NCBI GenBank assembly: GCA_958450365.1
Contig: CAUEEP010000657.1
Span: 62,001-126,000 of the forward strand
Reading direction: 5' to 3'
DNA length: 64,000 nucleotides
Source of the DNA: Mesorhabditis belari
Taxonomy: Eukaryota > Nematoda > Chromadorea > Rhabditida > Rhabditidae
This document shows positions 1 through 64,000 of the stretch, piece by piece (position 1 is the first letter of the stretch; each line of letters begins with the position of its first letter). The notes under the pieces were generated by a model. The model worked only from the letters and a program-made list of their open reading frames with translations. It was not told where the DNA came from and made no database searches. The translations under genes were made by a program, and so were the position numbers.

Positions 1-643
1 ATTTTAATATCGCTGATTTTATTATAAAAAGAATAAAAATCACCCGGCTAGCGTGATTTGATGGGTTTACAAATTTTTGGAGACATTGCAAGGCTTGGAG
101 AAAAACAAGATCGTCACTCATCAGCACAGTCTAGATCGATTGAGTTTTAATTGCAGATAAATTTAAAAACAAAATAAAAAGCACAAAAAGCAATAAAAAT
201 AAATTGTTAATCTATAATTCTTCCTCTTGCTCACTTTCATCTTCGCTCAAGTACAGCAGTTCGGCTCAAGTACAGCAGTACAAATCGGCTTCCTATCTTA
301 TCAATTTCCAGCGCATCTTCACCAAAAGTGACTGGATCTCCTCCATCGTAGGACGTCTTCAGCGCTTTGATTGACACAATTAGATCTTTTTTTCATTTGT
401 GGTCGCTTATGGTTTTAGTTTTCTCAAATAGGTGCCTTTTAGCTGAGGTGTCTGATGAGTGACGATCTTGTTTTTCTCCAAGCCTTGCAGTGTCTCCAAA
501 AATTTGTAAACCCATCAAATCACTCTAGCCGGGTGATTTTTATTCTTTTTATAATAAAATCAGCGATGTTAAAATAAAAAAAACAGGTGGTTGCCGTAAA
601 AAAATTTTTATGGTCACCCGGCCGCGATTAATACCCCCTTTAA
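1..643. mobile_element. TTAA-flanked inverted-repeat element, left end cut off by window
   Basis: Right part of a non-autonomous DNA element whose complete copy is at 20669-21361. The right terminal inverted repeat (about 450-639) is the reverse complement of the left one (1 to about 125 visible here) and ends in CGCGATTAATACCCCC followed by TTAA at 640-643. No transposase is encoded. The ~290-bp centre has no convincing ORF. A 20-bp tandem duplication around 245-280 distinguishes it from the second copy. Confidence 0.75.
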
Positions 644-887
644 CTTTGAATTTATTCGACTTTCTCCGTTCATTTACTCGTTTTTCTTGTAAATAAGTGT
701 CTTTTCACTTTCACAAAATGCTTTCAAATAAAATTTTTATCATTTTTATCAAAAAATTGTCCTCATTCTCTTTGTTGAAACAAATTTTATCTAAAAATTG
801 CAAAAAATGAAAATTCAAACGAATTTCCGAATTCAAATTTAAAGCTTATTTTTAAATTTAAAGCTTATTTAAAGCTTATATTTAAAG
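643..887. repeat. Segment homologous to the elc-1 5' flank (copy 1)
   Basis: This ~245-bp segment matches about 34449-34665, which lies 80-300 bp upstream of the elc-1 start codon. Shared blocks include TTATTCGACTTTCTCCGTTC-like sequence, CTTGTAAATAAG, ACAAAATGCTTTCAAATAAA and a TTTAAAGC-rich tail. Similarity is roughly 85-90% by eye. It starts at the TTAA edge of the preceding element and ends where a solo terminal repeat begins. It contains no coding sequence. Confidence 0.75.
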
Positions 888-1015
888 CATCAAATCACTC
901 TAGCCGGGTGATTTTTATTCTTTTTATAATAAAATCAGCGATATTAAAATAAAAGAACAGGTGGCTGCCGTAAAAAAATTTTTATCGTCACCCGGCCGCG
1001 ATTAATACCCCCCCT
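888..1015. mobile_element. Solo right terminal repeat of the TTAA-flanked element
   Basis: About 128 bp closely matching the right inverted repeat of the element at 1-643. It includes CTAGCCGGGTGATTTTTATT and ends in CCCCCC followed by TTTAA. The left half and centre are absent, so this is a partial copy. The same arrangement recurs at 21607-21733. Confidence 0.7.
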
Positions 1016-1151
1016 TTAAATCGATCTTTAGTTTCCGAAAAGTGACTGAAACTTTTCGAAACGTTTCTGTATACTTATTTTAAGACGTTCAAAAATTTGT
1101 AATGACGAAAAAAGAATCATTGTTAAAAGCAATGCCAATGGTGAATCTTCT

Positions 1152-1700
1152 ATTGGGTTGTCCAGTTATGAATGCGCGTTTTTACTATTTTGTAAATTTC
1201 TCAAGATATCGAACAGATGCATATGAGTGTTATATATCATTCGAAAGCTGAAGATCTCCTCTACATTTTGGAATAAAAAGCTTTGGAATTCATTCAACTT
1301 TTTGGGAAATTGACTGCACAAAGGGAGAGGTCGTTTTCGAAAAAAAAACCCATTCCAGCTTAGCTATTCCTCAAGTTTTATGGTGTAAAATAACCGCCCA
1401 GAAAAGAAAAGCAAAGTAAAGAATTGCTCTGAAATTGTTATATTTTAAAAAAAGTTTTTTGATATATCTATTGGCCAAACAGCAAACGGTTAACTCAATT
1501 TGAGCGCAGCCAAAACTTGATCCAAATGCACCCTTCCATTTTTTGGCCACCTCTTCTTCTGTGCAGTCAATCTGCCCAAAAGCTGAACAAATTCAAAAAC
1601 TTTTTATATCAAAATGTAGAGGAGATCTTCAGCTTTCGAATAATACTCATATATATGTCGTAGCCGCTAACGAATGAGGGTATTTCCGGGCATCCAATCA
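1152..1700. mobile_element. Mariner-like MITE with long inverted arms (copy 1)
   Basis: Two long imperfect inverted arms (about 1209-1335 and 1554-1660) face each other around a short centre. Both contain GAAGATCTCCTCTACATTTT in opposite orientation. The ends read TATTGGGTTGTCC on the left and GGCATCCAATCA on the right, resembling mariner-type termini next to TA. No transposase ORF is visible. A near-identical copy is at 21870-22415. Confidence 0.6.
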
Positions 1701-2654
1701 AAAAGTCATCCACGTAAAAAATGTTTATAATACATATATTTTATAATAGATTTTTGAAATTAGCTCATTCGGTTCAATAGAAAAATTTTTTTGAGCCCCC
1801 AAAGTTTAGGTTCAAAAATGCCCTGAAATGGCTATAAAAAATTTTCTACTTAGCCAAAAAGCTTGCCTAATAGCCCATTTTATAGCCAATTTGATGTAGT
1901 TTCTTAAAGTAAAGCCATCTAAAACAATTCACAATCTCCTTGGTAACTTTAAGATAAAAATATGGAGAAAATCTTATCTGAAACGGTCGACCCATTTAAA
2001 AGGTCTATAACTGAAGATGTCAGCGTTCAATCGACTTTTGCTTATTATCAATAGAATCTACGTTAAATTTCATTAAAGAAATATTTAATTTGTTTTATAG
2101 ACTTAGTAATAAAAATATAGATAAAATTAGGGTCAAAGTCGGATAAGTGCCTACCCCCCCCTAGACATTTGTCTAGGGGGGGGTAGGCTTCGTAGAAGTA
2201 GAAGTAGAAGTAGAAGATTCGCTGAAACGATAAGTTTATGGTAGTTTGTTGCTGTTGCAATAAGTTGCTCAAATTCAACGCAAAACCGAATTTAGTGCCC
2301 CATTTTCGGTTTTTGCCCAATGAAGGGAAATGAGCGCGCTGAAGTGCTAAAAGTGATCAACGACTTGAAATTGATGAAATCACTTCAACTTGAAGCGAAA
2401 AAGGTGCATTTTAACACATTTGCGTACAGTTTTGAAATGTTTTACGGATAATTTGAATCTTTTGAAATGTTTTACGGATAATTTGGCAAAAATTCAACAA
2501 TAAATGAAACCATAATAGTTATTCAATAGCCCTGAATCTTCTCTTCAAAACTAGTACAAAGTTGCCGAGAACTCTCTGCCAAATATTGGGTTGCTGGATA
2601 AGTTTTGTCCGTTTTTTTGGGAGAGCATCTCAAATTCAAACAATTCCAACGTAT
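1701..2654. other. Non-coding spacer with a C/G hairpin and a short GAAGTA tract
   Basis: AT-rich sequence with no supported gene. It holds a 19-bp perfect inverted repeat with a 2-nt loop at 2149-2188 (eight C facing eight G), followed by a GAAGTA hexamer tract at about 2190-2217. A direct 30-bp duplication containing TTTTGAAATGTTTTACGGAT lies near 2430-2485. Confidence 0.6.
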
Positions 2655-2870
2655 AATAGCTTTCTTACCACCGGAGGATGCGCCGGCCTAGAATTGCTTT
2701 CTTACCACCGGAGATTGCGCCGGCCTAGAATTGCTTTCTTACCACCGGAGATTGCGCCGGCCTAGAATTGCTTTCTAATTTCGCTGATTTCGGAGACATT
2801 TTTTGCACCGCGCAACCTCCGGTGGTAAGAAAGCAATTCTAGGCCGGCGCAACCTCAACGCTTGCTGCCG
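2655..2870. repeat. 37-bp minisatellite followed by an inverted unit (copy 1)
   Basis: About three units containing TTACCACCGGAGATTGCGCC are followed at about 2810-2860 by a unit in reverse orientation, so the stretch can form a long stem-loop. The second copy of the duplication (23,375-23,600) carries about one extra unit and a shortened inverted unit. Confidence 0.8.
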
Positions 2871-2876
2871 TTTCAA

Positions 2877-2963
2877 TTACTGTGCTTGCATCCATTTCAG
2901 AAGATCTTCGAAGATCTGAGGATAGAAGCGCCAGATCTCTTTTTTGAACTTTTTACGCACCAT
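2877..2963 (-). pseudogene. 5' fragment related to the second F-box-like family
   Basis: A 28-codon reading frame beginning MVRKKFKKEIWRFYPQIFED and preceded by sequence matching that upstream of the pseudogene at 7278-7802. The start context (CCAGGAATGGTG) and the first residues match that family, and the helical stretch could be the beginning of an F-box. The rest of the gene is missing. I regard it as a relic; a functional micro-gene is unlikely. A copy is at 23622-23708. Confidence 0.35.
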
Positions 2964-3631
2964 TCCTGGTTCTCCTATTAGAAAAATTCGAAGTTTTAGA
3001 GAAAAACTGTTAAAATGTTTTTGAGGGATGAATTTAGAAAATCGTGGAAAGAAAAGCAACCATTTCTTGTCATTTTCAAGAAGTTTTCAATCTCAAACTT
3101 CCAAATATGAAGATTAGACAGGAAAATCTGAAGAAAATTACGAAATGGAGACAAAAATTGGGAAATTATTGCTGAATTGACCACTTTTTATATGAAAAAC
3201 ACATCTGTTCCCGGGTTGCGACGGGATTTGGGGGAATCGATGAGGAATTAATTCTCGATCGATTAATGAATGCGAATGGGTGCTATGCGTTCCAGAGTTG
3301 CAGCCCGTGTTCCAATGGATAGACTTCATTTAATAGACTGCCTTCAAACTGCCTTCAAACGCAATTTTTTGAATGTTCTCACGTTTGAATAGAAGAATCG
3401 GATTTGAAATGCAATAGTATCTAAGTGCTACTTTTTCGACTCCAGTGCACTCGAAACGTTCAAAACCAGAGCCTGAAGTCAAATCAAATCAAATCAGCGC
3501 AGCTTGCTGAAACTGCTAATTTTCAAGTTTTAAACTTCGGAAAAACCGTGAATCTAGAATCAAATTTCGTGATCGAAGCTGAATCTTTGTGGGAATCTTG
3601 TATTTCAATGATTTCAATGATGATTTTTTAC

Positions 3632-3759
3632 ACATCAGATTTCGTCGAGAATTGTGCATATTCAATAGCTTCAGGAGCCATCCATTTTAATGGTAATTTA
3701 GCTCCACGAGATTTATAGAACATTTCACTACTGAGACGACATAAGTCAAAATCCGATAG
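3632..3759 (-). pseudogene. Receptor-tyrosine-kinase activation-segment exon (copy 1)
   Basis: Read on the minus strand, a TTTTTTCAG acceptor precedes a 128-nt open exon encoding LSDFDLCRLSSEMFYKSRG, then a KLPLKWMAPEAIEYAQFSTK segment, and ends at a GT-AAAA donor after DV. This is the kinase activation loop and P+1 region (DFG changed to DFD, intact APE) found in nematode RTK-like families. An upstream candidate exon (about 3833-3958) contains no HRDLAARN catalytic loop, and no WSFG-type exon follows in the next several hundred bases. It is therefore probably a detached exon relic. Confidence 0.6.
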
Positions 3760-4566
3760 CTGAAAAAAGACTATTTAAAGTTAATAAAGATAATCCGTGA
3801 TTAACCTCCATTTTTTACCTGACCTACTTCCAACATTCCCTTAAAGCGCGAATACAGCGTGAGAAAAAGTCAGCTGGTAGATCTTCACAAAACCTTGACA
3901 CAAAAATTCGAATCACGTCTGAATCGTTAAACTTCTTTCCAGCCAAGGAGTGCTGCATTGATTCAAACATATTGAAAAAGGTAAAACGCTACAATTTTAG
4001 AGGAAATTTAAGGGTTTTTGGTTTTTTTGCTTCGTTGTGTATAAATTATATCGTGGATGATCTAGATTAAGGTAGGTTTCGTCAGAAAACCTACTGTAAC
4101 TGCTAGCATTTAAGGGAAAAGTTTGATGAAATCATTCATTCTTTTCCTTCTCTAGATTTCTCGTTTTTGTCGTGTTTTTAACCTTTATTATAGCATACGG
4201 TGCAAAATTTTTTCATTTTTTCAAATTTCAGATTCGCAAAGCTTTAAAACGTTTAAAATTCTAGAATTTCCCGATTTGCTCAACTAAACCCCATTTCTTA
4301 ATGCAAAATGATTAGAATTTGGCAAATCCAGCTTATTTTAAGCATGAGACCCGATCTTAAAGCACCTCACCTGTTTAAAATATTAGTTTTGAATTCATTT
4401 GTCTAGATCTCAGTCTTTTTGTGCTGTTTTAACATTTTTATACCATACCGTGCCAAATTTCACCCAATAATGTAAAAAATAGACCTCGATTTTTGTTAAA
4501 ATTCCACTAGAACACATGATTTTATGCGTGTTTCTTTCGTTTTCTATTTTTTCGGTACTAGAACCG

Positions 4567-4675
4567 TGCAATGGATCACTTTTAGCATTTTAACAATTCT
4601 TTTATTGGAAATTCATCATTCACGCTTTAGAAAACAAGCTTTTACTATTAAAAATGTTGAAAGTGATCCATTGCA
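4567..4675. promoter_or_regulatory. Inverted repeat upstream of F-box-like gene (copy 1)
   Basis: Arms 4567-4589 and 4653-4675 read TGCAATGGATCACTTT in opposite orientation and pair at about 21 of 23 positions across a ~63-bp loop. The same structure precedes every F-box-like paralogue here: 9189-9297, 16460-16568, 17448-17555, 18963-19070 and 25313-25421. Conservation at a fixed distance from the start suggests a promoter or 5' leader element. Its function is inferred only. Confidence 0.6.
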
Positions 4676-4737
4676 TTGATCTGCTCCTTACAAAGACTAA
4701 TTCTCTTTATTTACAGGTAAAAAAGGCGCCATTCAAG

Positions 4738-5799
4738 ATGCCATTCGAGATGCGAATGCCAAAAAGATGCGAATGCGAAAAGATGCCAATGATGATGTGG
4801 AATCTGACAACATTTCCACTCGAACGTCTTTGCTTTGATCTGAAGTTGGAGGTTTTGGAGCAATTGGACGCAGGAAATGTGATTGAATTGGGGAAAGTCA
4901 ATCCAGGATTCCAACGGATGATTTCGAGTCGACCATGGATAGCTTTTGGACATCACGTCCATGAGATTGAATTTGGGTTTGATCCACACGGAATTGAAGC
5001 AATCAACATCAAGAAGCTGAATTCGGAGTCACGTGGGGTCAGTCTGGATATGATTCGTCATCTTCCTTTCATCAAAAACATTCGATCGTGCAATCGATTG
5101 TGTATGGGCAAGGATTACGAGAGCCCAATCGATAAAGATCACGCCACTTTTCTGAAACAATTAGAGGCAGTGAATTCACTCGATGTTTTTTGGTGTGAGC
5201 CTCAGCACTTGGGGTTGCTTTCTCATTTGTCAGTCAAGATCAAGAGATCCGCGATTCTTCCCAGCTTCCCTCAAAAAACTCCATCAATAAAAGATCTGGT
5301 TGGGCACTTCATTGAGACTCAACTCAACGAATGTGAAAGAGTCTGGGTTCATTGTTCGAATGATGATGATTTTCAGTTTTACTACAATGCTTTTGTAAAG
5401 ACCCACATCAAATATTTTGAAATCGCATGTTACGAGGAAAATGTCATCGTTCCAGCCATTCAAAGGATTGTTGGCCACGGAATTCCGAGCAAAAACCCCG
5501 CAGCGGTTGTGAGAGTTTGGGTGGATTCTTTCGACGATTTGATGGCTACAATCATTGTTTTTCTCAAGGGATATCCAGGAATGAAACAAATCTACGGGAA
5601 AAATCGTCAACCATTCATTGCATTGGCAAACGATCGTTGGGAGGCAGGCGGATCTCCCGCTTTGACGATGAAAGCTCTGTGTTTCCGACGAAATATCAAT
5701 GCGACGCAAGATTGCATTTACATGTTGGAGATCGATGGAAAGCGTTACATCTATTTTTTCTCCTTCTACATCAAGCCCGATGAAATGATCGATCATTGA
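4738..5799 (+). CDS. F-box-like protein, family A (intact copy 1)
   Basis: A 353-residue uninterrupted reading frame. Residues ~24-70 read FPLERLCFDLKLEVLEQL...VIELGKVNPGFQRMI, matching the F-box pattern (short hydrophobic start, IL..L, then VN..F), which in known families binds Skp1 in SCF ubiquitin ligases. The ~280-residue remainder is probably the substrate-binding part and is shared with the paralogues, but I do not recognise a named domain. The start follows a TTTATTTACAG acceptor by 20 nt, consistent with trans-splicing or a 5' intron. An upstream in-frame ATG at 4654 exists only because of one extra A and is not conserved. The protein differs from 25483-26544 at two residues. An AATAAA lies at ~6109. 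Confidence 0.8.
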   Translation: MPFEMRMPKRCECEKMPMMMWNLTTFPLERLCFDLKLEVLEQLDAGNVIELGKVNPGFQRMISSRPWIAFGHHVHEIEFGFDPHGIEAINIKKLNSESRGVSLDMIRHLPFIKNIRSCNRLCMGKDYESPIDKDHATFLKQLEAVNSLDVFWCEPQHLGLLSHLSVKIKRSAILPSFPQKTPSIKDLVGHFIETQLNECERVWVHCSNDDDFQFYYNAFVKTHIKYFEIACYEENVIVPAIQRIVGHGIPSKNPAAVVRVWVDSFDDLMATIIVFLKGYPGMKQIYGKNRQPFIALANDRWEAGGSPALTMKALCFRRNINATQDCIYMLEIDGKRYIYFFSFYIKPDEMIDH

Positions 5800-7010
5800 G
5801 GTTTTATTGCTAGATTTTGCTGGCCTTACAGTGTCTTTGCGTGATTTAGATCCTGTTTTTGCCTTTAAGCTAGCATTAACTAATTTCAGTCTCCGAGATT
5901 TGGAATGTAGATGCATTTGAATTTGTATTTAATTCCCTTCCCTAAGATATTTAAATTTGACTTAATTTCTAAACTTTCTAAACTTTCTACACAAAATTCC
6001 AAAACTAAAATATGATTTCAATTCTTTTCTGTACGTTGATGCTTTCTAAGCCAAAAGCGGCTCCTTCTACGCCTTTACATATTCGGCGCACTTTTTTCAT
6101 GTACCATGAATAAATTATGATTATTAACGTTTCTTACTCCTGATAAAAACTAATATGTAAACCCAAAAATAAGGTTTTCTGAGGAAAATGCCTGAATACC
6201 AATCGTTTCTTCGCCGAATCATTCTTTCTTTCGGCTTTCTTCGTTGCGGGTCAGACCTCGCTGAAAAAAAGGCTTATCTAATCTGATCATTTTATATCGC
6301 CATTCTGATGGGGTTTTTGTATCCGTAACAAGTTAAATTCTGTTGTTTGAACTCTAAATTCGTTGTTGAAGGAATGGGTTGACTCAATCTTTGTTAGATA
6401 CTTTATTGGTTGTGCGATCGGCAGGTCAGATCCCAAGTTTGTTCTTGTACGAACCTTTTTAGGCATTCATGAATGCATCGGTCAGAATCTACCAAACGAG
6501 TTTATGGATTTGAGCGTTGTTTGTTGTGTTTGTGTTTGTTCTCAAGCAATCCTTCATTTTATTGTAAGTTGTTCCTCGCGTTTGACTGATTCGTTTGACT
6601 GGCTCGTTTATCGATTTCAAACGAGTCGAATTGTCTGAGTGTTTCAATTGACAGCTTCGTCCACTATTCGTAGGTGTGTCTGGAAGGGAAGAGGTAAAAA
6701 TAGAGTTTTATTCTACTTGTTTTACCTCAATTCGATTACTTTCCATTCCCTTTTTGTACAAAAGAGAGTTAAACAAAATTGATCTGATAGAGCTTTCTTC
6801 TTCTGCGTTTTCCTGATCCATATTGTTTGGCTGTGATTACTTTAGTATCGTGTGGACTTTGTTTGTAAACTTTTTGTATAGGTAATTTCTTTTATTGTCA
6901 TTTGAAAAGACTCATCACCCCACTGTTACACTTGAAAGCTTCCTTGTTACGAGCTCTCTTTTCATTTGAATACATTTCCAACTTTTTGCCGCTCTTCTTC
7001 TGTTTTAGTT
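5800..7010. other. 3' flank and spacer of F-box-like gene
   Basis: Contains a candidate polyadenylation signal AATAAA at about 6109-6114. The interval 6185-6670 recurs inverted at about 14,650-15,165 beyond the 3' end of the minus-strand paralogue, so gene and flank were duplicated together. Open frames here are short and I do not support them as genes. Confidence 0.5.
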
Positions 7011-7088
7011 ATGGCGATTTGTGACTGTCTGGACGACGTAATCGCTCTGCAAAGTTTGCCGCCTCTTCCGGACTTTGACCAGCTCTGA
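7011..7088 (+). CDS. Possible micro-ORF, 25 codons (copy 1)
   Basis: A TGTTTTAG acceptor-like sequence lies two bases before an ATG that opens MAICDCLDDVIALQSLPPLP and stops after DFDQL. Codon choice looks coding-like (many C or G at third positions) compared with the surrounding AT-rich DNA. The copy at 27756-27833 is identical. It could be a real small gene, or the first or last exon of a lost one. No domain is recognised. Confidence 0.25.
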   Translation: MAICDCLDDVIALQSLPPLPDFDQL

Positions 7089-7277
7089 TTCGGCTTCAAA
7101 CTTCGTTCAACCTGTTCTACTCCGAAGGACAGGGATCAAGTCTATTTGCATTGTGATCTGACGAAGCGGCGGTGTGTATACTAGATTCTCTAAATCGATC
7201 AGATTTTTATGCCTCCTCAAATTCTATTGACAAAGATTATGACAGCTTCTGCGTTAGTCTCCTAAAATTCCTCATCC

Positions 7278-7802
7278 TCATACTTTTTGACCGATCCACG
7301 AAAATTGGTGAGGAACTTCAGGTAATCTTCCTTCATGTAAACACCGACATCGAGTTGTTTCACGGATTTCAACTAGTTTAGGAACATTCCAGTGTAGTGT
7401 CTGCCATCCTCTCATAAATGGTCGTATTCGTTGTCTGAACTGAACTGGAGTTGGAGATTTCAACTGTGATTTCAACTCTAAGAAAATTCCATATGGCCCT
7501 TTGGCATTGAAACATTCTAACTCGTCGCATGAATCGATTCGTTTGACGAAAGGAAGAAGAGTTGCATTCAGTTGAAGGGACGGAGCATCGACGAACTTTT
7601 TGCTCGAATTTTTCAGTTCGGAGCTCTGTCCCAGGGCAATCACAGCGCATTGCTTTCCAAAAAGGATCGATTGATCCATCGCATAGCTCGAGTAGAGCCT
7701 CTTGTTCGCCATCATCAATTCCAGCACGTCTTTCACATCACAAAATGATATCACACTTGTTACACTTGTTGAGATCTCTATTTCTAACTTTTTACTCACC
7801 AT
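7278..7802 (-). pseudogene. F-box-like pseudogene, family B (copy 1)
   Basis: The frame opens MVSKKLEIEISTSVTSVISF, followed by an F-box-like CDVKDVLELMMANKRLYSSY. Compared with 28007-28550 the first ~110 codons align well. At about position 7470 the frame then shifts, so the conserved LDQLKSV/LNQLKSVNQLDVG repeats of the other copy are lost. Both copies are therefore damaged, in different places. The 3' end lies in the zone where the two large duplicated blocks become less similar. Confidence 0.55.
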
Positions 7803-7844
7803 TCCTGGTTTATCTATTAAAGAATTGGAAGTTTTAGAGTCCAA

Positions 7845-8370
7845 ATATGAAGATTAGACAGGAAAATCAGAAGAAAATTACGAAATGGAGACAAAAATTG
7901 GGAAATTATTGCTGAATTGACCACTTTTTATATGAAAAACACATCTGTTCCCGGGTTGCGACGGGATTTGGGGGAATTGATGAGGAATTAATTCTCGATC
8001 GATTAATGAATGCCAATGGGTGCTGTGCGTTCCAGAATTGAGCTCAGAAAAGCAATCCTGAAGATTTGAATAGTTTTGATCAATTTATCGGCGTCAATGG
8101 GTGCTGTGCGTTCCAGAGTTGCAGCCCGTGTTCCAATTGATAAACTTCATTTAATAGACTGCCTTCAAACTGCCTTCAAACGCAATTTTTTGAACGTTTT
8201 CTCCTTTGAATAGAAGCCAAATGCATCGGATTCGAATACAATAGTATCCAAGTGCTACTTTTTCAACCCCAGTTCACTTGAAACATTCAAAACACGAGCA
8301 TGAAGCGTTCTAGAATCAAAATACCGTTATCGAAGCTGAATCTTTGTGGGAATCTTGTATTTCAATGATG
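7845..8370. repeat. Internal repeat of the 3,100-3,630 segment
   Basis: Sequence matching about 3105-3630 recurs here, including CCAAATATGAAGATTAGACA and GATCGATTAATGAATGC, and again near 23,850-24,380 and 28,685-29,050. It shows that the cluster grew by several rounds of duplication. It contains two copies of the GTGCGTTCCAG motif at 8025 and 8106. Confidence 0.6.
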
Positions 8371-8375
8371 ATTTT

Positions 8376-8590
8376 TTACACATCAGTTTTCGTCGAGAAT
8401 TGTGCATATTCAATAGCTTCAGAAACTATCCATTTTAATGGTAATTTAGCACCACGAGATTTATAGAACATTTCACCCCTTAAAGCGCAAATACCGCGTG
8501 AGAAGAAGCCACCTGGTAGATCTTCACAAAACTTTAACACACAAATTCGAATCATGTCTGAATCGTTAAACTTCTTTACAGCCAAGGAGT
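8376..8590 (-). pseudogene. Decayed tyrosine-kinase exon relic (third copy)
   Basis: Related to the exon at 3632-3759, but an internal deletion joins upstream exon-like sequence (KFCEDLPGGFFSRGICALR) directly to EMFYKSRGAKLPLKW. The APE motif has become VSE (residues IVSEAIEYAQFSTKTDV). Loss of the DFG-equivalent and APE residues rules out a working kinase segment. Confidence 0.55.
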
Positions 8591-9188
8591 GCTGCATTGA
8601 ATGAAACATATTGAAAAAGGCTACGCTTTTGAGTGTTTTTGGTTTTCTTGTTTCGTTGGGTGTAAATGATATCGTGGATGACCTGGATTACGGTAGGTTT
8701 CGTCGGAAAACCTACTGTAACTGCTAGCATTTAAAGGAAGAATTAGACGAAATTCTTTATTCTTGGATCTGTCCAGATTTCAGTGTTTTGGTCGGGTTTT
8801 TAAACTTTATTATAGCATCCGGTGCAAAATTTTTTCATTTTTTCAAATTTCTGATTCGCAAGGCTTTAAAACGTTTAAATTTCTAGAATTTCCCGATTTT
8901 CTCAACTAAACCCCATTTCTTAATGCGAAATGATTAGAATTTGACAAATCCATGATATTTTATGTACTAGACCCCATCTTAAAGCACTTCATCTGTTTAA
9001 AATATTGGTTTTTTAATTCATTTGTCTAGATTCCAGTCTCTTTGTGCTTTTTTAGCATTTTTTTAGCATACCGTCCCAAATTTCACGCAATAATGTAAAA
9101 AATAGACTTGGGTTTTGTTAAATTCCACTAGAATACATGATTTTATGCTTATTTCTTTCGACTTCTATTTTTTTCGTTCCTAGACCCG

Positions 9189-9297
9189 TGCAATGGATCA
9201 CTTTTAGCATTTTAACAAATCTTTTATTGAAGATTCATCATTCACGCTCTAGAAGACAAGCTTTTACGACTGGAAATGCTGAAAGTGATCCATTGCA
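9189..9297. promoter_or_regulatory. Inverted repeat upstream of broken F-box-like gene
   Basis: Arms 9189-9211 and 9275-9297 contain GCAATGGATCACTTT in opposite orientations. This is the family-specific structure described at 4567-4675. Confidence 0.55.
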
Positions 9298-9343
9298 TTG
9301 ATCTGCCCCTTACAAAGACGAATTCTTTTTATTTTCAGGTAGA

Positions 9344-10369
9344 ATGGCGCCAATCCAGATGCGAAATCTGACCACATTTTCAATCGAACGTCTTGGCTTC
9401 GATCTGAAGGTGGAGGTTTTGGAGCAATTGGAGGCAAAAGATGTCGTTGAATTGGTGAAAGTCAATCAAGGATTCCAATGGATGATTTCGAATCGACCGT
9501 CGATCGTTTTTGGACATCATGTGGATGATATTGGATTTCGTTTTGAAGAAGTCAAGATCAAGAAGCTGAATTCGGAGTCACGTGGGGTCAGTCTGGATGT
9601 CATTCGTCATCTTCCTTTCATCAAAAGCATTCGATCATGTGATCTATTGTGGATGAGCAATTATTACGACAGCCCAATCGACAAGGATCGTGCCGCTTTT
9701 CTGAAACAACTTGAGGCAGTGAATTCACTCGATTTGATTGGCTGTTCGCCCCTCGGCCTGGACTTGCTTTCTCATTTGTCAAGTAAGATCAAGGAATACG
9801 CGGGTCTTCCCAGCTTCCTCCAAAAAACTCCATCAATCAAAGATCTCGTTGGGCATTTCATTGAGGCTCAACTCAACGAATGTTAGATAGTCAGAGTTCA
9901 TTGTTTGAATGATGATGAATTTCAGTTTTACTACAATGCTTTTGTAAAGACTCGCATCAAATATGTTGTAATGCGTTGTTACAACGCAGATATCATTCTT
10001 CCAGCCATTCAAAGGATTGTTAGCCACGGAATTCCGAGCAAAAGCCCCGCAGCGGTTGTGATAGTTTACGGCAAGATTCTTTTTTACGACGATATGAAGG
10101 CTACAATCCTTGTTTTTCTCAAGGGATATCCAGGAATGAGAAAAATCAGCAGGAAAAGTCGTCGACCATTCATTGCATTGGCAAACGATCATTGGAAGGG
10201 AAGTAGACGTTACACTTTCACGATGAAAAGTCTGTTTTTCCGACGAAATATCAATGCGACGAGAGATTGCATCTACATGTTGTCCTTAAGGAAGTTCGAT
10301 GCAGAGAGTACTCGGATCTTTTTCGGATCTCGGATTTTTTCGCCTTCTACATCAAGCCCGATGAAATGA
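9344..10369 (+). pseudogene. F-box-like family A pseudogene (nonsense plus frameshift)
   Basis: The frame starts MAPIQMRNLTTFSIERLGFD directly after a TTTTCAG acceptor and aligns with the intact paralogues over its length. A TAG at 9884-9886 replaces the codon after LNEC and interrupts the frame after 180 codons. The same frame then continues (NDDEFQFYYNAFVKTRIKYV). A second lesion near 10,290-10,340 shifts the last ~20 codons, so the family ending FYI.P.EMIDH is out of frame. Two independent lesions favour a pseudogene over readthrough. Confidence 0.75.
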
Positions 10370-10379
10370 TCGATCATTG

Positions 10380-11340
10380 ATGTTTTATTGCTAGATTTTG
10401 CTGGCCTTAAATTGCCTTTGCATGCTTTAAATTCTGTTTTTTCCTAGCATTAACTAATCTCGAACTCGGAGAGTTATAGTTTTTCCTGACTCGTTTATGT
10501 TTTCTAAGCCAACAGCGGCTCCTTCTACGTATTTGCATCTTCGGCTCGCTTTTTTCATGCACCATTAATAAATTACGATTCTTAATTTTTTCAGAGAGAA
10601 AGTTAAGAAAGGAGAAAGCAAGGTTTTCAAATGTCTTGACTTTTGAGCATCAAAAATACGCCTGTTTTTTGTTTTTATTTGTTTTTCTTAATTTTCGTTA
10701 ATCGTTTCAATAAAGTTTTTCTTGCATATAAAAATAGAAATTTTTGACAACTTAAAACCTAAAACTGTTTGGGAATTCGCCTCTTTGCAAAAAAGTTATT
10801 ACACTTTGAAATTTCCTAAACTGGATTTTACAGGACTTTTGTGCGTGACTGTATGTTTATTAACGTTTGTTACTCCTGTTAAAAATTAATATTTAAAACC
10901 AAAAATAAGGTTTTCTGAGGAAAATGCCTGAATACCAATCGTTTCTTCACCAATCGTTTCTTTTTTTCTTTCCGCTTTGACTTCTTCGTTGTCTAATCTG
11001 ATCATTTTATATCGCCAGCCTTTACAATAACCTAACGAAGCCTTTCTAGCTTTTCCATCTAAGAAAAGCTTTTCCACTTTTTCCACCACCAGATCCCATC
11101 ACATAGTGTGCATACTAGATTTTCTAAATCGATCAGATTTTTATGCCTCCTCAAATCCTATTGACAAAGATTAAGTAGACTATCCCCTTTTTTTCCGGCG
11201 TTCCTGTTTTTCGAAACCCTTAAACCAGCCTTTAGTTAGTAAGGAACTGAATAAGCCCTCGAAATTTTGGCGTAAATTTGAGCAAAATATTGAAAGAAAT
11301 CTCATTAAATCCAAAAACGGGAAGTCTTATTCACATCTAT
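10380..11340. other. Spacer with small repeat and LINE scraps
   Basis: F-box 3' flank sequence (10,380-10,560), then AT-rich DNA with no supported gene. At about 11,020-11,065 a scrap containing TTTACAATAACCTAACGAA matches 12,180-12,225 upstream of the reverse-transcriptase relic, so fragments of one LINE lie on both sides of the element at 11348-12060. Confidence 0.45.
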
Positions 11341-11347
11341 TGGGAAT

Positions 11348-12060
11348 GGGCAATGGGAATGAAGCCAGCGCTCAAATACCTTTTTAAAAAAATTGCAAGC
11401 CTAAGCCAATAGGTGTTGTAAGCTGTTCGAAAGCCTTGAATCTCCTCCACAAAATAGTGCGAAAAGATTTCGAATTGAATTGATTATTGAAGACTTGGGT
11501 GACTTTTAAGTTGAAAGGTCCAAAGATGACTATTTTCTGGAGAATGTGTTTCTGATAATAGCCATGCCCGGGTTTTCCGTTAGAAAATACCGCCAATTAA
11601 AATTCTTTCAAAATAACATTAAAAAACTCCTTTTGTTTGTTCGTCTTCTAGAGCTAAATTTTTGTTTTTCCAAAAAGCCCCATTTTAGGCCAAAAACGGC
11701 TACTTTCAACTTTGGATGCTCATATCTCGAAAGAATCTAAGCTGATCGTTTGAGTTTTGGTATAAATATTGAGTGCTGTATATCCTTAATATACTGGCAA
11801 AATTTCAGGCTGGAAGCTGGAAGAATTTCAGGCGTGAAAGCGATAGTAGCCAGCAGGCGCAGATGCCCAGGTTGAGACTCGATCTGCGGTTACTTTTTAA
11901 CACCGAAGTCCCAAAGAATCAATCCAATTCGAAATCTTTTTGCATTATTTTGTAGAGGAGATTCAGGGCTTTCAAACCGTTTGCAACACTTAGTGGCTGA
12001 GGCTTGCGATCTTTTTATTTTTGGAAAGATATGTGAGTGCTGGTTTCATTCCCATTACCC
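11348..12060. mobile_element. Long inverted-repeat element (~710 bp)
   Basis: Arms of at least 140 bp, at about 11348-11490 and 11920-12060, are imperfect reverse complements. Both contain GAATCTCCTCYACAAAATA and end in AATGGGAATGAA. Short open frames inside are not coding-like and no transposase is seen. This is a foldback or MITE-type element, with no clear target-site duplication. Confidence 0.65.
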
Positions 12061-12159
12061 TAATAAAACTAAGGACTCCAATTAAACTTCAAATTCCTTC
12101 CTTGATTCATTCAATCCTAGTGAAAACTTTTTAGATCCCAAAAAAATTGTTCTTGAGTT

Positions 12160-12545
12160 TGCTAAATTCTTTCACAGCGTTTACAATAACCTAACGAAAC
12201 CTTTCCGGCTTTTCCATCTAAACAGATCCCACCACAAGTAAATTTTCTCCTTACAGCCAGCGACATCGAAGCTGCTTTTAAAAAGTTGAGAGCCAAAAAA
12301 TCGTTGTCAGCAGTTGTCAGTTGAGAGCCAAAAAATCGCCTAGACTAGACAAAATTACTGCTTTTGCTCTAAAGAAACTTGCAAAGTTCTAGTCTATCCT
12401 CTTGCTAAATTCTTGAAAAAATTTTACTTGTTTCTGAGGTCTCAACTTATTGGAAACAATATCTTGTGTTGCCTCTTCTCAAAAGAATCCCCCAAGAACA
12501 TATATTGTCACGTCCCATTTCTCTAACCTGTCCTATGTAAAAACA
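12160..12545 (+). pseudogene. Non-LTR retrotransposon (LINE) reverse-transcriptase relic
   Basis: Split over several frames, the segment reads AKFFHSVYNNLTKPF, DIEAAFKKLRAKKS, LDKITAFALKKLAKF, TYWKQYLVLPLLKRIPQEH and RPISLTC. These follow the order of the N-terminal part of a LINE RT domain (the linker with LK.KKSPG.D, then WK...P..KKG and YRPISLT). A short internal duplication (two copies of AGAGCCAAAAAATCG) and several stops and frameshifts show it is dead. The catalytic YADD region is absent. Confidence 0.6.
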
Positions 12546-14645
12546 TTTTGAAATCATCATAAATCATGCAGCATCAACACTTGGACTCAGGACTTCCTTG
12601 TCCTGTAGGAGACCCAGCTTAGCTCAGCCCAGCTCAGCTCCGCTCAGCTTACCTCAGCTAGATGCTAGGCAAAGGACAAATCAACTCCGAGATCGTACTA
12701 GGAATAAAATTAGCTCAAATTATACTAGCCCAATTTTCCGACTCCTCTAAAAGTCTCAGGCTTACAGAAAAACGGAACAAATAAGAAATGAGAGTCTGAG
12801 GGAGACAGAGAAGAAATCCTATCATTTTTAGCTTTCGTTTTCTCAAAATGAAAAGCCAGCATCTCCTCCATAATGATACCCGACGTGTTCTCTTCTTTTT
12901 CGACGATTTCCCCTATGTCCTTTCGCAATGAAATTGGCCTAGAGCCGCATTCTGGAATGCACAGCACTGAATTCATTACTCTTCGAAGGGGATCAATGTT
13001 TGGGAGAATTTGTCCTGCTAAAGCGTGCCCCGACTACCGTAATCTTGTCAAAAAAATCAGAATTTTCAATTTTCAATCAAATTTCATTTTTCTCGAATTT
13101 TACCCTCTAGTGACATCCAGGATTGATGAAAAGTTGAAAATTCGTCGAGTTTTAACTGTATGCTAGCCTGTATTCTTGTTGGAAACGTTTAAAACGACTT
13201 ACCCCATTTTCCGATTTAGTTACCCAACCCCGCGCTCCGCAACCGTACTTTGTGTGGATCGAACTTTGCAAACACCCATTTCCTAGCCAACTTTAATCCG
13301 AATTTCCCTCGATTTGGGGTTTTTTCGTGGAAATTTGACACATCTTAGCTGAAACTTTAGCTTTTTAAAAGGGAAATTCAAAAGTTTACAAAAAATTTCA
13401 AAAATATTAGTGAGAGCTGAAGTGAGAGCTGAAGTGAGAGCATTTCTCGTCACGTTTTAGTGCTCCGGTTTAGTCACCCAACCCATGGTTTAGGAATCAG
13501 GGTCGATGCTGTAGAAAGAAATGGTAAATTTCGAATTTCTGAACTTGAGAATATCCCTAGTGACTTCCAGAACCGCCAAAAAACCGTTTACTGACTAATT
13601 TGGATTACGGTAGGAAGAGAAAAGGGCACGGTTTAGGGACCGGTACAGTGACAAAGGATGAAACTGCTAATTTTAAAGTTTCAAGCTTTGGAAAATTCCC
13701 AAGTGACTTCCAGATTAGCCAAAAAACCGTTTACTGATCAATTTGGATTACGGTAGAAAGAGAAAAGGGCATGGTTTAGGAACCAGACTTGGCGCAACTG
13801 AATGTAATGGGAAATTTTCAATTTCTGAGCTTGAGAATAACCCTAGTGACTTCCAGATTAGCCAAAAAAAACGCTTACTAACGAATTTGGATTACGGTAG
13901 AGAGGGAAAACGGTTTAGAAAACGGATTCTACAAAACTCCTGTTCGTTTCTCATCCAAACAGTGATCGAGTTCAGCTATTCTGTGCTGTGCATTCCAGAA
14001 TGGGACTCTAGGCTGATTTCGTTGCGTTTTAACATTTTAAAACACTGTTTTTAGGGTCAGTTAACGATTGGGTACTGTAGAATGAGCATTTTTTAGGATT
14101 GGATACAAATTTGAGATGAAATTGTCGCTAATTCTTGTGATCATTTTGGAAAACCCAAAACCTCTACCCGAAATAAACTCAATCCGCTTATATCAGATTC
14201 GAATTTTGTATAGGTCGTGTATTCCATTCTTGAAAAAAAGGACACATAAATTTCTCTATCTTTTTCGAGGCTTTCCCTTGATTTTTGGTGGTCATTTCTC
14301 ATCCAGGACAGCAGGAAAATATTTGCGGATTGGGAATTTATGCAAAGCCTGAGAGCCAGGGGTTTTTGGTTTTTTTCAGAGTTTTGTGACGAGTTGGGTA
14401 ACTAAGCCGGAATCTAGAGTTGACTGAATGGTCAAAAAATTGAAATCTTTAGTTGTTGTGCGTTCCAGATCGCTCAGAAAACCAGTAAAAATGAAGACTT
14501 GTTGGAAAATTTTTAAGAGATTTTGAGGCGAATGAAATTGACAGAGTTGGGTAACTAAACCGGGCTCCGAAAAGTGCCCAAAGGGGAAGTGTTAGTTGTT
14601 GTGCGTTCCAGATAAGAAGATTTCGACACGAAAAATTTCGAAAAG
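12546..14645. repeat. Degenerate repeats carrying the 11-bp motif and its partner
   Basis: No supported gene. It includes a CAGCTCAG-type tract (12,610-12,660) and three degenerate units around 13,540-13,920 sharing CCGTTTACTGA and GGATTACGGTAG. The 11-bp motif GTGNNNTCCAG occurs at 12952 (reverse), 13110, 13560, 13703, 13846, 13988, 14458 and 14601. The gaps 13560-13703-13846-13988 and 14458-14601 are all 142-143 bp. The partner motif (TTAGTTACCCAAC or reverse) is at about 13,217, 13,470, 14,390 and 14,547. Confidence 0.6.
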
Positions 14646-14649
14646 AATA

Positions 14650-15165
14650 GCGACCGAAGCTGCCAATTGAAACACTCAGACAGTCCGACTCGTTTGAAAT
14701 CGATAAACGAGCCAGTCAAACGAGTCACTAAGAACAACTTACAATAAAATGAAGGATTGCTTGAGAACAAACACAACAAACAACGCTGAAGTCCATAAAC
14801 TCGTTTGGTAGATTCTGACAGATGCATTCATCAATGTCTAAAAAGGTCCGTACAAGAACAAACTTGGGATCTGACCTGCCGATCGAACATCCAATAAAGT
14901 ATCCAAAAAAGAGTCAATCGATTCCGTCAACAACGAATTTGGAGTATCCACAACAGTATCCAAACAACAACAAACAAGTTTAAAAACATGAGAGGTATTT
15001 AAACATAAAACCCAATAGATATAAGCCGATTTGATAGGCCTTTTTTTCAGCGAAGTCTGGCCAAAAACGAAGAAGGCAACGCTGATAGAAAGAATGATTC
15101 GGTGAAGAAACGATTGGTATTCAGGCATTTTCCCAAAAAACCTTATTTTTGGGTTTACAAATTAA
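14650..15165. repeat. Inverted copy of the 6,185-6,670 gene flank
   Basis: Reverse-complement match to the 3' flank of the gene at 4738-5799. It places the minus-strand F-box gene and its flank as an inverted duplicate. Reading frames inside mirror each other in both copies and do not look coding. Confidence 0.6.
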
Positions 15166-15363
15166 TTTTTGACAGGAGTAACAAAAGTTAAGAATCATAA
15201 TTTATTCATGGTACATGAAAATAGTGAGCCGAATATGTAAATAGACAGCAGGAGCCACTTTTGGCTTAGAAAACATCAAAGTACAGAAAAGAATTGACAC
15301 TACATTTAAAGATTTAAGGCACGCAAAGACAATGTAAGGCCAGCAAAACATAGCAATAAAACA

Positions 15364-16398
15364 TCAATGATCGATCATTTCTGTCGGGTTGATGTAGAAG
15401 GCGAGGAATCCCTCAGAGAACATCATGTAGATGCAATCTCTGGTCGCATTGATATTTCGTCGGAAAAACAGACTTTTCATCGTGAAAGTGTAACGTCTAC
15501 TTCCCTTCCAATGATCGTTTGCCAATGCAATGAATGGTCGACGATCTTCCCTGCTGATTTTTGTCATTCCTGGATATCCCTTGAGAAAACCAACGACTGT
15601 AGTCTTCTCATAGCGGCGATCTACAAAACCGTGGTAAATTCTCACAACTGCTGCAGGGTTTTTGCTCGGAATTCCGTGGCTAACAATCCTTTGAATAGCT
15701 GGAACGATGAGATCTCCGTGGCCACAAGAGATTCCAACACATTTGACGTGGGTCTTTATCAAAGCATTGTAGTAAAACTGAAATTCATCATCATCCTTAC
15801 AATTAAATTCGACTATTTCACATTCGTTGAGTTGAGCCTCAATGAAATGTCCAACAAGAAATTTTATCGATGGAGCTTTTTGAAGGAAGCTGGGTAGACC
15901 CGCGTATCTCTTGATCTTCATTGACAAATGAGAAAGCAAGTCCAGGCCGACAGGCGGGTGGTCAGGTGGGCACCAGGACAAATCGAGTGAATTCACTACC
16001 TCAAGTTGTTTGAGAAAAGCGGCCTGATCCTTGTCGATTGGCCTCTTGTAATCCGCGTCCATTGACAATTTATCGCACGATCGAATGTTTTTGATAAAAG
16101 GAAAATGACGAATGACATCCAGACTGACCCAAAAAGACACCGACTTCAGCTTATTGATGTTGATTGCAGGAATTTCGTGTGGATCATCAGATCGGTCTGG
16201 ATCAAACCCAAATTCAATCTCATTGACGTGATGTCCAAAAACGATCGATGGTCGATTCGAAATCATCCATTGGAATCCTTGATTGACTTTCACCAATTCC
16301 ATCACATCTTTTGCGTCCAATTGCCCCAAAACCAACTTCAGATCGAAGCAAAGACGTTCGATTGGAAATGTGGTCAGATTTCGCATCTCGATTGGCAT
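15364..16398 (-). CDS. F-box-like protein, family A (intact, minus strand)
   Basis: A 344-residue frame starting MPIEMRNLTTFPIERLCFDL, 20 nt after a TTTATTTACAG acceptor. The F-box-like stretch spans residues ~9-55 (FPIERLCFDLKLVLGQL...VMELVKVNQGFQWMI). The downstream ~290 residues match the paralogues, including SIKFLVGHFIEAQLNEC and YNALIKTHVKC, and end FYINPTEMIDH. Relative to the others it lacks two residues in the F-box helix (LKLVLGQL against LKLEVLEQL) and has a short insertion near residue 80. A TTTATT at about 15,201 gives a polyadenylation signal on this strand. Skp1 binding is inferred from the F-box pattern only. Confidence 0.8.
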   Translation of the reverse strand: MPIEMRNLTTFPIERLCFDLKLVLGQLDAKDVMELVKVNQGFQWMISNRPSIVFGHHVNEIEFGFDPDRSDDPHEIPAININKLKSVSFWVSLDVIRHFPFIKNIRSCDKLSMDADYKRPIDKDQAAFLKQLEVVNSLDLSWCPPDHPPVGLDLLSHLSMKIKRYAGLPSFLQKAPSIKFLVGHFIEAQLNECEIVEFNCKDDDEFQFYYNALIKTHVKCVGISCGHGDLIVPAIQRIVSHGIPSKNPAAVVRIYHGFVDRRYEKTTVVGFLKGYPGMTKISREDRRPFIALANDHWKGSRRYTFTMKSLFFRRNINATRDCIYMMFSEGFLAFYINPTEMIDH

Positions 16399-16459
16399 CT
16401 TGAATGGCGCCTTTTTACCTGTAAATAAAAAGAATTAGTCTTTGTAAGGGGCAGATCAA

Positions 16460-16568
16460 TGCAATGGATCACTTTGAATATTTTCAGTAGTAAAAGCTTG
16501 TTTTCTAAAGCCTGAATGATGAATTTCCCATAAACGATTTGTTAAAAGGCTAAAAGTGATCCATTGCA
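16460..16568. promoter_or_regulatory. Inverted repeat upstream of minus-strand F-box-like gene
   Basis: Same TGCAATGGATCACTTT arms as at 4567-4675, ~60 bp upstream of the start at 16398. Pairing of the inner arm is slightly degraded. Confidence 0.55.
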
Positions 16569-17024
16569 CGGTTCTAGTACCGAAGAAAATAGAAAACGAA
16601 AGAAATAAGCATAAAATCATCTATTCTAGTGGAAGTTAACAAAACTCAAGTCTATTTTTCACATTATTGGGTGAAATTTGGCACTATATGGTATTAAAAA
16701 TGTTAAAACAGCACAAAAACTCACACAAAAACTAGACAAATGAATTAAAAAGCTAATATTTTAAACAGGCGAGGTGCTTTAAGATGGGCCTCATGCTCAA
16801 AATACCCTGGTTTTGCCAAATTCCAATCATTTTACATTAAGAAATGGCGTTTAGTTGGGAAAATTGGAAAATCCTAGAATTCTAAACATTTTAAAAGCTT
16901 GCGAATATGAAATTTGAAAGAATGAAAAAATTTTGCACCGTATGCTATCATAAAGGTTAAAAACGCCACAAAAACACAGAAATCGAGACAGGGAAAGAAT
17001 GAATGATTTCATCAAATTCGGTGT

Positions 17025-17385
17025 GATTCTTGCCGATTGGGTGGTGGTCACCCATGAGCATCCACAATTGGTTGCACGAGCGAATGTTTTTGATAAAAGG
17101 AAAATGACGAATGACCTCCAGACGGACTGAACTGACCTCAAATGCCTTCAGCTTCAGGATGTCGATCGCTTCAATTCCGCGTGAATCAAAATAAAGTTCA
17201 ATCTTCTGCACATGACCTCCAAAAACGATCGATGGTCGACTCGAAATCATCCCTTGCAATCCTTGATTGACTTTCCCCAATTCAATCACATCTCTTGCGT
17301 CCAATTGTTCCAAAACTTCCAACTTCAGATCGGAGTAAAGACATTCGATTGGAAACGTTGGCAGATTTCGCATCATCATTGGCAT
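17025..17385 (-). pseudogene. F-box-like family A, 3'-truncated copy
   Basis: Starts MPMMMRNLPTFPIECLYSDL with an intact F-box-like region. It follows the family to GKNHTEF (about residue 120) and then runs abruptly into non-coding sequence that normally lies ~600 bp upstream of a family member. The open frame continues to 16957 through this foreign sequence (ending VFLWRF) only by chance. On the minus strand the upstream region of the 16398 gene follows directly, so a deletion between tandem copies joined two genes. Confidence 0.75.
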
Positions 17386-17447
17386 CTTGAATGGCGCCTT
17401 TCTACCTGTAAATAAAAAGAATTAGTCTTTGTAAGGAGCAGATCAAC

Positions 17448-17555
17448 GCAATGGATCACTTTCAACATTTTCAGTAGTAAAATCTTGTTTTCTAAAGCCT
17501 GAATGATGAATTTCCAATAAAAGATTTGTTAAAATGCTAAAGGTGATCCATTGCA
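17448..17555. promoter_or_regulatory. Inverted repeat upstream of truncated F-box copy
   Basis: Arms containing GCAATGGATCAC near 17448 and GTGATCCATTGC ending at 17555. Same structure as at 4567-4675. Confidence 0.5.
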
Positions 17556-17559
17556 CGGT

Positions 17560-18960
17560 TCTCGTACCAAAAAAGATAGAAAACGAAAGAAATACGCATA
17601 AAATCATCTATTCTAGTGGAATTGAAGAAAACCCAGGTCTATTTTTTACATTATTGGTCTATTTTTTACATTATTTGGCACGGTATGCTATAAAAATGTT
17701 AAAACAGCACAAAAACACTGAAATCTAGACAAATGAATTAAAAAACTAATATTTTAAACAGGCGAGGGGCTTTAAGATGTGGTCTGGTACGTAAAATATG
17801 CCGGATTTGTCAAATTCTAATCATTTTTATTAAGAAATGGCGTTTAGTTGAGAGAATTGGGAAATTCTAGAATTTTAAACGTTTTAAAGCGCAAAGCTTG
17901 CCTTTAAAGCGCAATCTGAAATTCGAAAGAATGAAAAAATTTTGAACCGTATGCTATAATAAATGTTAGAAACACGACAAAAAACACAGAAATCTAGACA
18001 GGGAATCATTTGATCAGAATGAATGAAGAGACAAAGAATGAATGATTTCAGCAAATTCCTTCCTTAAATGCCAGCAGTTACAGTAGGCGTTTCGACGAAA
18101 CTTACCGTAATCCAGATCATCCACGATATAATTTACACTTCAAGCCACAAAATACAAAACACTCAAATTTGAAACGACAACCTTTCTGGTACGCTCTTTT
18201 GCTCAATTTCTTCGGCTACATATTCCTGTATTTTCTCCCTACATAGAAGCGCCGCTCGACTCGCAGCATAGAGCTTGTTGTTTGTTGTGTTTGTGTTTGT
18301 TGTGAAGCGATCCTTAATTTTATTGTAAGTTGTTCTTAGTGACTCGTTTGAATTTCCCAATTTTCCCAACTAAACGCCATTTCCTAATGCAAAATGCTTA
18401 GAATTTGACAAAGCCAGGATATTTTAAGCATGAGACCCGATCTTAAAGCGCCTCCCCTGTTTAAAATATTAGTGTTTTAATTCATTTGTTTAGATCTCAG
18501 TGTTTTTGTCGTGTTTTTAACATTTTTGATACCATACCGTGCCAAATTTCACCCAATAATGTAAAAAAATAGACTTTTAAAGAAAGCAAGCTTTTACTGC
18601 TGCAAAATTTTTTCATCCGTTCAAATTTCAAATTCGCAAGGTTTTAAAATGTTTAGGATTCTAGAATCTCTCAATTTTCCCAACTAAACGCCATTTCTTA
18701 ATGCAAAATGATTAGAATTTGACAAAGCCAGGGTATTTTATGCATGAGACCCGATCTTAAAGCACCTCGCCTGTTTAAAATATTAGCTTTCTAATTCATT
18801 TGTCTAGTTTTTGTGCTGTTGTTAACATTTTTAATACCATTCAGTGCCAAATTTCAGTCAATAATCTAAAAAATCGACTTTGGTTTTTGTTAAAATGCCA
18901 CTAGAACACATGATTTTATGCGTATTTCTTTCGTTTTCTATCTTTTTCGGTACTAGACCC
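17560..18960. repeat. Back-to-back copies of the F-box upstream region
   Basis: Gene-free. It consists of two or three partial copies of the ~600-bp upstream region in both orientations, recognisable by CCGTGCCAAATTTCACCCAA, GAGACCCGATCTTAAAGC and CTGTTTAAAATATTAG. The copies diverge outward from a centre near 18,100-18,350 between the minus-strand pair and the plus-strand copy at 19130. Confidence 0.55.
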
Positions 18961-18962
18961 GT

Positions 18963-19070
18963 GTAATGGATCACTTTTAGCATTTTAACAAATCTATTAT
19001 TGGAAATTCATCATTCGCGCTTTAGAAAACAAGCTTTTACTATTAAAAAGGTTGCAAGTGATCCATTGCA
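18963..19070. promoter_or_regulatory. Inverted repeat upstream of truncated plus-strand F-box copy
   Basis: Left arm GTAATGGATCACTTTTAG, right arm AAGTGATCCATTGC. The left arm has lost one pairing base compared with the intact genes. Confidence 0.45.
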
Positions 19071-19129
19071 TTGATCTGCTCTTTACAAAGACTAATTTTT
19101 TTTTTACAGGTAGAAAGGCGCCATTCAAG

Positions 19130-19756
19130 ATGCCAATGATGATGTGGAATATGACAACATTTCCAATCGAACGTCTTTGCTTCGATCTGAAGGTGGAGGC
19201 TTTGGAGCAATTGGAGACAAAAGATTTCGTTGAATTGGTGAAAGTCAATCAAGGATTCCAATGGATGATTTCGAATCGACCGTCGATCGTTTTTGGACTT
19301 CATGTGGATGATGTTGGATTTCTGTTTGAAGAACTCAAGATCAAGAAGCTGAATTCGGAGTCACGTGGGGTCAGTCTGGATGTCATTCGTCATTTTCCTT
19401 TTATCAAAGACATTCACTCGTGCAATCAATTCTCGTTGGTCAAGCGTGACCACGACCCAATCGGCAAGAATCACACCGCTTTTCTGAAACAATTAGAGGC
19501 AGTGAATTCACTCGATTTGTTTTGTTTGGCGCCTCAGCACTTGGAGTTGCTTTCTCATTTGTCAATGAAGATCAGGGGATACGCGCGTCTTCCTAGCTTG
19601 CTTGAAGAAGCTCCATCATTAAAAGATCTTGTTGGGCATTGCATTGAAACTCAATTCAACGAATGTGAAATGGTCGAATTTTATTGTCAAGATGATGATG
19701 AATTTCAGCTGTTGGTCGAATATTCTTCAACTACGACGATTTTGAAGAAGATATGA
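19130..19756 (+). pseudogene. F-box-like family A pseudogene with internal deletion and lost 3' end
   Basis: Starts MPMMMWNMTTFPIERLCFDL and stays in frame for about 200 codons. After DDDEFQ a deletion of ~140 bp joins it to a region corresponding to the later KATVCVFFKG block, so the frame ends LVEYSSTTTILKKI. A further homologous scrap (to about 19,810) contains GCCCAGGAATGAAACAAATC-like sequence, and then homology stops. The product lacks the C-terminal third. Confidence 0.75.
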
Positions 19757-19810
19757 AGGCTACAGTCTGTGTTTTTTTCAAGGGATGTCCAGGAATGAAA
19801 CAAATCAACG

Positions 19811-20668
19811 GTGATATCACCGCAAGAGTTGGCTAAAAGAGTACGTAGCTATTGCCTATTGCTCCTATGGCAATAGGAGCATCCTGTTATTAGATTGAGT
19901 ACTATGTGTTGGTATCCCTTGTTCATTATTTTTTTTACTATTGGGTTTCCTCCAAACAAACGTTGGATCGCTAAAAATGAAAAGAATGAAAAGTTAAGTG
20001 TTTAATTTTAGGTATTTTACACCAAATTTTCGCCTGATATGATGCAAACTCGAAAATAAATTCTAATATTATTATTATATAACATTATTTCTGGACAAAG
20101 TTATAGGCCTTCAAAGCGTGACGATCTGTCCAAAAGCTCCAGATTTTTACAAAATACCCGGAAACTACGCAAGGGCCGTGGATTCCATCCAAACATCTTG
20201 CGTCTAGTAAACATTTATCCCTTTTATCTTTATTTCGTTCAGAAAGTGTCTCACTGGCCGCATGACAAGGCGAACAAAGTACGACGAGACGAGCTATGGA
20301 TAGGAGATTTGCCGAAAGAGATTATCAGTATATGAAAATCTTTGAAAAAGGTTTTGGTATTTTTATTAGCTTCATTCGATGCCGAATACCATTTCTTATC
20401 GAAAATCGACAGCTGCTAAAAATCACTTAAATCTGCAATGTGTCGATTAGAGTGGCTAAACAGGGTGTCCGGGAAAAAAGTGTTCAGATCCGGAATCCTC
20501 GTGAAAAACTGCATCGAATGATCTAGGCCTCATTAGATTTGCCTCAGCCAGCCTTGTGAGAAACCTTAATCTAAGCAAATCTAAGCAAACGTGTCACATC
20601 TCTTGATTCAAACCCGATTTTTTTGCGCATTTTGACTTGTTTCGATGATGATTTTACAAGGAAATAGC
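19811..20668. other. Spacer without recognisable gene
   Basis: AT-rich unique sequence. A 20-bp hairpin (GCTCCTATGGCAATAGGAGC) is at 19861-19880. GGGTGTCCGGGAAAAAAGTG at ~20,463 resembles a transposon end but has no visible partner. No supported reading frame. Confidence 0.4.
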
Positions 20669-21361
20669 TTAAAGGGGGGGTATTAATCGCGGCCGGGTGA
20701 CGATAAAAATTTTTTTACGGCAACCACCTGTTTTTTTATTTTAATATCGCTGATTTTATTATAAAAAGAATAAAAATCACCCGGCTAGAGTGATTTGATG
20801 GGTTTACAAATTTTTGGAGACATTGCAAGGCTTGGAGAAAAACAAGATCGTCACTCATCAGCACAGTCTAGATCGATTGAGTTTTAATTGCAGATAAATT
20901 TAAAAACAAAATAAAAAGCACAAAAAGCAATAAAAATAAATTGTTAATCTATAATTCTTCCTCTTGCTCACTTTCATCTTCGCTCAAGTACAGCAGTACA
21001 AATCGGCTTCCTATCTTATCAATTTCCAGCGCATCTTCACCAAAAGTGACTGGATCTCCTCCATCGTAGGACGTCTTCAGCGCTTTGATTGACACAATTA
21101 GATCTTTTTTCATTTGTGGTCGCTTATGGTTTTAGTTTTCTCAAATAGGTGCCTTTTAGCTGAGGTGTCTGATGAGTGACGATCTTGTTTTTCTCCAAGC
21201 CTTGCAGTGTCTCCAAAAATTTGTAAACCCATCAAATCACTCTAGCCGGGTGATTTTTATTCTTTTTATAATAAAATCAGCGATATTAAAACAAAAAAAC
21301 AGGTGGTTGCCGTAAAAAAATTTTTATCGTCACCCGGCCGCGATTAATACCCCCCCTTTAA
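20669..21361. mobile_element. Complete TTAA-flanked inverted-repeat element (~685 bp)
   Basis: TTAA at 20669-20672 and 21358-21361 flank terminal inverted repeats of about 190 bp (20673 to ~20861 and ~21170-21357). The ends read AGGGGGGGTATTAATCGCGG and its reverse complement. A TTAA target duplication is characteristic of piggyBac-type elements, so this is probably a piggyBac-type MITE. There is no transposase. The centre (~310 bp) has no coding-like frame. Confidence 0.75.
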
Positions 21362-21606
21362 CTTTGAATTTATTCGACTTTCTCCGTTCATTTACTCGTT
21401 TTTCTTGTAAATAAGTGTCTTTTCACTTTCACAAAATGCTTTCAAATAAAATTTTTATCATTTTTATCAAAAAATTGTCCTCATTCTCTTTGTTGAAACA
21501 AATTTTATCTAAAAATTGCAAAAAATGAAAATTCAAACGAATTTCCGAATTCAAATTTAAAGCTTATTTTTAAATTTAAAGCTTATTTAAAGCTTATATT
21601 TAAAGC
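21362..21606. repeat. Segment homologous to the elc-1 5' flank (copy 2)
   Basis: Near-identical to 643-887 and similar to 34449-34665. It is bounded on the left by the TTAA of the complete element and on the right by the solo terminal repeat. Confidence 0.75.
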
Positions 21607-21733
21607 ATCAAATCACTCTAGCCGGGTGATTTTTATTCTTTTTATAATAAAATCAGCGATATTAAAATAAAAGAACAGGTGGCTGCCGTAAAAAAATTTT
21701 TATCGTCACCCGGCCGCGATTAATACCCCCCCT
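21607..21733. mobile_element. Solo right terminal repeat (copy 2)
   Basis: Counterpart of 888-1015, ending in CCCCCCC before TTTAA. Confidence 0.7.
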
Positions 21734-21869
21734 TTAAATCGATCTTTAGTTTCCGAAAAGTGACTGAAACTTTTCGAAACGTTTCTGTATACTTATTTTA
21801 AGACGTTCAAAAATTTGTAATGACGAAAAAAGAATCATTGTTAAAAGCAATGCCAATGGTGAATCTTCT

Positions 21870-22415
21870 ATTGGGTTGTCCAGTTATGAATGCGCGTTTT
21901 TACTATTTTGTAAATTTCTCAAGATATCGAACAGATGCATATGAGTGTTATATATCATTCGAAAGCTGAAGATCTCCTCTACATTTTGGAATAAAAAGCT
22001 TTGGAATTCATTCAACTTTTTGGGAAATTGACTGCACAAAGGGAGAGGTCGTTTTCGAAAAAAAACCCATTCCAGCTTAGCTATTCCTCAAGTTTTATGG
22101 TGTAAAATAACCGCCCAGAAAAGAAAAGAAAAGTAAAGATGCTCTGAAATTGTTATATTTTAAAAAAAGTTTTTTGATATATCTATTGGCCAAACAGCAA
22201 ACGGTTAACTCAATTTGAGCGCAGCCAAAACTTGATCCAAATGCACCCTTCCATTTTTTGGCCACCTCTTCTTCTGTGCAGTCAATTTGCCCAAAAGCTG
22301 AACAAATTCAAAAACTTTTTATATCAAAATGTAGAGGAGATCTTCAGCTTTCGAATAATACTCATATATATGTCGTAGCCGCTAACGAATGAGGGTATTT
22401 CCGGGCATCCAATCA
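21870..22415. mobile_element. Mariner-like MITE (copy 2)
   Basis: Near-identical to 1152-1700, with long inverted arms and no transposase. It was duplicated as part of the larger block and was not inserted independently. Confidence 0.6.
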
Positions 22416-23374
22416 AAAAGTCATCCACGTAAAAAATGTTTATAATACATATATTTTATAATAGATTTTTGAAATTAGCTCATTCGGTTCAATAGAAAAA
22501 TTTTTTTGAGCCCCCAAAGTTTAGGTTCAAAAATGCCCTGAAATGGCTATAAAAAATTTTCTACTTAGCCAAAAAGCTTGCCTAATAGCTCATTTTGTAG
22601 CCAATTTGATGTAGTTTCTTAAAGTAAAGCCATCTAAAACAATTCACAATCTCCTTGGTAACTTTAAGATAAAAATATGGAGAAAATCTTATCTGAAACG
22701 GTCGACCCATTTAAAAGGTCTATAACTGATGATGTCAGCGTTCAATCGACTTTTGCTTATTATCAATAGAATCTACGTTAAATTTCATTAAAGAAATATT
22801 TAATTTGTTTTATAGACTTACCAATAAAAACATAGATAAAATTAGGGTCAAAGTCGGATAAGTGCCTACCCCCCCTAGACATTTGTCTAGGGGGGGGGGG
22901 TAGGCTTCGTAGAAGTAGAAGTAGAAGTAGAAGATTCGCTGAAACGATAAGTTTATGGTAGTTTGTTGCTGTTGCAATAAGTTGCTCAAATTCAACGCAA
23001 AACCGAATTTAGTGCCCCATTTACGGTTTTTGCCCAATGAAGGGAAATGAGCGCGCTGAAGTGCTAAAAGTGATCAACGACTTGAAATTGATGAAATCAC
23101 TTCAACTTGAAGCGAAAAAGGTGCATTTTAACACATTTGCGTACAGTTTTGAAATGTTTTACGGATAATTTGAATCTTTTGAAATGTTTTACGGATAATT
23201 TGGCAAAAATTCAGTAATAAATGAAACCATAATAGTTATTCAATAGCCCTGAATCTTCTCTTCAAAACTAGTACAAAGTTGCCGAGAACTCTCTGCCAAA
23301 TATTGGGTTGCTGGATAAGTTTTGTCCGTTTTTTTGGGAGAGCATCTCAAATTCAACCAATTCCAACGTATAAT

Positions 23375-23600
23375 AGCTTTCTTACCACCGGAGATTGCGC
23401 CGGCCTAGAATTGCTTTCTTACCACCGGAGATTGCGCCGGCCTAGAATTGCTTTCTTACCACCGGAGATTGCGCCGGCCTAGAATTGCTTTCTTACCACC
23501 GGAGATTGCGCCGGCCTAGAATTGCTTTCTAATTTCGCTAATTTCGGAGACATTTTTTGCACCGCGCAACCTCCGGTGGTAGCAATTCTAGGCGCAACCT
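23375..23600. repeat. 37-bp minisatellite (copy 2)
   Basis: Four units with TTACCACCGGAGATTGCGCC, then a truncated inverted unit. Compared with 2655-2870 the array has gained a direct unit and lost part of the inverted one. Confidence 0.8.
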
Positions 23601-23621
23601 CAACGCTTGCTGCCGTTTCAA

Positions 23622-23708
23622 TTACTGTGCTTGCATCCATTTCAGAAGATCTTCGAAGATCTGAGGATAGAAGCGCCAGATCTCTTTTTTGAACTTTTTA
23701 CGCACCAT
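23622..23708 (-). pseudogene. 5' fragment of family B F-box-like gene (copy 2)
   Basis: Duplicate of 2877-2963 with the same 28-codon frame. No continuation downstream. Confidence 0.3.
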
Positions 23709-24376
23709 TCCTGGTTCTCCTATTAGAAAAATTCGAAGTTTTAGAGAAAAACTGTTAAAATGTTTTTGAGGGATGAATTTAGAAAATCGGGGAAAGAAAA
23801 GCAACCATTTCTTGTCATTTTCAAGAAGTTTTCAATCTCAAACTTCCAAATATGAAGATTAGACAGGAAAATCTGAAGAAAATTACGAAATGGAGACAAA
23901 AATTGGGAAATTATTGCTGAATTGACCACTTTTTATATGAAAAACACATTTGTTCCAGGGTTGCGACGAGATTTGGGGAAATTGATGCGGAATTAATTCT
24001 CGATCGATTAATGAATTCCAATGGGTGCTGTGCGTTTCAGAGTTGCAGCCCGTGTTCCAATGGATAGACTTCATTTAATAGACTGCCTTCAAACTGCCTT
24101 CAAACGCAATTTTTTGAATGTTCTCACGTTTGAATAGAAGAATCGGATTTGAAATGCAATAGTATCTAAGTGCTACTTTTTCGACTCCAGTGCACTCGAA
24201 ACGTTCAAAACCAGAGCCTGAAGTCAAATCAAATCAAATCAGCGCAGCTTGCTGAAACTGCTAATTTTCAAGTTTTAAACTTCGGAAAAACCGTGAATCT
24301 AGAATCAAATTTCGTGATCGAAGCTGAATCTTTGTGGGAATCTTGTATTTCAATGATTTCAATGATGATTTTTTAC

Positions 24377-24504
24377 ACATCAGATTTCGTCGAGAATTGT
24401 GCATATTCAATAGCTTCAGGAGCCATCCATTTTAATGGTAATTTAGCTCCACGAGATTTATAGAACATTTCACTACTGAGACGACATAAGTCAAAATCCG
24501 ATAG
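24377..24504 (-). pseudogene. Receptor-tyrosine-kinase activation-segment exon (copy 2)
   Basis: Duplicate of 3632-3759 with the TTTTTTCAG acceptor, KLPLKWMAPEA core and GT-AAAA donor retained. No neighbouring kinase exons are found, as in copy 1. Confidence 0.6.
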
Positions 24505-25312
24505 CTGAAAAAAGACTATTTAAAGTTAATAAAGATAATCCGTGATTAACCTCCATTTTTTTACCTGACCTACTTCCAACATTCCCTTAAAGCGCGAATA
24601 CAGCGTGAGAAAAAGTCAGCTGGTAGATCTTCACAAAACCTTGACACAAAAATTCGAATCACGTCTGAATCGTTAAACTTCTTTCCAGCCAAGGAGTGCT
24701 GCATTGATTCAAACATATTGAAAAAGGTAAAACGCTACAATTTTAGAGGAAATTTAAGGGTTTTTGGTTTTTTTGCTTCGTTGTGTATAAATTATATCGT
24801 GGATGATCTAGATTAAGGTAGGTTTCGTCAGAAAACCTACTGTAACTGCTAGCATTTAAGGGAAAAGTTTGATGAAATCATTCATTCTTTTCCTTCTCTA
24901 GATTTCTCGTTTTTGTCGTGTTTTTAACCTTTATTATAGCATACGGTGCAAAATTTTTTCATTTTTTCAAATTTCAGATTCGCAAAGCTTTAAAACGTTT
25001 AAAATTCTAGAATTTCCCGATTTGCTCAACTAAACCCCATTTCTTAATGCAAAATGATTAGAATTTGGCAAATCCAGCTTATTTTAAGCATGAGACCCGA
25101 TCTTAAAGCACCTCACCTGTTTAAAATATTAGTTTTGAATTCATTTGTCTAGATCTCAGTCTTTTTGTGCTGTTTTAACATTTTTATACCATACCGTGCC
25201 AAATTTCACCCAATAATGTAAAAAATAGACCTCGATTTTTGTTAAAATTCCACTAGAACACATGATTTTATGCGTGTTTCTTTCGTTTTCTATTTTTTCG
25301 GTACTAGAACCG

Positions 25313-25421
25313 TGCAATGGATCACTTTTAGCATTTTAACAATTCTTTTATTGGAAATTCATCATTCACGCTTTAGAAAACAAGCTTTTACTATTAAAAA
25401 TGTTGAAAGTGATCCATTGCA
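25313..25421. promoter_or_regulatory. Inverted repeat upstream of F-box-like gene (copy 2)
   Basis: Same arms and spacing as 4567-4675. Confidence 0.6.
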
Positions 25422-25482
25422 TTGATCTGCTCCTTACAAAGACTAATTCTCTTTATTTACAGGTAAAAAGGCGCCATTCAAG

Positions 25483-26544
25483 ATGCCATTCGAGATGCGA
25501 ATGCCAAAAAGATGCGAATGCGAAAAGATGCCAATGATGATGTGGAATCTGACAACATTTCCACTCGAACGTCTTTGCTTTGATCTGAAGTTGGAGGTTT
25601 TGGAGCAATTGGACGCAGGAAATGTGATTGAATTGGGGAAAGTCAATCCAGGATTCCAACGGATGATTTCGAGTCGACCATGGATAGCTTTTGGACATCA
25701 CGTCCATGAGATTGAATTTGGGTTTGATCCACACGGAATTGAAGCAATCAACATCAAGAAGCTGAATTCGGAGTCACGTGGGGTCAGTCTGGATATGATT
25801 CGTCATCTTCCTTTCATCAAAAACATTCGATCGTGCAATCGATTGTGTATGGGCAAGGATTACGAGAGCCCAATCGATAAAGATCACGCCACTTTTCTGA
25901 AACAATTAGAGGCAGTGAATTCACTCGATGTTTTTTGGTGTGAGCCTCAGCACTTGGGGTTGCTTTCTCATTTGTCAGTCAAGATCAAGAGATCCGCGAT
26001 TCTTCCCAGCTTCCCTCAAAAAACTCCATCAATAAAAGATCTGGTTGGGCACTTCATTGAGACTCAACTCAACGAATGTGAAAGAGTCTGGGTTCATTGT
26101 TTGAATGATGATGATTTTCAGTTTTACTACAATGCTTTTGTAAAGACCCACATCAAATATTTTGAAATCGCATGTTACGAGGAAAATGTCATCGTTCCAG
26201 CCATTCAAAGGATTGTTGGCCACGGAATTCCGAGCAAAAACCCCGCAGCGGTTGTGAGAGTTTGGGTGGATTCTTTCGACGATTTGATGGCTACAATCGT
26301 TGTTTTTCTCAAGGGATATCCAGGAATGAAACAAATCTACGGGAAAAATCGTCAACCATTCATTGCATTGGCAAACGATCGTTGGGAGGCAGGCGGATCT
26401 CCCGCTTTGACGATGAAAGCTCTGTGTTTCCGACGAAATATCAATGCGACGCAAGATTGCATTTACATGTTGGAGATCGATGGAAAGCGTTACATCTATT
26501 TTTTCTCCTTCTACATCAAGCCCGATGAAATGATCGATCATTGA
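25483..26544 (+). CDS. F-box-like protein, family A (intact copy 2)
   Basis: A 353-residue frame that differs from the product of 4738-5799 only at VHC(L/S)NDDD and ATI(V/I)VF. Here the sequence between the acceptor and the start has one A fewer, which supports the ATG at 25483 because the upstream frame is not conserved. The N terminus MPFEMRMPKRCECEKMPMMM is an expansion of the MPMMM start seen in paralogues. The F-box-like region lies at residues ~24-70, with an unrecognised C-terminal region. AATAAA lies at 26854-26859. Confidence 0.8.
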   Translation: MPFEMRMPKRCECEKMPMMMWNLTTFPLERLCFDLKLEVLEQLDAGNVIELGKVNPGFQRMISSRPWIAFGHHVHEIEFGFDPHGIEAINIKKLNSESRGVSLDMIRHLPFIKNIRSCNRLCMGKDYESPIDKDHATFLKQLEAVNSLDVFWCEPQHLGLLSHLSVKIKRSAILPSFPQKTPSIKDLVGHFIETQLNECERVWVHCLNDDDFQFYYNAFVKTHIKYFEIACYEENVIVPAIQRIVGHGIPSKNPAAVVRVWVDSFDDLMATIVVFLKGYPGMKQIYGKNRQPFIALANDRWEAGGSPALTMKALCFRRNINATQDCIYMLEIDGKRYIYFFSFYIKPDEMIDH

Positions 26545-27755
26545 GGTTTTATTGCTAGATTTTGCTGGCCTTACAGTGTCTTTGCGTGATTTAGATCCTG
26601 TTTTTGCCTTTAAGCTAGCATTAACTAATTTCAGTCTCCGAGATTTGGAATGTAGATGCATTTGAATTTGTATTTAATTCCCTTCCCTAAGATATTTAAA
26701 TTTGACTTAATTTCTAAGCTTTCTAAACTTTCTACACAAAATTCCAAAACTAAAATATGATTTCAATTCTTTTCTGTACGTTGATGCTTTCTAAGCCAAA
26801 AGCGGCTCCTTCTACGCCTTTACATATTCGGCGCACTTTTTTCATGCGCCATGAATAAAGGATGATTCTTAACGTTGGGTACTCCTGATAAAAACTAATA
26901 TGTAAACCCAAAAATAAGGTTTTCTGAGGAAAATGCCTGAATACCAATCGTTTCTTCGCCGAATCATTCTTTCTTTCGGCTTTCTTCGTTGCGGGTCAGA
27001 CCTCGCTGAAAAAAAGGCTTATCTAATCTGATCATTTTATATCGCCATTCTGATGGGGTTTTTGTATCCGTAACAAGTTAAATTCTGTTGTTTGAACTCT
27101 AAATTCGTTGTTGAAGGAATGGGTTGACTCAATCTTTGTTAGATACTTTATTGGTTGTGCGATCGGCAGGTCAGATCCCAAGTTTGTTCTTGTACGAACC
27201 TTTTTAGGCATTCATGAATGCATCGGTCAGAATCTACCAAACGAGTTTATGGATTTGAGCGTTGTTTGTTGTGTTTGTGTTTGTTCTCAAGCAATCCTTC
27301 ATTTTATTGTAAGTTGTTCCTCGCGTTTGACTGATTCGTTTGACTGGCTCGTTTATCGATTTCAAACGAGTCGAATTGTCTGAGTGTTTCAATTGACAGC
27401 TTCGTCCACTATTCGTAGGTGTGTCTGGAAGGGAAGAGGTAAAAATAGAGTTTTATTCTACTTGTTTTACCTCAATTCGATTACTTTCCATTCCCTTTTT
27501 GTACAAAAGAGAGTTAAACAAAATTGATCTGATAGAGCTTTCTTCTTCTGCGTTTTCCTGATCCATATTGTTTGGCTGTGATTACTTTAGTATCGTGTGG
27601 ACTTTGTTTGTAAACTTTTTGTATAGGTAATTTCTTTTATTGTCATTTGAAAAGACTCATCACCCCACTGTTACACTTGAAAGCTTCCTTGTTACGAGCT
27701 CTCTTTTCATTTGAATACATTTCCAACTTTTTGCCGCTCTTCTTCTGTTTTAGTT

Positions 27756-27833
27756 ATGGCGATTTGTGACTGTCTGGACGACGTAATCGCTCTGCAAAGT
27801 TTGCCGCCTCTTCCGGACTTTGACCAGCTCTGA
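27756..27833 (+). CDS. Possible micro-ORF, 25 codons (copy 2)
   Basis: Identical to 7011-7088, with the same TTTTAG acceptor-like sequence two bases before the ATG. Given the overall ~99% identity of the blocks, identity is not evidence of selection. Confidence 0.25.
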   Translation: MAICDCLDDVIALQSLPPLPDFDQL

Positions 27834-28006
27834 TTCGGCTTCAAACTTCGTTCAACCTGTTCTACTCCGAAGGACAGGGATCAAGTCTGTGTGCATTGTG
27901 ATCTGAGAAAGCGGCGGCGTGTATACTAGATTCTCTAAATCGATCAGATTTTTATGCCTCCTCAAATTCTATTGACAAAGACTATGACAGCTTCTACGCT
28001 AGTCTC

Positions 28007-28550
28007 CTAAAATTCCTCATCCTCATTCTTCTTGACCGATCCACGAAAATTGGTGAGGAACTTCAGGTAATCTTCCTTCATGTAAACACCGACATCGAGT
28101 TGGTTCACGGATTTCAACTGGTTTAGGAACATTCCAGTGTAGCACCTTCCATCCTCGCATAAATCGTCGTATTCGTTGTCTGAACTGAACTGGAGTTGGT
28201 CCACAGATTTCAACTGGTCTAAGAAAATTCCATAGGGCCATTTGGCATTGAAACATTCTAACTCGTCGCATGAATCGATCCGTTTGACGAAAGGAAGAAG
28301 AGTTGCATTCAGTTGAAGGGACGGAGCATCGACGAACTTTTTGCTCGAATTTTTCAGTTCGGAGCTCTGTCCCAGGGCAACCACAGCGCATTGCTTTCCA
28401 AAAACGATCGATTGATCCATCGCATAGCTCGAGTGGAGCCTCTTGTTCACCATCATCAATTCCAGCACGTCTTTCACATCACAAAATGAGACCACACTTG
28501 TTACACTTGTTGAGATCTCTTTTTTTTTTGGACTTTTTACGCACCATTCC
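28007..28550 (-). pseudogene. F-box-like pseudogene, family B (copy 2)
   Basis: From about 28495 down to 28007 the frame is open: F-box-like SFCDVKDVLELMMVNKRLHS, then SLQLNATLLPFVKRIDSCDE, then repeated LDQLKSVDQL / LNQLKSVNQL motifs, ending VKKNEDEEF. Upstream, the family start MVRKK is present, but a poly-A insertion (KKSKKKR) shifts the frame into a stop. Use of a GTG or a spliced start cannot be excluded. Compared with 7278-7802, the 5' end is broken here and the 3' end there. Confidence 0.5.
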
Positions 28551-29059
28551 TGGTTCTTCTATTAGAAAAATTGGAAGTTTTAGAGAAAAACTGTTAAACT
28601 GTATTTGAGGGATGAATTCAGAAAATCGGGGAAAGAAAAGCAACCATTTCTTGTCATTTTCAAGAAGTTTTCAATCTCAAACTTCCAAATATGAAGATTA
28701 GAAAGGAAAATCTGAATAAAATTACGAAATGGAGACAAAAATTGGGAAATTATTGCTGAATTGCCCACTTTTTATATGAAAAACACATCTGTTAGCGGGT
28801 TGCGACCGGATTTGGGGGAATTGGTGGAGGAATTAATTCTCGATCGATTAATGAATGCCAAGGGGTGCTGTGCGTTCCAGAATTGAGCTCGGATGCGTCG
28901 GATTCGAAATACAAAAGTATCCAAGTGCTACTTTTTCGACTCTAGTCCACTCGAAACGTTCGAAACCAGAGCCTGAAGTGTTCTAGAATCGAATTCCGCT
29001 CTCAAAGCTGAATCTTTGTGAGAAACTTGTATTTCAACGATTTCAACAACTTCTAAATC

Positions 29060-30045
29060 GATCCTGCATTGCACAAAATGTACTCAAAAGTTATTGTAGT
29101 TGCTAGACGAGGATGGCGATTGTCAAGAAGATCTATTGTCAAGCCGATCCTCTTGGTTTAGTTACCCAACTTTCCCAAGTTTGAAGGTTTGGCTGTGAGA
29201 GTTTGTATCCTGATTTTCAGGCACAGCATTAAAAAGCCAAAGCCTAATGCAAAGCCTAAGGCCAAGCCAAGCCAAAGCCAAAGCCAAAGCCTGAGCCTGA
29301 GTCAAAGCCAAGCCAAAGTCAAAGCCAAGCCCAAGCCTAAGCCTAAGCCTTAGCCTAATCCAAAGCCTGAGCCTGAGTCAAAGCCAAGCCAAAGTCAAAG
29401 CCAAGCCCAAGCCTAAGCCTAAGCCTTAGCCTAATCCAAAGCCTGAGCCTGAGTCAAAGCCAAAGCCTAAGCCAAAGCCTTAGCCAAAGCCTCAGCCTAA
29501 TCCAGAAAATGGGGGTTTAGCCCAAACCAAAATAGACTAGCCACTAGCCTTCGCACTAAGTCTACGCCCTTTTCCCTTTGCCTCGGATCCCGCCGCGTTT
29601 CCCTTTATCCTAAAATTGGGATTACTGTAGCATCATCTGTTCGCCTCCCGGTGCCCTCACATCATTGTTTGCTTTAAAAGCTTATTAACTTATTAATTCC
29701 TTAACTTAACGAAAGGTTATTAACTCTAAGTTCAAAACGAACAAATTCCGTATCTTTTCCTGCCGGAACATCCACAATAATTGTCCTGATTCGTCGCTTT
29801 TTGTAGTCTATAGCTTAGCGCTAAGATTTTCCTTTTGAAACTGTCCAATTTTTTTGTTTTCTTCATTTTTGGATGTCATTCTATCGAATAAAGCCCTTAA
29901 AAAGTCATATTTTTGCAAAATTTTTGGTTTTGATTTTGGAAAACGATTTTGAAGCAATTCTTTAAAAAATTTGCCGTTTTCCAATCAATTTTCTTCTATT
30001 TTTCTAAATTTTGGATGTCATTCTTTTATTTAAAAACTTTAGAAC
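29060..30045. repeat. Spacer with GCCTAA/GCCAAA hexamer repeats
   Basis: The F-box cluster ends near 29,060. At 29,220-29,510 degenerate hexamers of AAGCCT, AAGCCA and GCCTAA type form a tract of about 290 bp, with GAGTCAAAGCCAAGCC blocks duplicated. A partner-motif copy (GGTTTAGTTACCCAACTTT) is at ~29,156. The rest is AT-rich promoter-side sequence of the next gene. Confidence 0.6.
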
Positions 30046-33000
30046 ATGTCAAACCCGGTATTTTCCCCATTCGTCATGGATGGGCTTTCACGGAAACAAG
30101 TGACTCGGAGAAGAGAGCCAATGGTGGCGATGCCAAAGAAAGTGCTTCGACCGGGAGATGTGGCGCATGTTGAGGTGAGCTCTATGGATTGAAAACTATA
30201 GAAATTAGCGGCAAAATCTTGTTAAACCCTTGATCAGTGAAATTTTCATTAGCTTAACTAGAAAGAAAAAAGAAACAGAATTAAAAGCCGGCTATCCCAG
30301 GTCTCTGTCCCGTAGACCTTCGGGACAGAGACCTGGGCCATGACACAGAGACCTGGGCCATGACACAGAGACCTGGGCCATGACACAGAGACCTGGGCCA
30401 TGACACAGAGACCTGGGCCATGACACAGAGACCTGGGCCACGACACAGACGGCCGAATGAGTCCTGAGAACGACACATGGACAATACGCTATGCTGTGCT
30501 TCATATGGAGCTTAAGAAAACGACTGACCGGGAAACCTATCATTAAAGCCAAGGAAAAGCGATGGATCGGCCTATTGGCTATCAAATTCATCTCTTTCTC
30601 TTGCATAAATGATAGGTTTCCCGGTCAGTCGTTTCCTTAAGTTCCATATGAAACACAGCATAGCACAAAGGCTAACAAAATCACAGTAGGCTTCTCAATC
30701 ATAGTAGGCGGGTTGAAAAGGCGAGATCAAAAGTGTTTTGAAGCGTTTTGAACTTGAAAACCCTCGTTTTTGGGGATGGCTTTATCTTTGCGGGTGTCTT
30801 TATCTTTGGGAATGCCTTAATCTTTGGGAATGCCTATCAGAAACGCAGTTGATTCTTTGGGAATGCCTTAATCTTTGGGAATGCCTATCAGAAACGCAGT
30901 CGATTCTTTGGGAATGCCTTAATCTTTGGGAATGCCTATCAGAAACGCAGTCGATTCTTTGGGAATGCCTTAATCTTTGGGAATGCCTATCAGAAACGCA
31001 GTCGATTCTTTGGGAATGCCTATCAGAAACGCAGTCAATTCCAGGAGATTCATCACACTCCATCAGCTTATCCAAATCATCCGGGAAGGACGATGGTGGT
31101 GAAAAGATTAGTGGTCGTGCCCTCACATAAAGATGATCGATCAGCCGCGCCGAGGAGACCAAAAATTGCCGTTGGAAATGGGACCGCACTTGGGGAAAAG
31201 GTAAAATTTGTCTCTTGTACAAATTCTCTTGTACAAATTACCGATTTTGTCTTGTACTTTGTGGAAAACTTTGTAAAAAACGCTTTTTCACCTTTTCACC
31301 TTTTTCATCATTTTCAGCCACCTCGTTCCGATCTACCACTCACAAAAATGATCAATCTTTTGCCAGCGCCGATTACAAAACGGTTTTTGATATCAAGATG
31401 TTTAATGATTTAAGTTTTCAGGAAATATTTCAACGACGACGAGTTGAGCGCGCAATATGTGGTTGGAGGAGTTGACGAGATTCACGGTTCGTTGAGAAAA
31501 GAGCTTTAAAAGTGGCACTGGATTCAGGGAAAGTTCGGTAGCAATGGATCTAGATACAGAGCAGATATTGGACTTAGTCCAGGAATTGTAGATAGTCCAG
31601 GAATTGTAGCCAGGAATTGTAGCCAGGAATTGTAGCCAAACTAGGTACAGTAACCCGGTCCAATTACAGACGCTCTAATTACAGACGCTCTAATTACAGA
31701 CCAATTACAGACGCATTAAGACTCTTAACTTTAGATGTCGTTCAACAAGAAGAGGTGAGCGCCGAAGAGCTGTCCGACGCGCAACACCAAGGCCCGTCCA
31801 CTAGCTATATCGACGTGCTGGCGGAGTGAGTTGTGTTCCAATTCTCCAATTTTTTCCAATACAAGTAATAAGCAAAAGTTTAAGTGGCTCATTTTCTGAT
31901 TTCGCAAGCGGAAACGGGCATTTGGACGGTGGATCGCATTCTCTATCTTCTCATCCACATCACTCACACGATGACCGCGTTGTGCCACTCTCACAAAGGA
32001 GTCGTGCCCAGCCAACACAGGTTTAGTACAAGATCAGGTCTTGGATCTGGTTCTGGTTCTGGATCTGGCTCCGGACCTGGCTCTGGTTCTGGACCTGGTT
32101 CTGGACCTTGTTTTGGACCTGGTTCTAGACCTGGCTCTGGTTCTGGATCTGGCCCTGGTTCGGACCCGGCTCTGATTCTAGATATGGCTCTGGTTCTAGA
32201 TCTGGACCTGGACCTGGATCTGGCTCTGGTCCTAAATCTGGCACTGGTTCTAAATCTGGCTCTGGTTCTAGACCTGGCTCCGGTTCTAGACCTGGCTCTG
32301 GCTCTAGACCTGGCTCTGGTTCTGGAGCTGGATCTGGTCCTGAATATGGCTCTGGTTCTGGATCTGGCTCTAGATCTGGATCTGAATCTGGTTTTGGATT
32401 TGGATCTGGTCCTGAATCTGGCTCAAGATCTGTACCTGGATCTGGTTCTAGTTCTGGACCTGGATCTGGCTCTGGTTCTGGTTCTGAACCTGGCTAAGGT
32501 CTTGGATCTGGCTCTAGTTCTGGACTTGTCTGCCGCCAGTTAAGATAGCTTTACAGTCTGAATGAAGTTTAATAACCGAGCCAAGAGCTGCTTCATCATC
32601 CTAAAATTGCTGATCAATCAGTTCAGGTCCGACAACTCCAATCCGAGAATCTCTACCTAAAAGATCAACTCGACATGGCCACTTTCAAGTTGGTTTTCCA
32701 AGTTTGAGCGGGATGAGCCACTGAACTGGCGGAATGGACGAAAATCCATTAGCCATGGCATTAAATAGGTCTAGCTCTGTTCCAGGGTTATCAGAGGCAG
32801 AATAAAGGTTGAGGGCTATGTAGATGATGAGGAAAAGACAAGGTCGGACTACTGAACTGGGAGAATCGACGAAAATCTGGCTTAGTTATGATTGATTGGG
32901 TCTAGCTTTGTTCCAAGGTTTTCAAAGGGAGAAGAAAAGTCAAGTCAAAAGTCAACCAAAGTCAAGAGTTAGACAGTTAGCACCGACAGTGTCTATAGAT

Positions 33001-34002
33001 TAGGTAGAATAGATAAATGATTGACCATCTGTTTATAGTGAATCATAGAGCCGGTAAAGATTTAATCATATCCGGTCAAGATTTTCTATTGCATAATAGG
33101 CTTTTTTGGTAATTTTAGCCATTTTTATCTTTTGTTTTTGACCTTTTTTCAACTACCATCGTCTAAATCATTTAAAAGTCATTGTCTAGATCGAAAGCTA
33201 CTGTTTATAGTGAATCAGATTGACTCTAGAGTCATTCTAGAATCCACCTAGTCAATCTAGTCAATCATAAAGTCAATCTAGAGTCAATCTAGTCATTCTA
33301 GAGTCAATCTAGAGTCAATCTAGAGTCAATCTAGAGTCAATCTAAAGCCTAGAGTTAATCTAGTCAATCTAGTCATTCTAGAGTCAATCTAGGGCCAATC
33401 TAGAGTCATTCTAGAGCCTAGAGTCAATCTAGTCAATCTAGTCAATCATAGAGTTAATCTAGAGTCAATCTAGTCATTCTAGAGTCAATCTAGGGCCAAT
33501 CTAGAGTCATTCTAGAGTCTAGAGTCAATCTAGTCAATCTAGTCAATCATAGAGTTAATCTAGAGTCAATCTAGTCATTCTAGAGTCAATCTAGAGTCAA
33601 TCTAGAATCCACCTAGTCAATCTAGTCAATCATAAAGTTAATCTAGAGTCAACCTAGTCATTCTAGAGTCAATCTAGGGCCAATCTAGAGTCATTCTAGA
33701 GCCTAGAGTCAATCTAGTCAGTCTAGTCAATCATAGAGTTAATCTAGAGTCAATCTAGTCATTCTAGAGTCAATCTAGTCAATCTAGTCAATCATAGAGT
33801 CAATCTAGACTCAATCTAGTCAATCTAGACTCAATCTAGACTCAATCATCGATTCTTTTTCAGAAACAAACAACTGGAGATGCTGTTGTTGGATCGGAAT
33901 GCGCGGATTCGGGACTTGTTGAAGGAGAACTTGCAAACGAGTGTGAAATTGAGGAAACTGATGAGTCGAATCGGAGAGGAGACGGCTGAGCAATTGCTGT
34001 GA
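30046..34002 (+). CDS. Unrecognised multi-exon gene (3' reading frame unresolved)
   Basis: Five exons fit together in phase: 30046-30174, 31045-31200, 31318-31382, 31422-31486 and 31735-31825. All have GT donors and AG acceptors, and two of the introns are very short (117 and 39 bp). The product opens [20 protein letters not shown] and contains [40 protein letters not shown] and [20 protein letters not shown]. It is largely polar and probably disordered. Two further exons (from about 31885 or 31909 to 32020, and 33864-34002) look most coding in a frame giving [19 protein letters not shown] and a leucine-rich helix ([20 protein letters not shown] ... EETAEQLL). That frame is one base out of phase with exon 5. 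The in-phase reading instead gives a His/Ser-rich tail stopping at 33989. No family is recognised. Confidence 0.5.
30308..30445. repeat. 20-bp tandem repeat
   Basis: About six near-perfect units of CAGAGACCTGGGCCATGACA in intron 1 of the preceding gene. Open frames through it are by-products of the repeat. Confidence 0.9.
30488..30664. mobile_element. Palindromic foldback element (~177 bp)
   Basis: Arms of ~58 bp (30488-30546 and 30606-30664) are near-perfect reverse complements, both containing GACTGACCGGGAAACCTATC, around a ~60-bp loop. No target duplication is clear. It lies in intron 1 of the unrecognised gene and could form a cruciform or an RNA hairpin. Confidence 0.75.
30790..31040. 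repeat. ~57-bp minisatellite ending at an exon acceptor
   Basis: Four to five units built from TTTGGGAATGCCT and ATCAGAAACGCAGTCGATTC. The last, decayed unit (CGCAGTCAATTCCAG) supplies the splice acceptor of the exon at 31045. Confidence 0.85.
32037..32525. repeat. Degenerate GG(A/T/C)TCT hexamer tract
   Basis: About 490 bp of hexamer and 12-mer variants such as GGATCTGGTTCTGG fill the last intron of the unrecognised gene. The open frame through it encodes only Gly/Ser/Pro repeats and is flanked by a splice donor. Confidence 0.85.
33225..33850. repeat. TCTAGAGTCAA-type tandem repeat
   Basis: About 620 bp of units such as TCTAGAGTCAA and TCTAGTCAA, arranged in a higher-order repeat of roughly 110 bp. 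Intronic. Confidence 0.9.
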
Positions 34003-34746
34003 GATTTCAGAGATTATCTAAAAAAGCAAAAGAGTATGAAAAGCAAAAGAAATAGAGCAAATCGAGAAATCGAGAAAATCGAGAAAATCGAGAAAATCAA
34101 AAGAAATCAAAAGAAATCGAGAAAATCGAGAAAATCAAAAGAAATCAAGAAAATTGCGTCCAGTAGAGTTGAATCCAGCTCAAGGATTGTACAAAAAAGC
34201 CTGTAAAAACTTGTAAAAACTTGTAAAAGCTTGTAAAAACTTGTAAAAACTTGTAAAAGCCAACAGAAACCAGTCCCAGCAATTTCAGAGCACCAACGCC
34301 GATGCAACCACGCAATAAACGGCCACGAATCATTGAAACGGTTGAGAAAAACGTGAAAATTGATTGATTGATTGATTAGCTGAAAAATAGCTGAAAAACA
34401 GCTGAAAAACAGCTGAAGAACAGCTGAAGAATGCTTTGAATTGCTTTAAGTTTGAATTTCTTCGACTTTTTCCGTTCATTTACTCGTTTTTCTTGTAAAT
34501 AAGCGCCTTTTCACCTTCACAAAATGCTTTCAAATAAAATTTTTATCATTTTTATCAAAAAATTGTGCTCATTCTCTTTGTTGAATCAAATTTTATCAAA
34601 AAATTGTTCAAACGAACTTCAGAATTCAAATTGAAAACCTATTTAAAGCCTGTTTAAAGCCTATTTTCAGATTTCAACAATCATTTTCGAATTAAACTTC
34701 GAATTAAACTCATTTCTAATCTCATTTCTAATCAAAGCTCTACAAA
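34003..34746. other. Intergenic and elc-1 5' flank
   Basis: Simple repeats (GAGAAAATC at 34,060-34,140; AAAACTTGT at 34,195-34,260; ATTG and AGCTGAAAAAC at 34,360-34,430) are followed by the 34449-34665 segment that also occurs at 643-887 and 21362-21606. The presumed elc-1 promoter or leader lies here. A TTTTCAG at ~34,669 may be a trans-splice site. Confidence 0.55.
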
Positions 34747-36584
34747 ATGTCGAATAATAAAGACGAGATTGACGAGGAGACGCAGGGTGAGTCCAAAAAA
34801 TTTGATTACTTTTTAATTTGACAACTTTTTAATTTGACACTCTTTAAAGCTCCATAACTTTTTTCAGAAAGCATACTATTTTAAAGTTTTAATATGGTTT
34901 TAAAGAGGATCTTTCAGGCTTTCGATTAAGCCTGAATAGAGCTTAATTGGATTAGCCAATCCTGAGAAAACAGCAGTTAAAGTTAAGCCTTTTTTCTTGA
35001 CTTTTTTTGGATTTTAGCAGATTTTGGCGCTGAATTTGCTGGATTAAATTCAGAATTTTGTCAAGAGCTGAATGTCAGACAAGAGCTGAATGTCTAAATT
35101 CTCTTAAAAATTAAGGACAGCACTTTCAAATTGAAGCCTGCAGCTTTTTTTGAGCCTTTCAAGTGGCTGGGGTGCATTTTCTTTGCTAGACAACTTGTGT
35201 AATTAAACCGACCGATTTTTACAAAGCCCCAAAAAGAGAACGGACTAGAATTTGTAATAGCTCTTCAAATTGGAAGTCACAGCTCTTGTTTTAAGCCTTT
35301 CAAGTGAACACGGTTAAAAAAAATGGTTCAAGTATAGTACAAGTATAGTTCAAGCATACCGTATTTATTCGAATAGAAGACCGGTCTTCTATTCTTTTCA
35401 AATATTCTTTTCAATCACTCCCTAGACCCCGTCTTCTATTCGAGACGGGCTTATAATCGAGGCCGGTCTTCTAAATCGAGTAAATACGGTAGTTCCCAAT
35501 TTCAGAAATCACCGTCGAGGGCCCCGAATCAACATATGTGAAGCTGGTGAGCAGCGATGGCCACGAATTCTACATAAAGAGAGAACACGCATTGATCTCT
35601 GGGACAATCAAAGCAATGTTGAGGCAAGAATTGACTCAAGAATTGAGAGCAAAGCTAGACGTTAACTAATCATAAATTTTAGTGGACCTGGTGCTTTCCA
35701 AGAAAACGAGGCAAACGAGGTGAACTTCCGAGAGATTCCGTGAGTTTTTAGCAAAAGCAAGATTGCAAAGCAAAAGGCTAAGCAAAATTGAAAAGCTCAA
35801 GGGCATGGGAAGCGTGAAAAACAGAGTGGAAACGCCAAAAACGGGCGGAGCTTTGGAAAAATCAGAGTTTGAGCGATTTTCTCGAAAACTATTTATGGAG
35901 TAGACGTAATTTTGAAATATTCGGCCATTATGGAAGTCACATCGGGGAATCGTTGTGAAAGTTTTGGGTAAAGTTGATAAGATGAATGGGGGAATGAGAC
36001 AAATCAGTTTGGATCAAAAAGGCGCGGAATTTTTTGAAAACCAAAAATTCTAATAAACTTTTCGGCAGATCTGGAACGCACATAGTTCATTGCAGTTTTT
36101 AGAATTTAGATTTATGCAAATTTTTAGTAAGCGATAGGTCCATGGTTCGACTCCGCTGAGTGACGAGATTTTTCAAATCGTCTTTTCGATACTTTTTTTG
36201 AGCGTTTCAGCTAGTGTGCGCTCCAGATCGGTAGAATCATTCAGGAATTGATCCAATTTCAACTTAAATCCGAAAAAATCCCGGGGGAAGAGCGAATCAC
36301 CCGAGCTGTTCTCTGTGCGGTAATCGCTCGCTGTCTAGCACACCGCTCGGGGATAGGAGGCGTCCCTTTTGGCATATTTCAGACCTTGAACAGAAAGATT
36401 ATCATATTAAAAGAAAGATTCCCATTAAATGAACTTTTTCAGTTCCCACGTTTTGCTCAAAGTTTGTCACTATTTCGCGTACAAAGCAAAGTACACGAAT
36501 TCGGCGGCGGAGATCCCCGAGTTCAACATCGAGCCCGACGTGGCGCTCGAGTTATTAATGGCGGCGAATTTCCTCGATTGTTGA
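34747..36584 (+). CDS. elc-1: Elongin C
   Basis: Exons 34747-34786, 35506-35623, 35683-35739 and 36443-36584 give a 118-residue protein, close to the 112-115 residues usual for elongin C. Diagnostic segments in order are [20 protein letters not shown] (24-43), [16 protein letters not shown] and the C-terminal [12 protein letters not shown]. Elongin C has a Skp1-like BTB/POZ fold. It pairs with elongin B, links BC-box receptors to CUL2-type ubiquitin ligases, and also belongs to the elongin transcription factor. Exon 2 ends AG|GCAAG, a GC-AG intron of 59 bp, which is needed to keep MLSGPG in frame. Intron 1 carries a 135-bp MITE, and intron 3 carries a ~495-bp dispersed repeat shared with chtl-1. 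The first 13 residues are a polar extension. Confidence 0.95.
35357..35491. mobile_element. 135-bp MITE in elc-1 intron 1
   Basis: Ends TACCGTATTTATTCGAATAG and its imperfect reverse complement (CGAGTAAATACGGTA), with a second internal pair around ACCGGTCTTCTA. Non-coding. Confidence 0.75.
35867..36362. repeat. ~495-bp dispersed repeat (elc-1 intron copy)
   Basis: Matches 54667-55086 and 55087-55592 in a chtl-1 intron at ~90% identity by eye. It contains the 11-bp motif at 35930, 36071 (both reverse) and 36216. An exact Pol III B-box-like GGTTCGACTCC is at 36144-36154, with an A-box-like TAGTTCATTGC at 36083-36093 and a T-run at ~36,170. A tRNA-derived origin is possible, but no cloverleaf can be drawn convincingly. 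Confidence 0.65.
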
Positions 36585-36730
36585 AGAGAAAAAATTCATT
36601 TTCCGGGTCAATTTCACGTCAAAATCTCTCATTTTTTGAAATTTTTTGGAATTTTTTGTGAATTTATTTATAAGGATAATAAAAATTTGAAATTTTTTAA
36701 GAAAAAACAGAGATTTCTTTGAAAATCTTA

Positions 36731-36763
<33 letters not shown>

Positions 36764-36932
36764 GAAAATCAACAAGAGAACTTTGAAATTGCTTTCGATA
36801 AACGTTTGTGATGATGAGCATCACAAACGAATTGAAATTTACATTTGAAATTGCCAACAACCTTGCGTTTAATCTAGAATCTAAATTTTCATTTCCTAAA
36901 AGGTGCTTAAAACTTACGGGGAAAAGGGGTTA
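36585..36932. other. elc-1 3' flank with (AAC)n
   Basis: AT-rich 3' flank. An uninterrupted AAC microsatellite occupies about 36732-36763. No AATAAA is obvious close to the stop. Confidence 0.6.
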
Positions 36933-36934
36933 GC

Positions 36935-37620
36935 AGCATTAAAATGGCGGCATAAAATGGCGGCATAAAATGGCAGCATTAAAATGGCGGCATTAAATAG
37001 CAGCATTAAATGGCAGCATTAAATGTCAGCATTGAAATAGCAGCATTAAATGGCGGGATTAAACTTGCAGCATTAAATGGCAGCATTAAAATGGCAGCAT
37101 TAAATGGCAGCATTAAATGGCGGCATTAAATGGCGGCATTGAAATAGCAGTATTGAAATAGCAGCATTAAATGTCAGCATTAAATGTCAGCATTAAACAG
37201 CAGCATTAAATGGCAGCATTAAATGGCGGCATTAAATGGCGGCATTGAAATAGCAGTATTGAAATAGCAGCATTAAATGTCAGCATTAAACAGCAGCATT
37301 AAATGGCGGCATAAAATGGCGGCATAAAATGGCGGCATTGAAATAGCAGTATTGAAATAGCAGCATTAAATGTCAGCATTAAACAGCAGCATTAAATGGC
37401 AGCATTAAAATGGCGGCATAAAATGGCGGCATTAAAGGGCAGTATTAAAATGGCGGCATTAAAATGGCAGCATTAAATGGCGGCATTAAATGGCGGCATT
37501 AAATAGCAGCATTAAATGGCGGGATTAAACTTGCAGCATTAAATAACAGCATTAAATGGCGGCATTAAATGGCAGCATTAAATAACAGCATTAAATGTCA
37601 GCATTAAACAGCAGCATTAA
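36935..37620. repeat. ~14-bp GCAGCATTAAAT minisatellite
   Basis: About 50 variants of GGCAGCATTAAAT, GGCGGCATTAAAT and ATAGCAGTATTGA in a higher-order pattern. Non-coding. Confidence 0.9.
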
Positions 37621-37904
37621 AATGCCAATAATTTCGATGGTGGGGGTTATTCTTGGACAAGGTTTGTGGGGGGCGATTCTGAGATTATGGGGGGAGGGGC
37701 GATTCTAGGAAAGGTCCGGGTAATGGATGTTTGTCGTAGAATTGCCCCCACTACCCTATGGGAACGTATCTTCTCCCCTGTATACAAATATTACCCCTCA
37801 CCGTGGGGGTGAAATTACGATGTTTAGACGAGAATCATGCCCCACTCAAAAGTAGTATTCCCCCATAGTTGTGGGAGAAGCAGTGGTAGGGGCAGGGGGG
37901 AAGC

Positions 37905-38045
37905 GATGCGCGGACGGCAGCGGTGCGCGGACGGCAGCGGTGCGCGGACGGCAGCGGTGCGCGGACGGCAGCGGTGCGCGGACGGCAGCGGTGCGCGGAC
38001 GGCAGCGGTGCGCGGACGGCAGCGGTGCGCGGACGGCAGCGACGC
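37905..38045. repeat. 17-bp GC-rich minisatellite
   Basis: Eight perfect units of GCGCGGACGGCAGCGGT in otherwise AT-rich DNA. The frames open through it on both strands result from the unit length. Confidence 0.9.
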
Positions 38046-38159
38046 AGGAGGGAAGGGTAAAGTTGCGAGATTTTTCAGAGCTAAGCAAATCACAGCTCAA
38101 GCACTATTCTTATGAGTATTACTGTAGGAAACAACTTAAATGTTAATTGAATTGTGTGC

Positions 38160-38780
38160 AATGCGTCCCAGATTTCAGTTGAGAAAAAGAATTTTCAAAA
38201 ATCGAGCCCTGTCCGCTAAACTGGATATCACAGCTTTCATTTAAACCAAAAAGTTACAGTAACCCGGACGATAGAAAATTTACCATCTTTACTGAGGAAA
38301 CACTGAGTTTTTAGCTATCGTGCGTTCCAGGATGCTCAAAAAGTGAAACTTGAAGTCTTTTAGTGCACTAGATGGCTCGCGTTTGGGACGAACTCGACCA
38401 AGTGGACTGGAAATCCTCCAATTGAAAATTTTCGTTTCAAATCTTTTCCAAATCCCTTTGTGCGTTCCAGGATGGTCAAAAAGTGGAACTTGAAGTCTTT
38501 TAGTGCACTAGATGGCTCGCGTTTGGGACGAGCTCGACCAAGTGGACTGAAAATCCTTAAACTCAGAATTTTGATCTCAAATCTTTTCAAGAATCGTTGT
38601 GCGTTCCAGGTTGCTCAAAAAGTGAAACTTGAAGTCTTTTAGTGCACTAGATGGCTCGCGTTTGGGACGAACTCGACCAAATGGACTGGAAATCCTCCAA
38701 TTGAAAATTTTCGTTTCAAATCTTTTCCAAATCCCTTTGTGCGTTCCAGGATGGTCAAAAATCTGAAAGGCACGCACTTT
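38160..38780. repeat. ~140-bp tandem repeat with the 11-bp motif
   Basis: Units share TAGTGCACTAGATGGCTCGC and each contains GTGCGTTCCAGG, at 38320, 38460, 38599 and 38740 (spacing 139-141). Confidence 0.85.
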
Positions 38781-39107
38781 TATCGTGAAAATTTCAAAGA
38801 TCTAGTCTTGTTCATCAAATCCTTCACCTCCCACTGTTCAAAACTTCATTTCACAACCTTTCCCAGCCGATAATTATATTTTCAAGTACAGAAGCCCTAC
38901 GTGGGTCTGAAATAGTATTTATTTTCCCTAAAAAAGTGCAAAGAAGAGGGCAGTAATGAGCGGGAAAAAAAAAATCGTTTCTATAGAAACAATCAACTTT
39001 TGGAGAAGGACAAAAATTGATTTCACCTAATTTTTCATTTTTGCGGAAAAGTCACCTGCTCATATTTTAAACTGTGTTCCAGATTACAGTAAACTTTCGT
39101 TTTTTAG

Positions 39108-39699
39108 GCATCAAAGACAGGTGAAACCGATGACAGCGACGAGCGATCGAAAAAGCGCTCCGCCCGTCATGGGTACGGTAGTTTTAAGCTGTTTTAAACT
39201 GGTTTGAACTGGTTTTAAGCTGGTTTAAACTGGTTTAAACTGGTTTACACGGGTTTAAGCTGTTTTAAACTGGTTTAGAGCTGGTTTAAGCTGGTTTAGA
39301 CTGGTTTAAACTGGTTTAATCTGGCTTCTATGAACTAAGTGCTACGGTGGAGACAGACAGACTTGATACAGTAGTTTTAAGTGACTTTTACTGCCTTCGA
39401 GCAGGATTACGGTGGTTTTAAAGCTATTTTTTAAAAGCTTTTGTCAAAGGTTACTGTAGTTTCTTTAGTTTTTTTGGATTTTTTGAGTTTTTTGAGCTTT
39501 TTTTGAGCTTTTTGAGCTTTCTTGAGTTGATTACGGTAGCTTTTCTTAAGGTAAATGATACGGTAGACGATGGAAACGTTAGTTTTGAGCTCTGTTTTCC
39601 CCCGGCAAAGGATTTGAGCTTAAATTAATGTAGCAAAAAGATTTTAGTGAAAACTCGCACCTCGAACAATCCGATGAGTCGAGAAAACATGGCGAAAAG
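39108..39699 (+). CDS. Two candidate exons of an unidentified gene
   Basis: 39108-39172 (acceptor TTTTTTAG, donor GTACGG) and 39648-39699 (acceptor ATTTTAG, donor GTCGGT) join in phase. They encode ASKTGETDDSDERSKKRSAR then HGENSHLEQSDESRKHGEK, a charged low-complexity peptide with coding-like codon use. Donors are weak and no start, stop or further in-phase exons were found. The intervening DNA is a CTGGTTTAAA repeat (39,180-39,330). Confidence 0.25.
39180..39330. repeat. ACTGGTTTAA repeat
   Basis: Roughly a dozen variants of AACTGGTTTAA and AGCTGGTTTAA in tandem. Confidence 0.85.
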
Positions 39700-39779
39700 G
39701 TCGGTTTTCGGGAAAGTCGTCGATTTTTTCGGTAATCTGGAACGCACAGCACATAATTGGTGGATTACGGTAGCTGTAG

Positions 39780-40280
39780 GGTAGCGTAGCTGCGAGCGAG
39801 TACTGTACTGTACTGTACTGTAGCGAGTACTTAGGAGTTTACTGGAACGTAACGTAGCGTAACGTAGCGTAGCCTAGCGTAGCCCAGCTGTAGCGCAGCT
39901 TTAGCGTAGCGTAGCCTAGCGTATCGGTTTTCGGGAAAGGCATCGATTTTTTCGCTAAGCTGGAAAGCACAGCACATAATTGGTGGATTACGATAGCTGT
40001 AGCGTATCGTAGCATAGCTGTAGCGTAGCTGTAGCGTAGCTGTAGCGTAGCGTAGCTGTAGCTGTAGCTGTAGCGTAGCTGTAGCTGTAGCTGTAGCGTA
40101 GCGTAGCCGTAGCATAGCGTAGCTGTAGGTTAGCTGTAGCTGTAGCATAGCTGTAGGTGTAGCGTATGGTAGCATAGCTGTAGCGTAGCTGTGGCGTAGC
40201 GTAGAGTAGCATAGAGTAGCTGTAGGGAGTACTGTACTGTACTGTAGCGAGTACTTTAGAGTTTACTGTACTGTACTGTA
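39780..40280. repeat. GTAGC/GTAGCT pentamer-hexamer tract
   Basis: AGCGTAGCTGT variants (about 39,780-40,240) flanked by TACTGTACTG runs at both ends. Frames through it are artefacts. Confidence 0.85.
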
Positions 40281-40359
40281 CAGTACTGTACAACAGAGAT
40301 AACTGTCTAATGACAAGCAAAAAGGTAAAATTTAAGCAAATCACAAGGAAAATGAATAA

Positions 40360-41240
40360 GAATGACCTCCAAAATGTTCATTGTCATTGGAAATCATGAC
40401 GCACCAATAGCAGTTTTGCCGCAAAATGGTTGAGAGAAGCAATTTCGCTCTAACATTACGCAAGTTTAAATCATTTTTAACTGGTGACCTTAAAAACAGT
40501 CAAGCTTGATGCTGTGAAGTCCAGAATGCGTTTTCCCGAAGAAATTGAATCAATCTTGACCACCCATCCTTGAGAAAACGGTCCGGTTTAGTTACGCAAC
40601 TTGGGGACTCTATCATTGTTAGCTGTTAGCCTCAAAAACAGCAAAATGGCTTGTGTGCCATCCAGAATTCGTTTTCCCGAAGAAATCAAACCAATCTTGA
40701 TCACCCATCCTTGAGAAAACAGCCCGGTTCAGTTACGCAACTTGGACTTTTTTTAGTTTCTTTTCTGTTACCCCAAATCATTGAAAATCGCTGTTGTGAC
40801 ATCCAGGATTTAGTTTCCCGTGGTTTTCGAATCAATTTGGAAACCCAGAGCCAAGAAATCCCTCCGGTTCAGTTACGCAACTTGCGAACTTTTTCTCTGT
40901 TAGCTGTTAACCTCAAAAACAGCAAAATGGCTTGTGTGCCATTCAGGATTCGTTTTCCCGAAGAAATCAAACCAATCTTGATCACCCATCCTTGAGAAAA
41001 CGGTCCGGTTTAGTTACGCAACACGACTTTATCATTGTTAGCTGTTAGCCACAAAAACGAAGCAAAGCACAAGAAAAATTTGCAAGAATGACCTCCAAAA
41101 TGCTCATTGTCATTGGAAATCATGACGCACAATAGCAGTTTTACCGCAAAATGGTTGAGAGAAGCAATTTCTCTCTAACATTCAGTCGTTTCACAGAAAT
41201 TCTCACTTCAATCAATGCTGTGATATCCAGAACTCTCAAA
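40360..41240. repeat. 141-bp-spaced motif array
   Basis: The motif GTGNNNTCCAG occurs at 40514, 40655, 40796 and 40936 (spacing 140-141) and again at 41220. Each of the first four is followed after ~60 bp by the partner CCGGTTYAGTTACGCAAC. Unit sequences alternate between two types. Confidence 0.8.
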
Positions 41241-41329
41241 TAAGTTTAGAATTTGCGAAGTTTAAGATGAAATTTGTAAGATTTATGCGGGAACTCAAAA
41301 ATTCAACTCAATCACGATGCAGAATAGGA

Positions 41330-41480
41330 GTTTTGAAAGAGAAAGAAAAGAGAAAGAAAAGAGAAAGAAAAGAGAAAGAAAAGAGAAAGAAGAGAGAAAG
41401 AAGAGAGAAAGAAGAGAGGAAGAAGAGAGAAAGAAGAGAGAAAGAAAAGAGGAAGAAATGTTAGAGAGAAAAGAGTTCTC
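41330..41480. repeat. GAGAAAGAAAA tract
   Basis: Purine-rich 10-11-bp repeat (GAGAAAGAAAA, AGAGAGAAAGA). Coding in any frame gives only Lys/Arg/Glu repeats. Confidence 0.9.
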
Positions 41481-42049
41481 TCTAACATTTGGCCGTTTAC
41501 TGAATATCTTTTCTTGGTTTTAATCAAGAATTTCAATATTTTTCTATGATTTCTATGATTCTACGATATTAACATTCAAGTTTAACGAAAAAAACGTTTT
41601 TTTTTTTGCGTTCTTTCTTACCTTAAATTTGGCAGTCAGAAGTTGAGCCGAACTTGCTTTTCGAGGATTTAACTCGTCCTCATCAACGTTTCAGCACTAA
41701 ATTGAATTTTATTGGGTTACATATGCCATTTACCATTTCCCATTTTGCCATTTACCTATTACCATTTACCATTTTATTAATTTACATTTACCATTTAAGA
41801 TTCACATTTAACAGAAACTGGAAAATAACAAAATTTCGGTTTATCTTTTGAATCTTTGAATCAAAAGAAAAATCTTTTGAAAAGCCCATGCGAAATTAAA
41901 ATTCTCAAAATAGAAATAGCAAAATTTTGGCTAATTGAGTGTCACATTATCTTCCGATTCGTTTGATAATGTTTAAAACATACTAGCCAAAGCATTGAAA
42001 GACAGCCCTACAAGGACATCTCTAGAAGGACATGATCAATCTTTGGCAT

Positions 42050-42530
42050 TCTCGGTGTTCTTCTAGAGATCTCCTTCTAGAGCTGTCCATCTAAAGGTGT
42101 CCATCTAGATGTCTCCATCTAGAGCTGTCCATCTAAAGCTGTCCTTCTAGATGTCTCCATCTAAAGGTCTCCTTCTAAAGCCGTCCATCTAAAGCTGTCC
42201 TTCTAGAAGTGTTCATCTAAAGGTCTCCTTCTAAAGCTGTCCATCTAAAGCCGTCCATCTAAAGCTGTCCTTCTAGAAGTGTTCATCTAAAGGTCTCCTT
42301 CTAAAGCTGTCCATCTAAAGCTGTCCATCTAAAGCTGTCCATCTAAAGCTGTCCATCTAAAGCTGTCCTTCTAGAAGTCTCCTTCTAGAGCTGTCCATCT
42401 AAAGGTGTCCATCTAGAGGTCTCCATCTAAAGGTCTCCTTCTAAAGGTGTCCATCTAGATGTCTCCATCTAAAGCTGTCCATCTAAAGCTGTCCATCTAA
42501 AGGTGTCCATCTAAAGCTGTCCTTTTGCAT
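42050..42530. repeat. CTGTCCATCTAAAG repeat
   Basis: About 30 units of 14 bp, with variants CTGTCCATCTAAAG and GTCTCCTTCTAGAG. Confidence 0.9.
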
Positions 42531-42819
42531 TCTTCATCTGGCGTTCTAGGTTAGCCTTACTGAAACTTTGATAGAAACAATTTTAAACCAGCCATCGAGC
42601 ACTCATTTTTGTGCAAAAATTTCGAATGTTTTTAAAAGTGCAAAAGAAATTGGATGACCTTGTCTTTTCCTTTCGCTTTCCTCACCACAAAAACTATTAT
42701 CGAGTCAATTTGCGCCCCGCTGTGGTTTCTTGAAAGTTTTTGCTAGAAAGTACACATTAAAACTAAAGAGTTAGGGAAAATTATCGAAATTAACGATTTA
42801 GTTCCTATTCGGTTTGGAT

Positions 42820-43400
42820 TCAGTTCTGATTGGATTCGGTTACAATTCGAGGCTGGTTCGGTCCTGATTCGATTCCAATTCGAGGCTGGTTCGGTCCTGA
42901 TTCGATTCCAATTCGAGGCTGGTTCGGTCCTGATTCGATTCCAATTCGAGGCTGGTTCGGTCCTGATTCGATTCCAATTCAAGGCTGCTTCGAGGCTGAT
43001 TTGGTCCTCAAAATCTGATGAATCATGTGTTCCAAATGATGGAATCATATGCGCAAACATTAGAGAAAGAAGTCGGATTTGTGCCAAGGAGAAAGCGTGA
43101 GAAAGCGAGAAAGTCATCAACTCCTAAAGCTCCTAAAGTTAGAAGAAACACCTTTCAAGCCTTTCAACTTTGAAAGCTAATATAGAAAAGTTGAGAGCTC
43201 TAATCGACTCTCAAATTGGCGGCGTTAGAGGAGATTTGATCAAAATTCATCTCCAGACAAATGCAAGGAGAATCGGTTATAATTCAAGGCTGGTTCGGTC
43301 CTGATTCGGTTACGATTCGAGGCTGATTCGGTCATGATTCGAGGCTGGTTCAATTCCCATTCAATCCCATTCAATCCCAATTCAATTCCAATTCAATTCC
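42820..43400. repeat. TTCGAGGCTGGTTCGGTCCT repeat
   Basis: About four units of ~36 bp at 42,835-43,000, and scattered related units at 43,275-43,400. The flank at 43,072-43,252 forms one arm of an inverted repeat with 44,407-44,600. Confidence 0.85.
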
Positions 43401-43649
43401 AGTTCGAGGACGATTTAGTTCCCATTTAGTTTTCAACATCTTTTTGAAAAAGTAGTTGCGGGAATTTGTCCAAAATCTGAAGTGTTATATAGAGAATTGT
43501 AGCCCTTAATCTTGGCTACATTTCTCTAAAAAAGCTTTTGAATCTAATGCACACAGATCATTAAACAAGTCATTGAATGAGCACTCGTCGATGGCTGTAA
43601 CGGATAATTGCCCGGACTCATTCTCAATCTCCAAGAATGGCCAAAACGA

Positions 43650-44402
43650 AGCCGATCTCCTTCCAGCAACCGATCTCCTTCTAGCAACTGATCTCCTTCC
43701 AGCAACTGATCTCCTTCCAGCAACCGATCTTCTTCCAGCAGTCGATCTTCTTCCAGCAGTCGATCTCCTTCCAGCAACTGATCTCCTTCCAGCAACTGAT
43801 CTCCTTCCAGCAACCGATCTTCTTCCAGCAGTCGATCTTCTTCCAGCAGTCGATCTCCTTCCAGCAACTGATCTCCTTCCAGCAACCGATCTTCTTCCAG
43901 CAGTCGATCTCCTTCCAGCAACTGATCTCCTTCCAGCAACTGATCTCCTTCCAGCAACCGATCTTCTTCCAGCAGTCGATCTCCTTCCAGCAACTGATCT
44001 CCTTCCAGCAACTGATCTCCTTCCAGCAACCGATCTTCTTCCAGCAGTCGATCTCCTTCCAGCAACTGATCTCCTTCCAGCAACTGATCTCCTTCCAGCA
44101 ACCGATCTTCTTCCAGCAGTCGATCTCCTTCCAGCAACCGATCTTCTTCCAGCAGTCGATCTCCTTCCAGCAACTGATCTCCTTCCAGCAACTGATCTCC
44201 TTCCAGCAACTGATCTCCTTCCAGCAACTGATCTCCTTCCAGCAACCGATCTTCTTCCAGCAGTCGATCTCCTTCCAGCAACTGATCTCCTTCCAGCAAC
44301 TGATCCCCTTCCAGCAACCGATCTTCTTCCAGCAGTCGATCTCCTTCCAGCAACTGATCTCCTTCCAGCAACCGATCTCCTTCCAGCAACCGATCTCCTT
44401 TT
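43650..44402. repeat. 18-bp minisatellite, ~42 units, open in several frames
   Basis: Units CTCCTTCCAGCAACTGAT with two variant forms (CTTCTTCCAGCAGTCGAT, CTCCTTCCAGCAACCGAT) arranged in a higher-order pattern. Because 18 is divisible by three and the unit lacks stops, three frames stay open. On the minus strand 44489-43506 reads MKAYFKNLRALIDSQISRVR, then RRSVAG hexapeptides, then a non-repetitive tail of 48 residues (ASFWPFLEIENESGQ..., ending CSQD). I do not call it a gene. Confidence 0.9.
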
Positions 44403-44599
44403 CTCGATATCAATCTTAATCAAATCTCCTCTAACCCTGCTAATTTGAGAGTCGATTAGAGCTCTCAAATTTTTAAAATAAGCTTTCAAAGTTGAAAGTC
44501 GCGTTGTTGAAAGTTGAAAGTCGTTTTTTTGTCGTTTGAAAGTCGTCTTTTGCGAGTTAGAGCTTTAGAAAACACTTTCTCTTTGACACAAATGCTTGG

Positions 44600-45700
44600 A
44601 ATTTATTTTTTCTTGCGCCTTTTCGATTTCCAGTAAATTTTGTATACAACAACCAGAAAAAATAGTCTGAAATTTATAAAAATTTCACTAAAAAGAGCAA
44701 AATTGATGAGATTCAGCTTTTTCAAAGACAAAACTCTTTTCTCAGTGTAAACCAATCATTCTCGTGGCTCCAGAAATTGATCTGGAATGCACAGAAGGTG
44801 CAGAGAAATTTTCGAAGCTGTCAGACGAAAATGGAAATTTTTTTGATGAACGAATTTGACATTCGACCCAAAATCAAAAATTGGCTCGAAAATCAAGAAA
44901 TCATCGAAATCTCGTCAAGAATCGTTTCCCTGCCTTTTCCACAGCCTCAAGGCAAGGCAAGGCATTCATTTGGCTCTCTTTTCCTCCTTTTTTCTCCTCT
45001 CCTTCCTCACCCCCATGTAGGTTGGAGGTATCGACCGATCGCCTCCTCTTTCCCATCGACCAGTCCGCTTTTCAGACTGTTCCACTCATTTTTTGCCAAT
45101 CCTGGATGTCACACTTTGCGAAAAATTTGCTAAAATCGAGCTATCATTGATTTGGCACTGATTGCTTTCCAAAAATTTTCACTCAACCGTTTTGTGCGGA
45201 AAAGTTTAGAGAGTTGTCGGCTTTTTTTCGTTTTTTGGCAATCCTGGAGCGCACACTTGAATTTAAAATGGAAAATCTGACGTTTAAAGTCAATTTCAAT
45301 TTTTAGCTAAATTCGAAAAAAAAAAAAAATTTTTTTTAATTTTTTCCAAATTTTTTTTCTCAAATTTTCCAAATTCCCCATTTTTTGAAAATTAATTTTT
45401 TTGGTTTTCTTTGATTTTTTTGATTTTCTTTTGATTTCTTTTGATTTTAAAAGATTCCTTTGTGAATTGTTTACTAAAATGCTCGAAAATCGACCGTTCA
45501 ATAACGAGCAAATTGGAGGAAAACCAGTTTTCCGTTTTCGTGTCCTAAATTGGAACATAGAGTTGTCAGATTGACAAAAGAACGGTTTATTTGCCCAAAT
45601 TGGAGCGCAGCACAGCTTTTAAGCAAGTTTATTCGGTTAAAAATCGAATTTTAATTTTTTTGCTTTAAACCTCGGTTCATTTACCCAACTTTAAATCATT
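44600..45700. other. Spacer with poly-A/T and two motif copies
   Basis: No supported gene. Motif copies (reverse) are at 44782, 45102 and 45244; the last two are 142 bp apart in sequence that is otherwise not repeated. Long homopolymer A and T runs are at 45,308-45,360. Confidence 0.5.
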
Positions 45701-46560
45701 TTTAACTGATGACCTTAAAAAGAGTCAAATTTGATGCTGTGATGTCCAGGATTCGTTTTCCCGAAGAAATCGAATCAATCTTGATCACCCATCCTTGAGA
45801 AAACAGCCCGGTTTAGTTACGCAACTTGGGGCCTTGTTAACTTTGCTTTGTTATTTTGTTATTGTTAGCTGTTAGCCTCAAAAATGGTCAAATTTGATGC
45901 GGTGACGTCCAGGATTAGTTTTCCCCCAATAATCGAGCCAATCTAGAAAACCCAGCTCCAAGAAATCCATCCGGTTCAGTTACGCAACTTGGGGACTTTA
46001 TCTTTGTTAGCTGTTAGCCTCAAAAACAGCAAAATGGCTTGTGTGCCATCCAGGATTCGTTTTCCCGAAGAAATCAAACCAATCTTGACCACCCATCCTT
46101 GAGAAAACGGTCCGGTTTAGTTACGCAACTTGGACTTTTTTAATTTTTATTTCTGTGACCCCAGATCATTGATAATCTCTGTTGTGACATCCAGGATTTA
46201 GTTTTCCGAGGTTTTCGAATCAATTTGGAAACCCAGATCCAAGAAATCCCGCTGGTTCAGTTACGCAACTTGAACTTTTCTATTTTTTATTTCTGTGACC
46301 CCAAATCATTGAAAATCTCTGTTGTGACATCCAGGATTTAGTTTTCCGAGGTTTTCGAATCAATTTAGAAACCCAGATCCAAGAAATCCCGCTGGTTCAG
46401 TTACGCAACTTGGGAACTTTTTCTCTGTTAGCTATTAATCTCAAAAACAGCAGAATTGCTTGTGTGCCATCCAGAATTCGTTTTCCCGAAGAAATCGAAT
46501 CAATCTTGATCACCGATCTAGGAGAAAATAGCCCGGTTTAGTTACGCAACCACCGCCAGA
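45700..46560. repeat. 141-bp-spaced motif array
   Basis: Motif at 45739, 45902, 46043, 46184, 46324 and 46464. The last five are spaced 140-141 bp. Each is followed after about 60 bp by CCGGTTTAGTTACGCAAC or CTGGTTCAGTTACGCAAC. Units are related to those at 40.4-41.0 kb. Confidence 0.85.
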
Positions 46561-47390
46561 CGAAAATAAACAATTAATAATTCATTATCCCCATTTTCCC
46601 CATTTTCTCATTATTTCTTTTCTATTTTGGCTAATCTACGGCTAATAATTTCCCTAAATCGGCAAATTTTAATTGTTTTCTTCGGGAATTTCTTGTTTTC
46701 TTCCTTTTTTTCACCTGTCAGTCTTGTTCTTGCCAAAATTTTATCGAAAATTTTTTCAAATCCATTTTCAATCGAAAATTTTCACTCCAATCTCTGCTGT
46801 GACATCCAGAACTTTCAAAAAGCTTGAAAATTTTCAAAGTTTAACCTTAAATTTGCAAGATTTAAGCGTCAACTCAAAATTTTACTTAATCAAGTCAATT
46901 TCGATTAGAAAACTGGATGTTTGAAGGTTTTTCTTGAGTTTTTTTCGCTTTTTGGATATCATGCTTTCTTTTTTAGCTTTTAGATTACATTTTTGAGTTC
47001 TTTTTTCGATTTTCTACTATTTTTCTCTCATTTCTTCCGGTGTTCTCTCAACTATACACTTTTTTTGACGAATCTTTCCTCAATTCTTTTTCCAATTCAT
47101 TTCTTTTTCTTTTTTTTAGCCTTTTTTGAGCTTTTTTGAGCTTTTTTGAGCTTTTTGTGGTCATTTTTTTAAGCTAAACAATTAAAATTATTATTGGAAC
47201 CATCTTGGAGCCAGACTGGAACCATATTGGAACCATTTATAGAACCAGATGTAGAACCAGATGTAGAACCATATTGGAGCCAAATTGCAGCCAGATTGGA
47301 ACCATATTATCAATGGATCATTCGGTTCAACCAACTAGAGAACTGAGAAAACTATTCTAGCTTAATCGTTGCCTTAAATACTGAAATTAG
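46561..47390. other. AT-rich spacer
   Basis: TTTTTTGAGC and GGAACCATATTGGA short repeats (47,125-47,160 and 47,205-47,300), and one motif copy at 46799. No supported gene. Confidence 0.5.
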
Positions 47391-48320
47391 ATGTTGTGAC
47401 ATCCAGGATTCGTTTTGCTGAAATTTTCGAATCAATCTAGAAAACCTAAACCATAGAAATCCCTCCGGTTCAGTTACGCAACTCGGACTTTTTTAGTTTT
47501 TATTTCTGTGACCCCAGATCATTGAAAATTGCTGCTGTGACATCCAGGACTTAGTTTCCCGAGGTTTTCGAATCAATCTAGAAAACCTAGACCATAGAAA
47601 TCCATCCGGTTCAGTTACGCAACTTGGGGACTTTATCTTTGTTAGCTGTTAGCCTCAAAAACAGTCAATTGGCTTGTGTGCCGTCCAGGATTCATTTCCC
47701 CGAAGAAATCAAACCAATCTTGACCACCCATCTTTGAGAAAACGGTCCGGTTTAGTTACGCAACTCGGACCTTTTTAGTTTCTTTTCTGTGACCCCAAAT
47801 AATTGAAAATCGCTGTTGTGACATCCAGGATTTAGTTTTCCGAGGTTTTCGAATCAATTTGGAAACCCAGATCCAAGAAATCCCTCTGGTTTAGTTACGC
47901 AACTTGGGGACTTTTTCTCTGTTAGCTGTTAATCTCAATAACAGCAAAATGGCTTGTGTGCCATCCAGAATTCGTTTTCCCGAAGAAATCGAATCAATCT
48001 TGATCACCCATCCTTGAGAAAACGGTCCGGTTTAGTTACGCAACTTGGACTTATTCTATTTTCTTTTCTGTGACCCCAAATCATTGAAAATCGCTGTTGT
48101 GACATCCAGGATTTAGTTTTCCGAGGTTTTCGAGTCAATTTGGAAACCCAGATCCAAGAAATCCCCCCGGTTCAGTTACGCAACTTGGGGACTTTATCTT
48201 TGTTAGCTGTTAGCCTCAAAAACAGTCAAATTTGATGTTGTGCCATCCAGGATTCGCTTTCCCAAAGAAATCAAACCAATCTTGACCACCCATCTCTGAG
48301 AAAACGGTCCGGTTTCTGAT
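47390..48320. repeat. 141-bp-spaced motif array
   Basis: Motif at 47396, 47537, 47678, 47818, 47958, 48099 and 48240: seven copies, every gap 140-141 bp. The units belong to two alternating sequence types, each with the partner motif ~60 bp after the first. Confidence 0.85.
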
Positions 48321-48739
48321 TCTGATTTTTGGCTTTTCACTTATCAAGTAAAAACTTGGTTTTTTGAGGAAAACTTGAGTACACTTGTTCCTTTTTTGCC
48401 TAGCTAAGGCCCTTTTCCCCCAGTTAAGGCCCAGTTAAGGCCCTTTTTAGTCTATTGTTTACCCAAGGCTGACCAGTGACCCAAAAAGCTAAAAAGTACC
48501 TTTTTCTAAAAAAACACTACAAGATCTCAAGTTACCGAGAAATTTCGTCTCAAATTTCCCCAACAACGAACGCAAATTGGTTCTCAAAATTCTTGGAGTA
48601 ATAAAATGCCCCTAATTTCCCAATTTCAGCAAAAAAAACTTTAATTTACAGCTTTCAGCTTTACTTTTTTTTCCAAAATTTCCCTTGGAGCTTGTTTTAG
48701 ATTTTTTTGTGACTGAAACTTTCAATTTTGATTTAAAAA

Positions 48740-49400
48740 TAGTGAATCCTGGCAGGCACACAGCAATTCGGTCATTCCAGGTTTTTTGTTTTGTCTAAAA
48801 AAAAGTTTCAAAAGTGCGTAACTAAACCGGAAGCCATTCCCAGGTCTAGAATAGTGCTAGATCGAAAACAAAAGTGTCAATCAGCTATCTGGAAGTCACA
48901 GGACAAATAGAGCAATCTGTTTTCTTCAATGCTTTCAAGAAATCAAGTACTTCATTTAGTGCGTAACTAAACCGGAAGTCAACCCAGCTATTTCTAGCTC
49001 TAGAATAGTGCTAGATCCAAAACAAAAGCGTCAATCAGCTATCTGGAAGGCACGGGGCGAATAGAGCAATCTGTTTTGTCCAATGCTTTCAAAGAAATCA
49101 AGTACTCCATTTAGTGCGTAACTGAACCGGTGACCATACTCAGCTCTAGGTTAGTGCTAGATCAAAAACAAAAGCGTCAATCAGCTATCTGGAAGTCACA
49201 GGAAAAAATAGCAATCTGTTTTGTTCAAATGCTTTCAAAAAAATCAAACACTTCATTTAGTGCGTAACTAAACCGAAAGTCAACCCAGCCATACCCAGCT
49301 CTAGAATAGTGCTAGATCCAAAACAAAGCGTCAATCAACTATCTGGAAGTCACAGGACAAATAGAGCAATCAATTAAGGCTATAACAATTGTTGGTCTCA
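48740..49400. repeat. ~150-bp motif array
   Basis: Units share GTGCGTAACTAAACCGGAAG and TCAATCAGCTATCTGGAAG. The motif (reverse) is at 48889, 49043, 49189 and 49343 (spacing 146-154), each following the reverse partner motif. Confidence 0.85.
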
Positions 49401-49499
49401 GCCTGGTGTCTCAGCCAGGTCCACGTTTTGAGTTTGGCCCTTTATCCAGCCCCTGTTTCGACTTGAGACAATCTAAAGCTCATTTAATGCCCATCTGGA

Positions 49500-49820
49500 G
49501 AGCACACAAAAACTAGAAGCAGTCCATTTTTTGCTGTGACTCATTGTTGGTCTGTGCACTGTCCTGTTGGGTTCTGTCCGGGTCCTGTCCAGGTCCTTTT
49601 CCCCCTTCCGAACAATTCTGGATCCACCTCTCCCGTTTCCCTTTCTCTTCTGGACATCACCCTGTGTTCTGACTTTGTTTGTTCTCCTCTTTTCCATTTC
49701 TTTTCCCAGGACACCTCGAGGCCGATTCACCGAGGTGAATCCATTGTCTCTTGTCTTGTCGAAAAAGACCATCCAGCGACCAAATCCCGGCTCGAATTCG
49801 ATGAGACGGCTTTAATTTAA
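49500..49820 (+). CDS. Candidate terminal exon of an unidentified gene
   Basis: A strong acceptor TTCTTTTCCCAG precedes 49710, after which two frames stay open to stops at 49815 (TPRGRFTEVNPLSLVLSKKT ... SMRRL) or 49820 (DTSRPIHRGESIVSCLVEKD ... DETALI). Base composition is higher in GC and codon-like compared with the spacer. The upstream pyrimidine-rich 49,560-49,700 is normal for a strong acceptor. No phase-matched upstream exon was found, so this stays tentative. Confidence 0.2.
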   Translation, partial: EHTKTRSSPFFAVTHCWSVHCPVGFCPGPVQVLFPLPNNSGSTSPVSLSLLDITLCSDFVCSPLFHFFSQDTSRPIHRGESIVSCLVEKDHPATKSRLEFDETALI

Positions 49821-49929
49821 CCGCACTACAAAGATTCCGCTCATTTTTGAGTCGTTTAACATCATTTTCTTTTCACCATTTTCATTTTCACAGCTACCTA
49901 ATTTAACTGATCATTTTTCTCGGAAAGCC

Positions 49930-51280
49930 AAGTAAATTTAAAGCATTATTGAGCGATTTTTATGCTAGCTGGATGTCACTTTATTTGATTTTAAAACATT
50001 TGAAGCCTAAAGAAGATTTTGGTGAGAGTCGAATAGTTGCGTAATTGAACCGGCCGGTTTTCCGAGCTAGCAAGCATGCTAGAAGCATAATTCAGCGATT
50101 TTCATTCAAGCTGGATGTCACTTTATCTAATTTTAAAACATTTGAGAGGTAAGGGGGTTTTGGTAAAAGTTGACTAGTTGCGTAATTGAACCGGCCGGTT
50201 TTCTGAGCGAGCAAGCAAGCTAGAAGCATCATTTAACAATTTTCATCCAAGCTGGATATCACTTTATCTAATTTTAAAAGATTTGAAGCCTAACGACGAT
50301 TTTAGTGAAAGTTGACTAGTTGCGTAATTGAACCGACCAGTTTTCCAAGCGAGCAAGCGAGCTAGAAGCATCATTTAACAATTTTCATCCAAGCTGGATA
50401 TCACTCTATCTAATTTTAAAAGATTTGAAGGCTAAAAAAAATTTTGGTGACAGTCGAATAGCTGCGTAATTGAACCGACCAGTTTTCCAAGCGAGCAAGC
50501 AAGCCGGCAGCATAACTCAACAATTTTTATCCAAGCTGGATGTCACTTTAACCAAATCAGAATTGATGAGGCGTTAAAATTTGATTTTAAAATCTTGACT
50601 TAAATGGCTTTTGTAGTTTCTCGTACTTTTTTTATAAATCAGCCTATTCTTATCTTCTTTTTCATTTCATTGCTCTTGTTTTCGCAATTCGTTTATTTCA
50701 AAACACTTCTGCTAGATCACTGGGTTATTGAGCCGATCTTCGTTTAAATAGTTGCGTAATTGAACCGGCTGCTTTTCTGAGCGAGCAAGCAAGCTGGAAG
50801 CATAATTTAGTGATTTTTATCCAAGCTGGATATCACTTTATCTAATTTTAAAACATTTGAAGGCTAAAAAGGATTTTAGTGAAAGTTGACTAGTTGCGTA
50901 ATTGAACCGGCTGCTTTTCTGAGCGAGCAAGCAAGCTGGAAGCATAATTTAGTGATTTTCATCCAAGCTGGATATCACTTTATCTAATTTTAAAAGATTT
51001 GAAGCCTAACGACGATTTTAGTGAAAGTTGACTAGTTGCGTAATTGAACCGGCCGGTTTTCTGAGCGAGCAAGCAAGCTAGAAGCATAATTTAGCGATTT
51101 TCATTCAAGCTGGATATCACGTTATCTAATTTGAAAAGATTTGAGGGCTAAAAAGGATTTTGGTGACAGTCGAATAGTTGTGTAATTGAACCAACCAGTT
51201 TTCTGAGCGAGCAAGCAAGCTAGAAGCATAATTTAATAATTTTCATTCAAGCTGGATGTCACTTTAACCAAATCCAGTTC
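49930..51280. repeat. 142-bp-spaced motif array upstream of chtl-1
   Basis: Nine units, each with reverse partner TTGCGTAATTGAACCGG, then GAGCGAGCAAGCAAGC, then CTGGATGTCAC or CTGGATATCAC at 49969, 50111, 50252, 50393, 50536, 50826, 50968, 51109 and 51252 (spacing 141-143 except one gap of about two units). The same units reappear in chtl-1 introns at 53.4-54.1 and 57.2-57.4 kb. Confidence 0.9.
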
Positions 51281-51459
51281 AGCATCGAGCCAAAATTTGG
51301 TTTTAAAATTTTTATATATTCGAACTTTTTCTCATTTACTATCTCCATTTTCGTGTTTTTTCTCCGCCACGTCATTTCTCTTTTTTTTTGCTTTACCTTT
51401 TGTTTGTAACCGAATCGCGTCACGTTAAGCTTTTCCTTTTCATTCAGTCCCTGGAAACA

Positions 51460-54400
51460 ATGGTGCGCCGTGTGCACCCGTCTGCTCCGCCGGTCGAGCT
51501 GTACTCGAGCGATTTCCACCATCATCCACCATCGAATCACCGTCCCGATCACCATTTCCCGAATCCTGGACCTCACTCTCCTCCCCCGTCCTACCCGGGA
51601 TCGATTATGGTCACTCATGGGCGAACGCATTTTGTCCAGGACCACGACTCGATCTACAACGAGATCAGCGACGGCGAGAATGACGGAATCGCGGACGAGC
51701 AGGGGATTATCCCAGTCATTACGCCAGATCGAGCGGCAAGATTCAACCCAAAAACGATAAACCCAAAGAAACGGCATAAACGAAGAAAATCGAATCCGAT
51801 GTACTACACGAAAAGGTATCCTAAGGAATTTAGTGATTCAAATTTGCTAAAATGAAATATTCTGTCATTTTCGAGTGTTCTGGAAGTCACACTAGCTATT
51901 CGATGAGTAAAATTGGAGATTTTCGAAATTTCTAGAAGTTGGTGGTTTACGAAAAGGTTCCCTCAAACTTTAGTCATTCAATTTTGCTAAAATGAAATAT
52001 TCTTTCATTTTCGAGTGTTCTGGAAGTCACTCTAGCTATTCAATAGATAAAATTGAGGATTTTTGAAATTTCTAGAAGTTGGTGGTTTACGAAAAGATAC
52101 CCTGAGGTTTTTAGTTGTCCAATTTTGCTAAAATGAAATTTTCTGAGATTTTTGGGCATTCTGGAGGTCACCCTAACTATTCGATAGGTAAAAATGAAGA
52201 TTTTCGAAATTCCTTGAAGTTGGTGATTTACGAAAAGGTATCCTAAGGAATTTAGTTATTCAATTTTGCTAAATTGAAATATTCTTTCATTTTCGAGTGT
52301 TCTGGAAGTCACACTAACTATTCGATGAGTAAAATTGGAGATTTTTGAAATTTCTAGAAGTTGGTGGTTTACGAAAAGGTATCCTAAGGAATTTGGTTGT
52401 TCAAATTTGCTAAAATGAAATATTCTTTCATTTTCGAGTGTCCTGGAAGTCACACTAGCTATTCAATATATAAGCGTAACAAAATTAGCAAAATTTAAAA
52501 ATTCAGACAAAATGTCAGAGTTGAGTCAGAATTAAAATAAAATTGAGCTTTTTCGCCAAAGCCTTTTTAGCCAATCGATTAGTTTTTTGACTAATTCTAA
52601 AGCACAGACCTTTTCTAGTCAAATTCCTTTCAGGGGCTGCACCGATGTGGCCTGCTGTTTCCTCTTCACGCTTTTCATCGGCGGCTGGGCGTTCATCGCA
52701 GTGTTCGGTGAGTTTTTTGGTTAACCAAAAAAGAAAAACCGTAAACAAATCAACTTTTTGTGCGATCTGGAAGTCACAGAACATTTCCAGAATAAAAATT
52801 TTCGATTCTTTGTGCTTTTTAGGTTTTATGTTCGGCAATCCGGAGCGTCTCATTCACCCGGTTGACTCGCTAGGCCGACGGTGTGGTTTTAATCGAAAAG
52901 GCGGCTACGATTTGACGTGAGTGGCTGCTGTGCGCTCCAGCTTAAAGCTTTTTTGTATTTTTAGCTTTCTAATTACAAAGTAACCAATTCTACATTGTCA
53001 GAATTGTCAAAAATCACTTCAAAATTCCAGTTCAAAGCCGTATCTCTTCTTCTTCGATCTCACAACTTGCATTTCGTACTCAACTCTGCTAGCTGGATGT
53101 CAGACTCCACAAGTAAGCTTTAAAAAAGGGACACTTATCAATGGGAAATTTTTTTGAGTTGCGTAACTAAACCGGTTTTAGGTTTGCGTCTCGCAATGTC
53201 CGACCGCTGTCTTTTCCTATCTCGAGCTACAACAATATGGCGATGGATCGAATGCTTTTATTGCGAATGTACAGCAGAAAATGATTTGTCAGGATACGTT
53301 TGACAAAGCGACCCTTGTTTCTTACAATTTGGTGAAAGCGGCTGTGAATAATGGAAGCTGTGCGAAATACACAATTCCGTCAGCACCGGGTTAGTTTTTT
53401 TAATCGATAACGGCATCTTGGAAGGCACCAGGAAGAAACTGAGCGTTTGAGAGTTAATTGGGAATTTTGGTGAGAGTTGAATAGTTGCGTAATTGAACCG
53501 GCCGGTTTTCTGAGCGAGCAAGCAGGCTAGAAGCATGATTTAGCGATTTCTCTTTAAGCTGGATGTCACTTTATCTAATTTTAAAGCATTTGAGGGCTAA
53601 AGAGGATTTTGGTGACAGTCGAATAGTCGCGTAATTGAACCGACCGGTTTTCTGAGCGAGCAAGCAAGCTGGCAGCTTAATTTAGCGATTTCTCTTCAAG
53701 CTGGATGTCACTCTATCTAATTTTAAAGCATTTGAGGGCTAAAAAGGATTTTGGTGAAAGTTGCATAGTTGCGTAATTGAACCGGCCAGTTTTCTGGGAG
53801 AGCAAGCAAGCTGGAAGCATAATTCAGCGATTTCCCTTCAAGCTGGATATCACGTTATCTAATTTGAAAACATTTGAGAGCTAAAGGGGATTTTGGTAAA
53901 AGTCGAATAGTTGCGTAATTGAACCGATCAGTTTTCCAAGCGATCAAGCAAGCTGGAAGCCATACTTAACAATTTTCATCCAAACTGGATGTCACTCTAT
54001 CTAATTTGAAAACATTTGAAGCCTAACGACGATTTTAGTGAAAGTCGAATAGCTGAGTAATTGAACCGGCCAGTTTTCTGAGCGAGTAAGCAAGCTGGCA
54101 GCATAACTCAACAATTTTCATCGAAACTGGATATCACTTTACTCAATTCCAGTATTGGGTCGCTGCTTGCCGCAATTTTTGATCGGTGCCGTGAACTCCC
54201 TGAACGACCTCCAGTCAGCAAATGGAAGCCTCTCTCAACTCATCAATCAATTCGGCAATGACGGTGGCTCAATTCCAAACGCGACTTTGCTAAACGACAC
54301 CGGAAAGTATGGTTTATCAGTTTTAAATTCGCATTTAAATTTGAATTCAGTATTGTCGGGAATTTGGTGGGCTCTGAGGGAGTGCTGACAAAAATCGCGG

Positions 54401-57400
54401 CCGATTTGAGCAATGTGGGGTTTTTTTTTTTTAAAATCTCCATCCTGGAGGTCACACTATAATTTGAAAACAGAATATAGCCTAAAAAAGAAAAAATTTT
54501 TCTTTCCAGAGCTGGTGGCAAATTCTCACAATGATCATCGTAGCCGGCGTTCTAGCTTTCTTGTGGACGGTCGTGATGCGGATTTTTGGATCCCTAATGA
54601 TCTGGAGCTCGATCGGATTGATTGTGGCCGGGTTGAGTGTCGGTGAGTTGGGGAATTGAGCCGAGATCAGAGTTTGAGCGATTTTCTCGAAAACTATCTA
54701 TGGAATAGATAAAATTTTGAAGTATTCGGCCACTATGGAAGTCACATTGGGGAATCGTTGCAAAAGTTTTGGGTAAAGCTGATGAAATGAATGGGTGGAG
54801 TGAGACAAATCTGTTTGGATCAAAAAGGGAGGAATTCTTTGAAAATCAAAAATTCTAATAAACTTTTCGGGAGATCTGGAACGCACATAGTTCATTGCAG
54901 TTTTTAGATTTTCGATTTATGCAAATTTTTACTGAGCGATAGGTCCATGGTTCGACTCCGCTGAGTGACGAGATTTTTCAAATCGTCTTTTCGATACTTT
55001 TTTTGAGCGTTTCAGCTAGTGTGCGTTCCAGATCGGTAGAATAATTCGGGAATTGATCCAATTCCAACTTAAATCCGGCAAAATCCGAGTTTGAGCGATT
55101 TTCTCGAAAACTATTTATGGAATAGATAAAATTTTGTAATATTCGGCCATTATGGAAGTCACATCGGGGAATCGTTGTGAAAGTTTTGGGTAAAGTTGAT
55201 GAAATGACTGGGTGGAGTGCGACAAATGAGTTTGGATCAAAAAGGCGCGAAATTCTTTGAAAACCAAAAATTCTAATAAACTTTTTGGGAGATCTGGAAC
55301 GCACATAGCTCATTAGAGTTTTTAGATTTTAGATTTATGCAAATTTTTAGTGAGCGATAGGTCCATGGTTCGACTCCGCTGAGTGACTTTTTTTAAAATC
55401 GGCTTTTTGCCAATTTTTTTAGTGTTTCAGCCAGTGTGCGTTCCAGATCGGTAGAATAATTCGGAAATTGATCCAATTCCAACTTAAATCCGGAAAAATC
55501 CGGGGTAAGAGCGAATCACCCAAGCTGTTCTCTGTGCGGTAATCGCTCGCCGTCTAGCACACGTCTAGCACACCGCTCGGGTATAGGAGGCGAAGATCCA
55601 ATTCCTCTCATTCCTAGGCTGCGGCTACTGTTGGATCAAGTGGCAAGGTCTACGGAGCTCTGGTGCAACGGACGATTTCTCTTTTCAACCGATGTTCAAC
55701 CTCTACTTCGAGATGCCAACGACTTGGCTGGTTTTCGGTAAGAAATTCGAATTTCTGAAGCCAAAATCCTTCGATCTGGATCTCACAACAACTTTCCAGC
55801 GATCGGTGGCAGTATCATTTTGCTGATTGTGGTTTTGATATTGCTCTGCGTGGCGAGTCGGATTCGATTGGGCGTCGCGATGATCGAGGAAAGCAGCAAG
55901 TCAGTGAAAATCGGCTAATCTGGAAGGCAAAGCAATAGAATTTCTAAATTTCACGGTGACAGGTCAAGTGCTATTTTGAAAATCCTCTAAACGGTCTAGA
56001 ATCAGCTTAAAACTGAGGCGTGAGCTCCAGATTGGACATTCAAGAGTTCCAAATCCCTCTAGTCTGCCTAGAATCAGCTTAAAACTGAGGCATGAGCTCC
56101 AGAATGGAAATCCAAAAGTTCAAATCCCTCTAGATGGTCTAGAATCAGCTTAAAACTATAGCGTGAGCTCCAGATTGGAAATCCAAAAGTTCAAATCCCT
56201 CTAGACCGCCTAGAATCAGCTTCAAACTGTAGCGTGATCTCCAGAATGGAGATCCAAGAATCCCAAATCCCTCTAGACGGTCTAGAATCGGCTTAAAACT
56301 GTAGTGTGAGCTCCAGAATGGAAATCCAAAAGTTCAAATCCCTCTAGTCTACCTAGAATCAACTTAAAACTCAGGCGTGATCTCCAGAAAAGACATTCGA
56401 ATTCTTAGAATTGCTTAACGCCTAAACGCTAACACCTAGAATCGCTTCCTTGGGGCAATCTGAGTTCCAGGGCATCCATTCAAGCCACTCAAGCCGAAAC
56501 TTACCTTCCAGAGCTGTTGCCCACATGATGTCTACTCTTCTCTTTCCCCTGTTCCCCTTTATTCTTCACGTGCTCGTCTTCATCATGTGGGGCTCGATCG
56601 CGATTTGGCTCGCCTCAACAGGTGACGAGAATTGCCGAAAACAGGGAGCGACCGGGAACGAGACGATGAACAATCCGAGTTGTCCGTGTGAAACGCTGGG
56701 AGTGGTGAGTCATTCTCTAAAGTTAACAGTTGCCTAAGCTAATTGCAAGCCAGAGAAAGCCGGTAGGCCAGAGCTGGAGGCCGGAGCTGGAGGCCGGAGC
56801 TGGAGGCCGGAGCTGGAGGCCAGAGCTGGAGGCCAGAGCTGGAGGCCGGAGCTGGAGGCCAGAGCTGGAGGCCGGAGCTGGAGGCCGGAGCTGGAGGCCA
56901 GAGCTGGAGGCCAGAGCCAGTAGGCCTAATTAGGAAGCTAGGCTAGCTAAGCTAGACTATCTAGGCTAAGCTAGGCGAGGCCAGAACCAGGCTACTGAAC
57001 GTTTTAACCTGATCCTGACCTTTTCTTGATCTTATGAAACAACCCTGAGCCAAGCCCTTGCGCTTGTAAGCCTAGCCAGCCTAGATCCAAGCCAGCCAGC
57101 TAGCTTTAGCTTCTGATGATTTGGACATCAGAAGCTAAAGCTAGCTGTACTGCAGTAGAGCCAGACTAGACCCGTAATTGAACCGGTCGGTTTTCTGAAC
57201 GACCAAGCAAGCTGGAAGCATAATTTAGCAATTTTTATCCAAGCTGGATATCACTTTATCTAATTTTAAAACAATTGAAGCCTAAAGAGGATTTTGGTGA
57301 AAGTTGAATAGTTGCGTAATTGAATCGGCCGGTTTTCCAAGCGATCCAGCAAGCTGGAAGCATAATTTAACAATTTTTATCCAAGCTGGATATCACTTTA

Positions 57401-60400
57401 CACAACCTGGCTTTGCCTGACCTAGCCCGTCCGAGAAAATTGCTTTTGAAACAGAAGGGAACTGAATTGGGCTCTAGGGCTGGTAAGCTAGACCAGTTCA
57501 GGCCCAGCTCTCGTTTCTGATGATTTGCACAGACCTGTAGTAGAGCTGGGTCCTGTAGTAGACCTGTAGTAGACCTGTAGTAGAACCTGGGTCCTGTAGT
57601 AGACTCAGGTTTGACTTCTGATTGGTTGGATTAGGACAATGCTAAATGCAAATCAAGTCAAGAGCAGAGCTTAGAAAGATCAAACCTAAAGAAATCGGAG
57701 TCAGAGTCAGAGCCAAAGCCAAAGCCAAGGCCAAGGCCTGAGCCAAAGCCAGCCTAAGCCTAAGCCTAAGCCTAAGCCTAAGCTTCAGCCTGAGCCTGAG
57801 CCTAAGCCTAAGCCAGCCAGAGCCTGAGCCTAAGCCAGCCAGAGCCTGAGCCTAAGCCAGCCTGAGCCTTAGCATAGAAACCAGAAACCCGCGCTGGTTA
57901 GGCTTAATTCGAATTCCCTATTCAAAACTTGTTTCTTCTAGGATCCAACTTGTGTCTACGTGAACGTGACGCGAAATAACGAGCGAATCTTCTGGTTTCA
58001 AGCCTACAATTTGTTCGCATTCTTCTGGCTGACCTGCTTTGTGTCAGCGTTGGGTAAGTTCCAGAAGGAATTTTAAGAAATTTTAAGGAATTTTAATGAA
58101 TTTTAATGAATGTGTCAGCGTTGGGTAATTTCCAGAAGAAGAAAATGTGATTTGACAATTGAAAACTGAAAAACCTACTGCTCATCATCATTTCCAGGTG
58201 ACATCGCGCTCGCCGGCGCCTTCGCAAGCCACTATTGGGCGGTTGACAAGAACAAGGATCTCCCGACTTTCCCCGTGTTGAGAGCGCTCTCCTTTGCGAT
58301 CAAGTAAGAAAAGAATGCTTGAAATCGATGAACAAGGATAGGCTAGGGTGAACCTAGGTCAACGTAGGTCAAGCTAGGTCAAGCTAGGTCAACCTGGGTC
58401 AACCTAGGGCAACCTAGGTCAACCTGGGTCAACCTAGGGCAGCCTAGGGCAGCCTAGGGCAACCTAGGGCAACCTAGGTCAACCTGGGTCAACCTAGGGC
58501 AGCCTAGGGCAACCTAGGTCAACCTGGGTCAACCTAGGGCAGCCTAGGGCAGCCTAGGGCAGCCTAGGGCAACCTAGGCAGCTTCTGAACAATCATTAGC
58601 TTCTGGACGATAGCAGAGCCCGCGGAACTATAGTAGCTAGTTCTACCTTAGCCTGAGAGTCTGACCCGACCTGCTAGGAGCTATTTGGCTAACTAAGGCT
58701 CTAAGAGCTCTTGCTGATGTTCCCAGAGCTCCAGTCACTCTTGATCATGTTCACAGAGCCCCAGGGATACTTGACGATGTTCCCAGAGCTCTAGGCACTC
58801 TTGATGATCTTCCCAGAGCTCCAGGCATTCTTGATGATCTTCCCAGAGCTCTAGGCACTCTTGATGATCTTCCCCGAGCTCTAGGCACTCTTGGTGATCT
58901 TCCCAGAGCTCCAGGCACACACTTAACGCCAGTGAAAGTTCCAATCAACTCCAATTCTTCCACACAAAACCTGAATGTCGAATTTCCGTTTGCCCAGAGA
59001 GGAATGAACTTGAGCGGCCTTGAGAGTTGGTCTTGAGAGTTGGGACCAACTTGAGCCTTGAATCCTCGAGCCAATTGGCATGGAAGCAATTCGAATGAAC
59101 GGTTGGAGTCGAGAAGTCCCATGTAGACACAAAGAAGATGATTTGGCCTTTGGTGTCATTCGAATTGCCTAAAGTTGACTCGAATTTTTGGTAAAAAGGT
59201 TTTGAAAGCTTTTTATTCTACGCGTTTCTACAAGAGTTTATAGTTTGATCTTGTAGTTTGTAATGACCATGCTCATGCTCATGAGCCAGGGAAAGGTCTT
59301 GAAAACAGCCGCGGTCGCTAGGTCGGCTGGTCGGTCGGCAGGTCGGTCGGCTGGTCGATCGGTAGGTCGGCTGGTCGGCTGGCCGGCAGGTCGGCAGGTG
59401 GGCAGGTCGGCTGGTCGGTCGGCAGGTCGGCAGGTCCGTCGGCAAGTCGGTCGGCAGGTCGGCTGGTCGGTCGGCAGGTCGGCAGGTCGGTCGGCTGGTC
59501 GGCTGGTCGGTCAGCTGGTCGGCTGGTCGGTCAGCCGATGGGTCGGTCAGCTGGTCGGCTGGTCGGTCAGCCGATGGCTCGGTCAACCCTGAGCACTTGA
59601 ACAAGTCTGTTACGTCTCAAGAATCGACTAAAACCTGTCCTGACATCCAGTTTGCGCTTTCCGGCTGGAATTTAGCCTCACTTATCACAAATATCTGGAA
59701 TATTTTAAGAGAAGTCTGACGGGTAAGAGGTCACAAAAATCTTTGAAAGTACTAGGTCCGGTTTTTCCTAGCGCAAAGCCTGCACTGACATCCAGTTCCC
59801 CCATTCCAGGTACAATCTGGGCTCGTTGGCGTTTGGGAGCCTGATCATCGCCATCGTCAAGTTCATCCGCGTCATCCTCGACTATTTAGATAAAAAAGCG
59901 GAAGTCACGCAAAACCAGGCGCTAAAATGGATTCTAACGTGAGTTTAAACGCAAGAATTCCCCAAAAAAACCCAATTTTCCAGCTGTTTGAAGTGCTGTT
60001 TTTGGTGTCTCGAGGCAATTCTCAAATTTTTGACGAAAAACGCGTACATTATGGTAAGAAAAATCGCAATTTCAAAAAAATTCCCTAAAAATTCGCACAA
60101 ATTCCCTAGTGACATCCAGGATTGAAAATTTTGTCGAAAAAGATCCATCTTAACCGCAGATTTTCAGAAAAAAACATCCAGCTATAAGAAATTTTCAAAT
60201 TCGAAGCAGATTTCTTTGGAAAATTGTCAAATAGCCTTTGAAAACTTGAATTTTACTCAATCCTGGAGCTCACTTGACCCAAAAAACAAAATTGCAGATG
60301 GCGATATATGGGCGAAATTTTTTCACCTCAGCCAAGGACAGTTTCATGTTGTTGACGAGGAATTGTATCCGAGTCGTTGTCATCAATAAAGTCACCTCGT

Positions 60401-63189
60401 TTCTGCTTTTCATTGGCAAAGCCACGATCACGATTGGGATGGGTGAGTGCGAAAAAATCGATTTATAGAGTTTTTTGGAAATTTGGGCATCTTTGGCGAA
60501 ATGATCGATTTCGCTCAAATCCTGTAACAGAATTTTTTTTTAGAATTATTTTAAGCTTTCAAAAGTTATTCGTTTACTTCTGTGACATCCAGAACTCATA
60601 GAAAAACGATAAAAACAAAAACTTTCCATATGAAAATCAAAGAAAACCTAGGCAACTTGAAATTTCCAGTCAAGAGTAGAAATTAGCATTTAAATTAGCA
60701 TTTTTTGCGTGAATTAGCTCCTGTGACATCCAGAACTCATAGAAAAACGATAAAAACAAAAACTTTTCATAGGAAAATCAAAGAAAACCCGGGGATCTTG
60801 AAATTTGAATTTAAGAAAAGAAATTAGCATTTAAAATTCCCATTTTTGCGTTAGTTATCTTCTGTGACATCCAGAACTCATAGAAAAGTTATAAAAACGT
60901 AAACTTTCCATATGAAAATCAAAGAAAACCCTGAGATCTTGAAATTTGCCTTTAAAAATTAGCATTTAATTATCCTTAAAAATTAGCATTTAAAAATTAT
61001 CCTTAAAAATTAGCATTTTTTAAAATGCCCTTAATTTCCATTTATTTTGCATTAGTTAGCTTCTGTGACATCCAGAACTCATAGAAAAACGATAAAAACA
61101 TGAACTTTCCATATGGAAATCAAAGAAAACCCTGAGTTCCTGAAATTTGGATTTAAGAAAAGAAATTAGCATTTAAAATTCCCATTTTTGCGTTAGCTAT
61201 CTTCTGTGACATCCAGAACTCATAGAAATATTAGAAAAAATTGGAAATTTCTCTCAAAAACGGATTTTTCTAAGGCCGGTTTAATTACCCAAGTACTGAC
61301 CTTATATCGGGGCAGTGTGCCAGGCGCTGTTTTTTTCCGACACAAAAAGAACGCACAAATTTCCTTTCGGAGTTCAGAACAATCCAGCGCTCGCTATCAG
61401 CTTAAGAACCAGCTAGGGGCTAGGTCTAGCTTAAGACCAGACCAGGGCCGACTGGAACACTTGATCATTGTAGATTGCATTCAAATGTACCCCTTTTCCA
61501 GGTGTGATCGCTTTTTATTGGTTTTCGGGGAAATGGGTGATCAACGGGATCCCGCAAGTTCAACTCTATTACTATTTCGTGCCGATTATCATCGTTTTGA
61601 TTGGATCGTATTTCATCGCTGATCTCTTCTTCGACGTTTATGATATGGCTGTCGATACGACTTTCATTTGCTTCTGTAAGTGTTTTTGAAGGTTTATAGG
61701 CTGCATGGCATTCCCAAGTAAGAAGGGGCTGCCACGCAGTGTCAAAATAACATTAAATCTAAATTTTGCAAGCTCATTAAGCGCTGTGCGCTCCAGATTG
61801 AAGATCTGAAAAGCGCTTGCATAGCTTTCCTTAGCAGAGTCTGCGTAGCAGCCCCAAGTAAGAAAGGGCTGCCACGCAGTGTCAAAATAAGGTTATAATC
61901 AATTTTGGAGTGCTCATTAGGCGCTGTGCACTCCAGATTGAAGATCTAAAAAGCGCTGGCATAGCTTTCCGTAGCAGAGTCTGCGTAGCAGCCCCAAGTG
62001 AGAAAGGGCTGCCACGCAGGGTCTAAATAATGTTAGATCTAATTTTTCAGTGCTCATTAGGCGCTGTGCGCTCCAGATTGAAGATCTGAAAAGCCCTCAA
62101 GCCAGAAGTTCAACTCTTGACTGTCAATAATATAGGAGAAAAATAGGGCTGCCACGCAATGAACTAAAAGATCGTATCAATCGTTTTCAAAAGTATTCTT
62201 CTTGTACAATGCGCTCCAGCTCAGTTATCTAAGCGTTAATGCGGCAATTTCTTGCATTTAGGCTCGATATTTTTACTCAAAATCGTTCCCGGTCATTCGA
62301 TTTTTTCGATTTCGATTTTTCGATTCGAATTTTTTGCAATTTTTCTTCTCCGATTAGAAATTTGTTTTTAAAAATGCGGCTTTTCCCTTTCCCCTTTCAA
62401 TGCTGATTCATTTTTGTGTTGGTAAAGCAAAAATTTTTTCTATTTTTTGTTCGATCATCATTTTTCGAATTTCTCTTTTGTGTGAAAATGCCGCCGAATT
62501 AATTTTGTCACTTTCGCAAAAAACCGAAAACAAATCATTGCAAAGGGAAAAGTGACATCCAAAATGAGAGATTTTGTTGAAAAATCCTGTTCGAAGCTGA
62601 AGTTTAAGCAAGAAAATGCGGTGAACGAGATCTAGTCGAAAAATTGATGACTATTGGGTTTTCTGAAGAAACTTTAAGCGATTTGGGCATTATGGAAGGC
62701 AACTTAAAGAATTCTAACGGTAGAGTTGGCAAAATTTAACTTTTAGATGCGAAGGATTACGGTAGCTTGAGCACAAGATAGGAAAAGACGAAAATTTTAA
62801 AGATAGCCAGCTAAAATTTATGGATTTTTGGCAGATCTGGAAGTCACGAGAGCTAAATAAAAAGTTTAAATTGCGAAATTTCCAAATTTGACTTTGAGGT
62901 CACGGTAGCTTGAGCACAAGATAGGAAAAGACGAAATTTTAAAGATAGCCAGCTAAAATTTATGAATTTTTGGCAGATCTGGAAGTCACGAGAGCTAAAT
63001 AAAAAGTTTAAATTTCGAAATTTCCAACTTTGACTTTGAGATTACGGTAGCTTGAGCATAAAATAGAAATTTGTGAAAATTTCAGTGGAGGACAGCGAGC
63101 AAAACGACGGCAGCCCCGAAAAGCCTTATTTCATGACGCCAAATTTACTGAAGATTCTCGGGAAGAAAAACGAGCCGACGAAAGCTTGA
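51460..63189 (+). CDS. chtl-1: Choline-transporter-like protein (SLC44/CTL family), 18 exons
   Basis: Exons 51460-51815, 52634-52707, 52823-52916, 53031-53112, 53182-53389, 54153-54306, 54351-54414, 54510-54642, 55618-55737, 55800-55899, 56512-56704, 57942-58053, 58198-58303, 59810-59938, 59984-60053, 60298-60442, 61502-61675 and 63086-63189 join in phase to 805 residues. The N terminus (~118) is His/Pro-rich and basic. TM1 is [21 protein letters not shown] Cys-rich, N-glycosylatable loop (NGS, NAT, NDT) follows, then about nine more hydrophobic spans. Family marks are [40 protein letters not shown] and the [14 protein letters not shown] end. CTL proteins are plasma-membrane or organellar choline/solute carriers. 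The start follows TTTTCATTCAG, possibly a trans-splice site. The symbol is by similarity to the C. elegans family member. Confidence 0.93.
51816..52470. repeat. 141-bp intronic array that includes the exon-1 donor
   Basis: Five units containing ACGAAAAGGTATCCTAAGG. The first unit is the exon-1 donor itself (ACGAAAAG|GTATCC). The motif (reverse CTGGAAGTCAC) is at 51880, 52020, 52161, 52302 and 52443, every 140-141 bp. Confidence 0.9.
53400..54140. repeat. 142-bp motif array in chtl-1 intron 5
   Basis: Five units like those at 49.9-51.3 kb. Reverse motif at 53418, 53559, 53701, 53842, 53988 and 54127. Confidence 0.9.
54667..55592. repeat. Two copies of the ~425/500-bp dispersed repeat in chtl-1 intron 8
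   Basis: First copy 54667-55086 lacks the tail; second copy 55087-55592 has it (GTGCGGTAATCGCTCGC ... TATAGGAGGCG). Motif positions are 54735, 54876 and 55021, then 55152, 55294 and 55436, so each copy equals about three lattice steps. Both copies keep the B-box-like GGTTCGACTCC. Confidence 0.85.
55960..56400. repeat. 71-bp motif array in chtl-1 intron 10
   Basis: Six units sharing CTAGAATCAGCTTAAAACT. Motif GTGAGCTCCAG or variant at 56020, 56092, 56163, 56234, 56306 and 56377: every gap is 71-72 bp, half the spacing of the other arrays. Confidence 0.9.
56755..56935. repeat. 12-bp GGAGCTGGAGGCC repeat
   Basis: About 14 units of GGCCGGAGCTGGA / GGCCAGAGCTGGA in chtl-1 intron 11. Confidence 0.9.
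57165..57890. repeat. Motif units, GACCTGTAGTA tract and telomere-like hexamers
   Basis: Two units of the 49.9-51.3-kb type (57,175-57,400), a GACCTGTAGTA tract (57,530-57,605), then GCC-rich hexamers including five perfect tandem GCCTAA at 57752-57781, the complement of the nematode telomere repeat TTAGGC. All lie in intron 11. Confidence 0.85.
58345..58580. repeat. 10-bp AACCTAGGTC repeat
   Basis: About 23 units of AACCTAGGTC, AACCTGGGTC and AGCCTAGGGC in chtl-1 intron 13. Confidence 0.9.
58720..58920. repeat. 30-bp repeat
   Basis: Six to seven units around TTGATGATCTTCCCAGAGCT in chtl-1 intron 13. The minus-strand open frames follow from the 30-bp unit. Confidence 0.9.
59320..59585. repeat. 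GGTCGGCTGGTC repeat
   Basis: About 265 bp of TCGG-based 4- and 8-mers (GGTCGGCT, GGTCGGCA), GC-rich, in chtl-1 intron 13. Confidence 0.9.
60570..61240. repeat. 141-bp motif array in chtl-1 intron 16
   Basis: Five units sharing CCAGAACTCATAGAAAAACG. Motif GTGACATCCAG at 60582, 60723, 60864, 61065 and 61206 (141, 141, 201, 141). The long gap contains an extra 60 bp of duplicated TTAAAAATTAGCATT. Confidence 0.9.
61690..62140. repeat. 140-bp motif array in chtl-1 intron 17
   Basis: Units share AGGGCTGCCACGCA. Motif GTGCGCTCCAG or variant at 61786, 61926 and 62066 (spacing 140), with a decayed fourth unit to ~62,220. Confidence 0.9.
62680..63060. repeat. 142-bp motif units before the last chtl-1 exon
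   Basis: Units share GAGCACAAGATAGGAAAAGA and GGCAGATCTGGAAGTCACGA. Reverse motif at 62837 and 62979, with a decayed relative near 62690. Confidence 0.85.
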
Positions 63190-63294
63190 ATATGTTGAAA
63201 ATCACTTTTTTTTCACATTTTTCACATATTTTTGTACATACAACCATGGGTGTCCCCTAATCTACTTAAAACTTGAATCCAGCCTTTAATCTTT

Positions 63295-63900
63295 GCGAAT
63301 CCGGTAGTGTGCGCTCCAGCTAGCGTGTTAAACTTTGAATTTTTGTGATATTTCTCTTTTCCGCCATTTTACAGCCCCAGTCCCAAATCTATCATACTGT
63401 AACTTCTAGAAATGCAGATTTCCATCAAATCACTGCACCAATCACTCCGGTGCGCTCCAGCTAGCGTATTAGACTTTGATTTTCTGCGATATCTTTGTTT
63501 TCCGCCATTTTATAGCACCAGCCCCAAATCTATCGTACTGTAACTGCTGGAAATTCAGATTTCTGTCAAACCATTGTACCAATCACTCCCGTGCACTCCA
63601 GCTAGCGTGTTAGACTCTGAATTTTTGTGATATCTCTCTTTTCCGCCATTTTACAGCCCCAGTCCCAAATCTATCATACTGTAACTTCTTGAAATTCCGA
63701 TTTCTGTCAAATCACTGCACCAATCACTCCCGTGCACTCCAGCTAGCGTGTTAGACTTTGAATTTTTGTGATATCTCTCTTTTCCGCCATTTTATAGCTC
63801 CAGTCCCAAATCTATCGTACGGTAACTGCTAAAAATTCCGATTTCCATCAAATCACTGCACTAATCGTTCCCGTGCGCTCCAGAATCTAGCATTACGACG
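63295..63900. repeat. 141-bp motif array downstream of chtl-1
   Basis: Units share CTTTTCCGCCATTTTA and CCCAAATCTATC. Motif GTGCGCTCCAG or GTGCACTCCAG at 63309, 63450, 63591, 63732 and 63873, every gap 141 bp. Confidence 0.92.
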
Positions 63901-64000
63901 AAACTTTCGACATTCCATTAATGGCGGCGGAGAAAATCGAGTAGTCGCCTCAGCGACTGGGGGAGGGGACTGGGGGAGGGGACTGGGGAGGTGTTGAATA

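Follow-up and report, generated by a model that had tools for sequence, protein, structure and literature searches.

Why should tandem arrays that otherwise appear unrelated carry the same 11-bp motif once per repeat unit, in units of about 141 bp? The question arose in a 64,000-nucleotide stretch of the Mesorhabditis belari genome (here called the window; C491:62001-126000 of the assembly), where an initial annotation counted at least 70 copies of GTGMNNTCCAG in either orientation. Exact matching located 99 sites at the places described (55 on the + strand and 44 on the − strand), compared to a mean of 0.45 and a maximum of 4 in 40 Markov simulations. The reversed window sequence contained no match, and none of 300 letter-scrambled patterns equalled 99, the top scrambled count being 12, confirming the excess over shuffled sequence. 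Across the 207.6-Mb, 714-contig assembly there were 14,158 sites compared to 572 for the reversed-pattern control, counts that near-identical duplicate contigs, such as C159 and C569, may have inflated. Mitochondrial COX1 was 91% identical to a cluster labelled Rhabditida, 90% to Litoditis, 89% to Caenorhabditis briggsae, and 98% to a protein in ENA, placing the host nearest to rhabditids; 389 copies of the SL1 leader followed by GT and 39 U6 matches also mark the assembly as that of a nematode. Motif density in the window was ~23 times the genome mean, marking it as a motif-rich region, and the motif was absent from 10-kb stretches of C1, C2, C3, and C5 (1-10000) and from C491:32001-42000. 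In its extended form, the motif showed weak preferences across ~30 bp.

All ten arrays listed in the initial annotation were present. The arrays and box pairs of the window, where a box is a copy of the motif, are as follows:

13513-13910, + strand: array with a 143-bp unit, family 6; boxes at 13560, 13703, and 13846 and a further box at 13988
14458-14611, + strand: pair of boxes 143 bp apart, at 14458 and 14601
36071-36226, no strand: divergent box pair 145 bp apart; alike at 54876-55031 and 55294-55446
38320-38761, + strand: array with a 140-bp unit, family 15; 4 boxes
40514-41058, + strand: array with a 141-bp unit, family 1; 3 exact boxes and a degenerate one at 40936
45862-46506, + strand: array with a 140-bp unit, family 1; 5 boxes
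47392-48254, + strand: array with a 141-bp unit, family 1; 7 boxes
48813-49371, − strand: array with a 154-bp unit, family 1; 4 boxes; an exception to the 141-bp pitch
49941-51266, − strand: array with a 142-bp unit, family 1; 9 boxes
51808-52473, − strand: array with a 141-bp unit, family 11; 5 boxes
53464-54137, − strand: array with a 142-bp unit, family 1; 5 boxes
55980-56389, + strand: array with a 71-bp unit (half the pitch), family 12; 5 exact boxes and a degenerate one at 56092
60580-61216, + strand: array with a 141-bp unit, family 4; 5 boxes; a short repeat interrupts it at ~60.95-61.02 kb
61713-62094, + strand: array with a 140-bp unit, family 22; 3 boxes
62755-63066, − strand: array with a 142-bp unit, family 36; 2 boxes
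63309-63883, + strand: array with a 141-bp unit, family 13; 5 boxes; homology starts and stops at a box

Spacing of ~142 bp where units have decayed was also verified in the first two of these features. The claim that the unit is always 140 to 143 bp held for most arrays and failed at 48.9 to 49.65 kb (146 to 155 bp), at 56.0 to 56.4 kb (71 to 72 bp), and in C5 (mostly 143 to 148 bp). Counting overlapping rows, the exact motif was found in 51 of 53 Tandem Repeats Finder rows of period 139 to 148 in all loci examined, some of which (L036 to L041 and L045 to L056) were chosen because searches showed motif sites there; in the window and C491, the part not selected by motif, the figure was 31 of 32. 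Of the two motif-less rows, one had a copy with one mismatch and the other was a GAGCCT-type simple repeat. None of 378 rows with periods below 60 carried an exact motif.

The window has other repeated content. Many further short-period tandem repeats, all without the motif, occupy 29.2 to 44.5 and 56.7 to 59.6 kb, for example, GCAGCATTAAATG at 36.9 to 37.6 kb and CCGATCTCCTTCCAGCAA at 43.65 to 44.4 kb. A block at 1 to 7748 recurs at 20738 to 28490, an offset of ~20.7 kb (shared 40-mers), and carries near-identical open reading frames (4654 to 5799 and 25483 to 26544). One of these had a sub-threshold F-box match (15.0 bits against a cutoff of 20.5), and no homologue of it was found among 844 candidates. 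The three divergent box pairs each enclose a segment containing GGTTCGACTCC, which resembles a tRNA B box.

Are the arrays related? Of 329 sites, 4 lying too close to a locus end to have full context were removed, and with the motif masked the remaining 325 fell into 100 families (blastn E of 1e-4, single linkage), 32 of which had a window member. Looser clustering gave 83 families at an E of 0.01 and 65 at 0.05, where the biggest component contained 173 of the 325 sites. A single ordinary satellite aligning along its full length is rejected by these counts. The broader claim that all ten arrays are unrelated survived in part: those at 38.3, 51.9, 60.6, 61.8, and 63.3 kb belong to five separate families, whereas those at 40.5, 45.9, 47.4, 50.0, and 53.4 kb form one single-linkage component of 36 sites, perhaps joined via a second shared box, GGTTYARTTACSCA.

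This second box looks like the 5′ portion of the SL1 leader and occurs 34 times in the window (reversed control, 0). Its sites lie at 40.5 to 54 kb and 57.3 kb of the window and also in L025, L031, L032, L045, and L056; in 6 of the 100 families it occurs within 110 bp of the motif, 51 to 74 bp from the motif center and thus between successive boxes. A TACNGTA element is common to ~20 of the 100 families and has no single position.

The motif itself is far better preserved than its surroundings. Searching with flanks only in 25 families, the exact motif was kept in 76 of 88 copies, a count restricted to families of at least 3 members and to copies no more than 97% identical to the reference. 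Identity within these families was 99.1% at the eight fixed motif columns compared to 87.3% at both the two N columns and the flanks, with references that carried the motif by construction.

Pitch is the second shared property. Same-strand spacings in the window peaked at 139 to 143 bp (49 pairs), ~282 bp, and ~423 bp. Genome-wide, 4,283 same-strand pairs lay 138 to 145 bp apart compared to 29 at 108 to 115 bp, and 19 of those 29 came from one 19-bp repeat in C469. Random scatter of sites would give ~4 pairs at 138 to 145 bp, and the reversed motif gave 4. Since the window contributes only 99 of the 14,158 sites, the genome-wide peak near 141 bp that the initial annotation anticipated is real. 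At C469:5494-5960, the motif itself lies within a 19-bp head-to-tail repeat.

The same pitch was found between boxes in opposite orientation. In equal-width windows, 261 head-to-head pairs were spaced 138 to 145 bp apart and none 108 to 115 bp apart, with 45 of the first 50 of the 261 at 140 to 143 bp. Head-to-head pairs at this distance show that head-to-tail duplication cannot be the sole source of the pitch, and fixed-length tandem amplification by itself, one of the explanations offered at the outset, leaves all 261 unexplained. Divergent pairs at 131 to 161 bp numbered 406 genome-wide (reversed control, 0); in the first 50 of these, 24 spacings were 138 to 143 bp, 21 were 147 to 154 bp, none were 144 to 146 bp, and the remainder were 132 to 133 (2), 156 (1), and 160 to 161 bp (2). 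Because contig C159 supplied 33 of the 50 listed head-to-head pairs and 29 of the 50 divergent ones, not all are independent. At C159:547049-547486, four boxes in alternating orientation are 142, 142, and 143 bp apart. The region C159:310-715 kb is dense in head-to-head and divergent pairs, partly alternating at ~142 bp.

Neighboring boxes in sampled loci that belong to different families also tended to this range, with 14 of 51 same-strand pairs at 138 to 161 bp, 7 of 32 convergent pairs at 141 to 154 bp, and 11 of 23 divergent pairs at 141 to 174 bp. Degenerate copies detected by a position-weight scan (35930, 45600, 53418, 54735, 55152, and others) close gaps at 131 to 145 bp. Nearest-neighbor distances in the window and C491 had a second broad cluster of 29 cases at 304 to 344 bp, ~2 times 160. 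Rayleigh tests found no clear helical step in the sampled spacings; the first 50 divergent pairs alone showed one (R of 0.53, reached by 0 of 5,000 smoothed-bootstrap draws), under a null whose width was chosen by us and with 29 of the 50 pairs from one contig.

A third shared property, and a new one, is a rhythm in base composition. With each family weighted once, A+T content oscillates around the box every 10.2 bp, in fixed phase with the motif over ~120 bp. Peaks lie at +15, +26, +36, +47, +57, +68, and +74 downstream of the motif center and at −14, −24, −35, −44, −52, −60, and −69 upstream. In nucleosomal DNA, the minor groove faces inward ~15, 26, 36, 46, 57, and 67 bp from the dyad. The downstream peaks fit these positions, and the upstream peaks fit as far as −35 and then drift, with −44, −52, −60, and −69 straying from the symmetric positions. 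The coherent block spans about −47 to +73, and phase slips between blocks.

Random-offset nulls never reached the observed phasing (0 of 300 and 0 of 500). The phase was the same in the 32 window families, in the 68 without a window member, and in 17 from 12 scattered 1-kb loci, and it persisted when the sites were clustered more loosely (83 or 65 families). Amplitude was 0.135 for motif families compared to a median of 0.023 for the 79 of 200 random 6-mer anchors that had enough sites; the top random values were 0.084 for GTGACA, which is part of the motif, 0.065 for TCACAG, which overlaps the motif's other strand, and 0.059. Power at 10.25 bp was 3.30 at motifs, 1.58 in 829 nearby motif-free windows, and 1.17 in 825 motif-free windows of other loci, so that a mild 10-bp periodicity exists in DNA near the window even off motifs. 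The rhythm was weaker yet present in 13 families whose box had no second exact copy within 400 bp.

Together, the pitch in both orientations, the A+T phasing, and the constraint on the motif favor a model in which the box is bound while lying on a nucleosome of defined rotational setting, with packing near 141 bp. The reading that we prefer, to which we assign a probability of about 0.58 on the strength of these sequence patterns, is that a protein binds the box close to the dyad of a nucleosome whose rotational position is set, that such units pack at a pitch of 141 bp, and that the satellites are secondary. GTGMNNTCCAG and its weaker flank preferences would be the binding site of a sequence-specific protein, the box would sit at the nucleosome dyad or one helical turn off it, and the rotational setting would be written in the flanks as an alternation of A/T and G/C every 10.2 bp. 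Adjoining box-nucleosome units may then pack at ~141 bp, keeping neighboring boxes apart by that distance in any orientation. Local amplification of the DNA between neighboring boxes would yield short, unrelated arrays of one period, a step that the positions of array starts support and those of array ends do not. Selection would preserve the box, the pitch, and the bendability rather than the sequence. The suggestion in the initial annotation of a DNA-binding protein phased with nucleosomes thus gains from the 10.2-bp phasing and the opposite-orientation pitch, while the protein and the nucleosome themselves are what we infer.

Two indications of the position of the dyad differ. A WW/SS template preferred +10 (score of 12.5) over 0 and +20 (both 10.8) in 97 families, whereas the equal pitch of tandem and head-to-head pairs favors a dyad at 0; mirror symmetry does not fix it. 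A nucleosome core covers 147 bp. The 141-bp pitch is shorter and would suit a particle that is smaller or has some of its DNA unwrapped, for example, a CENP-A nucleosome; the fit to such a particle is a thin thread to a centromeric role.

The best surviving alternative, although an unlikely one, is an ancient family of 141-bp satellites or transposons that has diverged everywhere except its core, so that period and motif were both inherited. Letter identity in the flanks carried 4.53 bits compared to 1.94 expected by chance, a sign of residual common ancestry or letter preference, and both the weak preferences of the extended motif and the joining of many units under the loosest clustering point the same way. 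Against common descent, the excess is larger, and mostly found, when flanks are scored as A/T versus G/C (5.88 bits; chance, 0.96), head-to-head pairs at 140 to 143 bp are not products of tandem inheritance, and array units seem to have been lost and remade while the pitch stayed.

It is quite improbable that the box acts by promoting recombination or transposition, with breaks or strand exchange generating box-to-box units and the A+T phase arising as a side effect. After 3 of 52 arrays were dropped, array starts fell −11 to 20 bp from a box in 18 of 45 cases (P = 0.007 if uniform), and several arrays (63309-63883 and 38320-38761, for example) both start and stop at a box; the proposal made for Box 1 in Meloidogyne offers a precedent (PMC3694981, in its available text). 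However, array ends showed no such excess near the box (15 of 47; P = 0.43) and clustered at 61 to 95 bp as well, and such a process explains neither the 141-bp distance between unrelated neighbors nor the 10.2-bp phase.

A regulatory or small-RNA promoter element (of the SL, snRNA, or piRNA type) or pairs borne on MITEs like the HIM-17 m1m2 sites would fit thousands of copies that are dispersed as well as clustered and partly in inverted pairs, and 10-bp WW periodicity is described in C. elegans germline promoters in the available text of PMC7706728. This explanation is very doubtful. No motif occurred around 12 of the 389 copies of the SL1 leader followed by GT in the assembly, or around 12 of the 39 U6 matches, ruling out an SL or snRNA promoter element on those loci, and the sites stand in unrelated flanks. 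As to pairing of the MITE type, one inverted block is present three times in the window, but the flanks of most families are unrelated. Rfam at gathering thresholds gave no matches in the window.

Least credible is a mutational footprint, in which nucleosomes placed by other means imprinted the A/T rhythm through periodic mutation without selection: within families, columns at A/T peaks (for example, −20, +19 to +20, +30, +33, and +41) look by eye better conserved than their neighbors, which biased mutation could also produce, but the fixed 11-bp box with its 99% conservation and the pitch of oppositely oriented pairs are left unexplained.

Several parts of this pattern have parallels in print, here compared with the available text of each source. 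In Meloidogyne, 11 satellites share the 17-bp CENP-B-box-like Box 1, and five families of CenH3-associated repeats share a 19-bp box (PMC3694981, PMC9673304). Both cases concern a nematode with divergent satellites that have one short conserved box, at which junctions have been proposed, and the M. belari box is likewise conserved across divergent repeats. The differences are that ~100 families occur here in the ~0.27 Mb scanned, that the box letters differ, and that the text on the Meloidogyne boxes mentions neither a pitch independent of orientation nor a 10-bp rhythm in phase with the box. Compared by eye with the core bases of the CENP-B box YTTCGTTGGAARCGGGA (available text of PMC9673304), the motif lacks TTCG and CGGG on both strands. 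Subirana and Messeguer described frequent short species-specific motifs in holocentric nematodes, isolated or in satellites (PMC3634726). GTGMNNTCCAG is similarly short and frequent both in isolation and inside satellites, yet by eye no motif in their Table 2 matches it, and their satellites are mostly of short period (69 to 95% below 50 bases).

Other comparisons concern chromatin. Human alpha satellite with its CENP-B box also places a box in nucleosome-phasing repeats, but in 171-bp units of one homologous family with other box letters; 10-bp WW periodicity in satellites is described in the same source (PMC8997354, available text), and the ~10-bp A/T rhythm seen here is of that kind. The HIM-17 m1m2 sites in CERP2/CELE2 MITEs number thousands, dispersed and partly in opposite orientation, as here; they are pairs 10 to 30 bp apart in homologous MITEs (PMC9757741, available text), whereas the M. 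belari boxes are single, ~141 bp apart, and unrelated in their flanks. C. elegans germline and ubiquitous promoters also carry a positioned nucleosome with a 10-bp WW rhythm, anchored on transcription starts and not on a satellite box (PMC7706728, available text). A short box across divergent nematode satellites, frequent short motifs, and 10-bp WW satellites are therefore already in print. A search that included 15-mers, with most subscription papers outside its scope, found no description of the motif, and the available text of the literature searched described no box common to so many families, no pitch in both orientations, and no box-locked bending rhythm.

What might such a box do? The role held most likely, though still less probable than not, is to mark centromeric or otherwise structural chromatin in the manner of a CENP-B box; the chromosomes of M. 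belari are assumed, from its relatives, to be holocentric. A pairing-center-like role, also raised in the initial annotation, would be a further candidate. More generally, and as a tentative reading of the sequence, the box and its A/T frame could form a DNA-encoded nucleosome address, providing thousands of single-nucleosome seats at an orientation-free 141-bp pitch, with satellites as by-products of centromeric or structural chromatin. Selection on the seat rather than the sequence would allow unrelated DNA to be recruited repeatedly and amplified into satellites of one period.

It has long been asked why satellites of unrelated sequence have unit lengths close to that of a nucleosome. In this one genome, about 100 families have a common box, a pitch in both orientations, and a bending rhythm in step with the box, so that selection on a nucleosome seat and box may be separable from selection on sequence within a single genome. 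The box would also be a concrete bait for its binding protein in a free-living-type nematode lineage near model species.
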